Assembly (NCBI GenBank): GCA_963920705.1 | Contig: OY987228.1 | Span: forward strand, 1,736,001-1,800,000 | Reading direction: 5' to 3' | Length of the DNA stretch: 64,000 nucleotides | Source: Odiellus spinosus | Lineage: Eukaryota; Arthropoda; Arachnida; Opiliones; Phalangiidae | In this document: positions 1 to 64,000 of the stretch, one piece after another | How positions within the stretch are numbered: position 1 is the first letter of the stretch | Layout of the letters: every line of letters begins with the position of its first letter | The notes under the pieces: model-generated | What the model saw: only the letters and a program-made list of their open reading frames with translations | What the model was told of the DNA's origin: nothing | Databases searched by the model: none | Made by a program: the position numbers and the translations under genes

Positions 1-2653
1 TGTTCGAGACCCTGTAAAAATTGTCGGAGAAAACACGCAAAAAAACCGTTGTTACGTCATGCCTTTGGATACCAAGTACGAAAAGAGACGTTATTGTTAT
101 TTTGACACTGAGACTGTGACCAAAAATAACGAACATGTCCCAGTTCTGTTGGTTAGCGCCATGGAAAATGAAGAAGACGGAGAATACACCTACAGTATAT
201 TTCGAGGGTTTGACTGCATTGACCAGTTTATGGCGTACCTCTTCCAAACGAAAGATACCTATATTCAACACGCCACGAAACGTATGAAGAAAACGGTTCC
301 TGTCTTTGAAAACCTAACCTTAATCGCTCACAATTTTATGGGCTTTGATAGTTTCTTCATTTTAAACGCCTTATTAAAAATGTCCATTACCCCTGATGTT
401 GTCTTTAAAGGTAGCAAGCTGCTGGCCATCTTTCTGAACCAACAAAAAATGAAATTCTTGGATTCCTTTAATTTTGTGGCTCAACCTTTAAGATCGTTTC
501 CCGCCACGTTTTCATTGGGGGAAAGCAAAAAAGAATTTTTCCCCTATACTTTTCATACTGAAGACACGTTAGATTACGTCGGGCCTCTCCCTAGCAAAGA
601 CTATTTTCAACCTGAATACATGAAAGAAAAAGATTACGCCGAGTTTAGCCAGTGGTACGAAGAGAAGAAAAAGCAACCAGTCTATAATTTACGCGAAGAA
701 TTGGAGTATTACACAATCATGGATATCAAGGTGTTACAACAAGGAATAGATACCTTTCGAAGATTATTCCAGCAAGAAACCGCTTACGACGTTATGAACA
801 TGAATGCTTTGACCATTGCCGGGGCTTGTACTAACATATTTCTGCACAAGTACCTGGAAGAATTTAGTTTAGGCGTTGTTCCGGCAAACGGATATGGAAA
901 CAATATCAATCAAAGTCAAGCCGCATTAAAGTGGTTGGCTTGGGAAGCGGAGAAACGTAACATCGATATACAAACCACCCTATCGTTGGGAGGTGAAAAG
1001 AAAATTGGTCGTTTTCCGGTTGATGGATATTGCGCTAATCCAGAAATCATTTTTCAATACGACGGGGACTTTTTTCACGGATGCCCGCTTCATACAAAGG
1101 GTAGCCAGTGGAATCCTTTGTTACAAGATTCTTTCAAAAACCTGTACGAAAGAACTTTAGATCGGGATGACGCCATCAAAACCGACGCCCCCAATGCCGA
1201 ATACGTCCGAATCTGGAGCTGCGAATGGGAAGAAATGTTGAAGAGTAACCATGAGTTAAAACCATTCTGCAAATCTTTATCTTTTCGCGAACCAATTGGT
1301 CCGAAATCCGCTTTAAACGGCGGTCGGACAGAAGGTCTCGTTTTGTATCGAAAGGCTTAACCGGATGAGAAGATCTTATTCTACGATATAATGAGTCTTT
1401 ACCCCTTTGTCTGTAAGTACCGTGACTATCCAAAGTTACACCCGGAAGTAATTAAAAAAAAATTTAATTACGAAACAAATTTTTATTTTGAATTAATGTC
1501 TTGCAAGATTTTGGCACCAAAAAACGCCTATATACCAGCCTTACCTTTTCGAACAAGGGGTAAACTTTTCTTTGCCTTATGTAAGACATGCGTGGAAAAC
1601 GATCTTGAGTCTTGCACCCACAGTGATCAAGAAAGGGCTTTCGACGGCTGCTGGACGAGTGTTGAAATATACAAAGCCGTGGAATTTGGTTACGTCATAA
1701 TGGAAATTTTCGAAGTTCATCACTACGCTGAAAGATACCGCTACGTTAGAGGGGAGGATCCAGGTTTCTTTGGAGGGTACATCAATACCTTTTTGAAGCT
1801 GAAAATTCAAAATTCGGGATGGCCGAGAGAAGTGAAAACGGAAGCCGAAAAATCGGAATATTTGAAGGCGATCAAGGAGAGGGAAGACATTGATATTAAA
1901 GCTGAGTATGTGACGTGCAACACCCCTCTCAGAACTCTTGCCAAGCTAGCGCTCAACTGCAATTGGGGACGTCACTGCATGTCCCACGACAAGCCCAAGA
2001 CGGTCTTTGTCAAAACCTACGAAGCCTACATATCCATTGTCACAGACCCGACTATCGAACTGACCGATATGCGACCTTTCAATGACGAAGTTTGTATGTT
2101 GTCTTACAAGTTCAAGAAAGATTTTTGTCCGACGTACTACAAAGGTTCGCCTGTGGTTGGTTGCTTCGTTAGCTCCTATGGTCGCATTGTCTTGTTTCAA
2201 ACTTTGCAACAGTTGGGGACCAGGATTTTATATTATGACACTGACTCGGTTTATTTTGTCCGAAAGAATAATGACGAAACAAATTTTCCACCCATCGGTC
2301 AGTTTATGGGAGACTGGACCGATGAAGTTCCGGGTACTTATATCACTGAATTTGTGTGTTCAGGACCCATATCGTATAGCTACAAAACAGCCGACGGTAA
2401 AAGCGTCACGAAAATGAAAGGCATTTCCCTAAATCGAAAAAATGAAGAAATCATCAATTTTGATTCGATAAAAGCGGCCTTGGACAAACCAGAAACCACG
2501 TACTCGGTGGAGGTCCCCTTTAACGTGGTGCGCAACAAGAGTCAGGCGAAGCTTTTTCTGGGTAATTTAAAGAAGACTTTTGGTGTCACCTTTAATAAAA
2601 GAATTATCAAAGATGATTACTCGACAGTGCCCTTTGGATATTCGAACGAATAA
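1..2653 (+). pseudogene. Protein-primed DNA polymerase B (Polinton/adintovirus type), unit 1 copy, 5' end outside window
   Basis: This is a replicative polymerase of the protein-primed family B. The sequence shows Exo I FDTET (101-115), Exo II AHN-FMGFD (325-348), Exo III Y-x3-D (710-724), motif A DxxSLYP (1385-1405), motif B around 1943-1972 and motif C YYDTDS (2231-2248). There are two breaks. An extra C at position 38 shifts the frame in the Cys-rich N-terminal region, and TAA at 1358-1360 stands where the other three copies have CAA. The run after motif C is interrupted by an A here, so this copy keeps frame where units 2 and 3 do not. The BIR gene starts one base after the stop. It is a relic, not a working gene. 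The family call is firm; the viral lineage within Polinton-like elements is inferred. Confidence 0.92.
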
Positions 2654-2654
2654 G

Positions 2655-3080
2655 ATGTATCGTGAAAGTAAAAGAATGGAGACCTTTAACAATATCAATT
2701 GGTTGACGGCCTCGAAACATTTGCCACGTCACTCGTATCTAGCTACGGAACTAGCTGAAGCGGGTTTTTTCTACTTGAACGAAGGCTGTAAGACTAGATG
2801 TTTCTGTTGTCACAATGAATTTGACTGGAGCGAAAGCAGTAGCGATGAATATCCACTGAGCGTACATCAAAGAGAAGCCCCGTTTTGCGCCTTTTTACTC
2901 GATCAGGATAAAACTAATTTGAAAGCGTACGAAGAAGCCCATCAGGAAAAATTGGCCAAGGAAGCTGTGGAAAAACTGACCATTTTGATGAAAAACAAAC
3001 ATATTTTGAGGTTTGTGGAAGCATTACGCGAGGTGGTATTAGATGGATTTGGAAAAGAGTATGAAAAAGGTGACATTTGA
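2655..3080 (+). CDS. Single-BIR-domain protein (IAP-like), unit 1
   Basis: A 141-residue protein with one baculoviral-IAP-repeat zinc fold: C49-x2-C52-x18-H71-x6-C78, preceded by the usual AGFFYL block and the R/F/W residues near the N terminus. There is no RING domain. The BIR ends near residue 80 and is followed by a charged, helical tail. BIR proteins bind caspases or pro-apoptotic ligands. In a viral cluster the natural role is blocking host cell death (inference). I chose the ATG at 2655, one base after the polymerase stop. An in-frame ATG at 2580 would read through polymerase coding sequence in another frame. The 3' end overlaps the GADD34-like ORF by 38 bases. This copy has no break. 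Confidence 0.85.
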   Translation: MYRESKRMETFNNINWLTASKHLPRHSYLATELAEAGFFYLNEGCKTRCFCCHNEFDWSESSSDEYPLSVHQREAPFCAFLLDQDKTNLKAYEEAHQEKLAKEAVEKLTILMKNKHILRFVEALREVVLDGFGKEYEKGDI

Positions 3081-3237
3081 CGAGATAACGGTTATTTGGT
3101 ATATCCCTGTCGAGGATCGGATCAATTGGAATTTTGTCAATCATTTCCGTTTTAAAAAGAGAATTAAAGATTTTGAGCTTAAATTTCAAAAATGTCGTGT
3201 CGAATCAAATTTCAGACCCCAATGCAGCTGTTGGTGA
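3043..3237 (+). CDS. PPP1R15/GADD34-like mini-protein (PP1-binding), unit 1
   Basis: A 64-residue ORF wedged between the BIR gene and the ATPase gene, overlapping both (38 and 46 bases) in other frames. It has the layout of the PP1-binding core of the PPP1R15/GADD34 family: an RVxF-type motif KVTF at residues 9-12, a hydrophobic strand, then D25-R26..W29 and R36-F37..R40-I41. That family recruits protein phosphatase 1 to dephosphorylate eIF2-alpha, and several large DNA viruses carry short versions that keep translation on in infected cells. The motif spacing is seen in the sequence; the function is inference. The ORF is short and overlaps two genes, so chance similarity must be excluded. It is open in units 1 and 3 and interrupted in unit 4. 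Confidence 0.6.
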   Translation: MDLEKSMKKVTFDEITVIWYIPVEDRINWNFVNHFRFKKRIKDFELKFQKCRVESNFRPQCSCW

Positions 3238-3825
3238 GTGGTCCAACCATGTGTGGTAAAACCACCTGGATATTTAACCTTTTAAAAAACGCTGAGACTT
3301 TAATTGAACCACCACCCAATAGGATCGTGTACTGTTATAAAGAGTACCAACCAAAATTTAAAGACATGCAGAAAGAAATAAAAAATTTAGAGTTTATTGA
3401 GGGATTGCCCCCAGAAGATCCCAATTTTTGGGATGAAAATTTGCATAATTTTTTAATTATTGATGACTTGGCCTTTACCTGCTATAATAACGCGCACATT
3501 GCTAATATCTATTTTGTTTCCTCGCACCATAAAAATGTGTCAGTGGCTTTGTTAACTCAAAATCTATTTGGACAAGGAAAAGAAAGCCGAACAATTAGCC
3601 TTAATTCCTCGTATATCATATGTTTCAAAAATCCTCGTGATGGAAGTCAAATAAACTACTTGAGTAGACAAATATTTCCCCATAACAAAAATCTCGTGGC
3701 CAAAGCTTTTCATCTAGTGACGGCTGCTAATCCATTTTCTTACTTATGTATAGATTTAAAACAAAATATGCCTGACGAGTTACGTTTAAGAAGTAACCTA
3801 TTCCCTCACGAAGAGGACGCCGCTT
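3192..3825 (+). pseudogene. A32/FtsK-HerA-type packaging ATPase, unit 1, 3' end cut by junction
   Basis: A P-loop ATPase of the kind that packages DNA in Polintons, adintoviruses and nucleocytoplasmic viruses. Walker A is GPTMCGKT (residues 17-24), Walker B FLIIDD (87-92), followed by a TQN sensor-like motif. About 211 codons are native. At 3823-3825 the frame runs into antisense BIR sequence of unit 2, giving a chimeric ORF that ends at 3872. The native C terminus is therefore lost or altered. Length and motif order otherwise fit the family. Confidence 0.88.
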
Positions 3826-3960
3826 ACAGCCTTCGTTCAAGTAGAAAAAACCCGCTTCAGCTAGTTCCGTAGCTAGATACGAGTGACGTGGCAAATGTTT
3901 CGAGGCCGTCAACCAATTGATATTGTTAAAGGTCTCCAATCTTTTACTTTCACGATACAT
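3823..3960 (-). pseudogene. BIR protein fragment, unit 2
   Basis: Only the first 46 or so codons remain, with the start at 3960. The junction with unit 1 removes the CxxC/H/C zinc site and the tail. The fragment keeps the 12 bases that unit 4 has lost, so unit 2 did not derive from unit 4 in this stretch. Confidence 0.85.
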
Positions 3961-3961
3961 C

Positions 3962-6900
3962 TTATTCGTTCGAATATCCAAAGGGCACTGTCGAGTAATC
4001 ATCTTTGATAATTCTTTTATTAAAGGTGACACCAAAAGTCTTCTTTAAATTACCCAGAAAAAGCTTCGCCTGACTCTTGTTGCGCACCACGTTAAAGGGG
4101 ACCTCCACCGAGTACGTGGTTTCTGGTTTGTCCAAGGCCGCTTTTATCGAATCAAAATTGATGATTTCTTCATTTTTTCGATTTAGGGAAATGCCTTTCA
4201 TTTTCGTGACGCTTTTACCGTCGGCTGTTTTGTAGCTATACGATTTGGGTCCTGAACACACAAATTCAGTGATATAAGTACCCGGAACTTCATCGGTCCA
4301 GTCTCCCATAAACTGACCGATGGGTGGAAAATTTGTTTCGTCATTGTTCTTTCGGACAAAAAAAAACCGAGTCAGTGTCATAATATAAAATCCTGGTCCC
4401 CAACTGTTGCAAAGTTTGAAACAAGACAATGCGACCATAGGAGCTAACGAAGCAACCAACCACAGGCGAACCTTTGTAGTACGTCGGACAAAAATCTTTC
4501 TTGAACTTGTAAGACAACATACAAACTTCGTCATTGAAAGGTCGCATATCGGTCAGTTCGATAGTCGGGTCTGTGACAATGGATATGTAGGCTTCGTAGG
4601 TTTTGACAAAGACCGTCTTGGGCTTGTCGTGGGACATGCAGTGACGTCCCCAATTGCAGTTGAGCGCTAGCTTGGCAAGAGTTCTGAGAGGGGTGTTGCA
4701 CGTCACATACTCAGCTTTAATATCAATGTCTTCCCTCTCCTTGATCGCCTTCAAATATTCCGATTTTTCGGCTTCCGTTTTCACTTCTCTCGGCCATCCC
4801 GAATTTTGAATTTTCAGCTTCAAAAAGGTATTGATGTACCCTCCAAAGAAACCTGGATCCTCCCCTTTAACGTAGCGGTATCTTTCAGCGTAGTGATGAA
4901 CTTCGAAAATTTCCATTATGACGTATCCAAATTCCACGGCATTGTATATTTCAACACTCGTCCAGCAGCCGTCGAAAGCCCTTTCTTGATCACTGTGGGT
5001 GCAAGACTCAAGATCGTTTTCCACGCATGTCTTACATAAGGCAAAGAAAAGTTTACCCCTTGTTCGAAAAGGTAAGGCTGGTATATAGGCGTTTTTTGGT
5101 GCCAAAATCTTGCAAGACATTAATCCAAAATAAAAATTTGTTTCGTAATTAAATTTTTTTTTAATTACTTCCGGGTGTAACTTTGGATAGTCACGGTACT
5201 TACAGACAAAGGGGTAAAGACTCATTATATCGTAGAATAAGATCTTCTCATCCGGTTGAGCCTTTCGATACAAAACGAGACCTTCTGTCCGACCGCCGTT
5301 TAAAGCGGATTTCGGACCAATTGGTTCGCGAAAAGATAAAGATTTGCAGAATGTTTTTAACTCATGGTTAGTCTTCAACATTTCTTCCCATTCGCAGCTC
5401 CAGATTCGGACGTATTCGGCATTGGGGGCGACGGTTTTGATGGCGTCATCCCGATCTAAAGTTCTTTCGTACAGGTTTTTGAAAGAATCTTGTAACAAAG
5501 GATTCCACTGGCTACCCTTTGTATGAAGCGGGCATCCGTGAAAAAAGTCACCGTCGTATTGAAAAATGATTTCTGGATTAGCGCAATATCCATCAACCGG
5601 AAAACGACCAATTTTCTTTTCACCTCCCAACGATAGGGTGGTTTGTATATCGATGTTACGTTTCTCCGCTTCCCAAGCCAACCACTTTAATGCGGCTTGA
5701 CTTTGATTGATATTGTTTCCATATCCGTTTGCCGGAACAACGCCTAAACTAAATTCTTCCAGGTACTTGTGCAGAAATATGTTAGTACAAGCCCCGGCAA
5801 TGGTCAAAGCATTCATGTTCATAACGTCGTAAGCGGTTTCTTGCTGGAATAATCTTCGAAAGGTATCTATTCCTTGTTGTAACACCTTGATATCCATGAT
5901 TGTGTAATACTCCAATTCTTCGCGTAAATTATAGACTGGTTGCTTTTTCTTCTCTTCGTACCACTGGCTAAACTCGGCGTAATCTTTTTCTTTCATGTAT
6001 TCAGGTTGAAAATAGTCTTTGCTAGGGAGAGGCCCGACGTAATCCAACGTGTCTTCAGTATGAAAAGTATAGGGTAAAAATTCTTTTTTGCTTTCCCCCA
6101 ATGAAAACGTGTCGGGAAACGATCTTAAAGGTTGAGCCACAAAATTAAAGGAATCCAAGAATTTCATTTTTTGTTGGTTCAGAAAGATGGCCAGCAGCTT
6201 GCTACCTTTAAAGACAACATCAGGGGTAATGGACATTTTTAATAAGGCGTTTAAAATGAAGAAACTATCAAAGCCCATAAAATTGTGAGCGATTAAGGTT
6301 AGGTTGTCAAAGACTGGAACCGTTTTCTTCATACGTTTCGTGGCGTGTTGAATATAGGTATCTTTCGTTTGGAAGAGGTACGCCATAAACTGGTCAATGC
6401 AGTCAAACCCTCGAAATATACTGTAGGTGTATTCTCCGTCTTCTTCATTTTCCATGGCGCTAACCAACAGAACTGGGACATGTTCGTTATTTTTGGTCAC
6501 AGTCTCAGTGTCAAAATAACAATAACGTCTCTTTTCGTACTTGGTATCCAAAGGCATGACGTAACAACGGTTTTTTTCGTGTTTTCTCCGACAATTTTTA
6601 CAGGGTCTCGAACATTCGTGATTGTCTTTCAATTCTAATCCGCATTTTACGCAGCGTTTAAAATTTTTACACGTGCCGTTAGCTAAATGTAAATTGAAGC
6701 AATCTGGACCTCTAAAGTAACGCCCACAGTCGCGACATCTCTGTAACGGAATGTTAATTTCCTCGTAAAAATCTTTAAACATTTTGAACAATAGGACTGG
6801 CCACCCTTCAAACAATGATAATCCTTTAATATATGCACGTGATCGTTCAAAATAACCATAAAAATTTGTTTTTCACGCCAGGGACCGCGAAAATAAAATT

Positions 6901-7717
6901 CATTAATATTTTCTAATCGAATAATGATAATTTGGTAGTCGACCAGAAATTGTTGGAATTTTTCGATACTTTTCAAGTTAACGGCCCCTGGTTCGATTTT
7001 GGCATTATGGTATAAGAGTAGAGCTTCTTGTTTCTGTACATCCTTCGTACTGTCTCGCATTTCTTTATAAAAATATGTCTGCTCTTTGTTCAGTTTGAAG
7101 GCTTTGTTCTTTCTTTTCTCGACCCGGAGATCGGCTAAAAAGATGCCAATAGCCAAAGCTCGGCCGAAACATAAATGATCATCATTTTCCAGATAAATGT
7201 AATTGGGATTGATTTTAATAAACGTGTCAAAAGGGACAATATTTCGACGATTCAAACCTTTTTGGAGACCGCCAACTGGGACGTCACATTGTAATAGAAC
7301 CACGTCAAAAGTTAGTGAACTCTCAAGATGAAAATTTTGGTTCGATTGCGCTACTTGACTAATAGCTCGAATAACTCTCTCGGCTGTTAGGTCATTTATG
7401 TTCATAAAGGCCAGGTTAATCGGGCTATCCAATTCATCCGAGCGAATACAGAAGCGTACTCGATTTTACCCTTGGTAGTCCCGTAACAATTCGTACAGTA
7501 AAGAGTTTATAATACTGACAAAAGTTTCGTGAATTTCAGTCAGTTTAATTTGATCCAAATTTTTGAAGCGCACTTTACCTTCTACCTGCTGACATTTGTA
7601 TTTCCGCGAGTGTTTAGCTAGAATTTTATCAATAGAATAAAATTGTTTTGGGTTACTTTTTAAACTTAAATCTAATGGCTGTTCATCCTGATCGCTGTCC
7701 GATTCTTGGCTACTCAT
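3962..7717 (-). pseudogene. Protein-primed DNA polymerase B, unit 2 copy
   Basis: Full-length locus, start ATG at 7717. The N-terminal third is the Polinton-type extension with Cys pairs of zinc fingers, then exonuclease and palm domains as in unit 1. There are three breaks: TAA at 7466-7468 (the others read a Tyr codon), a 79-bp deletion between 6774 and 6775 that removes part of the zinc-finger region and shifts frame, and nine A (4358-4366, plus strand) where unit 4 has eight, shifting frame right after motif C. The largest open piece is 6815-4341. Upstream lies the 237-bp gap to the small basic protein gene, with a CCAAT-like element mutated from ATTGGCCAAT to ATTGGTCAAT. Confidence 0.92.
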
Positions 7718-7954
7718 GACTCGAAATGTTTTGAAAGTTAAAACGCGGCTCGCTTTTAACGGCGATTGGTCAATAAAATGTCAACCTACAAAGTCGATAA
7801 ACCCCGAAATATACGTAAGGGGGCTTTTGTTAATGATATTTTCTTTCTTTGTTCCAAGACTTCATATATAAAGGGTTCATACTTTACTTTTAAGAGCAAG
7901 GCCGTAATTTGTTTCGAAGTCGTAAACCGGGTTAGAAATTGAAAAGTCATTGAC

Positions 7955-8392
7955 TTACTTTTTGACCCTTTTGTTCGCTGGACTGATTTGCTTATTCGGA
8001 TTTTGCCTCATATCTTTAGCAATTTGGGTGACAATAGAGTTTACCAGTTTACACTCCTTGCTGTTTTCTTGGGCAAAGAAACGTAGTCTTCGACCATCCG
8101 CCATCCAAATTTCATTGGCTGGTAAATTCTTAATCTTGTTGTACTCGTAAATTTGTATATCAATGTAGTAATCTCCGACTTGAGCTGGTAAACTTATAGA
8201 GTAAGAAGCCGAGTCTTCTTTCACGTCGTATTTTGGAACTAAGCCACCTTGATTTTGAATAGTACTTCCTTCTTTAACTGTATTAATATGCGATATTAAT
8301 TCATCTTTCCAATCCAAATTATCTGAGAGATCAGGTAAAGAATCAAAGAAGTCGGTTACCTTGCGTTTATTCGATGATGAATTAGCAGCCAT
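7955..8392 (-). CDS. Small basic nuclear-type protein of unknown function, unit 2
   Basis: A 145-residue protein that I do not recognise. It opens with a Ser/Asn stretch and a KRK basic cluster, has an acidic segment (DFFDSLPDLSD), a beta-rich middle (residues about 60-115) and ends in a second basic cluster (NKRVKK). Both clusters could act as nuclear localisation signals. It is preserved without frameshift in units 2, 3 and 4 while the neighbouring polymerase is broken in all. It is read from the divergent promoter, with a TATATAAAG box upstream, and lies head to tail with the polymerase. It may be a viral DNA-binding or single-strand-binding protein, but nothing in the sequence proves this. 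Confidence 0.7.
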   Translation of the reverse strand: MAANSSSNKRKVTDFFDSLPDLSDNLDWKDELISHINTVKEGSTIQNQGGLVPKYDVKEDSASYSISLPAQVGDYYIDIQIYEYNKIKNLPANEIWMADGRRLRFFAQENSKECKLVNSIVTQIAKDMRQNPNKQISPANKRVKK

Positions 8393-8918
8393 GAGTTACA
8401 GGAACACTTTAAGGTTGTGAAGACTTGAAGAGATGAGAGCTGGAAACGTTTGTGAGGTTTGCCTTAATTTCTCGTCTTTATATACACATCTGGGTGTGGT
8501 TTTGAAAATCCCAGAGATGGGCGAAGTTCACGATATTCCGATTAAAATATGGTAATTTGGGCGAAGTTAGAATATAAGTAACTAGTTAGGTAATTAACTT
8601 TTCTAATTTTTTGATTGGTCCATCAAATTTTATAAGTCTTGAAAAACTAGTTGGCACGTGTAAAATTAGTTTTTGATTGGTTAATTCATAAAAGATAGGA
8701 TTTAGCTTTGATACAGGTAAAGTGCACGTGTAATCTAACTTCTGATTGGCTATTTCAATGTCAGACACTTTTGGTCCACTAGGTAAACTACTTCAGTTTT
8801 AACCCTGAAAATGAGTATAAAAGGCTTTCGTAATCATTGGAAAGATATCCAAAGTTTGATTAAACTTACAACTCAAAGTTTTCTTTTTTCACCGTCACTC
8901 AAAACAACAAGAAGTACC
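8393..8918. promoter_or_regulatory. Divergent promoter between basic-protein gene and spliced RNase H-like gene, unit 2
   Basis: The two flanking genes start on opposite strands. Leftward there is a TATATAAAG box near 8475-8485; rightward GAGTATAAAAGG at about 8812-8823. Between them sit three CCAAT boxes (ATTGG near 8612, 8676 and 8744) and two CACGTG E-boxes (near 8655 and 8723) in a roughly 65-85-bp repeating arrangement. A 60-codon open frame here lacks an ATG and is better read as promoter. Confidence 0.65.
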
Positions 8919-10704
8919 ATGTCTTTTTCTGCTGTTAAGTTTCAGTTTTTGCATTATGAAAATATTCTACGGTTATAGTTTTATGAGCCCTTTGAAGCTA
9001 TATATAGCATTAATAATATAAATATAACTCTAGATCTAACCTTATCTGGACCAATGTTGTATTAGTACGTCAACCAAGAGTGTTATAGTTACTTAAAAGC
9101 AGATCTATAAATGATAGAAATTTAAATTACATGAAATAAAAGTCATAATGAGTAAGAAAAATATTTTTATTGTAGTATTATCAAGAGTATATAATGTACA
9201 TGAGATCTCAAATGGATCAACATAAGCTTATTTGCTATTCTAGGCTAGAGAAATTTCATTTTACTAGTCTAGGATAGAGAGAGACCATAGACAAAGGCCA
9301 TTAGTTTATTTTAGTATAGATACAATACATGTGAGAGAAAAGACCATTTTACTATACTAGGATAGACAGAAATCCATTTCTAGTGTATACAGAAGTATAT
9401 TTTATTAGACTATAGTATCAATTTACTAAGATTGTGATTTTTCTGAAGTTTAACCACGCATGAATATTTGCTTGGGATAGAGTCAATGTGCCCAACAGCT
9501 GCGACGTTAAATGATGAAGGTGTTATGAGGTACAAGGCTTGTCTTTGCTAGTTTTGTTCCAATTCCTGACAAGCGTGTTTTATGGCGGCCGGAGATGAGG
9601 ATAGAGTCTGGGAGGTGTCGATTTATTTAAACTACGAGTCACGGAAAAAAAGCAGCATGCATATTAAATAGAATTAAACCCTAGTTAAATAGATATAAAG
9701 GGATAGATGGGTAATAAGTTATTTTAGAAACGTGAAAGCTAACATTAATGGTTAGTTAATTAAAAAGTTAGTGATTTTAAAATAAAGTTAAAAGCTATAA
9801 AAGGTTTAGTTAAATGGTAAAGCTAAAAGCTAGAAAGGGTTAGTTATAGGGGATATAAATTTAGAGGTACCAAGGAAAATGGATAGTAATCGCGAGATTA
9901 TAATCGTTATCGTTATCCAGAACATTTAAATTGATAAAAATTGGCTCGCCGGGAGACTGGATAACCATTGCGACAAGAAGTTCGTGAAAGCGGCATTCGG
10001 GATTCATGCAATAATAAACTAAATAGGGAAAGATCCGGATAAGAATCTCGTAGTTTAATTCGACCGATTGAAAGAAAGAGCAGGTGGGATTTTCAGGAAA
10101 TCTGCAAAGAAACAAAATTTTAATGTTAATTTTTCTAATTTTAGATTCATTGGAAAAATCCCTGGTAGTGGACGCCCTTTTCATGCAAGGGAAGGAAGTA
10201 TTTAATAACAGACGCAGTAAGTTGGATCAAACGTACATTGTTAAAGAGCTGTCAATACATAAATTTGAACAACTTGGGGACGAGTAATGGGGCACTAAAA
10301 GCATACATTTTGCTAGTTATAGAGCCCCATACCCGAAAACAGCTTTATCCCCAAAAATACGTCGTGTAAACCACTATGTACAGAATCAGCTGATAGGTGT
10401 GGCGTGGGAGTATGGTATGCTAGATTATGGACGTTTAGCCGTGCATTGTTCCGACCCAAAGTTTAAAAACTTTGATCGAATTTTTGTAAAAGGATACGAA
10501 AAAAGTCATATTATAGGAGACCTGTTTCAAATAGAATGTTTGGATTTGAACCGTTGGGATTGTCCCAAACTAGATTGGGCTTCAAATCCCTGTTCTATTC
10601 ATAAAATTAGTAAAGCAAAGTGTACCAGGGAAGCTTGCAGATATTACGCCGAGTATATCCTACAAAATCCCACCATAACAGCCTATAAGACCCCAAACCT
10701 TTAA
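8919..10704 (+). pseudogene. Spliced gene with possible RNase H-like fold, unit 2 copy
   Basis: Exon 1 is 8919-8934 (MSFSA plus one base), exon 2 is 10145-10704 after a TTTTAG acceptor. Phases match and give a protein of about 190 residues. Its pattern (VVDALFM, then VKELSI, then F..Y..PYP, then a W-YG-LDYG block, then VKGYEK, CP.L, C..H, C...C..Y) resembles from memory an uncharacterised arthropod/invertebrate family with an RNase H/DEDD-like look. That link is not verified. Two breaks: the donor is TTAAGT instead of GTAAGT, and TAA at 10285-10287 replaces AAA. The 1.2-kb intron contains CTAGGATAGA-type repeats and overlaps the last exon of zinc gene A on the other strand. Confidence 0.65.
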
Positions 10705-11083
10705 AAACCATAAAATAACAATAAATACCTGATATTATCAAGAGGGTTTTGATCCTCATCTTTAAAATACCTTTCCCTTTCCTCTAAATCCTCCTCTTCC
10801 ACAGCGGCTGCCAACCTAAAAACAAATAGAAAAAAAAATGTAACAGTTTCCCTTTAAAATCCGGTTTATGCTATTTATGCCGCATTTTCATTTTGAGGTT
10901 CGGCCTCTATCTCTTCTTCCATCTCTATGTCTATAAGAACCTGTTGGTGAGCCGCTAGTACTCCCTCCGGCCAGTCTTGTTCGTACCCCCAACTACTTTA
11001 TATAGTTAATTTAATTCGGATAACACTTGAAAATAAAATTGTAAAAATACTTACATTTGTTCGAGATTCTCCTGACGGCCCAT
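9861..11083 (-). CDS. Zinc gene A, spliced, alternative last exons, unit 2
   Basis: Exon 1 is 11083-11055 (nine codons plus two bases, donor GTAAGT). It can join two acceptors in frame. Exon 2 (10992-10875) gives a short acidic ending with a stop. Exons 3 (10815-10729) and 4 (10101-9861) give a 118-residue form with a Glu-rich segment and a putative zinc site CSFx...YCMNPEC. In unit 2 the second Cys of the CxxC pair is Phe (CSFF), so zinc binding may be weakened. A TATATAAAA box lies about 75 bp upstream of the ATG (near 11165). The 3-4 intron holds the coding exon of the opposite-strand gene. I do not recognise the protein. Confidence 0.6.
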
Positions 11084-11270
11084 TTTCAATTATTTTTAAA
11101 ATAACTGATTCGTATATAATCTTTTCGTTGAATAGAATGATTATTTTGTAGAAATTAGCCGGTTTTATATACTAGATTAACTCAAGGTTATTTTATATTA
11201 TCTAGTTATATAGTTATATTCGAGTTTTTTCTTAAGAAATACATTTTTTAATGTATGAACACGTGCATAT

Positions 11271-11768
11271 TAACTATATTAAACATTTCCCAACTTAGTT
11301 TAATTATCATATAAGAAACTCTTTACTTAATTCCTTGAATACTTTTATAGTAAAATAAGTTGAATATATTTATGCCCTAGAGGATCTAATATTTTCAATA
11401 TGATACACGCCCTTGTAAAAAAGTAATTAACTTTTTAGGGCAATATATATTTTTTATATAAACCCGAGTTTTGAAACGCTCTTTAAATATTTTAAGTATA
11501 GTTAGATTACATGTTAAATAACTATATTAAACATTTCCCAATTTGGTTTAATTATCATATAAGAAACTCTTTACTTAAAGCCTTGAATACTTTTATAGTA
11601 AAATAAGTTGAATATATTTATGCCCTAGAGGATCTAATATTTTCAATATGATACACGCCCTTGTAAAAAAGTAATTAACTTTTTAGAACAAAATATACTT
11701 TTTATATAAACCCGAGTTTTGAAACGCTCTTTAAATATTTTAAGTATAGTTAGATTACATGTTAAATA
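11271..11768. repeat. 248-bp tandem direct repeat, two copies, unit 2
   Basis: Copy A is 11271-11518 and copy B 11519-11768, differing at a few positions. Each contains a TTTTATATAAACCCGAG TATA-like block near its end and the sequence GGGCGTGTATC on the opposite strand. The pair lies between zinc gene A (leftward) and zinc exon B (rightward), so it is a duplicated promoter-like module. The same pair occurs in units 3 and 4. Confidence 0.85.
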
Positions 11769-11824
11769 GAAAGAAAAACCTTGCCATTTTAATAAAATTG
11801 AGTATATTTTGATTTTTTATATAG

Positions 11825-12176
11825 ATTTCCATCTGAGACGCAATTACCGCGGAAAAAAATCATAAAAAGGAATGAAATTCCCCAGTGTCCTTCGTGCGAC
11901 ATAACAACTTATGCTGTGTGTCATACAGTAGATCAAATTATTCATTTCTGCCTTAACCCCACGTGCTATGTCTTTAAAGAAGCCGTATATCTTCAGCGGG
12001 AGAATATTCTATTGACACAAATATCCTTTCCACCCTTAGAATATTTACCGTTAAATGATATTTGTGTCAACTGTAAACAGTTTTGCCCCCCTGAAAATCG
12101 ATATATGAAAGCGTGTAGCGTTTTTGAAAGGGAGAATAAAGTGAATTATCACTGCTGCCGCTATCCCAAAGATTAG
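11825..12176 (+). CDS. Zinc exon B (Cys-rich), unit 2
   Basis: An open frame from a TTATATAG acceptor to TAG at 12174. It encodes a basic start, CPSC at its zinc site, then HFCLNPTC, then CVNCKQFC and a final HCC. The first half mirrors exon 4 of zinc gene A: the same phase, an F-P opening after the acceptor, CxxC then CxNPxC, so the two look like paralogous exons. The first ATG in the frame (11916) is downstream of CPSC, so an upstream exon probably supplies the start, but I could not identify one. The function is unknown. Confidence 0.5.
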
Positions 12177-12449
12177 TCTTTGGATAATCCCTTTCCTTCT
12201 TTCTATTATTTTATTTTGCCCATCCTTCCCATTTCATTCCTCTATTTTATCCTTCATTTTCCTTACTAACATTAATTAATCTTTCCTTTTCAACGCTTAT
12301 TTTAACTTGAGCATCCTTTTAATCCTTTCCGAATCACATATCTAACCTTATATCTCTCTTTCACAAATGTCAAGGGATAAATTTACATCCGTGTGCTCTA
12401 CGTATAACTGTGGAGTTTAGAATATGTAAAAGGCAATCTAAAAATTAAA
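12177..12449. other. AT-rich intergenic stretch, unit 2
   Basis: Pyrimidine-rich on the plus strand (many CCTTT/TTCC runs). I see no coding frame conserved between copies. A GTTTAG possible acceptor occurs just before 12421. Confidence 0.5.
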
Positions 12450-12830
12450 GTGTCGCGTTTAGGGACGCTTTATCTCCTGGAGATTGATCATAAACGCGAG
12501 CAATATGGTGAACCTTTTCAAAATATAATTGAAAAACTTGTGTGTCTTAAAATGCTGAAGAATTCGCGTCTGCCAAATATTATCATTGAAATATCTTTGA
12601 CAATTAATCTAACTTTTACCGCATTCCATCGGTTTTGTTCGCGAGACAATGGAAATCGCGTTATATCAAGAAAAAGTAAAAAAGGGAGAATTCACAAATA
12701 TAATTCCAACGAAGAATGTCAAGACTTTCAAGATGCGGCTTTTAAAAGCCTAGATGAGCGTTATTTTGTTAAGTTTAAAGCTGAAGATACTATTAACAAT
12801 GAAATGTGGTGTGTTTTAAATTGTGAATAA
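12450..12830 (+). CDS. Orphan ORF C (hypothetical), unit 2
   Basis: An open frame of about 126 codons, or about 138 if extended to the preceding in-frame stop. It lacks an N-terminal ATG, so it may be an exon (GTTTAG acceptor near 12420) or a start-less relic. The product is mixed charged and hydrophobic with a central HRFCSRD segment and a Lys/Arg-rich patch. An AATAAA signal overlaps the stop (GTGAATAAAAA). It faces the membrane-protein gene tail to tail. I do not recognise it. It is open in units 2 and 3 and interrupted in unit 4. Confidence 0.4.
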   Translation: MSRLGTLYLLEIDHKREQYGEPFQNIIEKLVCLKMLKNSRLPNIIIEISLTINLTFTAFHRFCSRDNGNRVISRKSKKGRIHKYNSNEECQDFQDAAFKSLDERYFVKFKAEDTINNEMWCVLNCE

Positions 12831-12872
12831 AAATACAAATATGTTAAACAAAACAATTTATTGCTTTTCATT

Positions 12873-13229
12873 TCATTTTCCATATTTCCTGAGGCATGAA
12901 AAATAATAAAACCGACTTTCTCTATAAAAATACTCTGAGATTTTTACACGAACTAAAAACAATGTTTTTAAAGCTTCGTATCCGTAAAACAAAATCCAAA
13001 ATAAAGGTGAACATGTTACCAAGAGACAATGTGGATCGTTTGTTAATAACGAAACACAAAAAGCAATTGGTATTGATATGGGTAACAAAAATATAAGGAC
13101 TAGAGCGACCAGCCAATTTGGTGGAATTTGAAGAAGCAGTACAATGAAAATCCCAGTTAACAATAACCAATAGTCGATCCAGATATCGAGAGTAAAAGTT
13201 AAAAACGATTCAAGATCCAACATCTTCAA
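12873..13229 (-). CDS. Small membrane protein, unit 2
   Basis: A 118-residue hypothetical protein. The N-terminal half is strongly hydrophobic, with likely membrane segments near residues 14-34 and 38-60, a third hydrophobic patch around 70-90, and an Arg/Tyr-rich C terminus. Unit 4 reads five residues further; here a TTA to TGA change ends it earlier. An AATAAA lies just after the stop. A TATA-less upstream region with TGACGTCGG and CACGTGA elements precedes the ATG. No family was recognised. Confidence 0.5.
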   Translation of the reverse strand: MKMLDLESFLTFTLDIWIDYWLLLTGIFIVLLLQIPPNWLVALVLIFLLPISIPIAFCVSLLTNDPHCLLVTCSPLFWILFYGYEALKTLFLVRVKISEYFYRESRFYYFSCLRKYGK

Positions 13230-13289
13230 AGTTTGGATTTCCGAGTTTAAATGACGTTTAACTGAAGGGTGTTTTGTTTGATATCTTTA

Positions 13290-13735
13290 AAGTCACGTGA
13301 TGTTTTAAAAATGACGTCGGAATGACGTTGATATGAGCCTAGAATTCTACCGATATAGTGTTAAAACTTTTGTCATTTTTGGAAAAATAAAGGAGCAGGG
13401 ACGGAAAAATTAAAATTTGTGTCAGTCCTCCTTGAAAATGGGTTTTTCGACCGAGGGTTAGGCCGGGTCAGACTGGCGGGGTTAATTAGGCCAATTTGTT
13501 GACGGATGAGGTCATTTGTTGATGGATGAGCTGTTTATTGACGGATGCGCTGTTGATGGATGCGTTGTTTGTTGATTTTGGGGGCGGGGCTAATTAGGTA
13601 AATCTGTAGCCTTTGGGGGCGGGGATGACGCGAGTATTGTTGACGGATGACGTCATTTGTTGTTTTTAAGGGCGGGGATGATGCTAATTTGTTGATTTGA
13701 TGACGTCATTGTTTGTTTTGGAGGGGGGGTGGAAA
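13290..13735. promoter_or_regulatory. CRE/GC-box-rich minisatellite region, unit 2
   Basis: Degenerate repeats of about 18-22 bp (GTTGACGGATGA-type) are mixed with three GGGCGGGG boxes and two perfect ATGACGTCAT palindromes (13647-13656 and 13700-13709). Further half sites TGACG occur upstream. Composition differs sharply from the AT-rich surroundings. It ends where the copia relic begins. Confidence 0.6.
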
Positions 13736-13739
13736 GATA

Positions 13740-15862
13740 AAAGTGTTTTCCCCCTTTTTGTTGTACAGGAATAAACTACTAATGGATATTTGCGTATCTT
13801 GTAAACTAGCAAAAGCAACTAAAGAACCATCGAGAGAAATTGAAAAAATAACGAGTAACAATATTTTAGACTTGGTACATAGCGACGTATGGGGACCCGC
13901 ACCCAAACAATCTCAAGGTGGTGCCAGCTACTTTATAAGTTTTATTGATGATCATACCAGAAAAACGATGGTTTATACGATGGAAAAGAAAAGTGAAGCG
14001 ATGATGAAATTTCAAATATATAAAGCGTGGGCAGAGAGACAATCTGGAAGTAAACTGAAGCGATTAAGAACAGACAACGGAATGGAATACTGTTCAAATG
14101 AATTTAAGAAACTATGTGAAAGAAGGTATAAAAATGGAACGAACAAATGTATATACACCTGAGATGAACAGAATCGCTGAACTTTCAAATCGTACACTGA
14201 TGGACGGAGTACGCGCTATGCTGATTGAAGCCAAGTTACCCCAGGAACTCTGGGGTGAAGCATTAATGGCCTTCACACATTTAACTAACCGATTACCTCA
14301 CTCAAAAACCAAACGAAAAGTACCAGAAGAATTATGGCTAAATAGAAAACCATCGGTACAATTAAAAGTTTACGGATGTTTAGCGTTCACATTGATACCG
14401 AAGATATATCGTAACAAACTACAAAGGAGGTCTAAACTCGGTATATTAGTTGGTTACGCAATGAACACAAGAGGATATAGAATTTGGCTCCCAAATGAAA
14501 GAAAAGTTATAGAAACGAAACATGTAAAATTTAATGAAAATAAACTGGGTATTCATGAATAAGACACGACAAAGGACGAAGAATTTATATTTCTATAATG
14601 AAGAATGGCAAAGAGATTATTCTAATGGAAGTAAAGAAGTAACGTCAAGAGAGGTTGTTCCGAAGAAAGTAGACAGATTAGTAGAATCGGAAGGTATAAA
14701 AGTTAAAACTCCACTAGAAGCAATAGAAGAAGTAACCGAAATGGAAGATGAAAGTGATATAGCTGAAAGTGACTATGATGAATATGTTACCTTCGAAAAA
14801 CCTGCAAAAGCGACGGACAATAGTATTATCTTACCCCTAAATTTAACGAGAAAAGAAGTTCCTAGAAAAACCGGATCAAGAACCGATGTATATTATTATT
14901 ATGGAAAGAAACCTTTAAGATCACTTAACGATATTCAGAAATTATTCAAAAGTAAAGGTGAACCATTTGAGAGTAAACAATTTTCTTTTAAACCAACGGC
15001 GAAAACAAGAAATAATATCGAAGCAAATTGTGTGGAAATACCACTTACGTATCAAGAAGCTATGAGTTGCAAAGATTCTGAAAAATGGGAAACTACTATG
15101 AAGGAAGAATTGAAAACTATAAAAGAAAGAGACGTTTATGATAATAAACCCAAATCAGAAGCGAAGAAAATTATAGGATGTAAATGGGTATACACTATAA
15201 AGAAGAAAGCAAATGGTGAAATTAGTAAATAAAAAGCTCGTTTAGTAGCTCAGGGATTCGCTCAAAAATATGGAATTGATTATTATCAAACCTATGCCCC
15301 GGTAGTTAATTTCACAATAATCAGTATATTATTATACATTTTCGTAGTCTGTTTGGGATGGACTCACAAGCATCTCGATGTAGTCTGTTTGGGATGGACT
15401 CACAAGCATCTCGATATAAAATGCGCCTATTTGTATGGAAAGTTGTCAGAAAATATATATTTAGCGCAACCAGAAGGATTCGTCATACCTGGCAAAGAAA
15501 ACTATATTTGGAAATTGAAAAGGGCGTTATATGGACTTAAGCAAAGTGGTCGTGAATGGTTCAATGAACTAGATAAAACATTCGGACAACTCGGTTTATC
15601 AAGACTTAAAGGATGTAACTGCGTGTACAGATTAGGATGGTCAGCAATAGTCATTGTTTACGTTGATGATATATTGATACTTTCGCGATATATAATAACA
15701 ATGAAGAAGATATTCGAATTATTAATAAAATCATTTGACGTTACGGATTTAGGAGAAATTAAGTACTTCTTAGGAATAGAATTTGATTTTTCAAAACCCC
15801 GAAGATTAATAATACATCAAACGAATTATATTTATAATTGTTTTCGCTCCACACGATTGTGA
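13740..15862 (+). pseudogene. Ty1/copia retrotransposon relic (integrase + reverse transcriptase), unit 2
   Basis: Part of a copia polyprotein in order: the end of the GAG-pre-integrase zinc region (CVSCKLAKAT), the integrase core with D (SDVWGP), D (RTDNG) and E (IAE.SNRT), then reverse transcriptase with YGLKQS and YVDD. The gag, protease and zinc-finger start are missing, the protein stops before RNase H, and no LTRs are visible. A TAA at 14560-14562 is shared with units 3 and 4. Further private damage in unit 2: TAA at about 15230, and an in-frame 36-bp tandem duplication at 15344-15415. It was dead before the array formed. Confidence 0.88.
15344..15415 (+). repeat. 36-bp tandem duplication inside RT, unit 2 only
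   Basis: Two perfect head-to-tail copies (15344-15379, 15380-15415) of a segment starting GTAGTCTGTTTGGG. Units 3, 4 and 5 have one copy. Confidence 0.95.
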
Positions 15863-16291
15863 TGTCTTTAAACTATTCCGTGAGATAGCTACAAAACCTA
15901 ACAATTTGACCATGGAGTAACGAAATCCGGTTCTTCCATGATTTGACTAGGTTTAAAAAATTACAACTTCGTAACTATACTTTTTTTGTAGTCAGGAAGA
16001 AATTAATAAAATATAAATAAATTTACTTTTGGATTCTTTTTGCTTACTTAATAGGGGGGAGATTAACGAGTTTATTATTTTATATGGTTGCCCTCGCCCC
16101 CCTCCCTCCGCTGTGATACACATATTCATGATCATTTTTACTAAGTTTTAAAAGTTTTGACCGATGAGACCGTGTAAACGCCTGGTAAGAAGAATTTGAT
16201 TTTTAAATTTATGAATCATAAACAGCATCCCACCTATTCAAACTGTTATATAGCATATATAAACAATGTAACTATGGAACTTAGCGCAATA
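15863..16291. other. Non-coding stretch 3' of copia relic, unit 2
   Basis: I see no conserved reading frame. It contains a short C-rich tract (about 16085-16115, CCCCCCTCCC) and AT-rich flanks. It is shared by units 3, 4 and 5. Confidence 0.5.
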
Positions 16292-16335
16292 GTTACTCAC
16301 GGACTTTCAATCTAAATTGAAAGTCCGTGAGTAAC
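16292..16335. repeat. 44-bp perfect palindrome (20-bp arms, 4-base loop), unit 2
   Basis: Arms begin GTTACTCACGGACTTTCAAT and pair perfectly around the loop CTAA. It is followed within 15 bp by a second, weaker inverted repeat (TCACACGTCA / TGTGTGACGT). It can form a hairpin and is conserved in units 3, 4 and 5. Confidence 0.9.
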
Positions 16336-16997
16336 TCTAGTGTTCACACGTCAAATTTTCAAATGTGTGACGTAAATAAACTAGCCCCTAGCGGTAACCA
16401 AAAAATATTATCTTTTTATTAAAATTGTCCTTATTTATTTTAATAAAGATAAATAATGTTGCTCTTTTTAATAAAATACACGCGCGTTGCTAAAAAAATT
16501 AAAATACAAATTGTATGATTACTAACTATACCAATATATGGCATTCATACGCTGTAATGAATTGACCATTTCATTCTTGGGAGATTTTTTGAAATAGATG
16601 GGAAAGAAAAAACAGACTCTCACCTAAGAGAAATTTATGGTAGTGATTTTTTTTAGTTCCTTCAATTGTGCCGATAAAAGATACCGCCACATTATAAGAG
16701 CGTTTTTTGAAGGGGGAGAGGGGAAAAATGCAGGGAAGCACAGGGACCGTTCAGGAGCAGAGTGGCTCTGACCGAAGAACCTTCAGAAACCAAAGTGATT
16801 GTAACTCGAAGATCAACGAGAATTAGAAAATGATATTTTAAACTCACTGTTTTTTTGGAATGTACATGTTTTTTATATTTTTTTATTAAGAATAAACCTT
16901 TTTCAATTTTCTTGTTCATTTCCATAAAATTGATTATTTTTTTTGGGGACGCCACATTTTTCAATTAAAATTTGAAATTTAAAAACAAACGCGCAGA
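16336..16997. other. 3' flank of the C3orf38-like gene, unit 2
   Basis: AT-rich, with TTTATTAAAAT motifs and AATAAA-like signals on the minus strand (for example near 16885). A 90-codon minus-strand frame here continues into 3'-UTR-type sequence and I do not call it. Confidence 0.5.
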
Positions 16998-18825
16998 CTA
17001 GTTGAATATCATATTTATGAAAGCTTCTTGACACTGAAGAAAATCTTGAAGAGGACAATTAAGCTTCATTCTCAACATTGTGTTTCTGATTTTCTAACTT
17101 CAGTCGCTACTGCTGGGTCTCTGATAAGCAGGAAAATTTGTTCGAATAGTCCTAAATAAATCAATAAACAAACATTATTAGCTATTTACAAAAAAAAGGG
17201 ATAGGATTAAAGGGATAATGAAGACGAGTACAAAGTTATTTTTAATCCAATAGAAGCGTTAAAATATGTATAAATGATTTCTTCACGTTTCACAACTTTG
17301 TTTAAAGTAATTTTAAATTAACTATAATGTAGTAGAAGCCTCTGGTGAATTTTATCTTTTATGCCTATTTTAATTTTTAACGCTCTTAAGCGATGAGAAT
17401 AACATGTTTGTCATCTTCATTATCCCTTTAAAAACTCAATTGGTTTAGGTAAGATTCAGGGTTTGTACATGAATTTCGACAATGCATTTCCAGACATTTT
17501 ACTTTTCTTAAATTTTCCTGTGAATATTTTTAAAATAAAAAATGTTAAGAATATAGAAAATTGGGCTTCAAATAAACAAAATTGAGAGTTCTGTTTTTAG
17601 AAGCTACAAAATCTTCCCTTTTCTCAGTTTTGAGTGTCATCAGTTTTTGTAACATATTTCCAGGTTTTCTATGTTTTATATGTTTGTACAAACCCTGGTA
17701 TACTAATATCAAAGATTGAGGAGTAACCTACCAGCTACATTTGGTATTTGATGCATAATTCCTTTGACCGTAATTTTGACTACACCGTGACTATTGTGGT
17801 TTGTTTCAATAGATTCCATTTCGGGAACCACATAGAGTCGATTACTGTTCAAAACACACTTGAAAAACAACAAAATATTGATGGCTCCTTGGATGCAAGC
17901 GTATTTAGAGTCGTGATCGTTTCCTTCCATGTAAACTTCGATGGTGCAATCAGGCCAAAAACTTTCTGGTACTAAAGAAGGATTTGGGAAATTGGGGGAA
18001 TCTCCGTTCAATGTTTTGTAAAGCCAGTTGACAAAATAGGTTCCAAGTTCTTGAGGATGATTTGGCTCTTCTATGATTTCTGTGATCGGTACAGGGGCCC
18101 CTTGATGTTGTCGATAAAAAATTGGGACCTGATTATGTAGTTCAGTATTTGGCATTTGTACTATTTGTTGTACAAAAGGAGGTGGAACAGATTTTTGGTT
18201 TGGATAGGTAATGATGGGATTTAAAAAGTTCATTTCGTAACTCGGCTGACATTCTTGAGGAACTGGATTGCGATTAGCTTGTATATTGTAAGCTTGAACT
18301 TGAAATTGGGCTACATTTTCTCGCAATTGTTCCCGCATCGCGTCCTTGAAAGATTAATTTCATTAATTATTTTAAAAGAAACTTAGGCCATGAGAAACTT
18401 ACAGCATTTCCCCAAAACCTAAGGCAGGCATCAATGTAGTCTGTTTTAGTACCATTCACCGAAACCTGTACTCCAGAATCCAGAAGATATTGAAAGAGCA
18501 GCTCCCTTTTGATTTTCCTGCTTCTTAAAAGAATTGAAGGATCCTCGGAAAACATAACTATGGCTTGTATGGCATCTGTATCCCTCAATGATTTGGCATT
18601 GTCAATGCTGGTGAACGTAACAAAACGTAATGGAATTCCGTGATTGTGATTTAATTTTCTCATTGTCGAAAATTATTAATTAAATTAATTAAAGTAGTAA
18701 ACTAGTAATAGTAATGTACCTTCTTTGTTCCGTGGTTTGACCAATCCCTTGGTAGTTGTAAAGGTGAGTGAGTTTAAATCCTCAAAAGAAAGTTTACGTA
18801 AAAGCGTTATAATTTCAGCATCCAT
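16998..18825 (-). pseudogene. C3orf38/DUF4518-like gene, unit 2 copy (frameshift in exon 4)
   Basis: Exons 18825-18720, 18575-18403, 18344-17732 and 17151-16998, same boundaries and phases as the intact unit 3 copy. One base is missing near 17094 (GAAGTTAGAAAA against GAAGTTAGGAAAA in the others), which shifts the last 30 or so codons. Six bases are also missing next to the intron 1 acceptor, shortening the tract before CAG. This is the only broken copy among the four in the window. Confidence 0.85.
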
Positions 18826-19243
18826 CGTCACACTCAAAAATTTGTTAATGTTTAAACGATTGTGGTTTTCAAAATAATTAGGCTAAACTCAATATTCAAA
18901 AACCTTTTTACAAATTATGGGAAATCACGTGATGTGAACCCCCGTCGAGAAATGAAATTGTCGAGGTTTCGCGCGCTTTATGTCAAGACCATAGCCTCCT
19001 CGATCACGCGCTTCGGCTGTGCTCGCACTATAGACTATAGAAGCCCCGGTTTGAGAGAATAAATGGGAAATTGAAACTCCCAAAAAAAAAAGCTAAAAAG
19101 CACTAAAATGTAGGGGAGAAAAGTCGTGGCGAGATACAAATTCTTGTCTAAAGTTTTAAAGTTACGCTCCAGCTTCCAGATTTTTTAACCACATCTAAGT
19201 ATGTACGGATAATTTACAAATTAATTCCGAGCTTTTGAGAATT
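18826..19243. promoter_or_regulatory. Upstream region of the C3orf38-like gene, unit 2
   Basis: A CpG-rich patch (about 18935-19060, with GCGCGC and TCACGTGA) sits 100-230 bp before the ATG, consistent with a promoter of a broadly expressed cellular gene. A 66-codon plus-strand frame across it starts in the promoter and is not called. Confidence 0.45.
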
Positions 19244-19324
19244 ACAAATTTTCTGTCAATAATTGTTGAAACTAGCGAACCTATCATTTTTCTCTCCGGA
19301 CGGATTTTTTTTGCGGTTTTCACG

Positions 19325-19829
19325 GTTCTATGGGTCATTTTAAGACGAAAATGTTCTATGACGTTTTGTCGTACGGGGCTCCATATAAAAGTTACGAAAT
19401 GAATTATGTGCGGATGACCCCTTAACGTTCATTAATAAACGTATATACATAATGATAAAATACGCTTAATTATTTAGCTGGGTTTTTACAAGCCTCATTT
19501 TCATGGCTGCTTCTAAGCTAGAGTTTTACAAGCTAAACGCGCGTATCTAAACGAAACAGATATTTCACGCGCACTTCAGGGCTTCAAGCGCCGGTGAATT
19601 AAGAGCGAAAAAATTACGCTAATATAAGCACGCGCTTGATAAAAAGTGATTTTAGCATTGAGCATACGTTTATTAATGTACGTTAAGGGGTCATTCGTAC
19701 ATGATTCATTTCGTAACTCTTAAACGGCACCCCGTACGACAAAACGTCATAGAGCATTTTCGTCTTAAAATGACCCATAGAACCCACTGTTGCTCGGTCT
19801 TACCACCATTTTCGAAACACCCTGTATAT
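19325..19829. mobile_element. Inverted-repeat (foldback) element, family 1, spacer S
   Basis: Arms at about 19325-19446 and 19663-19787 pair (TTCTATGGGTCATTTTAAGA against its complement). The right side continues to TTTTCGAAACACCCTGTATA. The centre has no coding capacity. It is probably a non-autonomous DNA element. Confidence 0.65.
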
Positions 19830-21284
19830 AGAATAAGGAGCAAATACAGAAAGTCCCGGTTAAAAATAAATACCAACGAAACTGTTTCATTTCTGCCCCG
19901 AGGATATTTCCGATCTTTAGTGGGAAAGAGCGGGAAAAGATTTAGCCCAAAAACCAACTACATTCGGTATTAAAGAAAACGTCTTAAACATTTATGAATT
20001 TGAATCCCCGTCATGTATAGGGCCCGATAGGGCCTCTTCTATCGGGAGAGGCGAACGAAAAACCGCTGTTTGGTCTTTGATCAATTCTCCTCCGCCTCTC
20101 CTCTCGAACGCAATTTGGCTAAAAGTGGCCCGGGATCGGGAGAAGAGACTGGAATGGTGGGTGGGTTGCTATCTATAGGAAAGAGGTTACGCAGTGGTTC
20201 TTTATCCGCGAAATCCGTCCGAAGCGAATTGTACAAAGAGAAGATCCAAACAGGATGGGCAGAGACGTAATAAAAGGTAGATAGATCTAAGCTTCGAATC
20301 TAGGGGTCTTATCGTAAGGCGCGTTTATTCAACCTTCTCTCTTTTTAGCGGAGAGAGAGAGTAACTTTCTGGCTACAAAATCGTTTGGAGAAATTCCTAG
20401 AAGAGGGAGGAGACCACGGACGATCTCGGAGTAGAATCGGAACTAAGACACTAATGGTACTACCTAGTTTGAGAACGAATAAATTTTCGAAATGGGCTTA
20501 CAACTTGTTATTTCGTATAGTGTCGAAATACTGTCTAAAACTACCATTCGAATCTTGAAAACTAGATTCCTTAGAGCGAGGTAGTCGCGGGGTCGCTTTC
20601 GCGCGGTCTTTTAAGCGAAAGCACTACTAGATTTCTAGGACCAAAACTCAAACGCTCTTTTTATATCCACCCTGTATAGAGATATAGACCAACTCAACCC
20701 GCGAGGAGAGAAAAAGACTCTTAAAAGAACGCGGGGAATAAAAGCTGGGTCATTCCATATGGTTTCACCTAGGCATGCAACCATGGGTCGGCAGATCTTA
20801 ATGTAATTTGGTACTCTTGTTTCTATGCTTAAAAAACTAGGATTCCAAGATTTTAAGACGAAAATAAAAATAATTGAATTTTTGGCGAAATTTAGAGTAA
20901 ACCCCCACGATTTTTAGAACGTCAGCGAAAAAAGATTATGCTCTTGCGAAAATAGCAATATCTTACTGCCGCGCCTCGATTGGTTCTTTGGAATTTACTC
21001 ATGTTTATAGAGTAAAAGGCGAGGAATCCAATGGTCATCTCGAAAATGGTCTACCTCTTTTAGCTTTTTTGTTTTTAATTTTTTTAAGTTTCGCGGGGGG
21101 TCCTACACTGTGACGTGTGACGTCATGAGGCCAAACTTTTAAAAATTTTATTTTCACTTTTTTTAAGACCCCGAGGTCACATCTTTCACCTAGTATATGT
21201 TTGGTTCTTGGTATTTGTTTCGTATCTAATTGGTAATCAAAAACCAAAGTTTCAAATTTTTGGGATTTTTATATTTAAAATATG

Positions 21285-21925
21285 TACCGGGTGTTTCGAA
21301 AATAGTGATAGGATCGAGCTCTCCAGAGGTCCCCATTCATCCTCCTAGGTTGTAACACATATTTTTTAAGTACAAGAAACGTTACATCATTATAACATAT
21401 TTGTAAGCCACTTATGATACGTATATGTATCATCACAACTTAGGGTGTTTCGAAAATAGTAATAGGATTGAGCTCCAGTGGGTTCTATGGGCCATTTTAA
21501 GACGAAAATGTTCTATGACGTTTTGTCGTACGGAGCGCCGTTTAAGAGTTACGAAATGATTCATGTGCGGATGACCCGTATACTCAATGCTAAGATCAAT
21601 TTTATCACGCGCGTGCTTTTAAACTTATTTTATCATTGAGTATACGTTTATTAATGTACGTTAAGGGGTCATCCGCACATAAATAATTTCGTAACTCTCG
21701 AACGGCACCCCGTACGACAAAACGTCAAAGAACATTTTCGTCTTAAAATGGCCCATAGAACCCACTGGAGCTCAGTCCTATTACTATTTTCGAAACACCC
21801 TAAGTTGTGATGATACATATACGTATCATAAGTGGCTTACAAATATGTTATAATGATGTAACGTTTCTTGTACTTAAAAAATATATGTGTTACAACCTAG
21901 GAGGATGAATGGGGACCTCTGGAGA
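21285..21925. mobile_element. Inverted-repeat element, family 2, with extra inverted flank, spacer S
   Basis: GGGTGTTTCGAAAATAGT...ACTATTTTCGAAACACCC ends at about 21444-21800. The flanking sequence (TCCAGAGGTCCCC...CAACTTA) is itself present on both sides as an inverted duplication, so the foldback runs from about 21317 to 21925. Spacer S' has only one flank copy. Confidence 0.7.
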
Positions 21926-22346
21926 AGAATTCTCAAAGGCTCGGAATTAATTTGTAAATTATCCGTACATACTTAGATGTGGTTAAAAAATCAGGAAGCT
22001 GGAGCGTGAATTTAAAACTTTAGACAAGAATTTGTATCTCGCCACGACTTTTCTCCCCTACATTTTAGTGCTTTTTAGCTTTTTTTTTTTGGGAGTTTCA
22101 ATTTCCCATTTATTCTCTCAAACCGGGGCTTCTATAGTCTATAGTGCGAGCACAGCCGAAGCGCGTGATCGAGGAGGCTATGGCCTTGACATAAAGCGCG
22201 CGAAACCTCGACAATTTCATTTCTCGACGGGGGTTCACATCACGTGATTTCCCATAATTTGTAAAAACGTTTTTGAATATTGAGTTTAGCCTAATTATTT
22301 TGAAGACCACAATCGTTTAAACATTAACAAATTTTTGTGTGTGACG

Positions 22347-24180
22347 ATGGATGCTGAAATTATAACGCTGTTACGTAAACTTTCTTTTGAGGATTTAAAC
22401 TCACTCACCTTTACAACTACCAAGGGATTGGTCAAACCACGGAACAAAGAAGGTACATTACTATTACTAGTTTACTACTTTAATTAATTTAATTAATAAT
22501 TTTCGACAATGAGAAAATTAAATCACAATCACGGAATTCCATTACGTTTTGTTACGTTCACCAGCATTGACAATGCCAAATCATTGAGGGATTCTTATAC
22601 AGATGCCATACAAGCCATAGTTATGTTTTCCGAGGATCCTTCAATTCTTTTAAGAAGCAGGAAAATCAAAAGGGAGCTGCTCTTTCAATATCTTCTGGAT
22701 TCTGGAGTACAGGTTTCGGTGAATGGTACTAAAACAGACTACATTGATGCCTGCCTTAGGTTTTGGGGAAATGCTGTAAGTTTCTCATGGCCTAAGTTTC
22801 TTTTAAAATAATTAATGAAATTAATCTTTCAAGGACGCGATGCGGGAACAATTGCGAGAAAATGTAGCCCAATTTCAAGTTCAAGCTTACAATATACAAG
22901 CTAATCGCAATCCAGTTCCTCAAGAATGTCAGCCGAGTTACGAAATGAACTTTTTAAATCCCATCATTACCTATCCAAACCAAAAATCTGTTCCACCTCC
23001 TTTTGTACAACAAATAGTACAAATGCCAAATACTGAACTACATAATCAGGTCCCAATTTTTTATCGACAACATCAAGGGGCCCCTGTACCGATCACAGAA
23101 ATCATAGAAGAGCCAAATCATCCTCAAGAACTTGGAACCTATTTTGTCAACTGGCTTTACAAAACATTGAACGGAGATTCCCCCAATTTCCCAAATCCTT
23201 CTTTAGTACCAGAAAGTTTTTGGCCTGATTGCACCATCGAAGTTTACATGGAAGGAAACGATCACGACTCTAAATACGCTTGCATCCAAGGAGCCAACAA
23301 TATTTTGTTGTTTTTCAAGTGTGTTTTGAACAGTAATCGACTCTATGTGGTTCCCGAAATGGAATCTATTGAAACAAACCACAATAGTCACGGTGTAGTC
23401 AAAATTACGGTCAAAGGAATTATGCATCAAATACCAAATGTAGCTGGTAGGTTACTCCACAATCTTTGATATTAGTATACCAGGGTTTGTACAAACATAT
23501 AAAACATAGAAAACCTGGAAATATGTTACAAAAACTGATGACACTCAAAACTGATAAAAGGGAAGATTTTGTAGCTTCTAAAAACAGAACTCTCAATTTT
23601 GTTTATTTGAAGCCCAATTTTCTATATTCTTAACATTTTTTATTTTAAAAATATACACAGGAAAATTTAAGAAAAGTAAAATGTCTGGAAATGCATTGTC
23701 GAAATTCATGTACAAACCCTGAATCTTACTTAAACCAATTGAGTTTTTAAAGGGATAATGAAGATGACAAACATGTTATTCTCATCGCTTAAGAGCGTTA
23801 AAAATTAAAATAGGCATAAAAGATAAAATTCACCAGAGGCTTCTACTACATTATAGTTAATTTAAAACTACTTTAAACAAAGTTGTGAAACGTGAAGAAA
23901 TCATTTATACATATTTTAACGCTTCTATTGGATTAAAAATAACTTTGTACTCGTCTTCATTATCCCTTTAATCCTATCCCTTTTTTTGTAAATAGCTAAT
24001 AATGTTTGTTTATTGATTTATTTAGGACTATTCGAACAAGTTTTCCTTCTTATCAGAGACCCAGCAGTAGCGACTGAAGTTAGGAAAATCAGAAACACAA
24101 TGTTGAGAATGAAGCTTAATTGTCCTCTTCAAGATTTTCTTCAGTGTCAAGAAGCTTTCATAAATATGATATTCAACTAG
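22347..24180 (+). CDS. C3orf38/DUF4518-like cellular protein, intact, unit 3
   Basis: Four exons: 22347-22452, 22603-22775, 22834-23446 and 24026-24180. All introns are GT-AG and phases fit (1, 0, 1), giving 348 residues, close to the vertebrate C3orf38 length. The pattern matches that family from memory: an N-terminal helical block ending in GLVKPRNKE, then DAIQAIVMFSED, LLRSRKIKRELLFQYL, a Pro/Gln-rich linker, a WF/W-D-C block (FWPDCTIEVYMEGND), and VAGLFEQVFLLIRDP at the exon 3-4 junction. The second half looks like an NTF2-like fold. The human protein is poorly characterised and linked to apoptosis in the literature. It is a cellular gene carried inside the amplicon. The match of exon joins to the family's domain order is strong support for the splice model. 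Confidence 0.85.
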
Positions 24181-24841
24181 TCTGCGCGTTTGTTTTTAAA
24201 TTTCAAATTTTAATTGAAAAATGTGGCGTCCCCAAAAAAATAATCAATTTTATGGAAATGAACAAGAAAATTGAAAAAGGTTTATTCTTAATAAAAAAAT
24301 ATAAAAAACATGTACATTCCAAAAAAACAGTGAGTTTAAAATATCATTTTCTAATTCTCGTTGATCTTCGAGTTACAATCACTTTGGTTTCTGAAGGTTC
24401 TTCGGTCAGAGCCACTCTGCTCCTGAACGGTCCCTGTGCTTCCCTGCATTTTTCCCCTCTTCCCCTTCAAAAAACGCTTTTATAATGTGGCGGTATCTTT
24501 TATCGGCACAATTGAAGGAACTAAAAAAAATCACTACCATAAATTTCTCTTAGGGGAGAGTCTGTTTTTTCTTTCCCATCTATTTCAAAAAATCTCCCAA
24601 GAATGAAATGGTCAATTCATTACAGCGTATGAATGCCATATATTGGTATAGTTAGTAATCATACAATTTGTATTTTAATTTTTTTAGCAACGCGCGTGTA
24701 TTTTATTAAAAAGAGCAACATTATTTATCTTTATTAAAATAAATAAGGACAATTTTAATAAAAAGATAATATTTTTTGGTTACCGCTAGGGGCTAGTTTA
24801 TTTACGTCACACATTTGAAAATTTGACGTGTGAACACTAGA

Positions 24842-24885
24842 GTTACTCACGGACTTTCCATTTAGATTGAAAGTCCGTGAGTAAC
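24842..24885. repeat. 44-bp palindrome, unit 3
   Basis: Same hairpin as at 16292, inverted, with one mismatch in an arm (TTTCCAT against ATTGAAA) and loop TTAG. Confidence 0.9.
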
Positions 24886-25314
24886 TATTGCGCTAAGTTC
24901 CATAGTTACATTGTTTATATATGCTATATAACAGTTTGAATAGGTGGGATGCTGTTTATGATTCATAAATTTAAAAATCAAATTCTTCTTACCAGGCGTT
25001 TACACGGTCTCATCGGTCAAAACTTTTAAAACTTAGTAAAAAGGATCATGAATATGTGTATCACAGCGGAGGGAGGGGGGCGAGGGCAACCATATAAAAT
25101 AATAAACTCGTTAATCTGCCCCCTTTTAAGTAAGCAAAATGAATCCAAAAGTAAATTTATTTATATTTTATTAATTTCTTCCTGACTACAAAAAAAGTAT
25201 AGTTACGAAATTGTAATTTTTTAAATCTAGTCAAATCATGGAAGAACCGGATTTCGTTACTCCATGGTCAAATTGTTAGGTTTTGTAGCTATCTCACGGA
25301 ATAGTTTAAAGACA

Positions 25315-27435
25315 TCACAATCGTGAGGAGCGAAAACAATTAAAAATATAATTCGTTTGATGTATTATTAATCTTCGGGGTTTTGAAAAATCAAATTCTA
25401 TTCCTAAGAAGTATTTAATTTCTCCTAAATCCGTAACGTCAAATGATTTTATTAATAATTCGAATATCTTCTTCATTGTTATTATATATCGCGAAATTAT
25501 CAATATATCATCAACGTAAACAATGACTATTGCTGACCATCCTAATCTGTACACGCAGTTACATCCTTTAAGTCTTGATAAACCGATTTGTCCGAATGTT
25601 TTATCTAGTTCATTGAACCATTCACGACCACTTTGCTTAAGTCCATATAACGCCCTTTTCAATTTCCAAATATAGTTTTCTTTGCCAGGTCTGACGAATC
25701 CTTCTGGTTGCGCCAAATATATATTTTCTGACAACTTTCCATACAAATAGGCGCATTTTATATCGAGATGCTTGTGAGTCCATCCCAAACAGACTACGAA
25801 AATGTATAATAATATACTGATTATTGTGAAATTAACTACCGGGGCATAGGTTTGATAATAATCAATTCCATATTTTTGAGCGAATCCCTGAGCTACTAAA
25901 CGAGCTTTGTATTTACTAATTTCACCATTTGCTTTCTTCTTTATAGTGTATACCCATTTACATCCTATAATTTTCTTCGCTTCTGATTTGGGTTTATTAT
26001 CATAAACGTCTCTTTCTTTTATAGTTTTCAATTCTTCCTTCATAGTAGTTTCCCATTTTTCAGAATCTTTGCAACTCATAGCTTCTTGATACGTAAGTGG
26101 TATTTCCACACAATTTGCTTCGATATTATTTCTTGTTTTCGCCGTTGGTTTAAAAGAAAATTGTTTACTCTCAAATGGTTCACCTTTACTTTTGAATAAT
26201 TTCTGAATATCGTTAAGTGATATTAAAGGTTTCTTTCCATAATAATAATATACATCGGTTCTTGATCCGGTTTTTCTAGGAACTTCTTTTCTCGTTAAAT
26301 TTAGGGGTAAGATAATACTATTGTCCGTCGCTTTTGCAGGTTTTTCGAAGGTAACATATTCATCATCGTCACTTTCAGCTATATCACTTTCATCTTCCAT
26401 TTCGGTTACTTCTTCTATTGCTTCTAGTGGAGTTTTTACTTTTATACCTTCCGATTCTACTAATCTGTCTACTTTCTTCGGAACAACCTCTCTTGACGTT
26501 ACTTCTTTACTTCCATTAGAATAATCTCTTTGCCATTCTTCATTATAGAAATATAAATTCTTCGTCCTTTGTCGTGTCTTATTCATGAATACCCAGTTTA
26601 TTTTCATTAAATTTTACATGTTTCGTTTCTATAACTTTTCTTTCATTTGGGAGCCAAATTCTATATCCTCTTGTGTTCATTGCGTAACCAACTAATATAC
26701 CGAGTTTAGACCTCCTTTGTAGTTTGTTACGATATATCTTCGGTATCAATGTGAACGCTAAACATCCGTAAACTTTTAAATGTTGTACCGATGGTTTTCT
26801 ATTTAGCCATAATTCTTCTGGTACTTTTCGTTTGGTTTTTGAGTGAGGTAATCGGTTAGTTAAATGTGTGAAGGCCATTAATGCTTCACCCCAGAGTTCC
26901 TGGGGTAACTTGGCTTCAATCAGCATAGCGCGTACTCCGTCCATCAGTGTACGATTTGAACGTTCAGCGATTCTGTTCATCTCAGGTGTATATACATTTG
27001 TTCGTTCCATTTTTATACCTTCTTTCACATAGTTTCTTAAATTCATTTGAACAGTATTCCATTCCGTTGTCTGTTCTTAATCGCTTCAGTTTACTTCCAG
27101 ATTGTCTCTCTACCCACGCTTTATATATTTGAAATTTCATCATCGCTTCACTTTTCTTTTCCATAAGTTTTTCTGGTATGATCATCAATAAAACTTATAA
27201 AGTAGCTGGCACCACCTTGAGATTGTTTGGCTGCGGGTCCCCATACGTCGCTATGTACCAAGTCTAAAATATTGTTACTCGTTATTTTTTCAATTTCTCT
27301 CGATGGTTCTTTAGTTGCTTTTGCTAGTTTACAAGATACGCAAATATCCATTAGTAGTTTATTCCTGTACAACAAAAAGGGGGAAAACACTTTTATCTTT
27401 CCACCCCCCTCCAAAACAACCAATGACGTCATCAA
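25315..27435 (-). pseudogene. Ty1/copia relic, unit 3
   Basis: The same integrase-RT fragment as unit 2, in minus orientation. The RT part is one long open frame (26607-25315) with the LVAQGFAQK, YGLKQS and YVDD motifs and no 36-bp duplication. The integrase part is split into 27435-27148, 27188-26982 and 27046-26579 by small indels, and the shared stop separates integrase from RT. No LTRs and no RNase H. Confidence 0.88.
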
Positions 27436-27800
27436 ATCAACAAATTAGCATCATCCCCGCCCTTAAAAACAACAAATGACGTCATCCGTCAACAATACTC
27501 GCGTCATCCCCGCCCCCAAAGGCTACAGATTTACCTAATTAGCCCCGCCCCCAAAATCAACAAACAACGCATCCGTCAACAGCGCATCCGTCAATAAACA
27601 GCTCATCCGTCAACAAATTGGCCTAATTAACCCCGCCAGTCTGACCCGGCCTAACCCTCGGTCGAAAAACCCATTTTCAAGGAGGACTAACACAAATTTT
27701 AATTTTTCCGTCCCTGCTCCTTTATTTTTCCAAAAATGACAAAAGTTTTAACACTATATCGGTAGAATTCTAGGCTCATATCAACGTCATTCCGACGTCA
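27408..27800. promoter_or_regulatory. CRE/GC-box-rich minisatellite, unit 3
   Basis: Reverse-complement copy of 13290-13735, with two ATGACGTCAT sites (near 27423 and 27476) and CCCCGCCC boxes. It lies between the start of the membrane-protein gene and the 5' end of the copia relic. Confidence 0.6.
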
Positions 27801-27882
27801 TTTTTAAAACATCACGTGACTTTAAAGATATCAAACAAAACACCCTTCAGTTAAACGTCATTTAAACTCGGAAATCCAAACT

Positions 27883-28252
27883 TTGAAGATGTTGGATCTT
27901 GAATCGTTTTTAACTTTTACTCTCGATATCTGGATCGACTATTGGTTATTGTTAACTGGGATTTTCATTGTACTTCTTCTTCAAATTCCACCAAATTGGC
28001 TGGTCGCTCTAGTCCTTATATTTTTGTTACCCATATCAATACCAATTGCTTTGTGTTTCGTTATTAGCAAACGATCCACATTGTCTCTTGGTAACATGTT
28101 CACCTTTATTTTGTATTTTGTTTTACGGATACGAAGCTTTAAAAACATTGTTTTTAGTTCCTGTAAAAATCTCAGAGTATTTTTATAGAGAAAGTCGGTT
28201 TTATTATTTTTCATGCCTCAGGAAATATGGAAAATTAAATGAAAAGCAATAA
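27883..28252 (+). pseudogene. Small membrane protein, unit 3 (frameshifted)
   Basis: The N-terminal half with two hydrophobic segments is open from the ATG at 27889 (27883 is the upstream in-frame codon region). Two bases are missing near 28048 (GCTTTGTG against GCTTTTTGTG in unit 2), so the native C terminus continues only in another frame (28046-28252). Confidence 0.6.
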
Positions 28253-28279
28253 ATTGTTTTGTTTAACATATTTGTATTT

Positions 28280-28660
28280 TTATTCACAATTTAAAACACA
28301 CCACATTTCATTGTTAATAGTATCTTCAGCTTTAAACTTAACAAAATAACGCTCATCTAGGCTTTTAAAGGCCGCATCTTGAAAGTCTTGACATTCTTCG
28401 TTGGAATTATATTTGTGAATTCTCCCTTTTTTACTTTTTCTTGATATAACGCGATTTCCATTGTCTCGCGAACAAAACCGATGGAACGCGGTAAAAGTTA
28501 GATTAATTGTCAAAGATATTTCAATGATAATATTTGGCAGACGCGAATTCTTCAGCATTTTAAGACACACAAGTTTTTCAATTATATTTTGAAAAGGTTC
28601 ACCATATTGCTCGCGTTTATGATCAATCTCCAGGAGATAAAGCGTCCCTAAACGCGACAC
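28280..28660 (-). CDS. Orphan ORF C, unit 3
   Basis: Same 126-codon frame as 12450-12830, open here. It has no ATG at the start; the stop overlaps AATAAA on the minus strand. Function unknown. Confidence 0.4.
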   Translation of the reverse strand: MSRLGTLYLLEIDHKREQYGEPFQNIIEKLVCLKMLKNSRLPNIIIEISLTINLTFTAFHRFCSRDNGNRVISRKSKKGRIHKYNSNEECQDFQDAAFKSLDERYFVKFKAEDTINNEMWCVLNCE

Positions 28661-28936
28661 TTTAATTTTTAGATTGCCTTTTACATATTCTAAACCCCAC
28701 AGTTATACGTAGAGCACACGGATGTAAATTTATCCCTTGACATTTGTGAAAGAGAGATATAAGGTTAGATATGTGATTCGGAAAGGATTAAAAGGATGCT
28801 CAAGTTAAAAAAAGCGTTGAAAAGGAAAGATTAATTAATGTTAGTAAGGAAATTGAAGGATAAAATAAGAGAGGAATGAAATGGGAAGGATGGGCAAAAT
28901 AAAATAATAGAAAGAAGGAAAGGGATTATCCAAAGA

Positions 28937-29288
28937 CTAATCTTTGGGATAGCAGCAGCAGTGATAATTCACTTTATTCTCCCTTTCAAAAACGCTACAC
29001 GCTTTCATATATCGATTTTCAAGGGGGCAAAACTGTTTACAGTTGACACAAATATCATTTAACCTTAAATATTCTAAGGGTGGAAAGGATATTTGTGTCA
29101 ATAGAACATTTTCCCGCTGAAGATATACGGCTTCTTTAAAGACATAGCACGTGGGGTTAAGGCAGAAATGAATAATTTGATCTACTGTATGACACACAGC
29201 ATAAGTTGTTATGTCGCACGAAGGACACTGGGGAATTTCATTCCTTTTTATGATTTTTTTCCGCGGTAATTCCGTCTCAGATGGAAAT
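28937..29288 (-). CDS. Zinc exon B, unit 3
   Basis: Open from a TATATAG acceptor (29290) to the stop at 28937, same length as in unit 2. It retains CPSC, CLNPTC and CVNCKQFC; the last HCCR is HCCC here. It again lacks an upstream start exon that I can identify. Confidence 0.5.
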
Positions 29289-29344
29289 CTATATAAAAAA
29301 TCAAAATATACTCAATTTTATTAAAATGGCAAGGTTTTTCTTTC

Positions 29345-29842
29345 TATTTAACATGTAATCTAACTATACTTAAAATATTTAAAGAGCGTTTCAAAACTCG
29401 GGTTTATATAAAAAGTATATATTGTTCTAAAAAGTTAATTACTTTTTTACAAGGGCGTGTATCATATTGAAAATATTAGATCCTCTAGGGCATAAATATA
29501 TTCAACTTATTTTACTATAAAAGTATTCAAGGCTTTAAGTAAAGAGTTTCTTATATGATAATTAAACCAAGTTGGGAAATGTTTAATATAGTTATTTAAC
29601 ATGTAATCTAACTATACTTAAAATATTTAAAGAGCGTTTCAAAACTCGGGTTTATATAAAAAATATATATTGCCCTAAAAAGTTAATTACTTTTTTACAA
29701 GGGCGTGTATCATATTGAAAATATTAGATCCTCTAGGGCATAAATATATTCAACTTATTTTACTATAAAAGTATTCAAGGCATTAAGTAAAGAGTTTCTT
29801 ATATGATAATTAAACTAAGTTGGGAAATGTTTAATATAGTTA
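29345..29842. repeat. 248-bp tandem direct repeat, unit 3
   Basis: Inverted counterpart of 11271-11768: two copies with the boundary near 29593, each with the CTCGGGTTTATATAAAA block. Confidence 0.85.
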
Positions 29843-30029
29843 ATATGCACGTGTTCATACATTAAAAAATGTATTTCTTAAGAAAAAACTCGAATATAAC
29901 TATATAACTAGATAATATAAAATAACCTTGAGTTAATCTAGTATATAAAGCCGGCTAATTTCTACAAAATAATCGTTCTATTCAACGAAAAGATTATATA
30001 CGAATCAGTTATTTTAAAAATAATTGAAA

Positions 30030-31246
30030 ATGGGCCGTCAGGAGAATCTCGAACAAATGTAAGTATTTTTACAATTTTATTTTCAAGTGTTATCCGAATT
30101 AAATTAACTATATAACGTAGTTGGGGGTACGAACAAGACTGGCCGGAGGGAGTACTAGCGGCTCACCAACAGGTTCTTATAGACATAGAGATGGAAGAAG
30201 AGATGGAGGCCGAACTTCAAAATGAAAATGCGGCATAAATAGCATAAACCGGATTTTAAAGGGAAACTGTTACATTTTTTTTTCTATTTGTTATTAGGTT
30301 GGCAGCCGCTGTGGAAGAGGAGGATTTAGAGGAAAGGGAAAGGTATTTTGAAGATGAGGATCAAAACGCTCTTGATAATATCAGGTATTTATTGTTATTT
30401 TATGGCTTTAAAGGTTTGGGGTCTTATAGGCTGTTATGGTGGGATTTTGTAGGATATACTCGGCGTAATATCTGCAAGCTTCCCTGGTACACTTTGCTTT
30501 ACTAATTTTATGAATAGAACAGGGATTTGAAGCCCAATCTAGTTTGGGACAATCCCAACGGTTCAAATCCAAACATTCTATTTGAAACAGGTCTCCTATA
30601 ATATGACTTTTTTTCGTATCCTTTTACAAAAATTCGATCAAAGTTTTTAAACTTTGGGTCGGAACAATGCACGGCTAAACGTCCATAATCTAGCATACCA
30701 TACTCCCACGCCACACCTATCAGCTGATTCTGTACATAGTGGTTTACACGACGTATTTTTGGGGATAAAGCTGTTTTCGGGTATGGGGCTCTATAACTAG
30801 CAAAATGTATGCTTTTAGTGCCCCATTTCTCGTCCCCAAGTTGTTCAAATTTATGTATTGACAGCTCTTTAACAATGTACGTTTGATCCAACTTACTGCG
30901 TCTGTTATTAAATACTTCCTTCCCTTGCATGAAAAGGGCGTCCACTACCAGGGATTTTTCCAATGAATCTAAAATTAGAAAAATTAACATTAAAATTTTG
31001 TTTCTTTGCAGATTTCCTGAAAATCCCACCTGCTCTTTCTGTCAATCGGTCGAATTAAACTACGAGATTCTTATCCGGATCTTTCCCTATTTAGTTCATT
31101 ATTGCATGAATCCCGAATGCCGCTTTCACGAACTTCTTGTCGCAATGGTTATCCAGTCTCCCGGCGAGCCAATTTTTATCAATTTAAATGTTCTGGATAA
31201 CGATTATAATCTCGCGATTACTATCCATTTTCCTTGGTACCTCTAA
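30030..31246 (+). CDS. Zinc gene A, intact spliced gene with alternative last exons, unit 3
   Basis: Exon 1 30030-30058 ends in phase 2 with GTAAGT. Acceptor 1 (TAACGTAG) opens exon 2, 30121-30238, which stays in frame to a TAA and gives 48 residues. Acceptor 2 (TTATTAG) opens exon 3, 30298-30384, which joins exon 4, 31012-31246 (TTTGCAG acceptor), giving 116 residues with a Glu-rich helix and the putative zinc site CSFC...YCMNPEC. Both forms use the same first exon and phase. Exon 4 is two residues shorter than in units 2 and 4, in frame. The final intron contains the main coding exon of the minus-strand gene. No family recognised; splicing is predicted from sequence only. Confidence 0.65.
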
Positions 31247-32201
31247 ATTTATATCCCCTATAACTATCCATTATAACTAACCCTTTCTAGCTTTTAGCTT
31301 TACCATTTAACTAAACCTTTTATAGCTTTTAACTTTATTTTAAAATCACTAACTTTTTAATTAACTAACCATTAATGTTAGCTTTCACGTTTCTAAAATA
31401 ACTTATTACCCATCTATCCCTTTTTATCTATTTAACTAGGGTTTAATTCTATTTAATATGCATGCTGCTTTTTTTCCGTGACTCGTAGTTTAAATAAATC
31501 GACACCTCCCAGACTCTATCCTCATCTCCGGCCGCCATAAAACACGCTTGTCAGGAATTGGAACAAAACTAGCAAATACAAGCCTTGTACCTCATAACAC
31601 CTTCATCATTTAACGTCGCAGCTGTTGGGCACATTGACTCTATCCCAAGCAAATATTCATGCGTGGTTAAACTTCAGAAAAATCACAATCTTAGTAAATT
31701 GATACTATAGTCTAATAAAATATACTTCTGTATACACTAGAAATGGATTTCTGTCTATCCTAGTATAGTAAAATGGTCTTTTCTCTCACATGTATTGTAT
31801 CTATACTAAAATAAACTAATGGCCTTTGTCTATGGTCTCTCTCTATCCTAGACTAGTAAAATGAACTTTCTCTAGCCTAGAATAGCAAATAAGCTTATGT
31901 TGATCCATTTGAGATCTCATGTACATTATATACTCTTGATAATACTACAATAAAAATATTTTTCTTACTCATTATGACTTTTATTTCATGTATTTTAAAT
32001 TTCTATCATTTATAGATCTGCTTTTAAGTAACTATAACACTCTTGGTTGACGTACTAATACAACATTGGTCCGGATAAGGTTAGATCTAGAGTTATATTT
32101 ATATTATTAATGCTATAGATAGCTTTAAAGGGCTCATAAAACTATAACCGTAGAATATTTTCATAATGCAAAAACTGAAACTTACCAGCAGAAAAAGACA
32201 T
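30408..32201 (-). pseudogene. Spliced gene with possible RNase H-like fold, unit 3 copy
   Basis: Exon 1 32201-32186 has a good GTAAG donor, exon 2 30968-30408. An extra base in the A run near 30608-30614 (seven, against six in units 2 and 4) shifts the frame after VKGYEK, so the Cys-containing end is lost. The rest of the exon is open. Upstream is the TATAAAAGG box of the divergent promoter. Confidence 0.65.
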
Positions 32202-32730
32202 GGTACTTCTTGTTGTTGTTTTGAGTTACGGTGAAAAAAGAAAACTTTGAGTTGTAAGTTTAATCAAACTTTGGATATCTTTCCAATGATTACGAAAGCC
32301 TTTTATACTCATTTTCAGGGTTAAAACTGAAGTAGTTTACCTCGTGGACCAAAAGTGTCTAACATTGAAATAGCCAATCAGAAGTTAGATTACACGTGCA
32401 CTTTACCTGTATCAAAGCTAAATCCTATCTTTTATGAATTAACCAATCAAAAACTAATTTTACACGTGCCAACTAGTTTTTCAAGACTTATAAAATTTGA
32501 TGGACCAATCAAAAAATTAGAAAAGTTAATTACATAACTAGTTACTTATATTCTAACTTCGCCCAAATTACCATATTTTAATCGGAATATCGTGAACTTC
32601 GCCCATCTCTGGGATTTTCAAAACCACACCCAGATGAGTATATAAAGACGAGAAATTCAGGCAAACCTCACAAACGTTTCCAGCTCTCATCTCTTCAAGT
32701 CTTCACAACCTTAAAGTGTTCCTGTAACTC
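32202..32730. promoter_or_regulatory. Divergent promoter, unit 3
   Basis: Same element set as in unit 2, inverted: CCTTTTATACTC for the leftward gene (near 32299), TATATAAAG for the rightward gene (near 32639), three CCAAT boxes and two CACGTG sites in between. Confidence 0.65.
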
Positions 32731-33168
32731 ATGGCTGCTAATTCATCATCGAATAAACGCAAGGTAACCGACTTCTTTGATTCTTTACCTGATCTCTCAG
32801 ATAATTTGGATTGGAAAGATGAATTAATATCGCATATTAATACAGTTAAAGAAGGAAGTACTATTCAAAATCAAGGTGGCTTAGTTCCAAAATACGACGT
32901 GAAAGAAGACTCGGCTTCTTACTCTATAAGTTTACCAGCTCAAGTCGGAGATTACTACATTGATATACAAATTTACGAGTACAACAAGATTAAGAATTTA
33001 CCAGCCAATGAAATTTGGATGGCGGATGGTCGAAGACTACGTTTCTTTGCCCAAGAGAACAGCAAGGAGTGTAAACTGGTAAACTCTATTGTCACCCAAA
33101 TTGCTAAAGATATGAGGCAAAATCCGAATAAGCAAATCAGTCCAGCGAACAAAAGGGTCAAAAAGTAA
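32731..33168 (+). CDS. Small basic nuclear-type protein, unit 3
   Basis: 145 residues, the same protein as at 7955-8392. Two basic clusters at the ends and an acidic patch near residue 20 are kept. The polymerase gene follows 237 bp downstream in the same direction. Function unknown. Confidence 0.7.
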   Translation: MAANSSSNKRKVTDFFDSLPDLSDNLDWKDELISHINTVKEGSTIQNQGGLVPKYDVKEDSASYSISLPAQVGDYYIDIQIYEYNKIKNLPANEIWMADGRRLRFFAQENSKECKLVNSIVTQIAKDMRQNPNKQISPANKRVKK

Positions 33169-33405
33169 GTCAATGACTTTTCGATTTCTAACCCGGTTTA
33201 CGACTTCGAAACAAATTACGGCCTTGCTCTTAAAAGTAAAGTATGAACCCTTTATATATGAAGTCTTGGAACAAAGAAAGAAAATATCATTAACAAAAGC
33301 CCCCTTACGTATATTTCGGGGTTTATCGACTTTGTAGGTTGACATTTTATTGGCCAATCGCCGTTAAAAGCGAGCCGCGTTTTAACTTTCAAAACATTTC
33401 GAGTC
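33169..33405 (+). promoter_or_regulatory. Upstream region of polymerase gene, unit 3
   Basis: Contains the perfect CCAAT palindrome ATTGGCCAAT about 50 bp before the polymerase ATG. On the opposite strand there is a TATATAAAG. No other feature seen. Confidence 0.45.
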
Positions 33406-36400
33406 ATGAGTAGCCAAGAATCGGACAGCGATCAGGATGAACAGCCATTAGATTTAAGTTTAAAAAGTAACCCAAAACAATTTTATTCTATTGATAAAAT
33501 TCTAGCTCAACACTCGCGGAAATACAAATGTCAGCAGGTAGAAGGTAAAGTGCGCTTCAAAAATTTGGATCAAATTAAACTGACTGAAATTCACGAAACT
33601 TTTGTCAGTATTATAAACTCTTTACTGTACGAATTGTTACGGGACTACCAAGGGTACAATCGAGTACGCTTCTGTATTCGCTCGGATGAATTGGATAGCC
33701 CGATTAACCTGGCCTTTATGAACATAAATGACCTAACAGCCGAGAGAGTTATTCGAGCTATTAGTCAAGTAGCGCAATCGAACCAAAATTTTCATCTTGA
33801 GAGTTCACTAACTTTTGACGTGGTTCTATTACAATGTGACGTCCCAGTTGGCGGTCTCCAAAAAGGTTTGAATCGTCGAAATATTGTCCCTTTTGACACG
33901 TTTATTAAAATCAATCCCAATTACATTTATCTGGAAAATGATGATCATTTATGTTTCGGCCGAGCTTTGGCTATTGGCATCTTTTTAGCCGATCTCCGGG
34001 TCGAGAAAAGAAAGAACAAAGCCTTCAAACTGAACAAAGAGCAGACATATTTTTATAAAGAAATGCGAGACAGTACGAAGGATGTACAGAAACAAGAAGC
34101 TCTACTCTTATACCATAATGCCAAAATCGAACCAGGGGCCGTTAACTTGAAAAGTATCGAAAAATTCCAACAATTTCTGGTCGACTACCAAATTATCATT
34201 ATTCGATTAGAAAATATTAATGAATTTTATTTTCGCGGTCCCTGGCGTGAAAAACAAATTTTTATGGTTATTGTGAACGATCACGTGCATATATTGAAGG
34301 ATTATCATTGTTTGAAGGGTGGCCAGTCCTATTGTTCAAAATGTTTAAAGATTTTTACTCGAAATAGTCAAATTAAAGAACACGATTGCGAGACGCGTGT
34401 GAATTGTAGTAGATGTCGTATGTTAAACGTTTTTCAAGAGGAAATTAACATTCCGTTACAGAGATGTCGCGACTGTGGGCGTTACTTTAGAGGTCCAGAT
34501 TGCTTCAATTTACATTTAGCTAACGGCACGTGTAAAAATTTTAAACGCTGCGTAAAATGCGGATTAGAATTGAAAGACAATCACGAATGTTCGAGACCCT
34601 GTAAAAATTGTCGGAGAAAACACGAAAAAAACCGTTGTTACGTCATGCCTTTGGATACCAAGTACGAAAAGAGACGTTATTGTTATTTTGACACTGAGAC
34701 TGTGACCAAAAATAACGAACATGTCCCAGTTCTGTTGGTTAGCGCCATGGAAAATGAAGATGACGGAGAATACACCTACAGTATATTTCGACTGCATTGA
34801 CCAGTTTATGGCGTACCTCTTCCAAACGAAAGATACCTATATTCAACACGCCACGAAACGTATGAAGAAAACGGTTCCAGTCTTTGACAACCTAACCTTA
34901 ATCGCTCACAATTTTATGGGCTTTGATAGTTTCTTCATTTTAAACGCCTTATTAAAAATGTCCATTACCCCTGATGTTGTCTTTAAAGGTAGCAAGCTGC
35001 TGGCCATCTTTCTGAACCAACAAAAAATGAAATTCTTGGATTCCTTTAATTTTGTGGCTCAACCTTTAAGATCGTTTCCCGCCACGTTTTCATTGGGGGA
35101 AAGCAAAAAAGAATTTTTCCCCTATACTTTTCATACTGAAGACACGTTATATTACGTCGGGCCTCTCCCTAGCAAAGACTATTTTCAACCTGAATACATG
35201 AAAGAAAAAGATTACGCCGAGTTTAGCCAGTGGTACGAAGAGAAGAAAAAGCAACCAGTCTATAATTTACGCGAAGAATTGGAGTATTACACAATCATGG
35301 ATGTCAAGGTGTTACAACAAGGAATGGATACCTTTCGAACATTATTCCAGCAAGAAACCGCTTACGACGTTATGAACATGAATGCTTTGACCATTGCCGG
35401 GGCTTGTACTAACATATTTCTGCACAAGTACCTGGAAGAATTTAGTTTAGGCGTTGTTCCGGCAAACGGATATGGAAACAATATCAAAGTCAAGCCGCAT
35501 TAAAGTGGTTGGCTTGGGAAGCGGAGAAACGTAACATCGATATACAAACCACCCTATCGTTGGGAGATGAAAAGAAAATTGGTCGTTTTCCGGTTGATGG
35601 ATATTGCGCTAATCCAGAAATCTTTTTCAATACGACGGGGAATTTTTTCACGGATGCCCGCTTCATACAAAGGGTAGCCAGTGGAATCCTTTGTTACAAG
35701 ATTCTTTCAAAAACCTGTGCGAAAGAACTTTAGATCGGGATGACGCCATCAAAACCGACGCCCCCAATGCCGAATACGTCCGAATCTGGAGCTGCGAATG
35801 GGAAGAAATGTTGAAGACTAACCATGAGTTAAAAACATTCTGCAAATCTTTATCTTTTCGCGAACCAATTGGTCCGAAATCCGCTTTAAACGGCGGTCGG
35901 ACAGAAGGTCTCGTTTTGTATCGAAAGGCTCAACCGGATGAGAAGATCTTATTCTACGATATAATGAGTCTTTACCCCTTTGTCTGTAAGTACCGTGACT
36001 ATCCAAAGTTACAATCGGAAGTAATTAAAAAAAAATTTAATTACGAAACAAATTTTTATTTTGGATTAATGTCTTGCAAGATTTTGGCACCAAAAAACGC
36101 CTATATACCAGCCTTACCTTTTCGAACAAGGGGTAAACTTTTCTTTGCCTTATGTAAGATATGCGTGGAAAACGATCTTGAGTCTTGCACCCACAGTGAT
36201 CAAGAAAGGGCTTTCGACGGCTGCTGGACGAGTGTTGAAATATACAATGCCGTGGAATTTGGATACGTCATAATGGAAATTTTCGAAGTTCATCACTACG
36301 CTGAAAGATACCGCTACGTTAAAGTGGAGGATCCAGGTATCTTTGGAGGGTACATCAATACCTTTTTGAAGCTGAAAATTCAAAATTCGGGATGGCCGAG

Positions 36401-37227
36401 AGAAGTGAAAACGGAAGCCGAAAAATCGGAATATTTGAAGGCGATCAAGGAGAGGGAAGACATTGATATTAAAGCTGAGTATGTGACGTGCAACACCCCT
36501 CTCAGAACTCTTGCCAAGCTAGCGCTCAACTGCAATTGGGGACGTATCTGCATGTCCCACGACAAGCCCAAGACGGTCTTTGTCAAAACCTACGAAGCCT
36601 ACATATCCATTGTCACAGACCCGACTATCGAACTGACCGATATGCGACCTTTCAATGACGAAGTTTGTATGTTGTCTTACAAGTTCAAGAAAGATTTTTG
36701 TCCGACGTACTACAAAGGTTCGCCTGTGGTTGGTTGCTTCGTTAGCTCCTATGGTCGCATTGTCTTGTTTCAAACTTTGCAACAGTTGGGGACCAGGATT
36801 TTATATTATGACACTGACTCGGTTTTTTTTTGTCCGAAAGAACAATGACGAAACAAATTTTCCACCCATCGGTCAGTTTATGGGAGACTGGACCGATGAA
36901 GTTCCGGTTACTTATATCACTGAATTTGTTAGTTCAGGACCCAAATCGTGTAGCTACAAAACAGCCGACGGTAAAAGCGTCACGAAAATGAAAGGCATTT
37001 CCCTAAATCGAAAAAATGAAGAAATCATCAATTTTGATTCGATAAAAGCGGCCTTGGACAAACCAGAAACCACGTACTCGGTGGAGGTCCCCTTTAACGT
37101 GGTGCGCAACAAGAGTCAGGCGAAGCTTTTTCTGGGTAATTTAAAGAAGACTTTTGGTGTCACCTTTAATAAAAGAATTATCAAAGATGATTACTCGACA
37201 GTGCCCTTTGGATATTCGAACGAATAA
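33406..37227 (+). pseudogene. Protein-primed DNA polymerase B, unit 3 copy
   Basis: Start ATG at 33406. The N-terminal domain (acidic start, DHLCFGRALAIG segment, CSKC zinc fingers up to about 34640) is unbroken here and shows what the 79-bp deletion removed in unit 2. Breaks: 8 bases lost near 34790, 4 lost near 35485, 1 lost near 35622, and nine T (36823-36831) in place of eight right after motif C. The open pieces are 33406-34800, 34721-35503, 35691-36848 and 36655-37227. A full locus would be near 1,270 codons, within the range of Polinton polymerases. Decayed, non-functional. Confidence 0.92.
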
Positions 37228-37228
37228 G

Positions 37229-37654
37229 ATGTATCGTGAAAGTAAAAGATTGGAGACCTTTAACAATATCAATTGGTTGACGGCCTCGAAACGTTTGCCA
37301 CGTCACTCGTATCTAGCTACGGAACTAGCTGAAGCGGGTTTTTTCTACTTGAACGAAGGCTGTAAGACTAGATGTTTCTGTTGTCACAATGAATTTGACT
37401 GGAGCGAAAGCAGTAGCGATGAATATCCACTGAGCGTACATCAAAGAGAAGCCCCGTTTTGCGCCTTTTTACTCGATCAGGATAAAACTAATTTGAAAGC
37501 GTACGAAGAAGCCCATCAAGAAAAATTGGCCAAGGAAGCTGTGGAAAAACTGACCATTTTGATGAAAAACAAACATATTTTGAGGTTTGTGGAAGCATTA
37601 CGCGAGGTGGTATTAGATGGATTTGGAAAAGAGTATAAAAAAGGTGACATTTGA
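37229..37654 (+). CDS. BIR protein, unit 3
   Basis: 141 residues, same start context as unit 1 (TAAGATG after the polymerase). The CxxC-x18-H-x6-C zinc site is kept. Differences from unit 1 include His22 to Arg and Glu to Lys near the C terminus. Open and unbroken. Confidence 0.85.
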   Translation: MYRESKRLETFNNINWLTASKRLPRHSYLATELAEAGFFYLNEGCKTRCFCCHNEFDWSESSSDEYPLSVHQREAPFCAFLLDQDKTNLKAYEEAHQEKLAKEAVEKLTILMKNKHILRFVEALREVVLDGFGKEYKKGDI

Positions 37655-37811
37655 CGAGATAACGGTTATTTGGTATATCCCTGTCGAGGATCGGATCAAT
37701 TGGAATTTTGTCAATCATTTCCGTTTTAAAAAGAGAATTAAAGATTTTGAGCTTAAATTTCAAAAATGTCGTGTCGAATCAAATTTCAAACCCCAATGCA
37801 GCTGTTGGTGA
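37617..37811 (+). CDS. PPP1R15/GADD34-like mini-protein, unit 3
   Basis: 64 residues with the KVTF motif at 9-12 and the R-F-x2-R-I block. One change before the motif (Met7 to Ile) and one near the end (Arg to Lys). Overlaps the BIR and ATPase frames as in unit 1. Confidence 0.6.
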   Translation: MDLEKSIKKVTFDEITVIWYIPVEDRINWNFVNHFRFKKRIKDFELKFQKCRVESNFKPQCSCW

Positions 37812-37840
37812 GTGGTCGAACCATGTGTGGTAAAACCACC

Positions 37841-39340
37841 AGGGAGGCTATTCTCTAAAAAAATCCCAAGCATTCGAATTCGGAGAGTTCGAATCATTCG
37901 CATCGCCCTCATTCGGGTTTGGTACAAAAAAGCCTATTCTCTAACCCTTATTCGAATGGTGATTCGGATCCCTTCGAGCCCGAATCCGAATCATAGTGTA
38001 CGTAATTTTTATGTGGAGAAAGTAGGAGATCGCGAGGTATTATTTCACTCTTATTGGTTAGAATTCGGGCGGGAATACTTAATAATATTTAGATTTTTAA
38101 AATAATAGTTTTGGGACATTATTCAACTCGATCAAATGTGTTTGATTTCTTGGGAAATTTAGCATTATTATATTGATCAATTTATGAATATGCATCTTAG
38201 TTATTTTTATTTTTTAAATTTAATGAAACTGAGAGTGTAAACTTTTTTGAAATTAAGGGTTAGTAAAGGCATAATGATTCTTCATTCAATAAACGATTAA
38301 ATAAAATTATAATTTCAGACTTATGTAGTTTATATGGTTTTCATAATACCATTGGTTTAAATAACCATTTTAATTTAAATTTAGATGGCAATAAAAATAC
38401 CAATCGTTGGTATTTATCTAGAAGAATCCTTTCATGAAATAAATTTGATACGTAATAAAACAATAATTCAGAGTAATGCTCCAAATTATAAAATTTAATA
38501 TTAATTTAATTTAAATACGATCATCTAGCGTACTAGACTTAATTATTAGATTTAATATCAATATAAAATAAATTCAATCATCTAGCGTTAAACTTTTATG
38601 TTATTTAATTTAAAATAAATGCAATCATCTACCGTTAAACTTAAAATGATTAGATTTAATTTAAAATAAATACAATCATTTAGCGAAAAGCGTAGAATTA
38701 TTGACTAACAAAAAAAAATCGCCGGCAAGTTGGTATACGTTTACGCTTAAAATATTGGTAGCCGCCAGGGTCCAAATTCTCGAAGCTCCGTCAAAATTCG
38801 ACGGTCAAATTCAAAAATATTGGCAAGAGCCTCGGACAGTCGGACGGAGCCAGCGAATATCTCTAGACTCTACCAACCTTGGGACGGAGCCGGTTATTAT
38901 CAACCAAGGCCTAAAAACATTGACTCGTTAACCTTACCTATTCAACCGAAAAATCTAAGATAAACGTAAATAGATGGGCCCCCACGCAATCGACACGTTT
39001 AAGGTACAATTCTAATTAATTGACCACGGGTAGTTTTTTATTGCCGCAAATTTGATTATTTTTATTTGTAGTTGATGAAACATGGCGGTTAAATTTTACG
39101 TACAAACACCTTGAGACGAGGAGAGACGGGGCTGAAAGAAAGGGGGAAAACACTCAAAAAGAGAGGAAACTTGATTCGGACGGCTCTATCGGCCGCCGAG
39201 TGGTTCGAATCAACCCGAACCGAATGATTCGCATTCGAACCCTACAGAATACGCTTATTTGTATTTTTGGCCCAGGCAACCCGAATTCCGAATGATTCGA
39301 GCAGCTTTCGATCCGAATGAAGTTAGAGAATAGACTCCCT
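37841..39340. mobile_element. 1.5-kb terminal-inverted-repeat element inserted in ATPase, unit 3 only
   Basis: Ends are AGGGAGGCTATTCTCTAA and, inverted, AGGGAGTCTATTCTCTAA (17 of 18 match). Subterminal regions on both sides are rich in ATTCG/CGAAT. No target-site duplication is visible: the uninterrupted site ACCACCTGGATAT is simply opened around its T. There is no transposase frame, so the element is non-autonomous. It is absent from units 1 and 4, so it inserted after amplification. Confidence 0.85.
38510..38695. repeat. Degenerate tandem repeat inside the inserted element
   Basis: Four imperfect copies of about 50-60 bp, each with AATCATCTAGCGTTAAAC-like core (near 38520, 38577, 38625, 38680). 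AT-rich and non-coding. Confidence 0.7.
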
Positions 39341-39878
39341 GGATATTTAACCTTTTAAAAAACGCCGAGACTTTAATTGAACCACCACCCAATAGGATCG
39401 TGTACTGTTATAAAGAGTACCAACCAAAATTTAAAGACATGCAGAAAGAAATAAAAAATTTAGAGTTTATTGAGGGATTGCCCCCAGAAGATCCCAATTT
39501 TTGGGATGAAAATTTGCATAATTTTTTAATTATTGATGACTTGGCCTTTACCTGCTATAATAACGCGCACATTGCTAATATCTATTGTGTTTCCTCGCAC
39601 CATAAAAATGTGTCAGTGGCTTTGTTAACTCAAAATCTATTTGGACAAGGAAAAGAAAGCCGAACAATTAGCCTTAATTCCTCGTATATCATATGTTTCA
39701 AAAATCCTCGTGATGGAAGTCAAATAAACTACTTGAGTAGACAAATATTTCCCCATAACAAAAATCTCGTGGCCAAAGCTTTTCATCTAGTGACGGCTGC
39801 TAATCCATTTTCTTACTTATGTATAGATTTAAAACAAAATATGCCTGACGAGTTACGTTTAAGAAGTAACCTATTCCC

Positions 39879-40352
39879 TCACGAAGAGGACGCCGCTTGC
39901 GAAGTCAACAGATTCGATATCGCTTGTGACAAACGCTGGGTCTGACTGCTTGATGCTCCGGCTGATATCTGAGGTGGAGGGGTAGGAGTCCGTGATATAG
40001 AAGCAAGCGGTGTAGACGTACCAGTTGACGACAACGCTAAGGCGGGAGAAGTTGTAAAACTCGGAAACCAGCTCGGTGTAGGTGTAATTTGCGTCGGTCC
40101 GGTCAATGGTGGCGCTGGTGTTGATATTGGTGCCGTCAGACTGGCTGGGTAGTTCTGCACGTTGACGGAGGGAGGTTCTATTAAACTTTTCATGGTCAAA
40201 AATTGTTGTAGTGTCGTCAAATAGTGTCGAAGTTTGTTTTCGGGTGACATGTTCATTTTCAAAATCCTCTTTATTTCACGATCAAGAGCTGAGGCTTCTT
40301 TACCCGCTTCCGAGGAAAGAGCCGTTTCTGGTAACAAAACCATTCGCTTCAT
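39879..40352 (-). CDS. Pro/Ser/Thr-rich Polinton/adintovirus-type protein
   Basis: 157 residues. It opens MKRMVLLPE, followed by a helical block to about residue 55 and a long low-complexity Pro/Ser/Thr tail. This start and layout recall, from memory, a small protein often encoded beside the pX-like protein in Polintons and adintoviruses. It overlaps the upstream pX-like gene by ATGA. The last five codons lie in sequence shared with the ATPase 3' end, so its true C terminus may be cut by the junction. It is the only copy in the window. Confidence 0.6.
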   Translation of the reverse strand: MKRMVLLPETALSSEAGKEASALDREIKRILKMNMSPENKLRHYLTTLQQFLTMKSLIEPPSVNVQNYPASLTAPISTPAPPLTGPTQITPTPSWFPSFTTSPALALSSTGTSTPLASISRTPTPPPQISAGASSSQTQRLSQAISNLLTSQAASSS

Positions 40353-40914
40353 CGTACCAGAGAAGAAATTGTTGAAATCAGGGTCGGTACCAGAGCACCG
40401 ATTAAACCGGGCAACATACCTCCAGCTTGTTTTATATACAATTTCCGATTCGTTTGGGTGGTCCCCCGTTTACTGCCTAATTGACGGACAAGACCTCGGT
40501 GCTGTTTTAGGTACAACCGGGCTTCCTCAGGTATCTCAATGTTACCGCGTAACAAGTTAAAAAACGTTTTGTTGATTGATTTAATTTGAGGGGCCTTGGC
40601 TCTTTTCAAAAACTGCTCTAGTTTTCCACCTCCTTTTTGACTAACGTTGACCAACCTCCGTAAGAAATGCAAGTGTTTCTTCAGGGGATGCCGTTGTCTG
40701 GTAAATCTGGTGTGGGTCCGTAAAGCCCTCTGAGCGTTCCGTAATAAAACTTTTTTCAGTAATGATATTGGTTTTCGCTTGCTCCGCAAACGTCTTGAGG
40801 TACGTTTTCTCAACATGTTCTTTTAAAGTCAAGATCCGTAATAACACTTTTATTGAAGAAACAAGTTTATTTATTTGTCATTGCAAACAATGATCATATT
40901 ACCCATAGGTTACT
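39899..40914. other. Bridge segment joining units 3 and 4
   Basis: About 1 kb not found elsewhere in the window. It carries two minus-strand genes. On its right edge it meets the unit 4 ATPase within AACCTAT; on its left, the unit 3 ATPase just after GCCGCTT. It is either the true downstream part of the element (kept by one unit) or sequence between two truncated copies. Confidence 0.7.
40349..40816 (-). CDS. pX-like core/membrane-active protein of Polinton/adintovirus type
   Basis: 155 residues. A very basic N terminus (Arg/Lys-rich, residues 1-50), a helical middle with a L..L..GN....E block, and a C-terminal GGMLPGLIGALVPTLI hydrophobic stretch. The GG-hydrophobic end after an H..L.R.L helix is the hallmark of the adenovirus-pX/pVI-like protein of Polintons and adintoviruses (recognised from memory of the family). 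It presumably compacts DNA or disrupts membranes in the virion. Its stop overlaps the next start (ATGA). AATAAA signals precede it at about 40848-40875 on the same strand, consistent with the end of the ATPase transcript. Confidence 0.7.
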   Translation of the reverse strand: MLRKRTSRRLRSKRKPISLLKKVLLRNAQRALRTHTRFTRQRHPLKKHLHFLRRLVNVSQKGGGKLEQFLKRAKAPQIKSINKTFFNLLRGNIEIPEEARLYLKQHRGLVRQLGSKRGTTQTNRKLYIKQAGGMLPGLIGALVPTLISTISSLVR

Positions 40915-41513
40915 TCTTAAACGTAACTCGTCAGGCATATTTTGTTTTAAATCTATACATAAGTAAGAAAATGGATTAGCATCCGTCACTAGATGAAAAG
41001 CTTTGGCCACGAGATTTTTGTTATGGGGAAATATTTGTCTACTCAAGTAGTTTATTTGACTTCCATCACGAGGATTTTTGAAACATATGATATACGAGGA
41101 ATTAAGGCTAATTGTTCGGCTTTCTTTTCCTTGTCCAAATAGATTTTGAGTTAACAAAGCCACTGACACATTTTTATGGTGCGAGGAAACACAATAGATA
41201 TTAGCAATGTGCGCGTTATTATAGCAGGTAAAAGCCAAGTCATCAATAATTAAAAAATTATGCAAATTTTCATCCCAAAAATTGGGATCTTCTGGGGGCA
41301 AACCCTCAATAAACTCTAAATTTTTTATTTCTTTCTGCATGTCTTTAAATTTTGGTTGGTACTCTTTATAACAGTACACGATCCTATTGGGTGGTGGTTC
41401 AATTAAAGTCCGGCGTTTCTTAAAAGGTTAAATATCCAGGTGGTTTTACCACACATGGTTGGACCACTCACCAACAGCTGCATTGGGGTTTGAAATTTGA
41501 TTCGACACGACAT
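40894..41513 (-). pseudogene. Packaging ATPase, unit 4
   Basis: Start at 41513, Walker A present. A net loss of one base near 41410 (CCGGAC against CTGAGAC) shifts frame after about 34 codons; the rest, including Walker B, is open from 41379. The end differs from units 1 and 3: after LRLRSNL it reads WVI and stops, because the native end was replaced at the bridge junction. Confidence 0.88.
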
Positions 41514-41662
41514 TTTTGAAATTTAAGCTCAAAATCTTTAATTCTCTTTTTAAAACGGAAATGATTGACAAAATTCCAATTGATCCGATCCTCGACAGGG
41601 ATATACCAAATAACCGTTATCTAGTCAAATGTCACCTTTTTTATACTCTTTTCCAAATCCAT
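41468..41662 (-). pseudogene. PPP1R15/GADD34-like mini-ORF, unit 4 (nonsense)
   Basis: The same frame as in units 1 and 3, interrupted by TAG at 41621-41623 directly after the KVTF motif (GAG in the other copies). The downstream R-F-x2-R-I block is still readable. Confidence 0.6.
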
Positions 41663-42038
41663 CTAATACCACCTCGCGTAATGCTTCCACAAACCTCAAA
41701 ATATGTTTGTTTTTCATCAAAATGGTCAGTTTTTCCACAGCTTCCTTGGCCAATTTTTCTTGATGGGCTTCTTCGTACGCTTTCAAATTAGTTTTATCCT
41801 GATCGAGTAAAAAGGCGCAAAACGGCGCTTCTCTTTGATGTACGCTCAGTGGATATTCATCGCTACTGCTTTCGCTCCAGTCAAATTCATTGTGACAACA
41901 GAAACATCTAGTCTTACAGCCTTCGTTCAAGTAGAAAAAACCCGCTTCAGCTAGATACGAGTGACGTGGCAAATGTTTCGAGGCCGTCAACCAATTGATA
42001 TTGTTAAAGGTCTCCAATCTTTTACTTTCACGATACAT
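41625..42038 (-). CDS. BIR protein, unit 4 (four residues shorter)
   Basis: 137 residues. A 12-bp in-frame deletion removes four residues (TELA) just before the AGFFYL block; the CxxC/H/C zinc ligands remain. It is otherwise open, downstream of the polymerase by one base. Confidence 0.82.
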   Translation of the reverse strand: MYRESKRLETFNNINWLTASKHLPRHSYLAEAGFFYLNEGCKTRCFCCHNEFDWSESSSDEYPLSVHQREAPFCAFLLDQDKTNLKAYEEAHQEKLAKEAVEKLTILMKNKHILRFVEALREVVLDGFGKEYKKGDI

Positions 42039-42039
42039 C

Positions 42040-45000
42040 TTATTCGTTCGAATATCCAAAGGGCACTGTCGAGTAATCATCTTTGATAATTCTTTTATTA
42101 AAGGTGACACCAAAAGTCTTCTTTAAATTACCCAGAAAAAGCTTCTCCTGACTCTTGTTACGCACCACGTTAAAGGGGACCTCCACCGAGTACGTGGTTT
42201 CTGGTTTGTCCAAGGCCGCTTTTATCGAATCAAAATTGATGATTTCTTCATTTTTTCGATTTAGGGAAATGCCTTTCATTTTCGTGACGCTTTTACCGTC
42301 GGCTGTTTTGTAGCTACACGATTTGGGTCCTGAACTAACAAATTCAGTGATATAAGTACCCGGAACTTCATCGGTCCAGTCTCCCATAAACTGACCGATG
42401 GGTGGAAAATTTGTTTCGTCATTGTTCTTTCGGACAAAAAAAACCGAGTCAGTGTCATAATATAAAATCCTGGTCCCCAACTGTTGCAAAGTTTGAAACA
42501 AGACAATGCGACCATAGGAGCTAACGAAGCAACCAACCACAGGCGAACCTTTGTAGTACGTCGGACAAAAATCTTTCTTGAACTTGTAAGACAACATACA
42601 AACTTCGTCATTGAAAGGTCGCATATCGGTCAGTTCGATAGTCGGGTCTGTGACAATGGATATGTAGGCTTCGTAGGTTTTGACAAAGACCGTCTTGGGC
42701 TTGTCGTGGGACATGCAGTGACGTCCCCAATTGCAGTTGAGCGCTAGCTTGGCAAGAGTTCTGAGAGGGGTGTTGCACGTCACATACTCAGCTTTAATAT
42801 CAATGTCTTCCCTCTCCTTGATCGCCTTCAAATATTCCGATTTTTCGGCTTCCGTTTTCACTTCTCTCGGCCATCCCGAATTTTGAATTTTCAGCTTCAA
42901 AAAGGTATTGATGTACCCTCCAAAGAAACCTGGATCCTCCCCCTTAACGTAGCGGTATCTTTCAGCGTAGTGATGAACTTCGAAAATTTCCATTATGACG
43001 TATCCAAATTCCACGGCATTGTATATTTCAACACTCGTCCAGCAGCCGTCGAAAGCCCTTTCTTGATCACTGTGGGTGCAAGACTTAAGATCGTTTTCCA
43101 CGCATGTCTTACATAAGGCAAAGAAAAGTTTACCCCTTGTTCGAAAAGGTAAGGCTGGTATATAGGCGTTTTTTGGTGCCAAAATCTTGCAAGACATTAA
43201 TCCAAAATAAAAATTTGTTTCGTAATTAAAATTTTTTTAATTACTTCCGGGTGTAACTTTGGATAGTCACGGTACTTACAGACAAAGGGGTAAAGACTCA
43301 TTATATCGTAGAATAAGATCTTCTCCTCCGGTTGAGCCTTTCGATACAAAACGAGACCTTCTGTCCGACCGCCGTTTAAAGCGGATTTCGGACCAATTGG
43401 TTCGCGAAAAGATAAAGATTTGCAGAATGTTTTTAACTCATGGTTAGTCTTCAACATTTCTTCCCATTCGCAGCTCCAGATTCGGACGTATTCGGCATTG
43501 GGGGCGTCGGTTTTGATGGCGTCATCCCGATCTAAAGTTCTTTCGTACAGGTTTTTGAAAGAATCTTGTAACAAAGGATTCCACTGGCTACCCTTTGTAT
43601 GAAGCGGGCATCCGTGAAAAAAGTCCCCGTCGTATTGAAAAATGATTTCTGGATTAGCGCAATATCCATCAACCGGAAAACGACCAATTTTCTTTTCACC
43701 TCCCAACGATAGGGTGGTTTGTATATCGATGTTACGTTTCTCCGCTTCCCAAGCCAACCACTTTAATGCGGCTTGACTTTGATTGATATTGTTTCCATAT
43801 CCGTTTGCCGGAACAACGCCTAAACTAAATTCTTCCAGGTACTTGTGCAGAAATATGGTAGTACAAGCCCCGGCAATGGTCAAAGCATTCATGTTCATAA
43901 CGTCGTAAGCGGTTTCTTGCTGGAATAATCTTCGAAAGGTATCCATTCCTTGTTGTAACACCTTGACATCCATGATTGTGTAATACTCCAATTCTTCGCG
44001 TAAATTATAGACTGGTTGCTTTTTCTTCTCTTCGTACCACTGGCTAAACTCGGCGTAATCTTTTTCTTTCATGTATTCAGGTTGAAAATAGTCTTTGCTA
44101 GGGAGAGGCCCGACGTAATCTAACGTGTCTTCAGTATGAAAAGTATAGGGGAAAAATTCTTTTTTGCTTTCCCCCAATGAAAACGTGGCGGGAAACGATC
44201 TTAAAGGTTGAGCCACAAAATTAAAGGAATCCAAGAATTTCATTTTTTGTTGGTTCAGAAAGATGGCCAGCAGCTTGCTACCTTTAAAGACAACATCAGG
44301 GGTAATGGACATTTTTAATAAGGCGTTTAAAATGAAGAAACTATCAAAGCCCATAAAATTGTGAGCGATTAAGGTTAGGTTTTCAAAGACTGGAACCGTT
44401 TTCTTCATACGTTTCGTGGCGTGTTGAATATAGGTATCTTTCGTTTGGAAGAGGTACGCCATAAACTGGTCAATGCAGTCAAACCCTCGAAATATACTGT
44501 AGGTGTATTCTCCGTCTTCTTCATTTTCCATGGCGCTAACCAACAGAACTGGGACATGTTCGTTATTTTTGGTCACAGTCTCTTGTGTCAAAATAACAAT
44601 AACGTCTCTTTTCGTACTTGGTATCCAAAGGCATGACGTAACAACGGTTTTTTTCGTGTTTTCTCCGACAATTTTTACAGGGTCTCGAACATTCGTGATT
44701 GTCTTTCAATTCTAATCCGCATTTTACGCAGCGTTTAAAATTTTTACACGTGCCGTTAGCTAAATGTAAATTGAAGCAATCTGGACCTCTAAAGTAAGGC
44801 TACAATTCAGTAGTAATCTACTACAATTCACACGCGTCTCGCAATCGTGTTCTTTAATTTGACTATTTCGAGTAAAAATCTTTAAACATTTTGAACAATA
44901 GGACTGGCCACCCTACAAACAATGATAATCCTTCAATATATGCACGTGATCGTTCACAATAACCATAAAAATTTGTTTTTCACGCCAGGGACCGCGAAAA

Positions 45001-45824
45001 TAAAATTCATTAATATTTTCTAATCGAATAATGATAATTTGGTAGTCGACCAGAAATTGTTGGAATTTTTCGATACTTTTCAAGTTAACGGCCCCTGGTT
45101 CGATTTTGGCATTATGGTATAAGAGTAGAGTTTCTTGTTTCTGTACATACTTCGTACTGTCTCGCATTTCTTTATAAAAATATGTCTGCTCTTTGTTCAG
45201 TTTGAAGGCTTTGTTCTTTCTTTTCTCGACCCGGAGATCGGCTAAAAAGATGCCAATAGCCAAAGCTCGGCCGAAACATAAATGATCATCATTTTCCAGA
45301 TAAATGTAATTGGGATTGATTTTAATAAACGTGTCAAAAGGGACAATATATCGACGATTCAAACCTTTTTGGAGACCGCCAACTGGGACGTCACATTGTA
45401 ATAGAACCACGTCAAAAGTTAGTGAACTCTCAAGATGAAAATTTTGGTTCGATTGCGCTACTTGACTAATAGCTCGAATAACTCTCTCGGCTGTTAGGTC
45501 ATTTATGTTCATAAAGGCCAGGTTAATCGGGCTATCCAATTCATCCGAGCGAATACAGAAGCGTACTCGATTGTACCCTTGGTAGTCCCGTAACAATTCG
45601 TACAGTAAAGAGTTTATAATACTGACAAAAGTTTCGTGAATTTCAGTCAGTTTAATTTGATCCAAATTTTTGAAGCGCACTTTACCTTCTACCTGCTGAC
45701 ATTTGTATTTCCGCGAGTGTTAAGCTAGAATTTTATCAATAGAATAAAATTGTTTTGGGTTACTTTTTAAACTTAAATCTAATGGCTGTTCATCCTGATC
45801 GCTGTCCGATTCTTGGCTACTCAT
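42040..45824 (-). pseudogene. Protein-primed DNA polymerase B, unit 4 copy
   Basis: Start ATG at 45824. Breaks: TAA at 45720-45722, TAG at 44913-44915, a replaced segment around 44798-44820 in the zinc-finger region (about 65 bp swapped for about 17), a small insertion near 44583 before Exo I, and one base lost in the A/T run near 43229. The run after motif C has eight A here, so the palm stays in frame (43197-42040 open). The large open blocks are 45680-44913, 44591-43197 and 43197-42040. None of these breaks is shared with units 1-3. Confidence 0.92.
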
Positions 45825-46056
45825 GACTCGAAATGTTTTGAAAGTTAAAACGCGGCTCGCTTTTAACGGCGATTGGCCAATAAAATGTCAACCTACAAAG
45901 TCGATAAACCCCGTAATATACGTAAGGGGGCTTTTGTTAATGATATTTTCTTTCTTTGTTCCAAGACTTCATATATAAAGGGTTCATACTTTTAAGAGCA
46001 AGGCCGTAATTTGTTTCGAAGTCGTAAACCGGGTTAGAAATTGAAAAGTCATTGAC

Positions 46057-46473
46057 TTACTTTTTGACCCTTTTGTTCGCTGGACTGATTTGCTTATTAG
46101 CAATTTGGGTGACAATAGAGTTTACCAGTTTACACTCCTTGCTGTTCTCTTGGGCAAAGAAACGTAGTCTTCGACCATCCGCCATCCAAATTTCATTGGC
46201 TGGTAAATTCTTAATCTTGTTGTACTCGTAAATTTGTATATCAATGTAGTAATCTCCGACTTGAGCTGGTAAACTTATAGAGTAAGAAGCCGAGTCTTCT
46301 TTCACGTCGTATTTTGGAACTAAGCCACCTTGATTTTGAATAGTACTTCCTTCTTTAACTGTATTAATATGCGATATTAATTCATCTTTCCAATCCAAAT
46401 TATCTGAGAGATCAGGTAAAGAATCAAAGAAGTCGGTTACCTTGCGTTTATTCGATGATGAATTAGCAGCCAT
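46057..46473 (-). CDS. Small basic nuclear-type protein, unit 4 (7-residue deletion)
   Basis: 138 residues; a 21-bp in-frame deletion removes seven residues before the C-terminal basic cluster. Otherwise identical in layout to units 2 and 3. Confidence 0.7.
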   Translation of the reverse strand: MAANSSSNKRKVTDFFDSLPDLSDNLDWKDELISHINTVKEGSTIQNQGGLVPKYDVKEDSASYSISLPAQVGDYYIDIQIYEYNKIKNLPANEIWMADGRRLRFFAQENSKECKLVNSIVTQIANKQISPANKRVKK

Positions 46474-47011
46474 GAGTTACAGGAACACTTTAAGGTTGTG
46501 AAGACTTGAAGAGATGAGAGCTGGAAACGTTTGTGAGGTTTGCCTGAATTTCTCGTCTTTATATACTCATCTGGGTGTGGTTTTGAAAATCCCAGAGATG
46601 GGCGAAGTCACGATATTCCGATTAAAATATGGTAATTTGGGCGAAGTTAGAATATAAGTAACTAGTTAGGTAATTAACTTTTCTAATTTTTTGATTGGTC
46701 CATCAAATTTTATAAGTCTTGAAAAACTAGTTGGCACGTGTAAAATTAGTTTTTGATTGGTTAATTCATAAAAGATAGGATTTAGCTTTGATACAGGTAA
46801 AGTGCACGTGTAATCTAACTTCTGATTGGCTATTTCAATGTTAGACACTTTTGGTCCACGAGGTAAACTACTTCAGTTTTAACCCTGAAAATGAGTATAA
46901 AAGGCTTTCGTAATCATTGGAAAGATATCCAAAGTTTGATTAAACTTACAACTCAAAGTTTTCTTTTTTCACCGTCACTCAAAACAACAACAAGAAGTAC
47001 CATGTCTTTTT
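46474..47011. promoter_or_regulatory. Divergent promoter, unit 4
   Basis: Same CCAAT/CACGTG array and two TATA boxes as units 2 and 3 (leftward box near 46558, rightward TATAAAAGG near 46897). Confidence 0.65.
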
Positions 47012-48800
47012 CTGCTGGTAAGTTTCAGTTTTTGCATTATGAAAATATTCTACGGTTATAGTTTTATGAGCCCTTTAAAGCTATCTATAGCATTAATAAT
47101 ATAAATATAACTCTAGATCTAACCTTATCCGGACCAATGTTGTATTAGTACGTCAACCAAGAGTGTTATAGTTACTTAAAAGCAGATCTATAAATGATAG
47201 AAATTTAAATTACATGAAATAAAAGTCATAATGAGTAAGAAAAATATTTTTATTGTAGTATTATCAAGAGTATATAATGTACATGAGATCTCAAATGGAT
47301 CAACATAAGCTTATTTGCTATTCTAGGCTAGAGAAAGTTCATTTTACTAGTCTAGGATAGAGAGAGACCATAGACAAAGGCCATTAGTTTATTTTAGTAT
47401 AGATACAATACATGTGAGAGAAAAGACCATTTTACTATACTAGGATAGACAGAAATCCATTTCTAGTGTATACAGAAGTATATTTTATTAGACTATAGTA
47501 TCAATTTACTAAGATTGTGATTTCTCTGAAGTTTAACCACGCATGAATATTTGCTTGGGATAGAGTCAATGTGCCCAACAGCTGCGACGTTAAATGATGA
47601 AGGTGTTATGAGGTACAAGGCTTGTCTTTGCTAGTTTTGTTCCAATTCCTGACAAGCGTGTTATATGGCGGCCGGAGATGAGGATAGAGTCTGGGAGGTG
47701 TCGATTTATTTAAACTACGAGTCACGGAAAAAAAGCAGCATGCATATTAAATAGAATTAAACCCTAGTTAAATAGATATAAAGGGATAGATGGGTAATAA
47801 GTTATTTTAGAAACGTGAAAGCTAACATTAATGGTTAGTTAATTAAAAAGTTAGTGATTTTAAAATAAAGTTAAACTCTATAAAAGGTTTAGTTAAATGG
47901 TAAAGCTAAAAGCTAGAAAGGGTTAGTTATAATGGATAGTTATAGGGGATATAAATTTAGAGGTACCAAGGAAAATGGATAGTAATCGCGAGATTATAAT
48001 CGTTATCGTTATCCAGAACATTTAAATTGATAAAAATTGGCTCGCCGGGAGACTGGATAACCATTGCGACAAGAAGTTCGTGAAAGCGGCATTCGGGATT
48101 CATGCAATAATAAACTAAATAGGGAAAGATCCGGATAAGAATCTCGTAGTTTAATTCGACCGATTGACAGAAAGAGCAGGTGGGATTTTCAGGAAATCTG
48201 CAAAGAAACAAAATTTTAATGTTAATTTTTCTAATTTTAGATTCATTGGAAAAATCCCTGGTAGTGGACGCCCTTTTCATGGAAGGGAAGGAAATATTTA
48301 ATAACAGACGCAGTAAGTTGGATCAAACGTACATTGTTAAAGAGCTGTCAATACATAAATTTGAACAACTTGGGGACGAGAAATGGGGCACTAAAAGCAT
48401 ACATTTTACTAGTTATAGAGCCCCATACCCGAAAACAGCTTTATCCCCAAAAATACGTCGTGTAAACCACTATGTACAGAATCAGCTGATAGGTGTGGCG
48501 TGGGAGTATGGTATGCTAGATTATGGACGTTTAGCCGTGCATTGTTCCGACCCAAAGTTTTAAAACTTTGATCGAATTTTTGTAAAAGGATACGAAAAAA
48601 GTCATATTATAGGAGACCTGTTTCAAATAGAATGTTTGGATTTGAACCGTTGGGATTGTCCCAAACTAGATTGGGCTTAAAATCCCTGTTCTATTCATAA
48701 AATTAGTAAAGCAAAGTGTACCAGGGAAGCTTGCAGATATTACGCCGAGTATATCCTACAAAATCCCACCATAACAGCCTATAAGACCCCAAACCTTTAA
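47012..48800 (+). pseudogene. Spliced gene with possible RNase H-like fold, unit 4 copy
   Basis: Exon 1 47012-47027 with an intact GGTAAGT donor, exon 2 48241-48800. Two nonsense changes: TAA at 48561-48563 (AAA in unit 2) and TAA near 48678 (TCA in unit 2). The first two thirds of exon 2 are open, including the position that is a stop in unit 2. Confidence 0.65.
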
Positions 48801-49179
48801 AAACCATAAAATAACAATAAATACCTGATATTATCAAGAGGGTTTTGATCCTCATCTTCAAAATACCTTTCCCTTTCCTCTAAATCCTCCTCTTCCACAG
48901 CGGCTGCCAACCTAAAAACAAATTGAAAAAAAAATGTAACAGTTTCCCTTTAAAATCCGGTTTATGCTATTTATGCCGCATTTTCATTTTGAAGTTCGGC
49001 CTCTATCTCTTCTTCCATCTCTATGTCTATAAGAACCTGTTGGTGAGCCGCTAGTACTCCCTCCGGCCAGTCTTGTTCGTACCCCCAACTACGTTATATA
49101 GTTAATTTAATTCGGATAACACTTGAAAATAAAATTGTAAAAATACTTACATTTGTTCGAGATTCTCCTGACGGCCCAT
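47957..49179 (-). CDS. Zinc gene A, intact, unit 4
   Basis: Exon 1 49179-49151, alternative last exon 2 49088-48971, exons 3 (48911-48825) and 4 (48197-47957). All splice sites and phases are kept; the long form is 118 residues and has the full CSFC...YCMNPEC site. TATATAAAG upstream near 49260. Confidence 0.65.
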
Positions 49180-49366
49180 TTTCAATTATTTTTAAAATAA
49201 CTGATTCGTATATAATCTTTTCGTTGAATAGAATGATTATTTTGTAGAAATTAGCCGGCTTTATATACTAGATTAACTCAAGGTTATTTTATATTATCTA
49301 GTTATATAGTTATATTCGAGTTTTTTCTTAAGAAATACATTTTTTAATGTATGAACACGTGCATAT

Positions 49367-49864
49367 TAACTATATTAAACATTTCCCAACTTAGTTTAAT
49401 TATCATATAAGAAACTCTTTACTTAATGCCTTGAATACTTTTATAGTAAAATAAGTTGAATATATTTATGCCCTAGAGGATCTAATATTTTCAATATGAT
49501 ACACGCCCTTGTAAAAAAGTAATTAACTTTTTAGGGCAATATATATTTTTTATATAAACCCGAGTTTTGAAACGCTCTTTAAATATTTTAAGTATAGTTA
49601 GATTACATGTTAAATAACTATATTAAACATTTCCCAACTTGGTTTAATTATCATATAAGAAACTCTTTACTTAAAGCCTTGAATACTTTTATAGTAAAAT
49701 AAGTTGAATATATTTATGCCCTAGAGGATCTAATATTTTCAATATGATACACGCCCTTGTAAAAAAGTAATTAACTTTTTAGAACAATATATACTTTTTA
49801 TATAAACCCGAGTTTTGAAACGCTCTTTAAATATTTTAAGTATAGTTAGATTACATGTTAAATA
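49367..49864. repeat. 248-bp tandem direct repeat, unit 4
   Basis: Copies start at 49367 and 49615, as in units 2 and 3. Confidence 0.85.
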
Positions 49865-49920
49865 GAAAGAAAAACCTTGCCATTTTAATAAAATTGAGTA
49901 TATTTTGATTTTTTATATAG

Positions 49921-50266
49921 ATTTCCATCTGAGACGCAATTACCGCGGAAAAAATCATAAAAAGGAATGAAATTCCCCAGTGTCCTTCGTGCGACATAAC
50001 TTATGCTGTGTGTCTTACAGTAGATCAAATTACTCATTTCTGCCTTAACCCCACGTGCTGTCTTTAAAGAAGCCGTATATCTTCAGCGGGAAAATGTTCT
50101 ATTGACACAAATATCCTTTCCACCCTTAGAATATTTACCGTTAAATGATATTTGTGTCAACTGTAAACAGTTTTGCCCCCCTGAAAATCGATATATGAAA
50201 GCGTGTAGCGTTTTTGAAAGGGAGAATAAAGTGAATTATCACTGCTGCCGCTATCCCAAAGATTAG
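49921..50266 (+). pseudogene. Zinc exon B, unit 4 (indels)
   Basis: Loses one base in an A run near 49950, three near 50000 and two near 50060, so the CPSC-to-CLNPTC part is partly out of frame although the total change is a multiple of three. Confidence 0.6.
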
Positions 50267-50541
50267 TCTTTGGATAATCCCTTTCCTTCTTTCTATTATT
50301 TTATTTTGCCCATCCTTCCCATTTCATTCCTCTCTTATTTTATCCTTCAATCTCTTACTAACATTAATTAATCTTTCCTTTTCAACGCTTTTTTTAACTT
50401 GAGCATCCTTTTAATCCTTTGCGAATCACATATCTAACCTTATATCTCTCTTTCACAAATGTCAAGGGATAAATTTACATCCGTGTGCTCTACGTATAAC
50501 TGTGGGGTTTAGAATATGTAAAAGGCAATCTAAAAATTAAA

Positions 50542-50921
50542 GTGTCGCGTTTAGGGACGCTTTATCTCCTGGAGATTGATCATAAACGCGAGCAATATGG
50601 TGAACCTTTTCAAAATATAATTGAAAAACTTGTGTGTCTTAAAATGCTGAAGAATTCGCGTCTGCCAAATATTATCATTGAAATATCTTTGACAATTAAT
50701 CTAACTTTTACCGCGTTCCATCGGTTTTGTTCGCGAGACAATGGAAATCGCGTTATATCAAGAAAAAGTAAAAAAGGGAGAATTCACAAATAAAATTCCA
50801 ACGAAGAATGTCAAGACTTTCAAGATGCGGCCTTTAAAAGCCTAGATGAGCGTTATTTTGTTAAGTTTAAAGCTGAAGATACTATTAACAATGAAATGTG
50901 GTGTGTTTTAAATTGTGAATA
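50542..50921 (+). pseudogene. Orphan ORF C, unit 4 (nonsense)
   Basis: Interrupted by TAA at 50791-50793 where units 2 and 3 have a Tyr codon. The remainder stays open to 50921. Confidence 0.5.
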
Positions 50922-50949
50922 AAAATACAAATATGTTAAACAAAACAAT

Positions 50950-51294
50950 TTATTGCTTTTCATTTAATTTTCCATATTTCCTGAGGCATGAAAAATAATA
51001 AAACCGACTTTCTCTATAAAAATACAATGTTTTTAAAGCTTCGTATCCGTAAAACAAAATCCAAAATAAAGGTGAAACTGTTACCAAGAGACAATGTGGA
51101 TCGTTTGTTAATAACGAAACACAAAAAGCAATTGGTATTGATATGGGTAACAAAAATATAAGGACTAGAGCGACCAGCCAATTTGGTGGAATTTGAAGAA
51201 GCAGTACAATGAAAATCCCAGTTAACAATAACCAATAGTCGATCCAGATATCGAGAGTAAAAGTTAAAAACGATTCAAGATCCAACATCTTCAA
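50950..51294 (-). CDS. Small membrane protein, unit 4
   Basis: 114 residues; a 27-bp in-frame deletion removes nine residues before the Tyr/Arg-rich end, and the frame runs five residues further than in unit 2 to an end LNEKQ. Two to three hydrophobic segments are kept. Confidence 0.5.
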   Translation of the reverse strand: MKMLDLESFLTFTLDIWIDYWLLLTGIFIVLLLQIPPNWLVALVLIFLLPISIPIAFCVSLLTNDPHCLLVTVSPLFWILFYGYEALKTLYFYRESRFYYFSCLRKYGKLNEKQ

Positions 51295-51364
51295 AGTTTG
51301 GATTTCCGAGTTTAAATGACGTTTAACTGAAGGGTGTTTTGTTTGATATCTTTAAAGTCACGTG

Positions 51365-51800
51365 ATGTTTTAAAAATGACGTCGGAATGACGTTGATATG
51401 AGCCTAGAATTCTACCGATATAGTGTTAAAACTTTTGTCATTTTTGGAAAAATAAAGGAGCAGGGACGGAAAAATTAAAATTTGTATCAGTCCTCCTTGA
51501 AAATGGGTTTTTCGACCGAGGGTTAGGCTGGGTCAGACTGGCGGGGTTAATTAGGCCAATTTGTTGACGGATGAGGTCATTTGTTGATGGATGAGCTGTT
51601 TATTGACGGTAGCGCTGTTGACGGATGCGTTGTTTGTTGATTTTGGGGGCGGGGCTAATTAGGTAAATCTGTAGCCTTTGGGGGCGGGGATGACGCGAGT
51701 ATTGTTGACGGATGACGTCATTTGCTGTTTTTAAGGGCGGGGATGATGCTAATTTGTTGATTTGATGACGTCATTGGTTGTTTTGGAGGGGGGGTGGAAA
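51365..51800. promoter_or_regulatory. CRE/GC-box-rich minisatellite, unit 4
   Basis: Counterpart of 13290-13735, with two ATGACGTCAT palindromes (near 51713 and 51766) and GGGCGGGG boxes. Confidence 0.6.
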
Positions 51801-51804
51801 GATA

Positions 51805-53893
51805 AAAGTGTTTTCCCCCTTTTTGTTGTACAGGAATAAACTACTAATGGATATTTGCGTATCTTGTAAACTAGCAAAAGCAACTAAAGAACCATCGAGA
51901 GAAATTGAAAAAATAACGAGTAACAATATTTTAGACTTGGTACATAGCGACGTATGGGGACCCGCACCCAAACAATCTCAAGGTGGTGCCAGCTACTTTA
52001 TAAGTTTTATTGATGATCATACCAGAAAAACGATGGTTTATACGATGGAAAAGAAAAGTGAAGCGATGATGAAATTTCAAATATATAAAGCGTGGGCAGA
52101 GACAATCTGGAAGTAAACTGAAGCGATTTAGAACAGACAACGGAATGGAATACTGTTCAAATGAATTTAAGAAACTATGTGAAAGAATGCATAAAAATGG
52201 AACGAACAAATGTATATACACCTGAGATGAACAGAATCGCTGAACGTTCAAATCGTACACTGATGGACGGAGTACGCGCTATGCTGATTGAAGCCAAGTT
52301 ACCCCAGGAACTCTGGGGTGAAGCATTAATGGCCTTCACACATTTAACTAACCGATTACCTCACTCAAAAACCAAACGAAAAGTACCAGAAGAATTATGG
52401 CTAAATAGAAAACCATCGGTACAACATTTAAAAGTTTACGGATGTTTAGCGTTCACATTGATACCGAAGATATATCGTAACAAACTACAAAGGAGGTCTA
52501 AACTCGGTATATTAGTTGGTTACGCAATGAACACAAGAGGATATAGAATTTGGCTCCCAAATGAAAGAAAAGTTATAGAAACGAAACATGTAAAATTTAA
52601 TGAAAATAAACTGGGTATTCATGAATAAGACACGACAAAGGACGAAGAATTTGTATATTTCTATAATGAAGAATGGCAAAGCGATTATTCTAATGGAAGT
52701 AAAGAAGTAACGTCAAGAGAGGTTGTTCCGAAGAAAGTAGACAGATTAGTAGAATCGGAAGGTATAAAAGTTAAAACTCCACTAGAAGCAATAGAAGAAG
52801 TAACCGAAATGGAAGATGAAAGTGATATAGCTGAAAGTGACGATGATGAATATGTTACCTTCGAAAAACCTGCAAAAGTGACGGACAATAGTATTATCTT
52901 ACCCCTAAATTTAACGAGAAAAGAAGTTCCTAGAAAAACCGGATAAAGAACCGATGTATATTATTATTATGGAAAGAAACCTTTAAGATCACTTAACGAT
53001 ATTCAGAAATTATTCAAAAGTAAAGGTGAACCATTTAGAGTAAACAATTTTCTTTTAAACCAACGGCGAAAACAAGAAATAATATCGAAGCAAATTGTGT
53101 GGAAATACCACTTACGTATCAAGAAGCTATGAGTTGCAAAGATTCTGAAAAATGGGAAACTACTATGAAGGAAGAATTGAAAACTATAAAAGAAAGAGAC
53201 GTTTATGATAATAAACCCAAATTAGAAGCGAAGAAAATTATAGGATGTAAATGGGTATACACTATAAAGAAGAAAGCTAATGGTGAAATTAGTAAATACA
53301 AAGCTCGTTTAGTAGCTCAGGGATTCGCTCAAAAATATGGAATTGATTATTATCAAACCTATGCCCCGGTAGTTAATTTCACAATAATCAGTATATTATT
53401 ATACATTTTCGTAGTCTGTTTGGGATGGACTCACAAGCATCTCGATATAAAATGCGCCTATTTGTATGGAAAGTTGTCAGAAAATATATATTTAGCGCAA
53501 CCAGAAGGATTCGTCATACCTGGCAAAGAAAACTATATTTGGAAATTGAAAAGGGCGTTATATGGACTTAAGCAAAGTGGTCGTGAATGGTTCAATGAAC
53601 TAGAAAAAACATTCGGACAACTCGGTTTATCAAGACTTAAAGGATGTAACTGCGTGTACAGATTAGGATGGTCAGCAATAGTCATTGTTTACGTTGATGA
53701 TATATTGATACTTTCGCGATATATAATAACAATGAAGAAGATATTCGAATTATTAATAAAATCATTTGACGTTACGGATTTAGGAGAAATTAAGTACTTC
53801 TTAGGAATAGAATTTGATTTTTCAAAACCCCGAAGATTAATAATACATCAAACGAATTATATTTATAATTGTTTTCGCTCCACACGATTGTGA
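51805..53893 (+). pseudogene. Ty1/copia relic, unit 4
   Basis: Integrase and RT as in the other units. Two bases lost near 52101 break the integrase core between its first and second Asp. The shared TAA is at 52626-52628; beyond it this copy stays open for longer than units 2 and 3, so those two carry an extra two-base loss. Another TAA near 52944 and a one-base loss near 53037 precede the long RT frame 53099-53893 with YVDD. Confidence 0.88.
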
Positions 53894-54322
53894 TGTCTTT
53901 AAACTATTCCGTGAGATAGCTACAAAACCTAACAATTTGACCATGGAGTAACGAAATCCGGTTCTTCCATGATTTGACTAGGTTTAAAAAATTACAACTT
54001 CGTAACTATACTTTTTTTGTAGTCAGGAAGAAATTAATAAAATATAAATAAATTTACTTTTGGATTCTTTTTGCTTACTTAAAAGGGGGCAGATTAACGA
54101 GTTTATTATTTTATATGGTTGCCCTCGCCCCCCTCCCTCCGCTGTGATACACATATTCATGATCATTTTTACTAAGTTTTAAAAGTTTTGACCGATGAGA
54201 CCGTGTAAACGCCTATTAAAAAGAATTTGATTTTTAAATTTATGAATCATAAACAGCATCCCACCTATTCAAACTGTTATATAGCATATATAAACAATGT
54301 AACTTTGGAACTTAGCGCAATA

Positions 54323-54366
54323 GTTACTCACGGACTTTCAATCTAAATTGAAAGTCCGTGAGTAAC
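54323..54366. repeat. 44-bp perfect palindrome, unit 4
   Basis: Identical to the hairpin at 16292-16335 (20-bp arms, loop CTAA). Confidence 0.9.
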
Positions 54367-55028
54367 TCTAGTGTTCACACGTCAAATTTTCAAATGTGTG
54401 ACGTAAATAAACTAGCCCCTAGCGGTAACCAAAAAATATTATCTTTTTATTAAAATTGTCCTTATTTATTTTAATAAAGATAAATAATGTTGCTCTTTTT
54501 AATAAAATACACGCGCGTTGCTAAAAAAATTAAAATACAAATTGTATGATTACTAACTATACCAATATATGGCATTCATACGCTGTAATGAATTGACCAT
54601 TTCATTCATGGGAGATTTTTTGAAATAGATGGGAAAGAAAAAACAGACTCTCCCCTAAGAGAAATTTATGGTAGTGATTTTTTTTAGTTCCTTCAATTGT
54701 GCCGATAAAAGATACCGCCACATTATAAGAGCGTTTTTTGAAGGGGGAGAGGGGAAAAATGCAGGGAAGCACAGGGACCGTTCAGGAGCAGAGTGGCTCT
54801 GACCGAAGAACCTTCAGAAACCAAAGTGATTGTAACTCGAAGATCAACGAGAATTAGAAAATGATATTTTAAACTCACTTTTTTTTTGGAATGTACATGT
54901 TTTTTATATTTTTTTATTAAGAATAAACCTTTTACAATTTTCTTGTTCATTTCCATAAAATTGAATATTTTTTTTGGGGACGCCACATTTTTCAATTAAA
55001 ATTTGAAATTTAAAAACAAACGCGCAGA

Positions 55029-56863
55029 CTAGTTGAATATCATATGTATGAAAGCTTCTTGACACTGAAGAAAATCTTGAAGAGGACAATTAAGCTTCAT
55101 TCTCAACATTGTGTTTCTGATTTTCCTAACTTCAGTCGCTACTGCTGGGTCTCTGATAAGAAGGAAAACTTGTTCGAATAGTCCTAAATAAATCAATAAA
55201 CAAACATTATTAGCTATTTACAAAAAAAAGGGATAGGATTAAAGGGATAATGAAGACGAGTACAAAGTTATTTTTAATCCAATAGAAGCGTTAAAATATG
55301 TATAAATGATTTCTTCACGTTTCACAACTTTGTTTAAAGTAATTTTAAATTAACTATAATGTAGTAGAAGCCTCTGGTGAATTTTATCTTTTATGCCTAT
55401 TTTAATTTTTAACGCTCTTAAGCGATGAGAATAACATGTTTGTCATCTTCATTATCCCTTTAAAAACTCAATTGGTTTAGGTAAGATTCAGGGTTTGTAC
55501 ATGAATTTCGACAATGCATTTCCAGACATTTTACTTTTCTTAAATTTTCCTGTGTATATTTTTAAAATAAAAAATGTTAAGAATATAGAAAATTGGGCTT
55601 CAAATAAACAAAATTGAGAGTTCTGTTTTTAGAAGCTACAAAATCTTCCCTTTTCTCAGTTTTGAGTGTCATCAGTTTTTGTAACATATTTCCAGGTTTT
55701 CTATGTTTTATATGTTTGTACAAACCCTGGTATACTAATATCAAAGATTGAGGAGTAACCTACCAGCTACATTTGGTATTTGATGCATAATTCCTTTGAC
55801 CGTAATTTTGACTACACCGTGACTATTGTGGTTTGTTTCAATAGATTCCATTTCGGGAACCACATAGAGTCGATTACTGTTCAAAACACACTTGAAAAAC
55901 AACAAAATATTGTTGGCTCCTTGGATGCAAGCGTATTTAGAGTCGTGATCGTTTCCTTCCATGTAAACTTCGATGGTGCAATTAGGCCAAAAACTTTCTG
56001 GTACTAAAGAAGGATTTGGGAAATTGGGGGAATCTCCGTTCAATGTTTTGTAAAGCCAGTTGACAAAATAGGTTCCAAGTTCTTGAGGATGATTTGGCTC
56101 TTCTATGATTTCTGTGATCGGTACAGGGGCCCCTTGATGTTGTCGATAAAAAATTGGGACCTGATTATGTAGTTCAGTATTTGGCATTTGTACTATTTGT
56201 TGTACAAAAGGAGGTGGAACAGATTTTTGGTTTGGATAGGTAATGATGGGATTTAAAAAGTTCATTTCGTAACTCGGCTGACATTCTTGAGGAACTGGAT
56301 TGCGATTAGCTTGTATATTGTAAGCTTGAACTTGAAATTGGGCTACATTTTCTCGCAATTGTTCCCGCATCGCGTCCTTGAAAGATTAATTTCATTAATT
56401 ATTTTAAAAGAAACTTAGGCCATGAGAAACTTACAGCATTTCCCCAAAACCTAAGGCAGGCATCAATGTAGTCTGTTTTAGTACCATTCACCGAAACCTG
56501 TACTCCAGAATCCAGAAGATATTGAAAGAGCAGCTCCCTTTTGATTTTCCTGCTTCTTAAAAGAATTGAAGGATCCTCGGAAAACATAACTATGGCTTGT
56601 ATGGCATCTGTATAAGAATCCCTCAATGATTTGGCATTGTCAATGCTGGTGAACGTAACAAAACGTAATGGAATTCCGTGATTGTGATTTAATTTTCTCA
56701 TTGTCGAAAATTATTAATTAAATTAATTAAAGTAGTAAACTAGTAATAGTAATGTACCTTCTTTGTTCCGTGGTTTGACCAATCCCTTGGTAGTTGTAAA
56801 GGTGAGTGAGTTTAAATCCTCAAAAGAAAGTTTACGTAAAAGCGTTATAATTTCAGCATCCAT
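55029..56863 (-). CDS. C3orf38/DUF4518-like cellular protein, intact, unit 4
   Basis: Exons 56863-56758, 56607-56435, 56376-55764 and 55183-55029. All boundaries and phases match the unit 3 copy; no break seen. One residue change in the FWPDC block (Asp to Asn). 348 residues predicted. Confidence 0.85.
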
Positions 56864-57408
56864 CGTCACACTCAAAAATTTGTTAATGTTTAAACGATTG
56901 TGGTTTTCAAAATAATTAGGCTAAACTCAATATTCAAAAACGTTTTTACAAATTATGGGAAATCACGTGATGTGAACCCCCGTCGAGAAATGAAATTGTC
57001 GAGGTTTCGCGCGCTTTATGTCAAGGCCATAGCCTCCTCGATCACGCGCTTCGGCTGTGCTCACACTATAGACTATAGAAGCCCCGGTTTGAGAGAATAA
57101 ATTGAAAATTGAAACTCCCAAAAAAAAAAAGCTAAAAAGCACTAAAATGTAGGGGAGAAAAGTCGTGGCGAGATACAAATTCATGTCTAAAGTTTTAAAT
57201 TTACGCTCCAGCTTCCTGATTTTTTACCCACATCTAAGTATGTACGGATAATTTACAAATTAATTCCGAGCCTTTGAGAATTCTTCTCCAGAGGTCCCCA
57301 TTCATCCTCCTAGGTTGTAACACATATATTTTTTAAGTACAAGAAACGTTACATCATTATAACATATTTGTAAGCCACTTATGATACGTATATGTATCAT
57401 CACAACTT

Positions 57409-57767
57409 AGGGTGTTTCGAAAATAGTAATAGGATTGAGCTCCAGTGGGTTCTATGGGCCATTTTAAGACGAAAATGTTCTATGACGTTTTGTCGTACGG
57501 GGTGCCGTTCGAGAGTTACGAAATTATTTATGTGCGGATGACCCCTTAACGTACATTAATAAACGTATACTCAATGATAAAATAAGTTTAAAAGCACGCG
57601 CGTGATAAAATTGATCTTAGCATTGAGTATACGGGTCATCCGCACATGAATCATTTCGTAACTCTTAAACGGCGCTCCGTACGACAAAACGTCATAGAAC
57701 ATTTTCGTCTTAAAATGGCCCATAGAACCCAATGGAGCTCGATCCTATCACTATTTTCGAAACACCC
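57409..57767. mobile_element. Inverted-repeat element, family 2, spacer S'
   Basis: About 359 bp with ends GGGTGTTTCGAAAATAGT and ACTATTTTCGAAACACCC. The arms pair over more than 130 bp around a centre of about 50 bp (GTATACTCAATG...CATTGAGTATAC). It has no coding capacity. This is the simple form of the foldback seen in S. Confidence 0.7.
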
Positions 57768-59229
57768 GGTACATATTTTAAATATAAAAATCCCAAAAAT
57801 TTGAAACTTTGGTTTTTGATTACCAATTAGATACGAAACAAATACCAAGAACCAAACATATACTAGGTGAAAGATGTGACCTCGGGGTCTTAAAAAAAGT
57901 GAAAATAAAATTTTTAAAAGTTTGGCCTCATGACGTCACACGTCACAGTGTAGGACCCCCCCGCGAAACTTAAAAAAATTAAAAACAAAAAAGCTAAAAG
58001 AGGTAGACCATTTTCGAGATGACCATTGGATTCCTCGCCTTTTACTCTATAAACATGAGTAAATTCCAAAGAATCAATCGAGGCACGGCAGTAAGATATT
58101 GCTATTTTCACAAGAGCATAATCTTTTTTCGCTGACGTTCTAAAAATCGTGGGGGTTTACTCTAAATTTCGCCAAAAATTCAATTATTTTTATTTTCGTC
58201 TTAAAATCTTGGAATCCTAGTTTTTTAAGCATAGAAACAAGAGTACCAAATTTCATTAAGATCTGCCGACCCATGGTTGCATGCCTAGGTGAAACCATAT
58301 GGAATGACCCAGCTTTTATTCCCCGCGTTCTTTTAAGAGTCTTTTTCTCTCCTCGCGGGTTGAGTTGGTTTATTTCTCTATACAGGGTGGATATAAAAAG
58401 AGCGTTTGAGTTTTGGTCCTAGAAATCTAGTAGTGCTTTCGCTTAAAAGACCGTGCGAAAGCGACCCCGCGACTACCTCGCTCTAAGGAATCTAGTTTTC
58501 AAGATTCGAATGGTAGTTTTAGACAGTATTTCGACACTATACGAATTAACAAGTTGTAAGCCCATTTCGAAAATTTATTCGTTCTCAAACTAGGTAGTAC
58601 CATTAGTGTCTTAGTTCCGATTCTACTCCGAGATCGTCCGTGGTCTCCTCCCTCTTCTAGGAATTTCTCCAAACGATTTTGTAGCCAGAAAATTACTCTC
58701 TCTCTCCGCTAAAAAGAGAGAAGGTTGAATAAACGCGCCTTACGATAAGACCCCTAGATTCGAAGCTTAGATCTATCTACCTTTTATTACGTCTCTGCCC
58801 ATCCTGTTTGGATCTTCTCTTTGTACAATTCGCTTCGGACGGATTTCGCGGATAAAGAACCACTGCGTAACCTCTTTCCTATAGATAGCAACCCACCCAC
58901 CATTCCAGTCTCTTCTCCCGATCCCGGGCCACTTTTAGCCAAATTGCGTTCGAGAAGAGAGGCGGAGGAGAATTGATCAAAGACCAAACAGCGGTTTTTC
59001 GTCCGCCTCTCCCGATAGAAGAGGCCCTATTGGGCCCTATACATGACGGGGATTCAAATTCATAAATTTTTAAGACGTTTTCTTTAATACCGAATGTAGT
59101 TGGTTTTTGGGCTAAATCTTTTCCCGCTCTTTCCCACTAAAGATCGGAAATATCCTCGGGGCAGAAATGAAACAGTTTCGTTGGTATTTATTTTTACCCG
59201 GGACTGTCTGTATTTGCTCCTTATTCTAT

Positions 59230-59735
59230 ATACAGGGTGTTTCGAAAATGGTGGTAAGACCGAGCAACAGTGGGTTCTATGGGTCATTTTAAGACGAAAA
59301 TGCTCTATGACGTTTTGTCGTACGGGGTGCCGTTTAAGAGTTACGAAATGAATCATGTACGAATGACCCCTTAACGTACATTAATAAACGTATGCTCAAT
59401 GCTAAAATCACTTTTTATCAAGCGCGTGCTTATATTAGCGTAATTTTTTCGCTCTTAATTCACCGGCGCTTGAAGCCCTGAAGTGCGCGTGAAATATCTG
59501 TTTCTTTTAGATACGCGCGTTTAGCTTGTAAAACTCTAGCTTAGAAGCGGCCATGAAAATGAGGCTTGTAAAAACCCAGCTAAATAATAAAGCGTATTTT
59601 ATCATTATGTATATACGTTTATTAATGAACGTTAAGGGGTCATCCGCACATAATTCATTTCGTAACTTTTATATGGAGCCCCGTACGACAAAACGTCATA
59701 GAACATTTTCGTCTTAAAATGACCCATAGAACTGT
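59230..59735. mobile_element. Inverted-repeat element, family 1, spacer S'
   Basis: Counterpart of 19325-19829: begins TATACAGGGTGTTTCGAAAA; arms about 59270-59390 and 59610-59735. Confidence 0.65.
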
Positions 59736-60216
59736 GAAAACCGCAAAAAAATCCGTCCGGAGAGAAAAATGATAGGTTCGCTAGTTTCAACAATTATTGA
59801 CAGAAAATTTGTAATTCTCAAAGGCTCGGAATTAATTTGTAAATTATCCGTACATACTTAGATGTGGTTAAAAAATCAGGAAGCTGGAGCGTAAATTTAA
59901 AACTTTAGACAAGAATTTGTATCTCGCCACGACTTTTCTCCCCTACATTTTAGTGCTTTTTAGCTTTTTTTTTTGGGAGTTTCAATTTCCCATTTATTCT
60001 CTCAAACCGGGGCTTCTATAGTCACGCCGAAGCGCGTGATCGAGGAGGCTATGGCCTTGACATAAAGCGCGCGAAACCTCGACAATTTCATTTCTCGACG
60101 GGGTTCACATCACGTGATTTCCCATAATTTGTAAAAACGTTTTTGAATATTGAGTTTAGCCTAATTATTTTGAAAACCACAATCGTTTAAACATTAACAA
60201 ATTTTTGAGTGTGACG

Positions 60217-62051
60217 ATGGATGCTGAAATTATAACGTTTTTACGTAAACTTTCTTTTGAGGATTTAAACTCACTCACCTTTACAACTACCAAGGGATTG
60301 GTCAAACCACGGAACAAAGAAGGTACATTACTATTACTAGTTTACTACTTTAATTAATTTAATTAATAATTTTCGACAATGAGAAAATTAAATCACAATC
60401 ACGGAATTCCATTACGTTTTGTTACGTTCACCAGCATTGACAATGCCAAATCATTGAGGGATTCTTATACAGATGCCATACAAGCCATAGTTATGTTTTC
60501 CGAGGATCCTTCAATTCTTTTAAGAAGCAGGAAAATCAAAAGGGAGCTGCTCTTTCAATATCTTCTGGATTCTGGAGTACAGGTTTCGGTGAATGGTACT
60601 AAAACAGACTACATTGATGCCTGCCTTAGGTTTTGGGGAAATGCTGTAAGTTTCTCATGGCCTAAGTTTCTTTTAAAATAATTAATGAAATTAATCTTTC
60701 AAGGACGCGATGCGGGAACAATTGCGAGAAAATGTAGCCCAATTTCAAGTTCAAGCTTACAATATACAAGCTAATCGCAATCCAGTTCCTCAAGAATGTC
60801 AGCCGAGTTACGAAATGAACTTTTTAAATCCCATCATTACCTATCCAAACCAAAAATCTCTTCCACCTCCTTTTGTACAACAAATAGTACAAATGCCAAA
60901 TACTGAACTACATAATCAGGTCCCAATTTTTTATCGACAACATCAAGGGGCCCCTGTACCGATCACAGAAATCATAGAAGAGCCAAATCATCCTCAAGAA
61001 CTTGGAACCTATTTTGTCAACTGGCTTTACAAAACATTGAACGGAGATTCCCCCAATTTCCCAAATCCTTCTTTAGTACCAGAAAGTTTTTGGCCTGATT
61101 GCACCATCGAAGTTTACATGGAAGGAAACGATCACGACTCTAAATACGCTTGCATCCAAGGAGCCAACAATATTTTGTTGTTTTTCAAGTGTGTTTTGAA
61201 CAGTAATCGACTCTATGTGGTTCCCGAAATGGAATCTATTGAAACAAACCACAATAGTCACGGTGTAGTCAAAATTACGGTCAAAGGAATTATGCATCAA
61301 ATACCAAATGTAGCTGGTAGGTTACTCCTCAATCTTTGATATTAGTATACCAGGGTTTGTACAAACATATAAAACATAGAAAACCTGGAAATATGTTACA
61401 AAAACTGATGACACTCAAAACTGAGAAAAGGGAAGATTTTGTAGCTTCTAAAAACAGAACTCTCAATTTTGTTTATTTGAAGCCCAATTTTCTATATTCT
61501 TAACATTTTTTATTTTAAAAATATACACAGGAAAATTTAAGAAAAGTAAAATGTCTGGAAATGCATTGTCGAAATTCATGTACAAACCCTGAATCTTACC
61601 TAAACCAATTGAGTTTTTAAAGGGATAATGAAGATGACAAACATGTTATTCTCATCGCTTAAGAGCGTTAAAAATTAAAATAGGCATAAAAGATAAAATT
61701 CACCAGAGGCTTCTACTACATTATAGTTAATTTAAAATTACTTTAAACAAAGTTGTGAAACGTAAAGAAATCATTTATACATATTTTAACGCTTCTATTG
61801 GATTAAAAATAACTTTGTACTCGTCTTCATTATCCCTTTAATCCTATCCCTTTTTTTTGTAAATAGATAATAATGTTTGTTTATTGATTTATTTAGGACT
61901 ATTCGAACAAGTTTTCCTTCTTATCAGAGACCCAGCAGTAGCGACTGAAGTTAGGAAAATCAGAAACACAATGTTGAGAATGAAGCTTAATTGTCCTCTT
62001 CAAGATTTTCTTCAGTGTCAAGAAGCTTTCATAAATATGATATTCAACTAG
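60217..62051 (+). CDS. C3orf38/DUF4518-like cellular protein, intact, unit 5
   Basis: Exons 60217-60322, 60473-60645, 60704-61316 and 61897-62051, same phases, no break. Changes against unit 3 include Leu8 to Phe and a Val to Leu in the Pro-rich linker. The upstream CpG-rich region has lost about 17 bp near 60022 compared with unit 3, so promoter activity might differ. Confidence 0.85.
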
Positions 62052-62714
62052 TCTGCGCGTTTGTTTTTAAATTTCAAATTTTAATTGAAAAATGTGGCGT
62101 CCCCAAAAAAAATAATCAATTTTATGGAAATGAACAAGAAAATTGAAAAAGGTTTATTCTTAATAAAAAAATATAAAAAACATGTACATTCCAAAAAAAA
62201 CAGTGAGTTTAAAATATCATTTTCTAATTCTCGTTGATCTTCGAGTTACAATCACTTTGGTTTCTGAAGGTTCTTCGGTCAGAGCCACTCTGCTCCTGAA
62301 CGGTCCCTGTGCTTCCCTGCATTTTTCCCCTCTCCCCCTTCAAAAAACGCTCTTATAATGTGGCGGTATCTTTTATCGGCACAATTGAAGGAACTAAAAA
62401 AAATCACTACCATAAATTTCTCTTAGGGGAGAGTCTGTTTTTTCTTTCCCATCTATTTCAAAAAATCTCCCAAGAATGAAATGGTCAATTCATTACAGCG
62501 TATGAATGCCATATATTGGTATAGTTAGTAATCATACAATTTGTATTTTAATTTTTTTAGCAACGCGCGTGTATTTTATTAAAAAGAGCAACATTATTTA
62601 TCTTTATTAAAATAAATAAGGACAATTTTAATAAAAAGATAATATTTTTTGGTTACCGCTAGGGGCTAGTTTATTTACGTCACACATTTGAAAATTTGAC
62701 GTGTGAAAACTAGA

Positions 62715-62758
62715 GTTACTCACGGACTTTCAATTTAGATTGAAAGTCCGTGAGTAAC
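62715..62758. repeat. 44-bp perfect palindrome, unit 5
   Basis: Arms pair perfectly, loop TTAG; reverse complement of the unit 2 and unit 4 version. Confidence 0.9.
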
Positions 62759-63187
62759 TATTGCGCTAAGTTCCATAGTTACATTGTTTATATATGCTAT
62801 ATAACAGTTTGAATAGGTGGGATGCTGTTTATGATTCATAAATTTAAAAATAAAATTCTTCTTACCAGGCGTTTACACGGTCTCATCGGTCAAAACTTTT
62901 AAAACTTAGTAAAAATGATCATGAATATTTGTATCACAGCGGAGGGAGGGGGGCGAGGGCAACCATATAAAATAATAAACTCGTTAATCTGCCCCCTTTT
63001 AAGTAAGCAAAAAGAATCCAAAAGTAAATTTATTTATATTTTATTAATTTCTTCCTGACTACAAAAAAAGTATAGTTACGAAGTTGTAATTTTTTAAACC
63101 TAGTCAAATCATGGAAGAACCGGATTTCGTTACTCCATGGTCAAATTGTTAGGTTTTGTAGCTATCTCACGGAATAGTTTAAAGACA

Positions 63188-64000
63188 TCACAATCGTGTG
63201 GAGCGAAAACAATTATAAATATAATTCGTTTGATGTATTATTAATCTTCGGGGTTTTGAAAAATCAAATTCTATTCCTAAGAAGTACTTAATTTCTCCTA
63301 AATCCGTAACGTCAAATGATTTTATTAATAATTCGAATATCTTCTTCATTGTTATTATATATCGCGAAAGTATCAATATATCATCAACGTAAACAATGAC
63401 TATTGCTGACCATCCTAATCTGTACACGCAGTTACATCCTTTAAGTCTTGATAAACCGAGTTGTCCGAATGTTTTTTCTAGTTCATTGAACCATTCACGA
63501 CCACTTTGCTTAAGTCCATATAACGCCCTTTTCAATTTCCAAATATAGTTTTCTTTGCCAGGTATGACGAATCCTTCTGGTTGCGCTAAATATATATTTT
63601 CTGACAACTTTCCATACAAATAGGCGCATTTTATATCGAGATGTTTGTGAGTCCATCCGAAACAGACTACGAAAATGTATAATAATATACTGATTTTTGT
63701 GAAATTAACTACCGGGGCATAGGTTTGATAATAATCAATTCCATATTTTTGAGCGAATCCCTGAGCTACTAAACGAGCTTTGTATTTACTAATTTCACCA
63801 TTTGCTTTCTTCTTTATAGTGTATACCCATTTACATCCTATAATTTTCTTCGCTTCTGATTTGGGTTTATTATCATAAACGTCTCTTTCTTTTATAGTTT
63901 TCAATTCTTCCTTCATAGTAGTTTCCCATTTTTCACAATCTTTGCAACTCATAGCTTCTTGATACGTAAGTGGTATTTCCACACAATTTGCTTCGATATT
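63188..64000 (-). pseudogene. Ty1/copia RT relic, unit 5 (runs off window)
   Basis: Open from 63982 to 63188 with KARLVAQGFAQ, YGLKQS and YVDD; same truncated end before RNase H. The integrase part lies beyond the window. Confidence 0.88.

What the first reader, a model, noticed from the sequence alone, without database searches (positions are those of the whole stretch)
3823..64000. Alternating inverted array in which the whole 36-kb palindrome is followed by its own inverted copy, with the spacer flipped
Units alternate in orientation, and spacer S (19244-21927) reappears as its reverse complement S' (57283-59812). Block [U'-S-U] is therefore followed by [U'-S'-U]. This suggests either breakage-fusion/palindromic amplification followed by inversion, recombination between arms that flips the spacer, or an extrachromosomal inverted dimer that later formed a concatemer. 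An assembly error is a real alternative.
Basis: partly seen in the sequence, partly recalled or inferred. Interest (0 to 1): 0.85.

Follow-up and report, generated by a model that had tools for sequence, protein, structure and literature searches.

The report
Fossil burst of mirror-image DNA amplification
A 20-kilobase stretch of a chromosome, probably an animal's, holding part of a virus-like transposon and a copy of a host gene, seems to have folded back on itself at both ends and multiplied into a long mirror-image array in about one burst, a pattern best known from tumour and yeast gene amplification.

Summary
The window lies inside a 219-kb array (C4:1,631,543-1,850,882) of 14 arms that alternate in orientation at 13 of 13 steps. 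A second version (6 arms, 5 of 5 steps) starts 287 kb upstream between homologous flanks. Two founding junctions explain those read, each a fold-back: tail-to-tail with a 2.5-kb loop (S), head-to-head with a 1.0-kb loop (J). In this array both loops occur in both orientations (S 3+/3- and one hybrid; J 2+/2-, two lost). Copies form a near-star: 504 of 547 variants are private to one copy, which fits one burst better than stepwise breakage-fusion-bridge cycles. The unit is host DNA with a DUF4518 gene copy, a Copia fragment and part of a multicopy polinton. Best explanation: a fragment with both ends folded back became an inverted-dimer ring, was amplified by rolling or double-rolling replication, and stayed in the germline, where copies decay without detected constraint. 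Arm exchange continued: the two versions differ by inversions. Private substitutions, indels and insertions argue against assembly error inside the array. The two versions may be haplotypes assembled in tandem; read depth is needed.

The parts
1..3825 (+). Arm A (array arm a6, inner end only): polinton PolB, BIR and ATPase part, then up to 12 bp of the J core (3814-3825; the last 3 are shared with arm B)
3823..3825 (.). Head-to-head junction J1: read as a deletion derivative of J, 3-bp microhomology (CTT, read by hand)
3823..19243 (-). Arm B (a7), truncated inside the BIR gene
19244..21927 (+). Loop S (S4): loop of the tail-to-tail fold-back, 2.5 kb in the usual form; contains a dispersed hairpin repeat (19324-19830) and a second hairpin repeat (21320-21925)
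21928..39886 (+). Arm C (a8)
22509..23469 (+). DUF4518 (C3orf38-like; the C3orf38 name is recalled) gene copy in two frames; no intron-like gap in the array copies
25315..27435 (-). Copia retrotransposon fragment (RVT_2; the integrase part is judged by eye) present in arms a1-a11 and a14 (12 of 14; a12 and a13 are truncated)
29345..29842 (+). Two-copy tandem repeat of 248 bp within the arm
33406..36848 (+). Polinton DNA polymerase B region, in several ORFs in copy C (the Pfam match is to the ORFs of arms A and B)
37154..37654 (+). BIR-domain ORF
   Evidence: (same ORF in arm A)
37843..39337 (.). 1.5-kb insertion with inverted termini (by eye) in the ATPase gene of arm C; among the head-to-head junctions read it recurs only at the mirrored junction in block 1 (C4:1421591-1423082)
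39887..40904 (-). J core: 1.0-kb asymmetric loop of the head-to-head fold-back; encodes a pX-like ORF (40349-40816) and a further ORF; read as continuous with arm D, which has a short private deletion at its edge
40905..57282 (-). Arm D (a9)
57283..59812 (-). Loop S' (S5): S in the opposite orientation
59813..64000 (+). Arm E (a10), continues to C4:1807817 with an internal deletion

Best explanation
The array is the germline remnant of about one burst of palindromic amplification. A roughly 20-kb fragment (host flank S, DUF4518 copy, Copia fragment, inner part of a polinton) ended at two breaks. Each end folded back and was joined to itself (loops of 2.5 kb and 1.0 kb), giving a ring or hairpin-capped molecule equal to an inverted dimer: arm-J-arm'-S. 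This was multiplied quickly, most simply by rolling or double-rolling-circle replication, into an alternating concatemer. Recombination between the inverted arms, during and after the burst, turned loops and larger blocks round. The copies then decayed mostly independently; several J axes were trimmed by microhomology deletions. Shown here: alternation, shared junction sequences, both loop orientations, near-star divergence, no detected constraint, block inversions between two versions of the locus. Inferred: the fold-back origin of the loops, the ring intermediate, the replication mode and the order of events.
For: Strict alternation: 13 of 13 and 5 of 5 steps (positions). The S junction is the same at 8 of 8 left edges and 6 of 6 complete right edges read in block 2. 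The C-type J signature is seen at J1, J2 and J3, and the block 1 junction has the mirrored layout of J2. Loop orientations: S1+, S2+, S3-, S4+, S5-, S6-, S7 hybrid; J core Jb-, J1+ (on 12 bp only), J2+, J3-, lost at Ja and J4; block 1 S -,+,- and one J -. 504 of 547 variants in 14,774 sites are private; 33% private would be expected for a neutral coalescent of 12. Private rate 2.0-4.1 per kb in the 12 copies counted. Substitutions are GC-to-AT biased (267 against 113), and amino-acid-changing fractions lie near or above the neutral expectation. On C107 and C183, S, DUF4518 and the next marker occur in the same order and orientation without a palindrome at S, so S is read as one arm's own flank. 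PMC3147054 (abstract and passages): in amplified products of a yeast DRCR system, sequences flanked by inverted repeats are randomly oriented. PMC12807874 (abstract and passages): fold-backs at both ends of a fragment give a dimeric circle, and the process explains amplification made of inverted segments.
Against: No circle or replication intermediate was seen; sequence alone cannot tell a ring from rapid linear doubling. 43 variants are shared by two or more copies where about 3.5 are expected by chance recurrence (rough simulation). Pair-shared ones lie in near neighbours (35 variants; mean distance 2.57 against 4.29, 0 of 5000 shuffles), with S partners somewhat over-represented (7 against 3.0, P 0.025) and J partners weakly so (6 against 2.9, P 0.068), so some local copying or a short second step occurred. 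Block inversions between the versions happened after the burst, so present loop orientation need not date from it. The loop numbers are small. The native sequence at the J breakpoint was not read, so the fold-back at J rests on the reading frames and the D-type arms, and its microhomology is unknown. On C107/C183 about 4.7 kb of other sequence separates S from DUF4518.
Confidence: 0.6

Rival explanations
1. Breakage-fusion-bridge cycles: each cycle made a new fold-back, doubling the array stepwise, followed by an inversion.
For: Alternating inverted units and fold-back junctions are its usual signs; the J junctions of block 2 differ from one another; S partners share slightly more variants than chance.
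Against: The differences between J junctions read as deletions around one shared junction. 504 of 547 variants are private, whereas stepwise doubling over time predicts nested sharing; S and J partners are on average about as distant as other pairs. S junctions are the same throughout block 2.
Confidence: 0.1
2. Rapid linear doubling in a few cell divisions (breakage-replication/fusion of a linear fragment) rather than a ring.
For: Also gives only inverted segments and near-simultaneous copies (PMC12807874 passages).
Against: Repeated independent end fusions should leave several junction variants from the start, whereas S has one junction sequence at the edges read and J2, J3 and the block 1 junction share one layout. 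Copying of an already formed inverted tetramer would avoid this objection.
Confidence: 0.16
3. Tandem amplification of an inverted dimer with fixed loops, with all flips made later by crossing-over between inverted arms.
For: Block 1 against block 2: b1 matches a1, b2 a3, b4 a9, and the a10-a9-a8 stretch appears reversed with its S and J loops, so such exchange does happen.
Against: Long-lived arm exchange can homogenise arms: human Y palindrome arms exceed 99.9% identity with rare inversions (PMC3723533 abstract), whereas here arms keep private variants. Both may be true in part.
Confidence: 0.13
4. Assembly artefact: misjoined or duplicated repeats.
For: The whole locus appears twice in tandem with 99.4-99.7% identical flanks; another contig shows similar tandem spacing (C84 pairs 698 kb apart), so unpurged haplotypes are plausible.
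Against: Inside block 2 the arms have their own substitutions, insertions and deletions; in the window, indels of 1-36 bp occur between B, C and D and substitutions outnumber gaps by about 4-6 to 1; substitutions are AT-biased, unlike what is expected of read error (recalled).
Confidence: 0.08

Closest known systems
Double rolling-circle replication products (HSR/DM-type amplification) in yeast, PMC3147054 (abstract and passages read), which cites Watanabe and Horiuchi 2005 (not held; not read)
   Same: Amplified products with inverted-repeat units; sequences between inverted repeats in random orientation
   Different: There induced and selected in the laboratory; here natural, in an assembled genome, with no sign of selection and old enough for about 0.35% private change per copy
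Dimeric circles and inverted-segment amplification by breakage-replication/fusion, PMC12807874 (abstract and passages read)
   Same: Fold-backs at both ends of a fragment, with paired nearby breakpoints (here 1.0 and 2.5 kb apart)
   Different: Described from experimental and human disease genomes; here kept in an animal genome assembly and built partly of a polinton
Palindromic amplification of ERBB2 in breast tumours, PMC5314454 (passages read)
   Same: Fold-back inversions within an amplified segment
   Different: Somatic; its authors propose repeated palindrome formation such as BFB cycles, which the near-star genealogy here does not favour
Human Y palindrome P6, PMC3723533 (abstract read)
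   Same: Long inverted arms with loops that can turn round
   Different: MSY palindrome arms are homogenised by gene conversion (over 99.9% alike) and inversions in P6 are rare; here arms differ by 0.7-1.0% and inversion is common
Polinton/adintovirus elements (gene set recalled)
   Same: Arms carry PolB (PF03175), an A32-like ATPase (below Pfam cut-off) and a pX-like ORF
   Different: Arms seem to hold only the inner part of one, joined to host DNA; no polinton integrase or capsid ORF was recognised and terminal repeats were not searched for

Membership tests
Palindromic amplicon from an inverted-dimer intermediate (type II episome / HSR-like array) | Units strictly alternate in orientation | tested here: met
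   13 of 13 and 5 of 5 steps (from positions)
Palindromic amplicon from an inverted-dimer intermediate (type II episome / HSR-like array) | Two fold-back junctions, one per fragment end, shared by all units | tested here: met
   S edges the same at 8 of 8 left and 6 of 6 complete right edges in block 2; J1, J2, J3 share a signature, the block 1 junction has the J2 layout, Jb keeps part of the core; Ja and J4 have lost it and cannot be tested
Palindromic amplicon from an inverted-dimer intermediate (type II episome / HSR-like array) | Loops between arms in random orientation (DRCR products) | tested here: met
   S 3+/3- plus one hybrid, J 2+/2- with two lost in block 2; small numbers, and later flips are possible
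Palindromic amplicon from an inverted-dimer intermediate (type II episome / HSR-like array) | Copies made in one burst | tested here: met
   504 of 547 variants private, with a minority shared by near neighbours
Palindromic amplicon from an inverted-dimer intermediate (type II episome / HSR-like array) | Extrachromosomal circle | not testable with these tools
   No reads or circle data
Palindromic amplicon from an inverted-dimer intermediate (type II episome / HSR-like array) | Amplification kept by selection for a gene in it (usual in tumours and yeast tests) | tested here: not met
   DUF and Pol changes: N fractions 0.75-0.93 against 0.77-0.80 expected; selection at the time of the burst cannot be excluded
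Breakage-fusion-bridge array | New fold-back each cycle and nested copy relationships | tested here: not met
Gene-conversion-homogenised palindrome (Y type) | Partner arms nearly identical and more alike than non-partners | tested here: not met
   S partners average 0.57-1.23% and J partners 0.58-0.91% difference in nine segments, against 0.60-0.98% for other pairs (a13 left out); pair-shared variants are mildly enriched in S partners (7 against 3.0)
Polinton/adintovirus | PolB, packaging ATPase, pX-like core protein | tested here: met
   PF03175 E=4.8e-42; ATPase 42% and pX-like ORF 26% identical to ORFs of the flank polinton, whose pX-like ORF matches Adeno_PX below the cut-off
Polinton/adintovirus | Complete element with integrase, capsid genes and terminal inverted repeats | tested here: inconclusive
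   No polinton integrase or capsid match among the arm ORFs scanned, but Pfam also missed capsid-like ORFs in the flank; terminal repeats not searched for

The most novel reading that the evidence does not exclude
The burst used the polinton's own replication: a protein-primed, strand-displacing viral polymerase acting on a virus-host hybrid fragment made the fold-back ends and the inverted-dimer concatemer in the germline, so a polinton would be an agent of host gene amplification rather than a passenger.
Probability: 0.08. Interest if true: 0.85.

Novelty: new variant of a known kind. Interest (0 to 1): 0.6.

Why it matters
Palindromic amplification is studied mainly in tumours and yeast, where selection and short time hide the founding event. 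Here the founding junctions, loop orientations and copy genealogy can be read at base level in an assembled genome with no sign of selection, including how such an array is later trimmed and reshuffled. Eight full-text searches listed, as far as titles and the starts of abstracts show, no report of such an array in an animal germline; one of them returned nothing at all, only the top rows were seen for (12 of 146), and the library holds open-licence papers only.

Tried and rejected
Considered and rejected: (a) plastid-type inverted-repeat isomers (no Rfam match at gathering score and no tRNA in the window); (b) S as a transposon inserted at a palindrome centre with a short target duplication, suggested by the edges; dropped because C107/C183 carry S in the same order and orientation relative to DUF and m24, and C4:4.36 Mb carries S 1-534 at 494 bp from DUF, close to the 472 bp of the array, so S reads as the arm's own flank; (c) J1 and J2 as independent fold-backs; dropped because J1 contains up to 12 bp of the J core; (d) one inversion of the 36-kb block; dropped because D is closer to B in 5 of 7 segments.

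Led nowhere: PolB in viral contigs (none of 7 stretches confirmed); DUF protein search (0 of 17 candidates); PolB protein search (7 hits at 25-32% identity); host identification through a neighbouring reverse transcriptase (the 120 listed of 504 hits are 29-38% identical and one carries a species name); EMBO J 2005 paper not held. The host species was not identified; that it is an animal is inferred from the polinton and DUF4518 content.

Rows dropped: one search hid Smite/Spal matches under 250 bp; one search left out arms a12 and a13 and sites with more than two copies missing; searches left out a13; block 1 arms were not and were read only in part (b1 4178, b2 5871, b3 1498, b4 745+4355, b5 2436, b6 1497 sites). 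In one search, b5 shares the 1.5-kb insertion with a8 but none of a8's private substitutions, which is against a simple b5=a8 match. Microhomologies were read by hand. One search's search for the J2 motif returned the J1 site; one search corrected this (39876-39886).
Full report
Observation. The window is C4:1736001-1800000 of an assembly of 443,074,358 bases in 286 contigs.

Extent. Twenty 10-kb pieces around the window, mapped with 20 short markers, show arms alternating from C4:1631543 to 1850882: a1-S1-a2-Ja-a3-S2-a4-Jb-a5-S3-a6-J1-a7-S4-a8-J2-a9-S5-a10-J3-a11-S6-a12-J4-a13-S7-a14. The window's A-E are a6-a10. DUF4518 matches over the whole genome give the same order and a second block of six arms (14 and 6 arms; 13 of 13 and 5 of 5 alternations). 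Arms a12 and a13 are truncated, and a13 is split by an insertion. L027, L028 and L023, outside the ends, have no match to the window at E 1e-10 over 120 bases, nor does L022 after base 881.

Junctions. Tail-to-tail junctions in block 2 have the same S edges: 8 of 8 left edges and 6 of 6 complete right edges read, with a few private changes beside them. S7 is a hybrid of two S left halves. One block 1 copy of S is shortened. Head-to-head junctions share one layout: arm, 1.0-kb core, inverted arm. J2 and J3 are complete but for a short private deletion in D, and mirror each other; J1, Jb, Ja and J4 read as deletion derivatives with 2-3 bp of microhomology (by hand). Ja and J4 have lost the core, so their descent from J is inferred. 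The core encodes a pX-like ORF, similar (26% identity, E=2e-12) to an ORF of the neighbouring polinton that matches Adeno_PX below its cut-off. It reads as continuous with the D-type arm, while the C-type arm jumps into it after window base 39886. So J is taken as a fold-back with a 1.0-kb loop. S is likewise taken as one arm's native flank: on C107 and C183, S, DUF4518 and the next marker (m24) occur in the same order and orientation with no palindrome at S, though the S-to-DUF gap is about 4.7 kb longer there. None of the 41 listed matches to a polinton marker lies beside them, but only 40 of 155 candidates were scored. The far end of S was joined back to the arm with an apparent 2-bp overlap (by hand).

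Loop orientation. In block 2, S is + at 1, 2, 4 and - at 3, 5, 6; the J core is + at J1 (on 12 bp) and J2, - at Jb and J3. Block 1 has S -,+,- and one J -. A plain tandem repeat of an inverted dimer would have one orientation throughout.

Genealogy. Nine arm segments (14,774 sites; 7-12 copies; a12 and a13 left out) hold 547 variants, 504 private to one copy and 43 shared. Mean pairwise difference is 0.68-0.98% in the nine segments. S partners average 0.57-1.23%, J partners 0.58-0.91% and other pairs 0.60-0.98%. Chance recurrence under a star predicts about 3.5 shared variants, so much of the sharing is real. The 35 pair-shared variants lie in near neighbours (mean distance 2.57 against 4.29, 0 of 5000 shuffles), with S partners at 7 against 3.0 expected (P 0.025) and J partners at 6 against 2.9 (P 0.068), and several fall in short patches, as local conversion or a short second duplication step would give. 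Substitutions are AT-biased (267 against 113), and amino-acid-changing fractions fit no constraint. With a recalled insect-like rate of about 3e-9 per site and generation, 0.35% private change is of the order of a million generations; this is a rough inference.

Two versions. Blocks 1 and 2 have the same left array edge (arm position 35161) and flanks 99.6-99.7% (left) and 99.4-99.5% (right) identical. Private variants identify b1 with a1, b2 with a3, and b4 with a9; near S, b3 and b6 resemble a10. Block 1 has the mirrored J2 with its 1.5-kb insertion. The a10-a9-a8 stretch is therefore read as reversed, and block 1 has fewer arms. Since these variants arose after the burst, the inversions did too. 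Against a clean match, b5 shares no substitutions with a8. About 5 kb of another polinton in the right flank, bounded by inverted repeats, is also flipped between the blocks. Whether the blocks are haplotypes or a duplication cannot be told without reads.

Content. The arm holds a DUF4518 gene copy, a Copia fragment and part of a polinton present in many copies (156 candidates; the 40 scored match over nearly the whole query). A probable native DUF4518 gene with intron-like gaps lies at C4:10.535 Mb, 87-90% identical.

Mechanism. Two fold-backs shared across the array, strict alternation, both loop orientations and a near-star of copies together point to an inverted-dimer intermediate amplified in a burst. 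Published yeast work reports random orientation of sequences between inverted repeats in such products (PMC3147054, abstract and passages), and recent work derives dimeric circles from fold-backs at both ends of a fragment (PMC12807874, abstract and passages). The ring and the replication mode are inferred.

Noticed in passing
L022:1493-9550 (C4:1851493-1859550) and L033: A different polinton family in the right flank: an ATPase 42% identical to the array's, pX-like, integrase and adenain-like protease ORFs (Pfam matches below their cut-offs), and ORFs that look like capsid genes by eye only; about 5 kb of it bounded by 0.35-0.78-kb inverted repeats is flipped between the two array versions.
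   Followed up: partly
window 19324-19830: A hairpin repeat dispersed over the genome (40 of 1672 first-look candidates scored), self-complementary at about 73%.
   Followed up: partly
window 20743-21300: The right part of S matches a second dispersed repeat family (518 candidates, 40 scored), 91-94% identical where it lies outside the S copies, some copies in inverted pairs.
   Followed up: no
window 21320-21925: In the window's S, the small palindrome is longer by about 120 bp than in the other five complete block 2 copies and C107/C183, as if one arm had been copied into the other.
   Followed up: partly
C1:17776114-17827227 and C4:4355909-4398401: Further copies of the DUF4518 segment: five in one direction 11.7-13.9 kb apart on C1 and three on C4; the locus seems prone to duplication.
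   Followed up: partly
C84:822566-834391 and 1521016-1532840: Inverted pairs of the polinton core 10.8 kb apart, present twice 698 kb apart on one contig; perhaps unpurged haplotypes.
   Followed up: no
window 2580-3080: A BIR (inhibitor-of-apoptosis) ORF between PolB and ATPase of the polinton.
   Followed up: no
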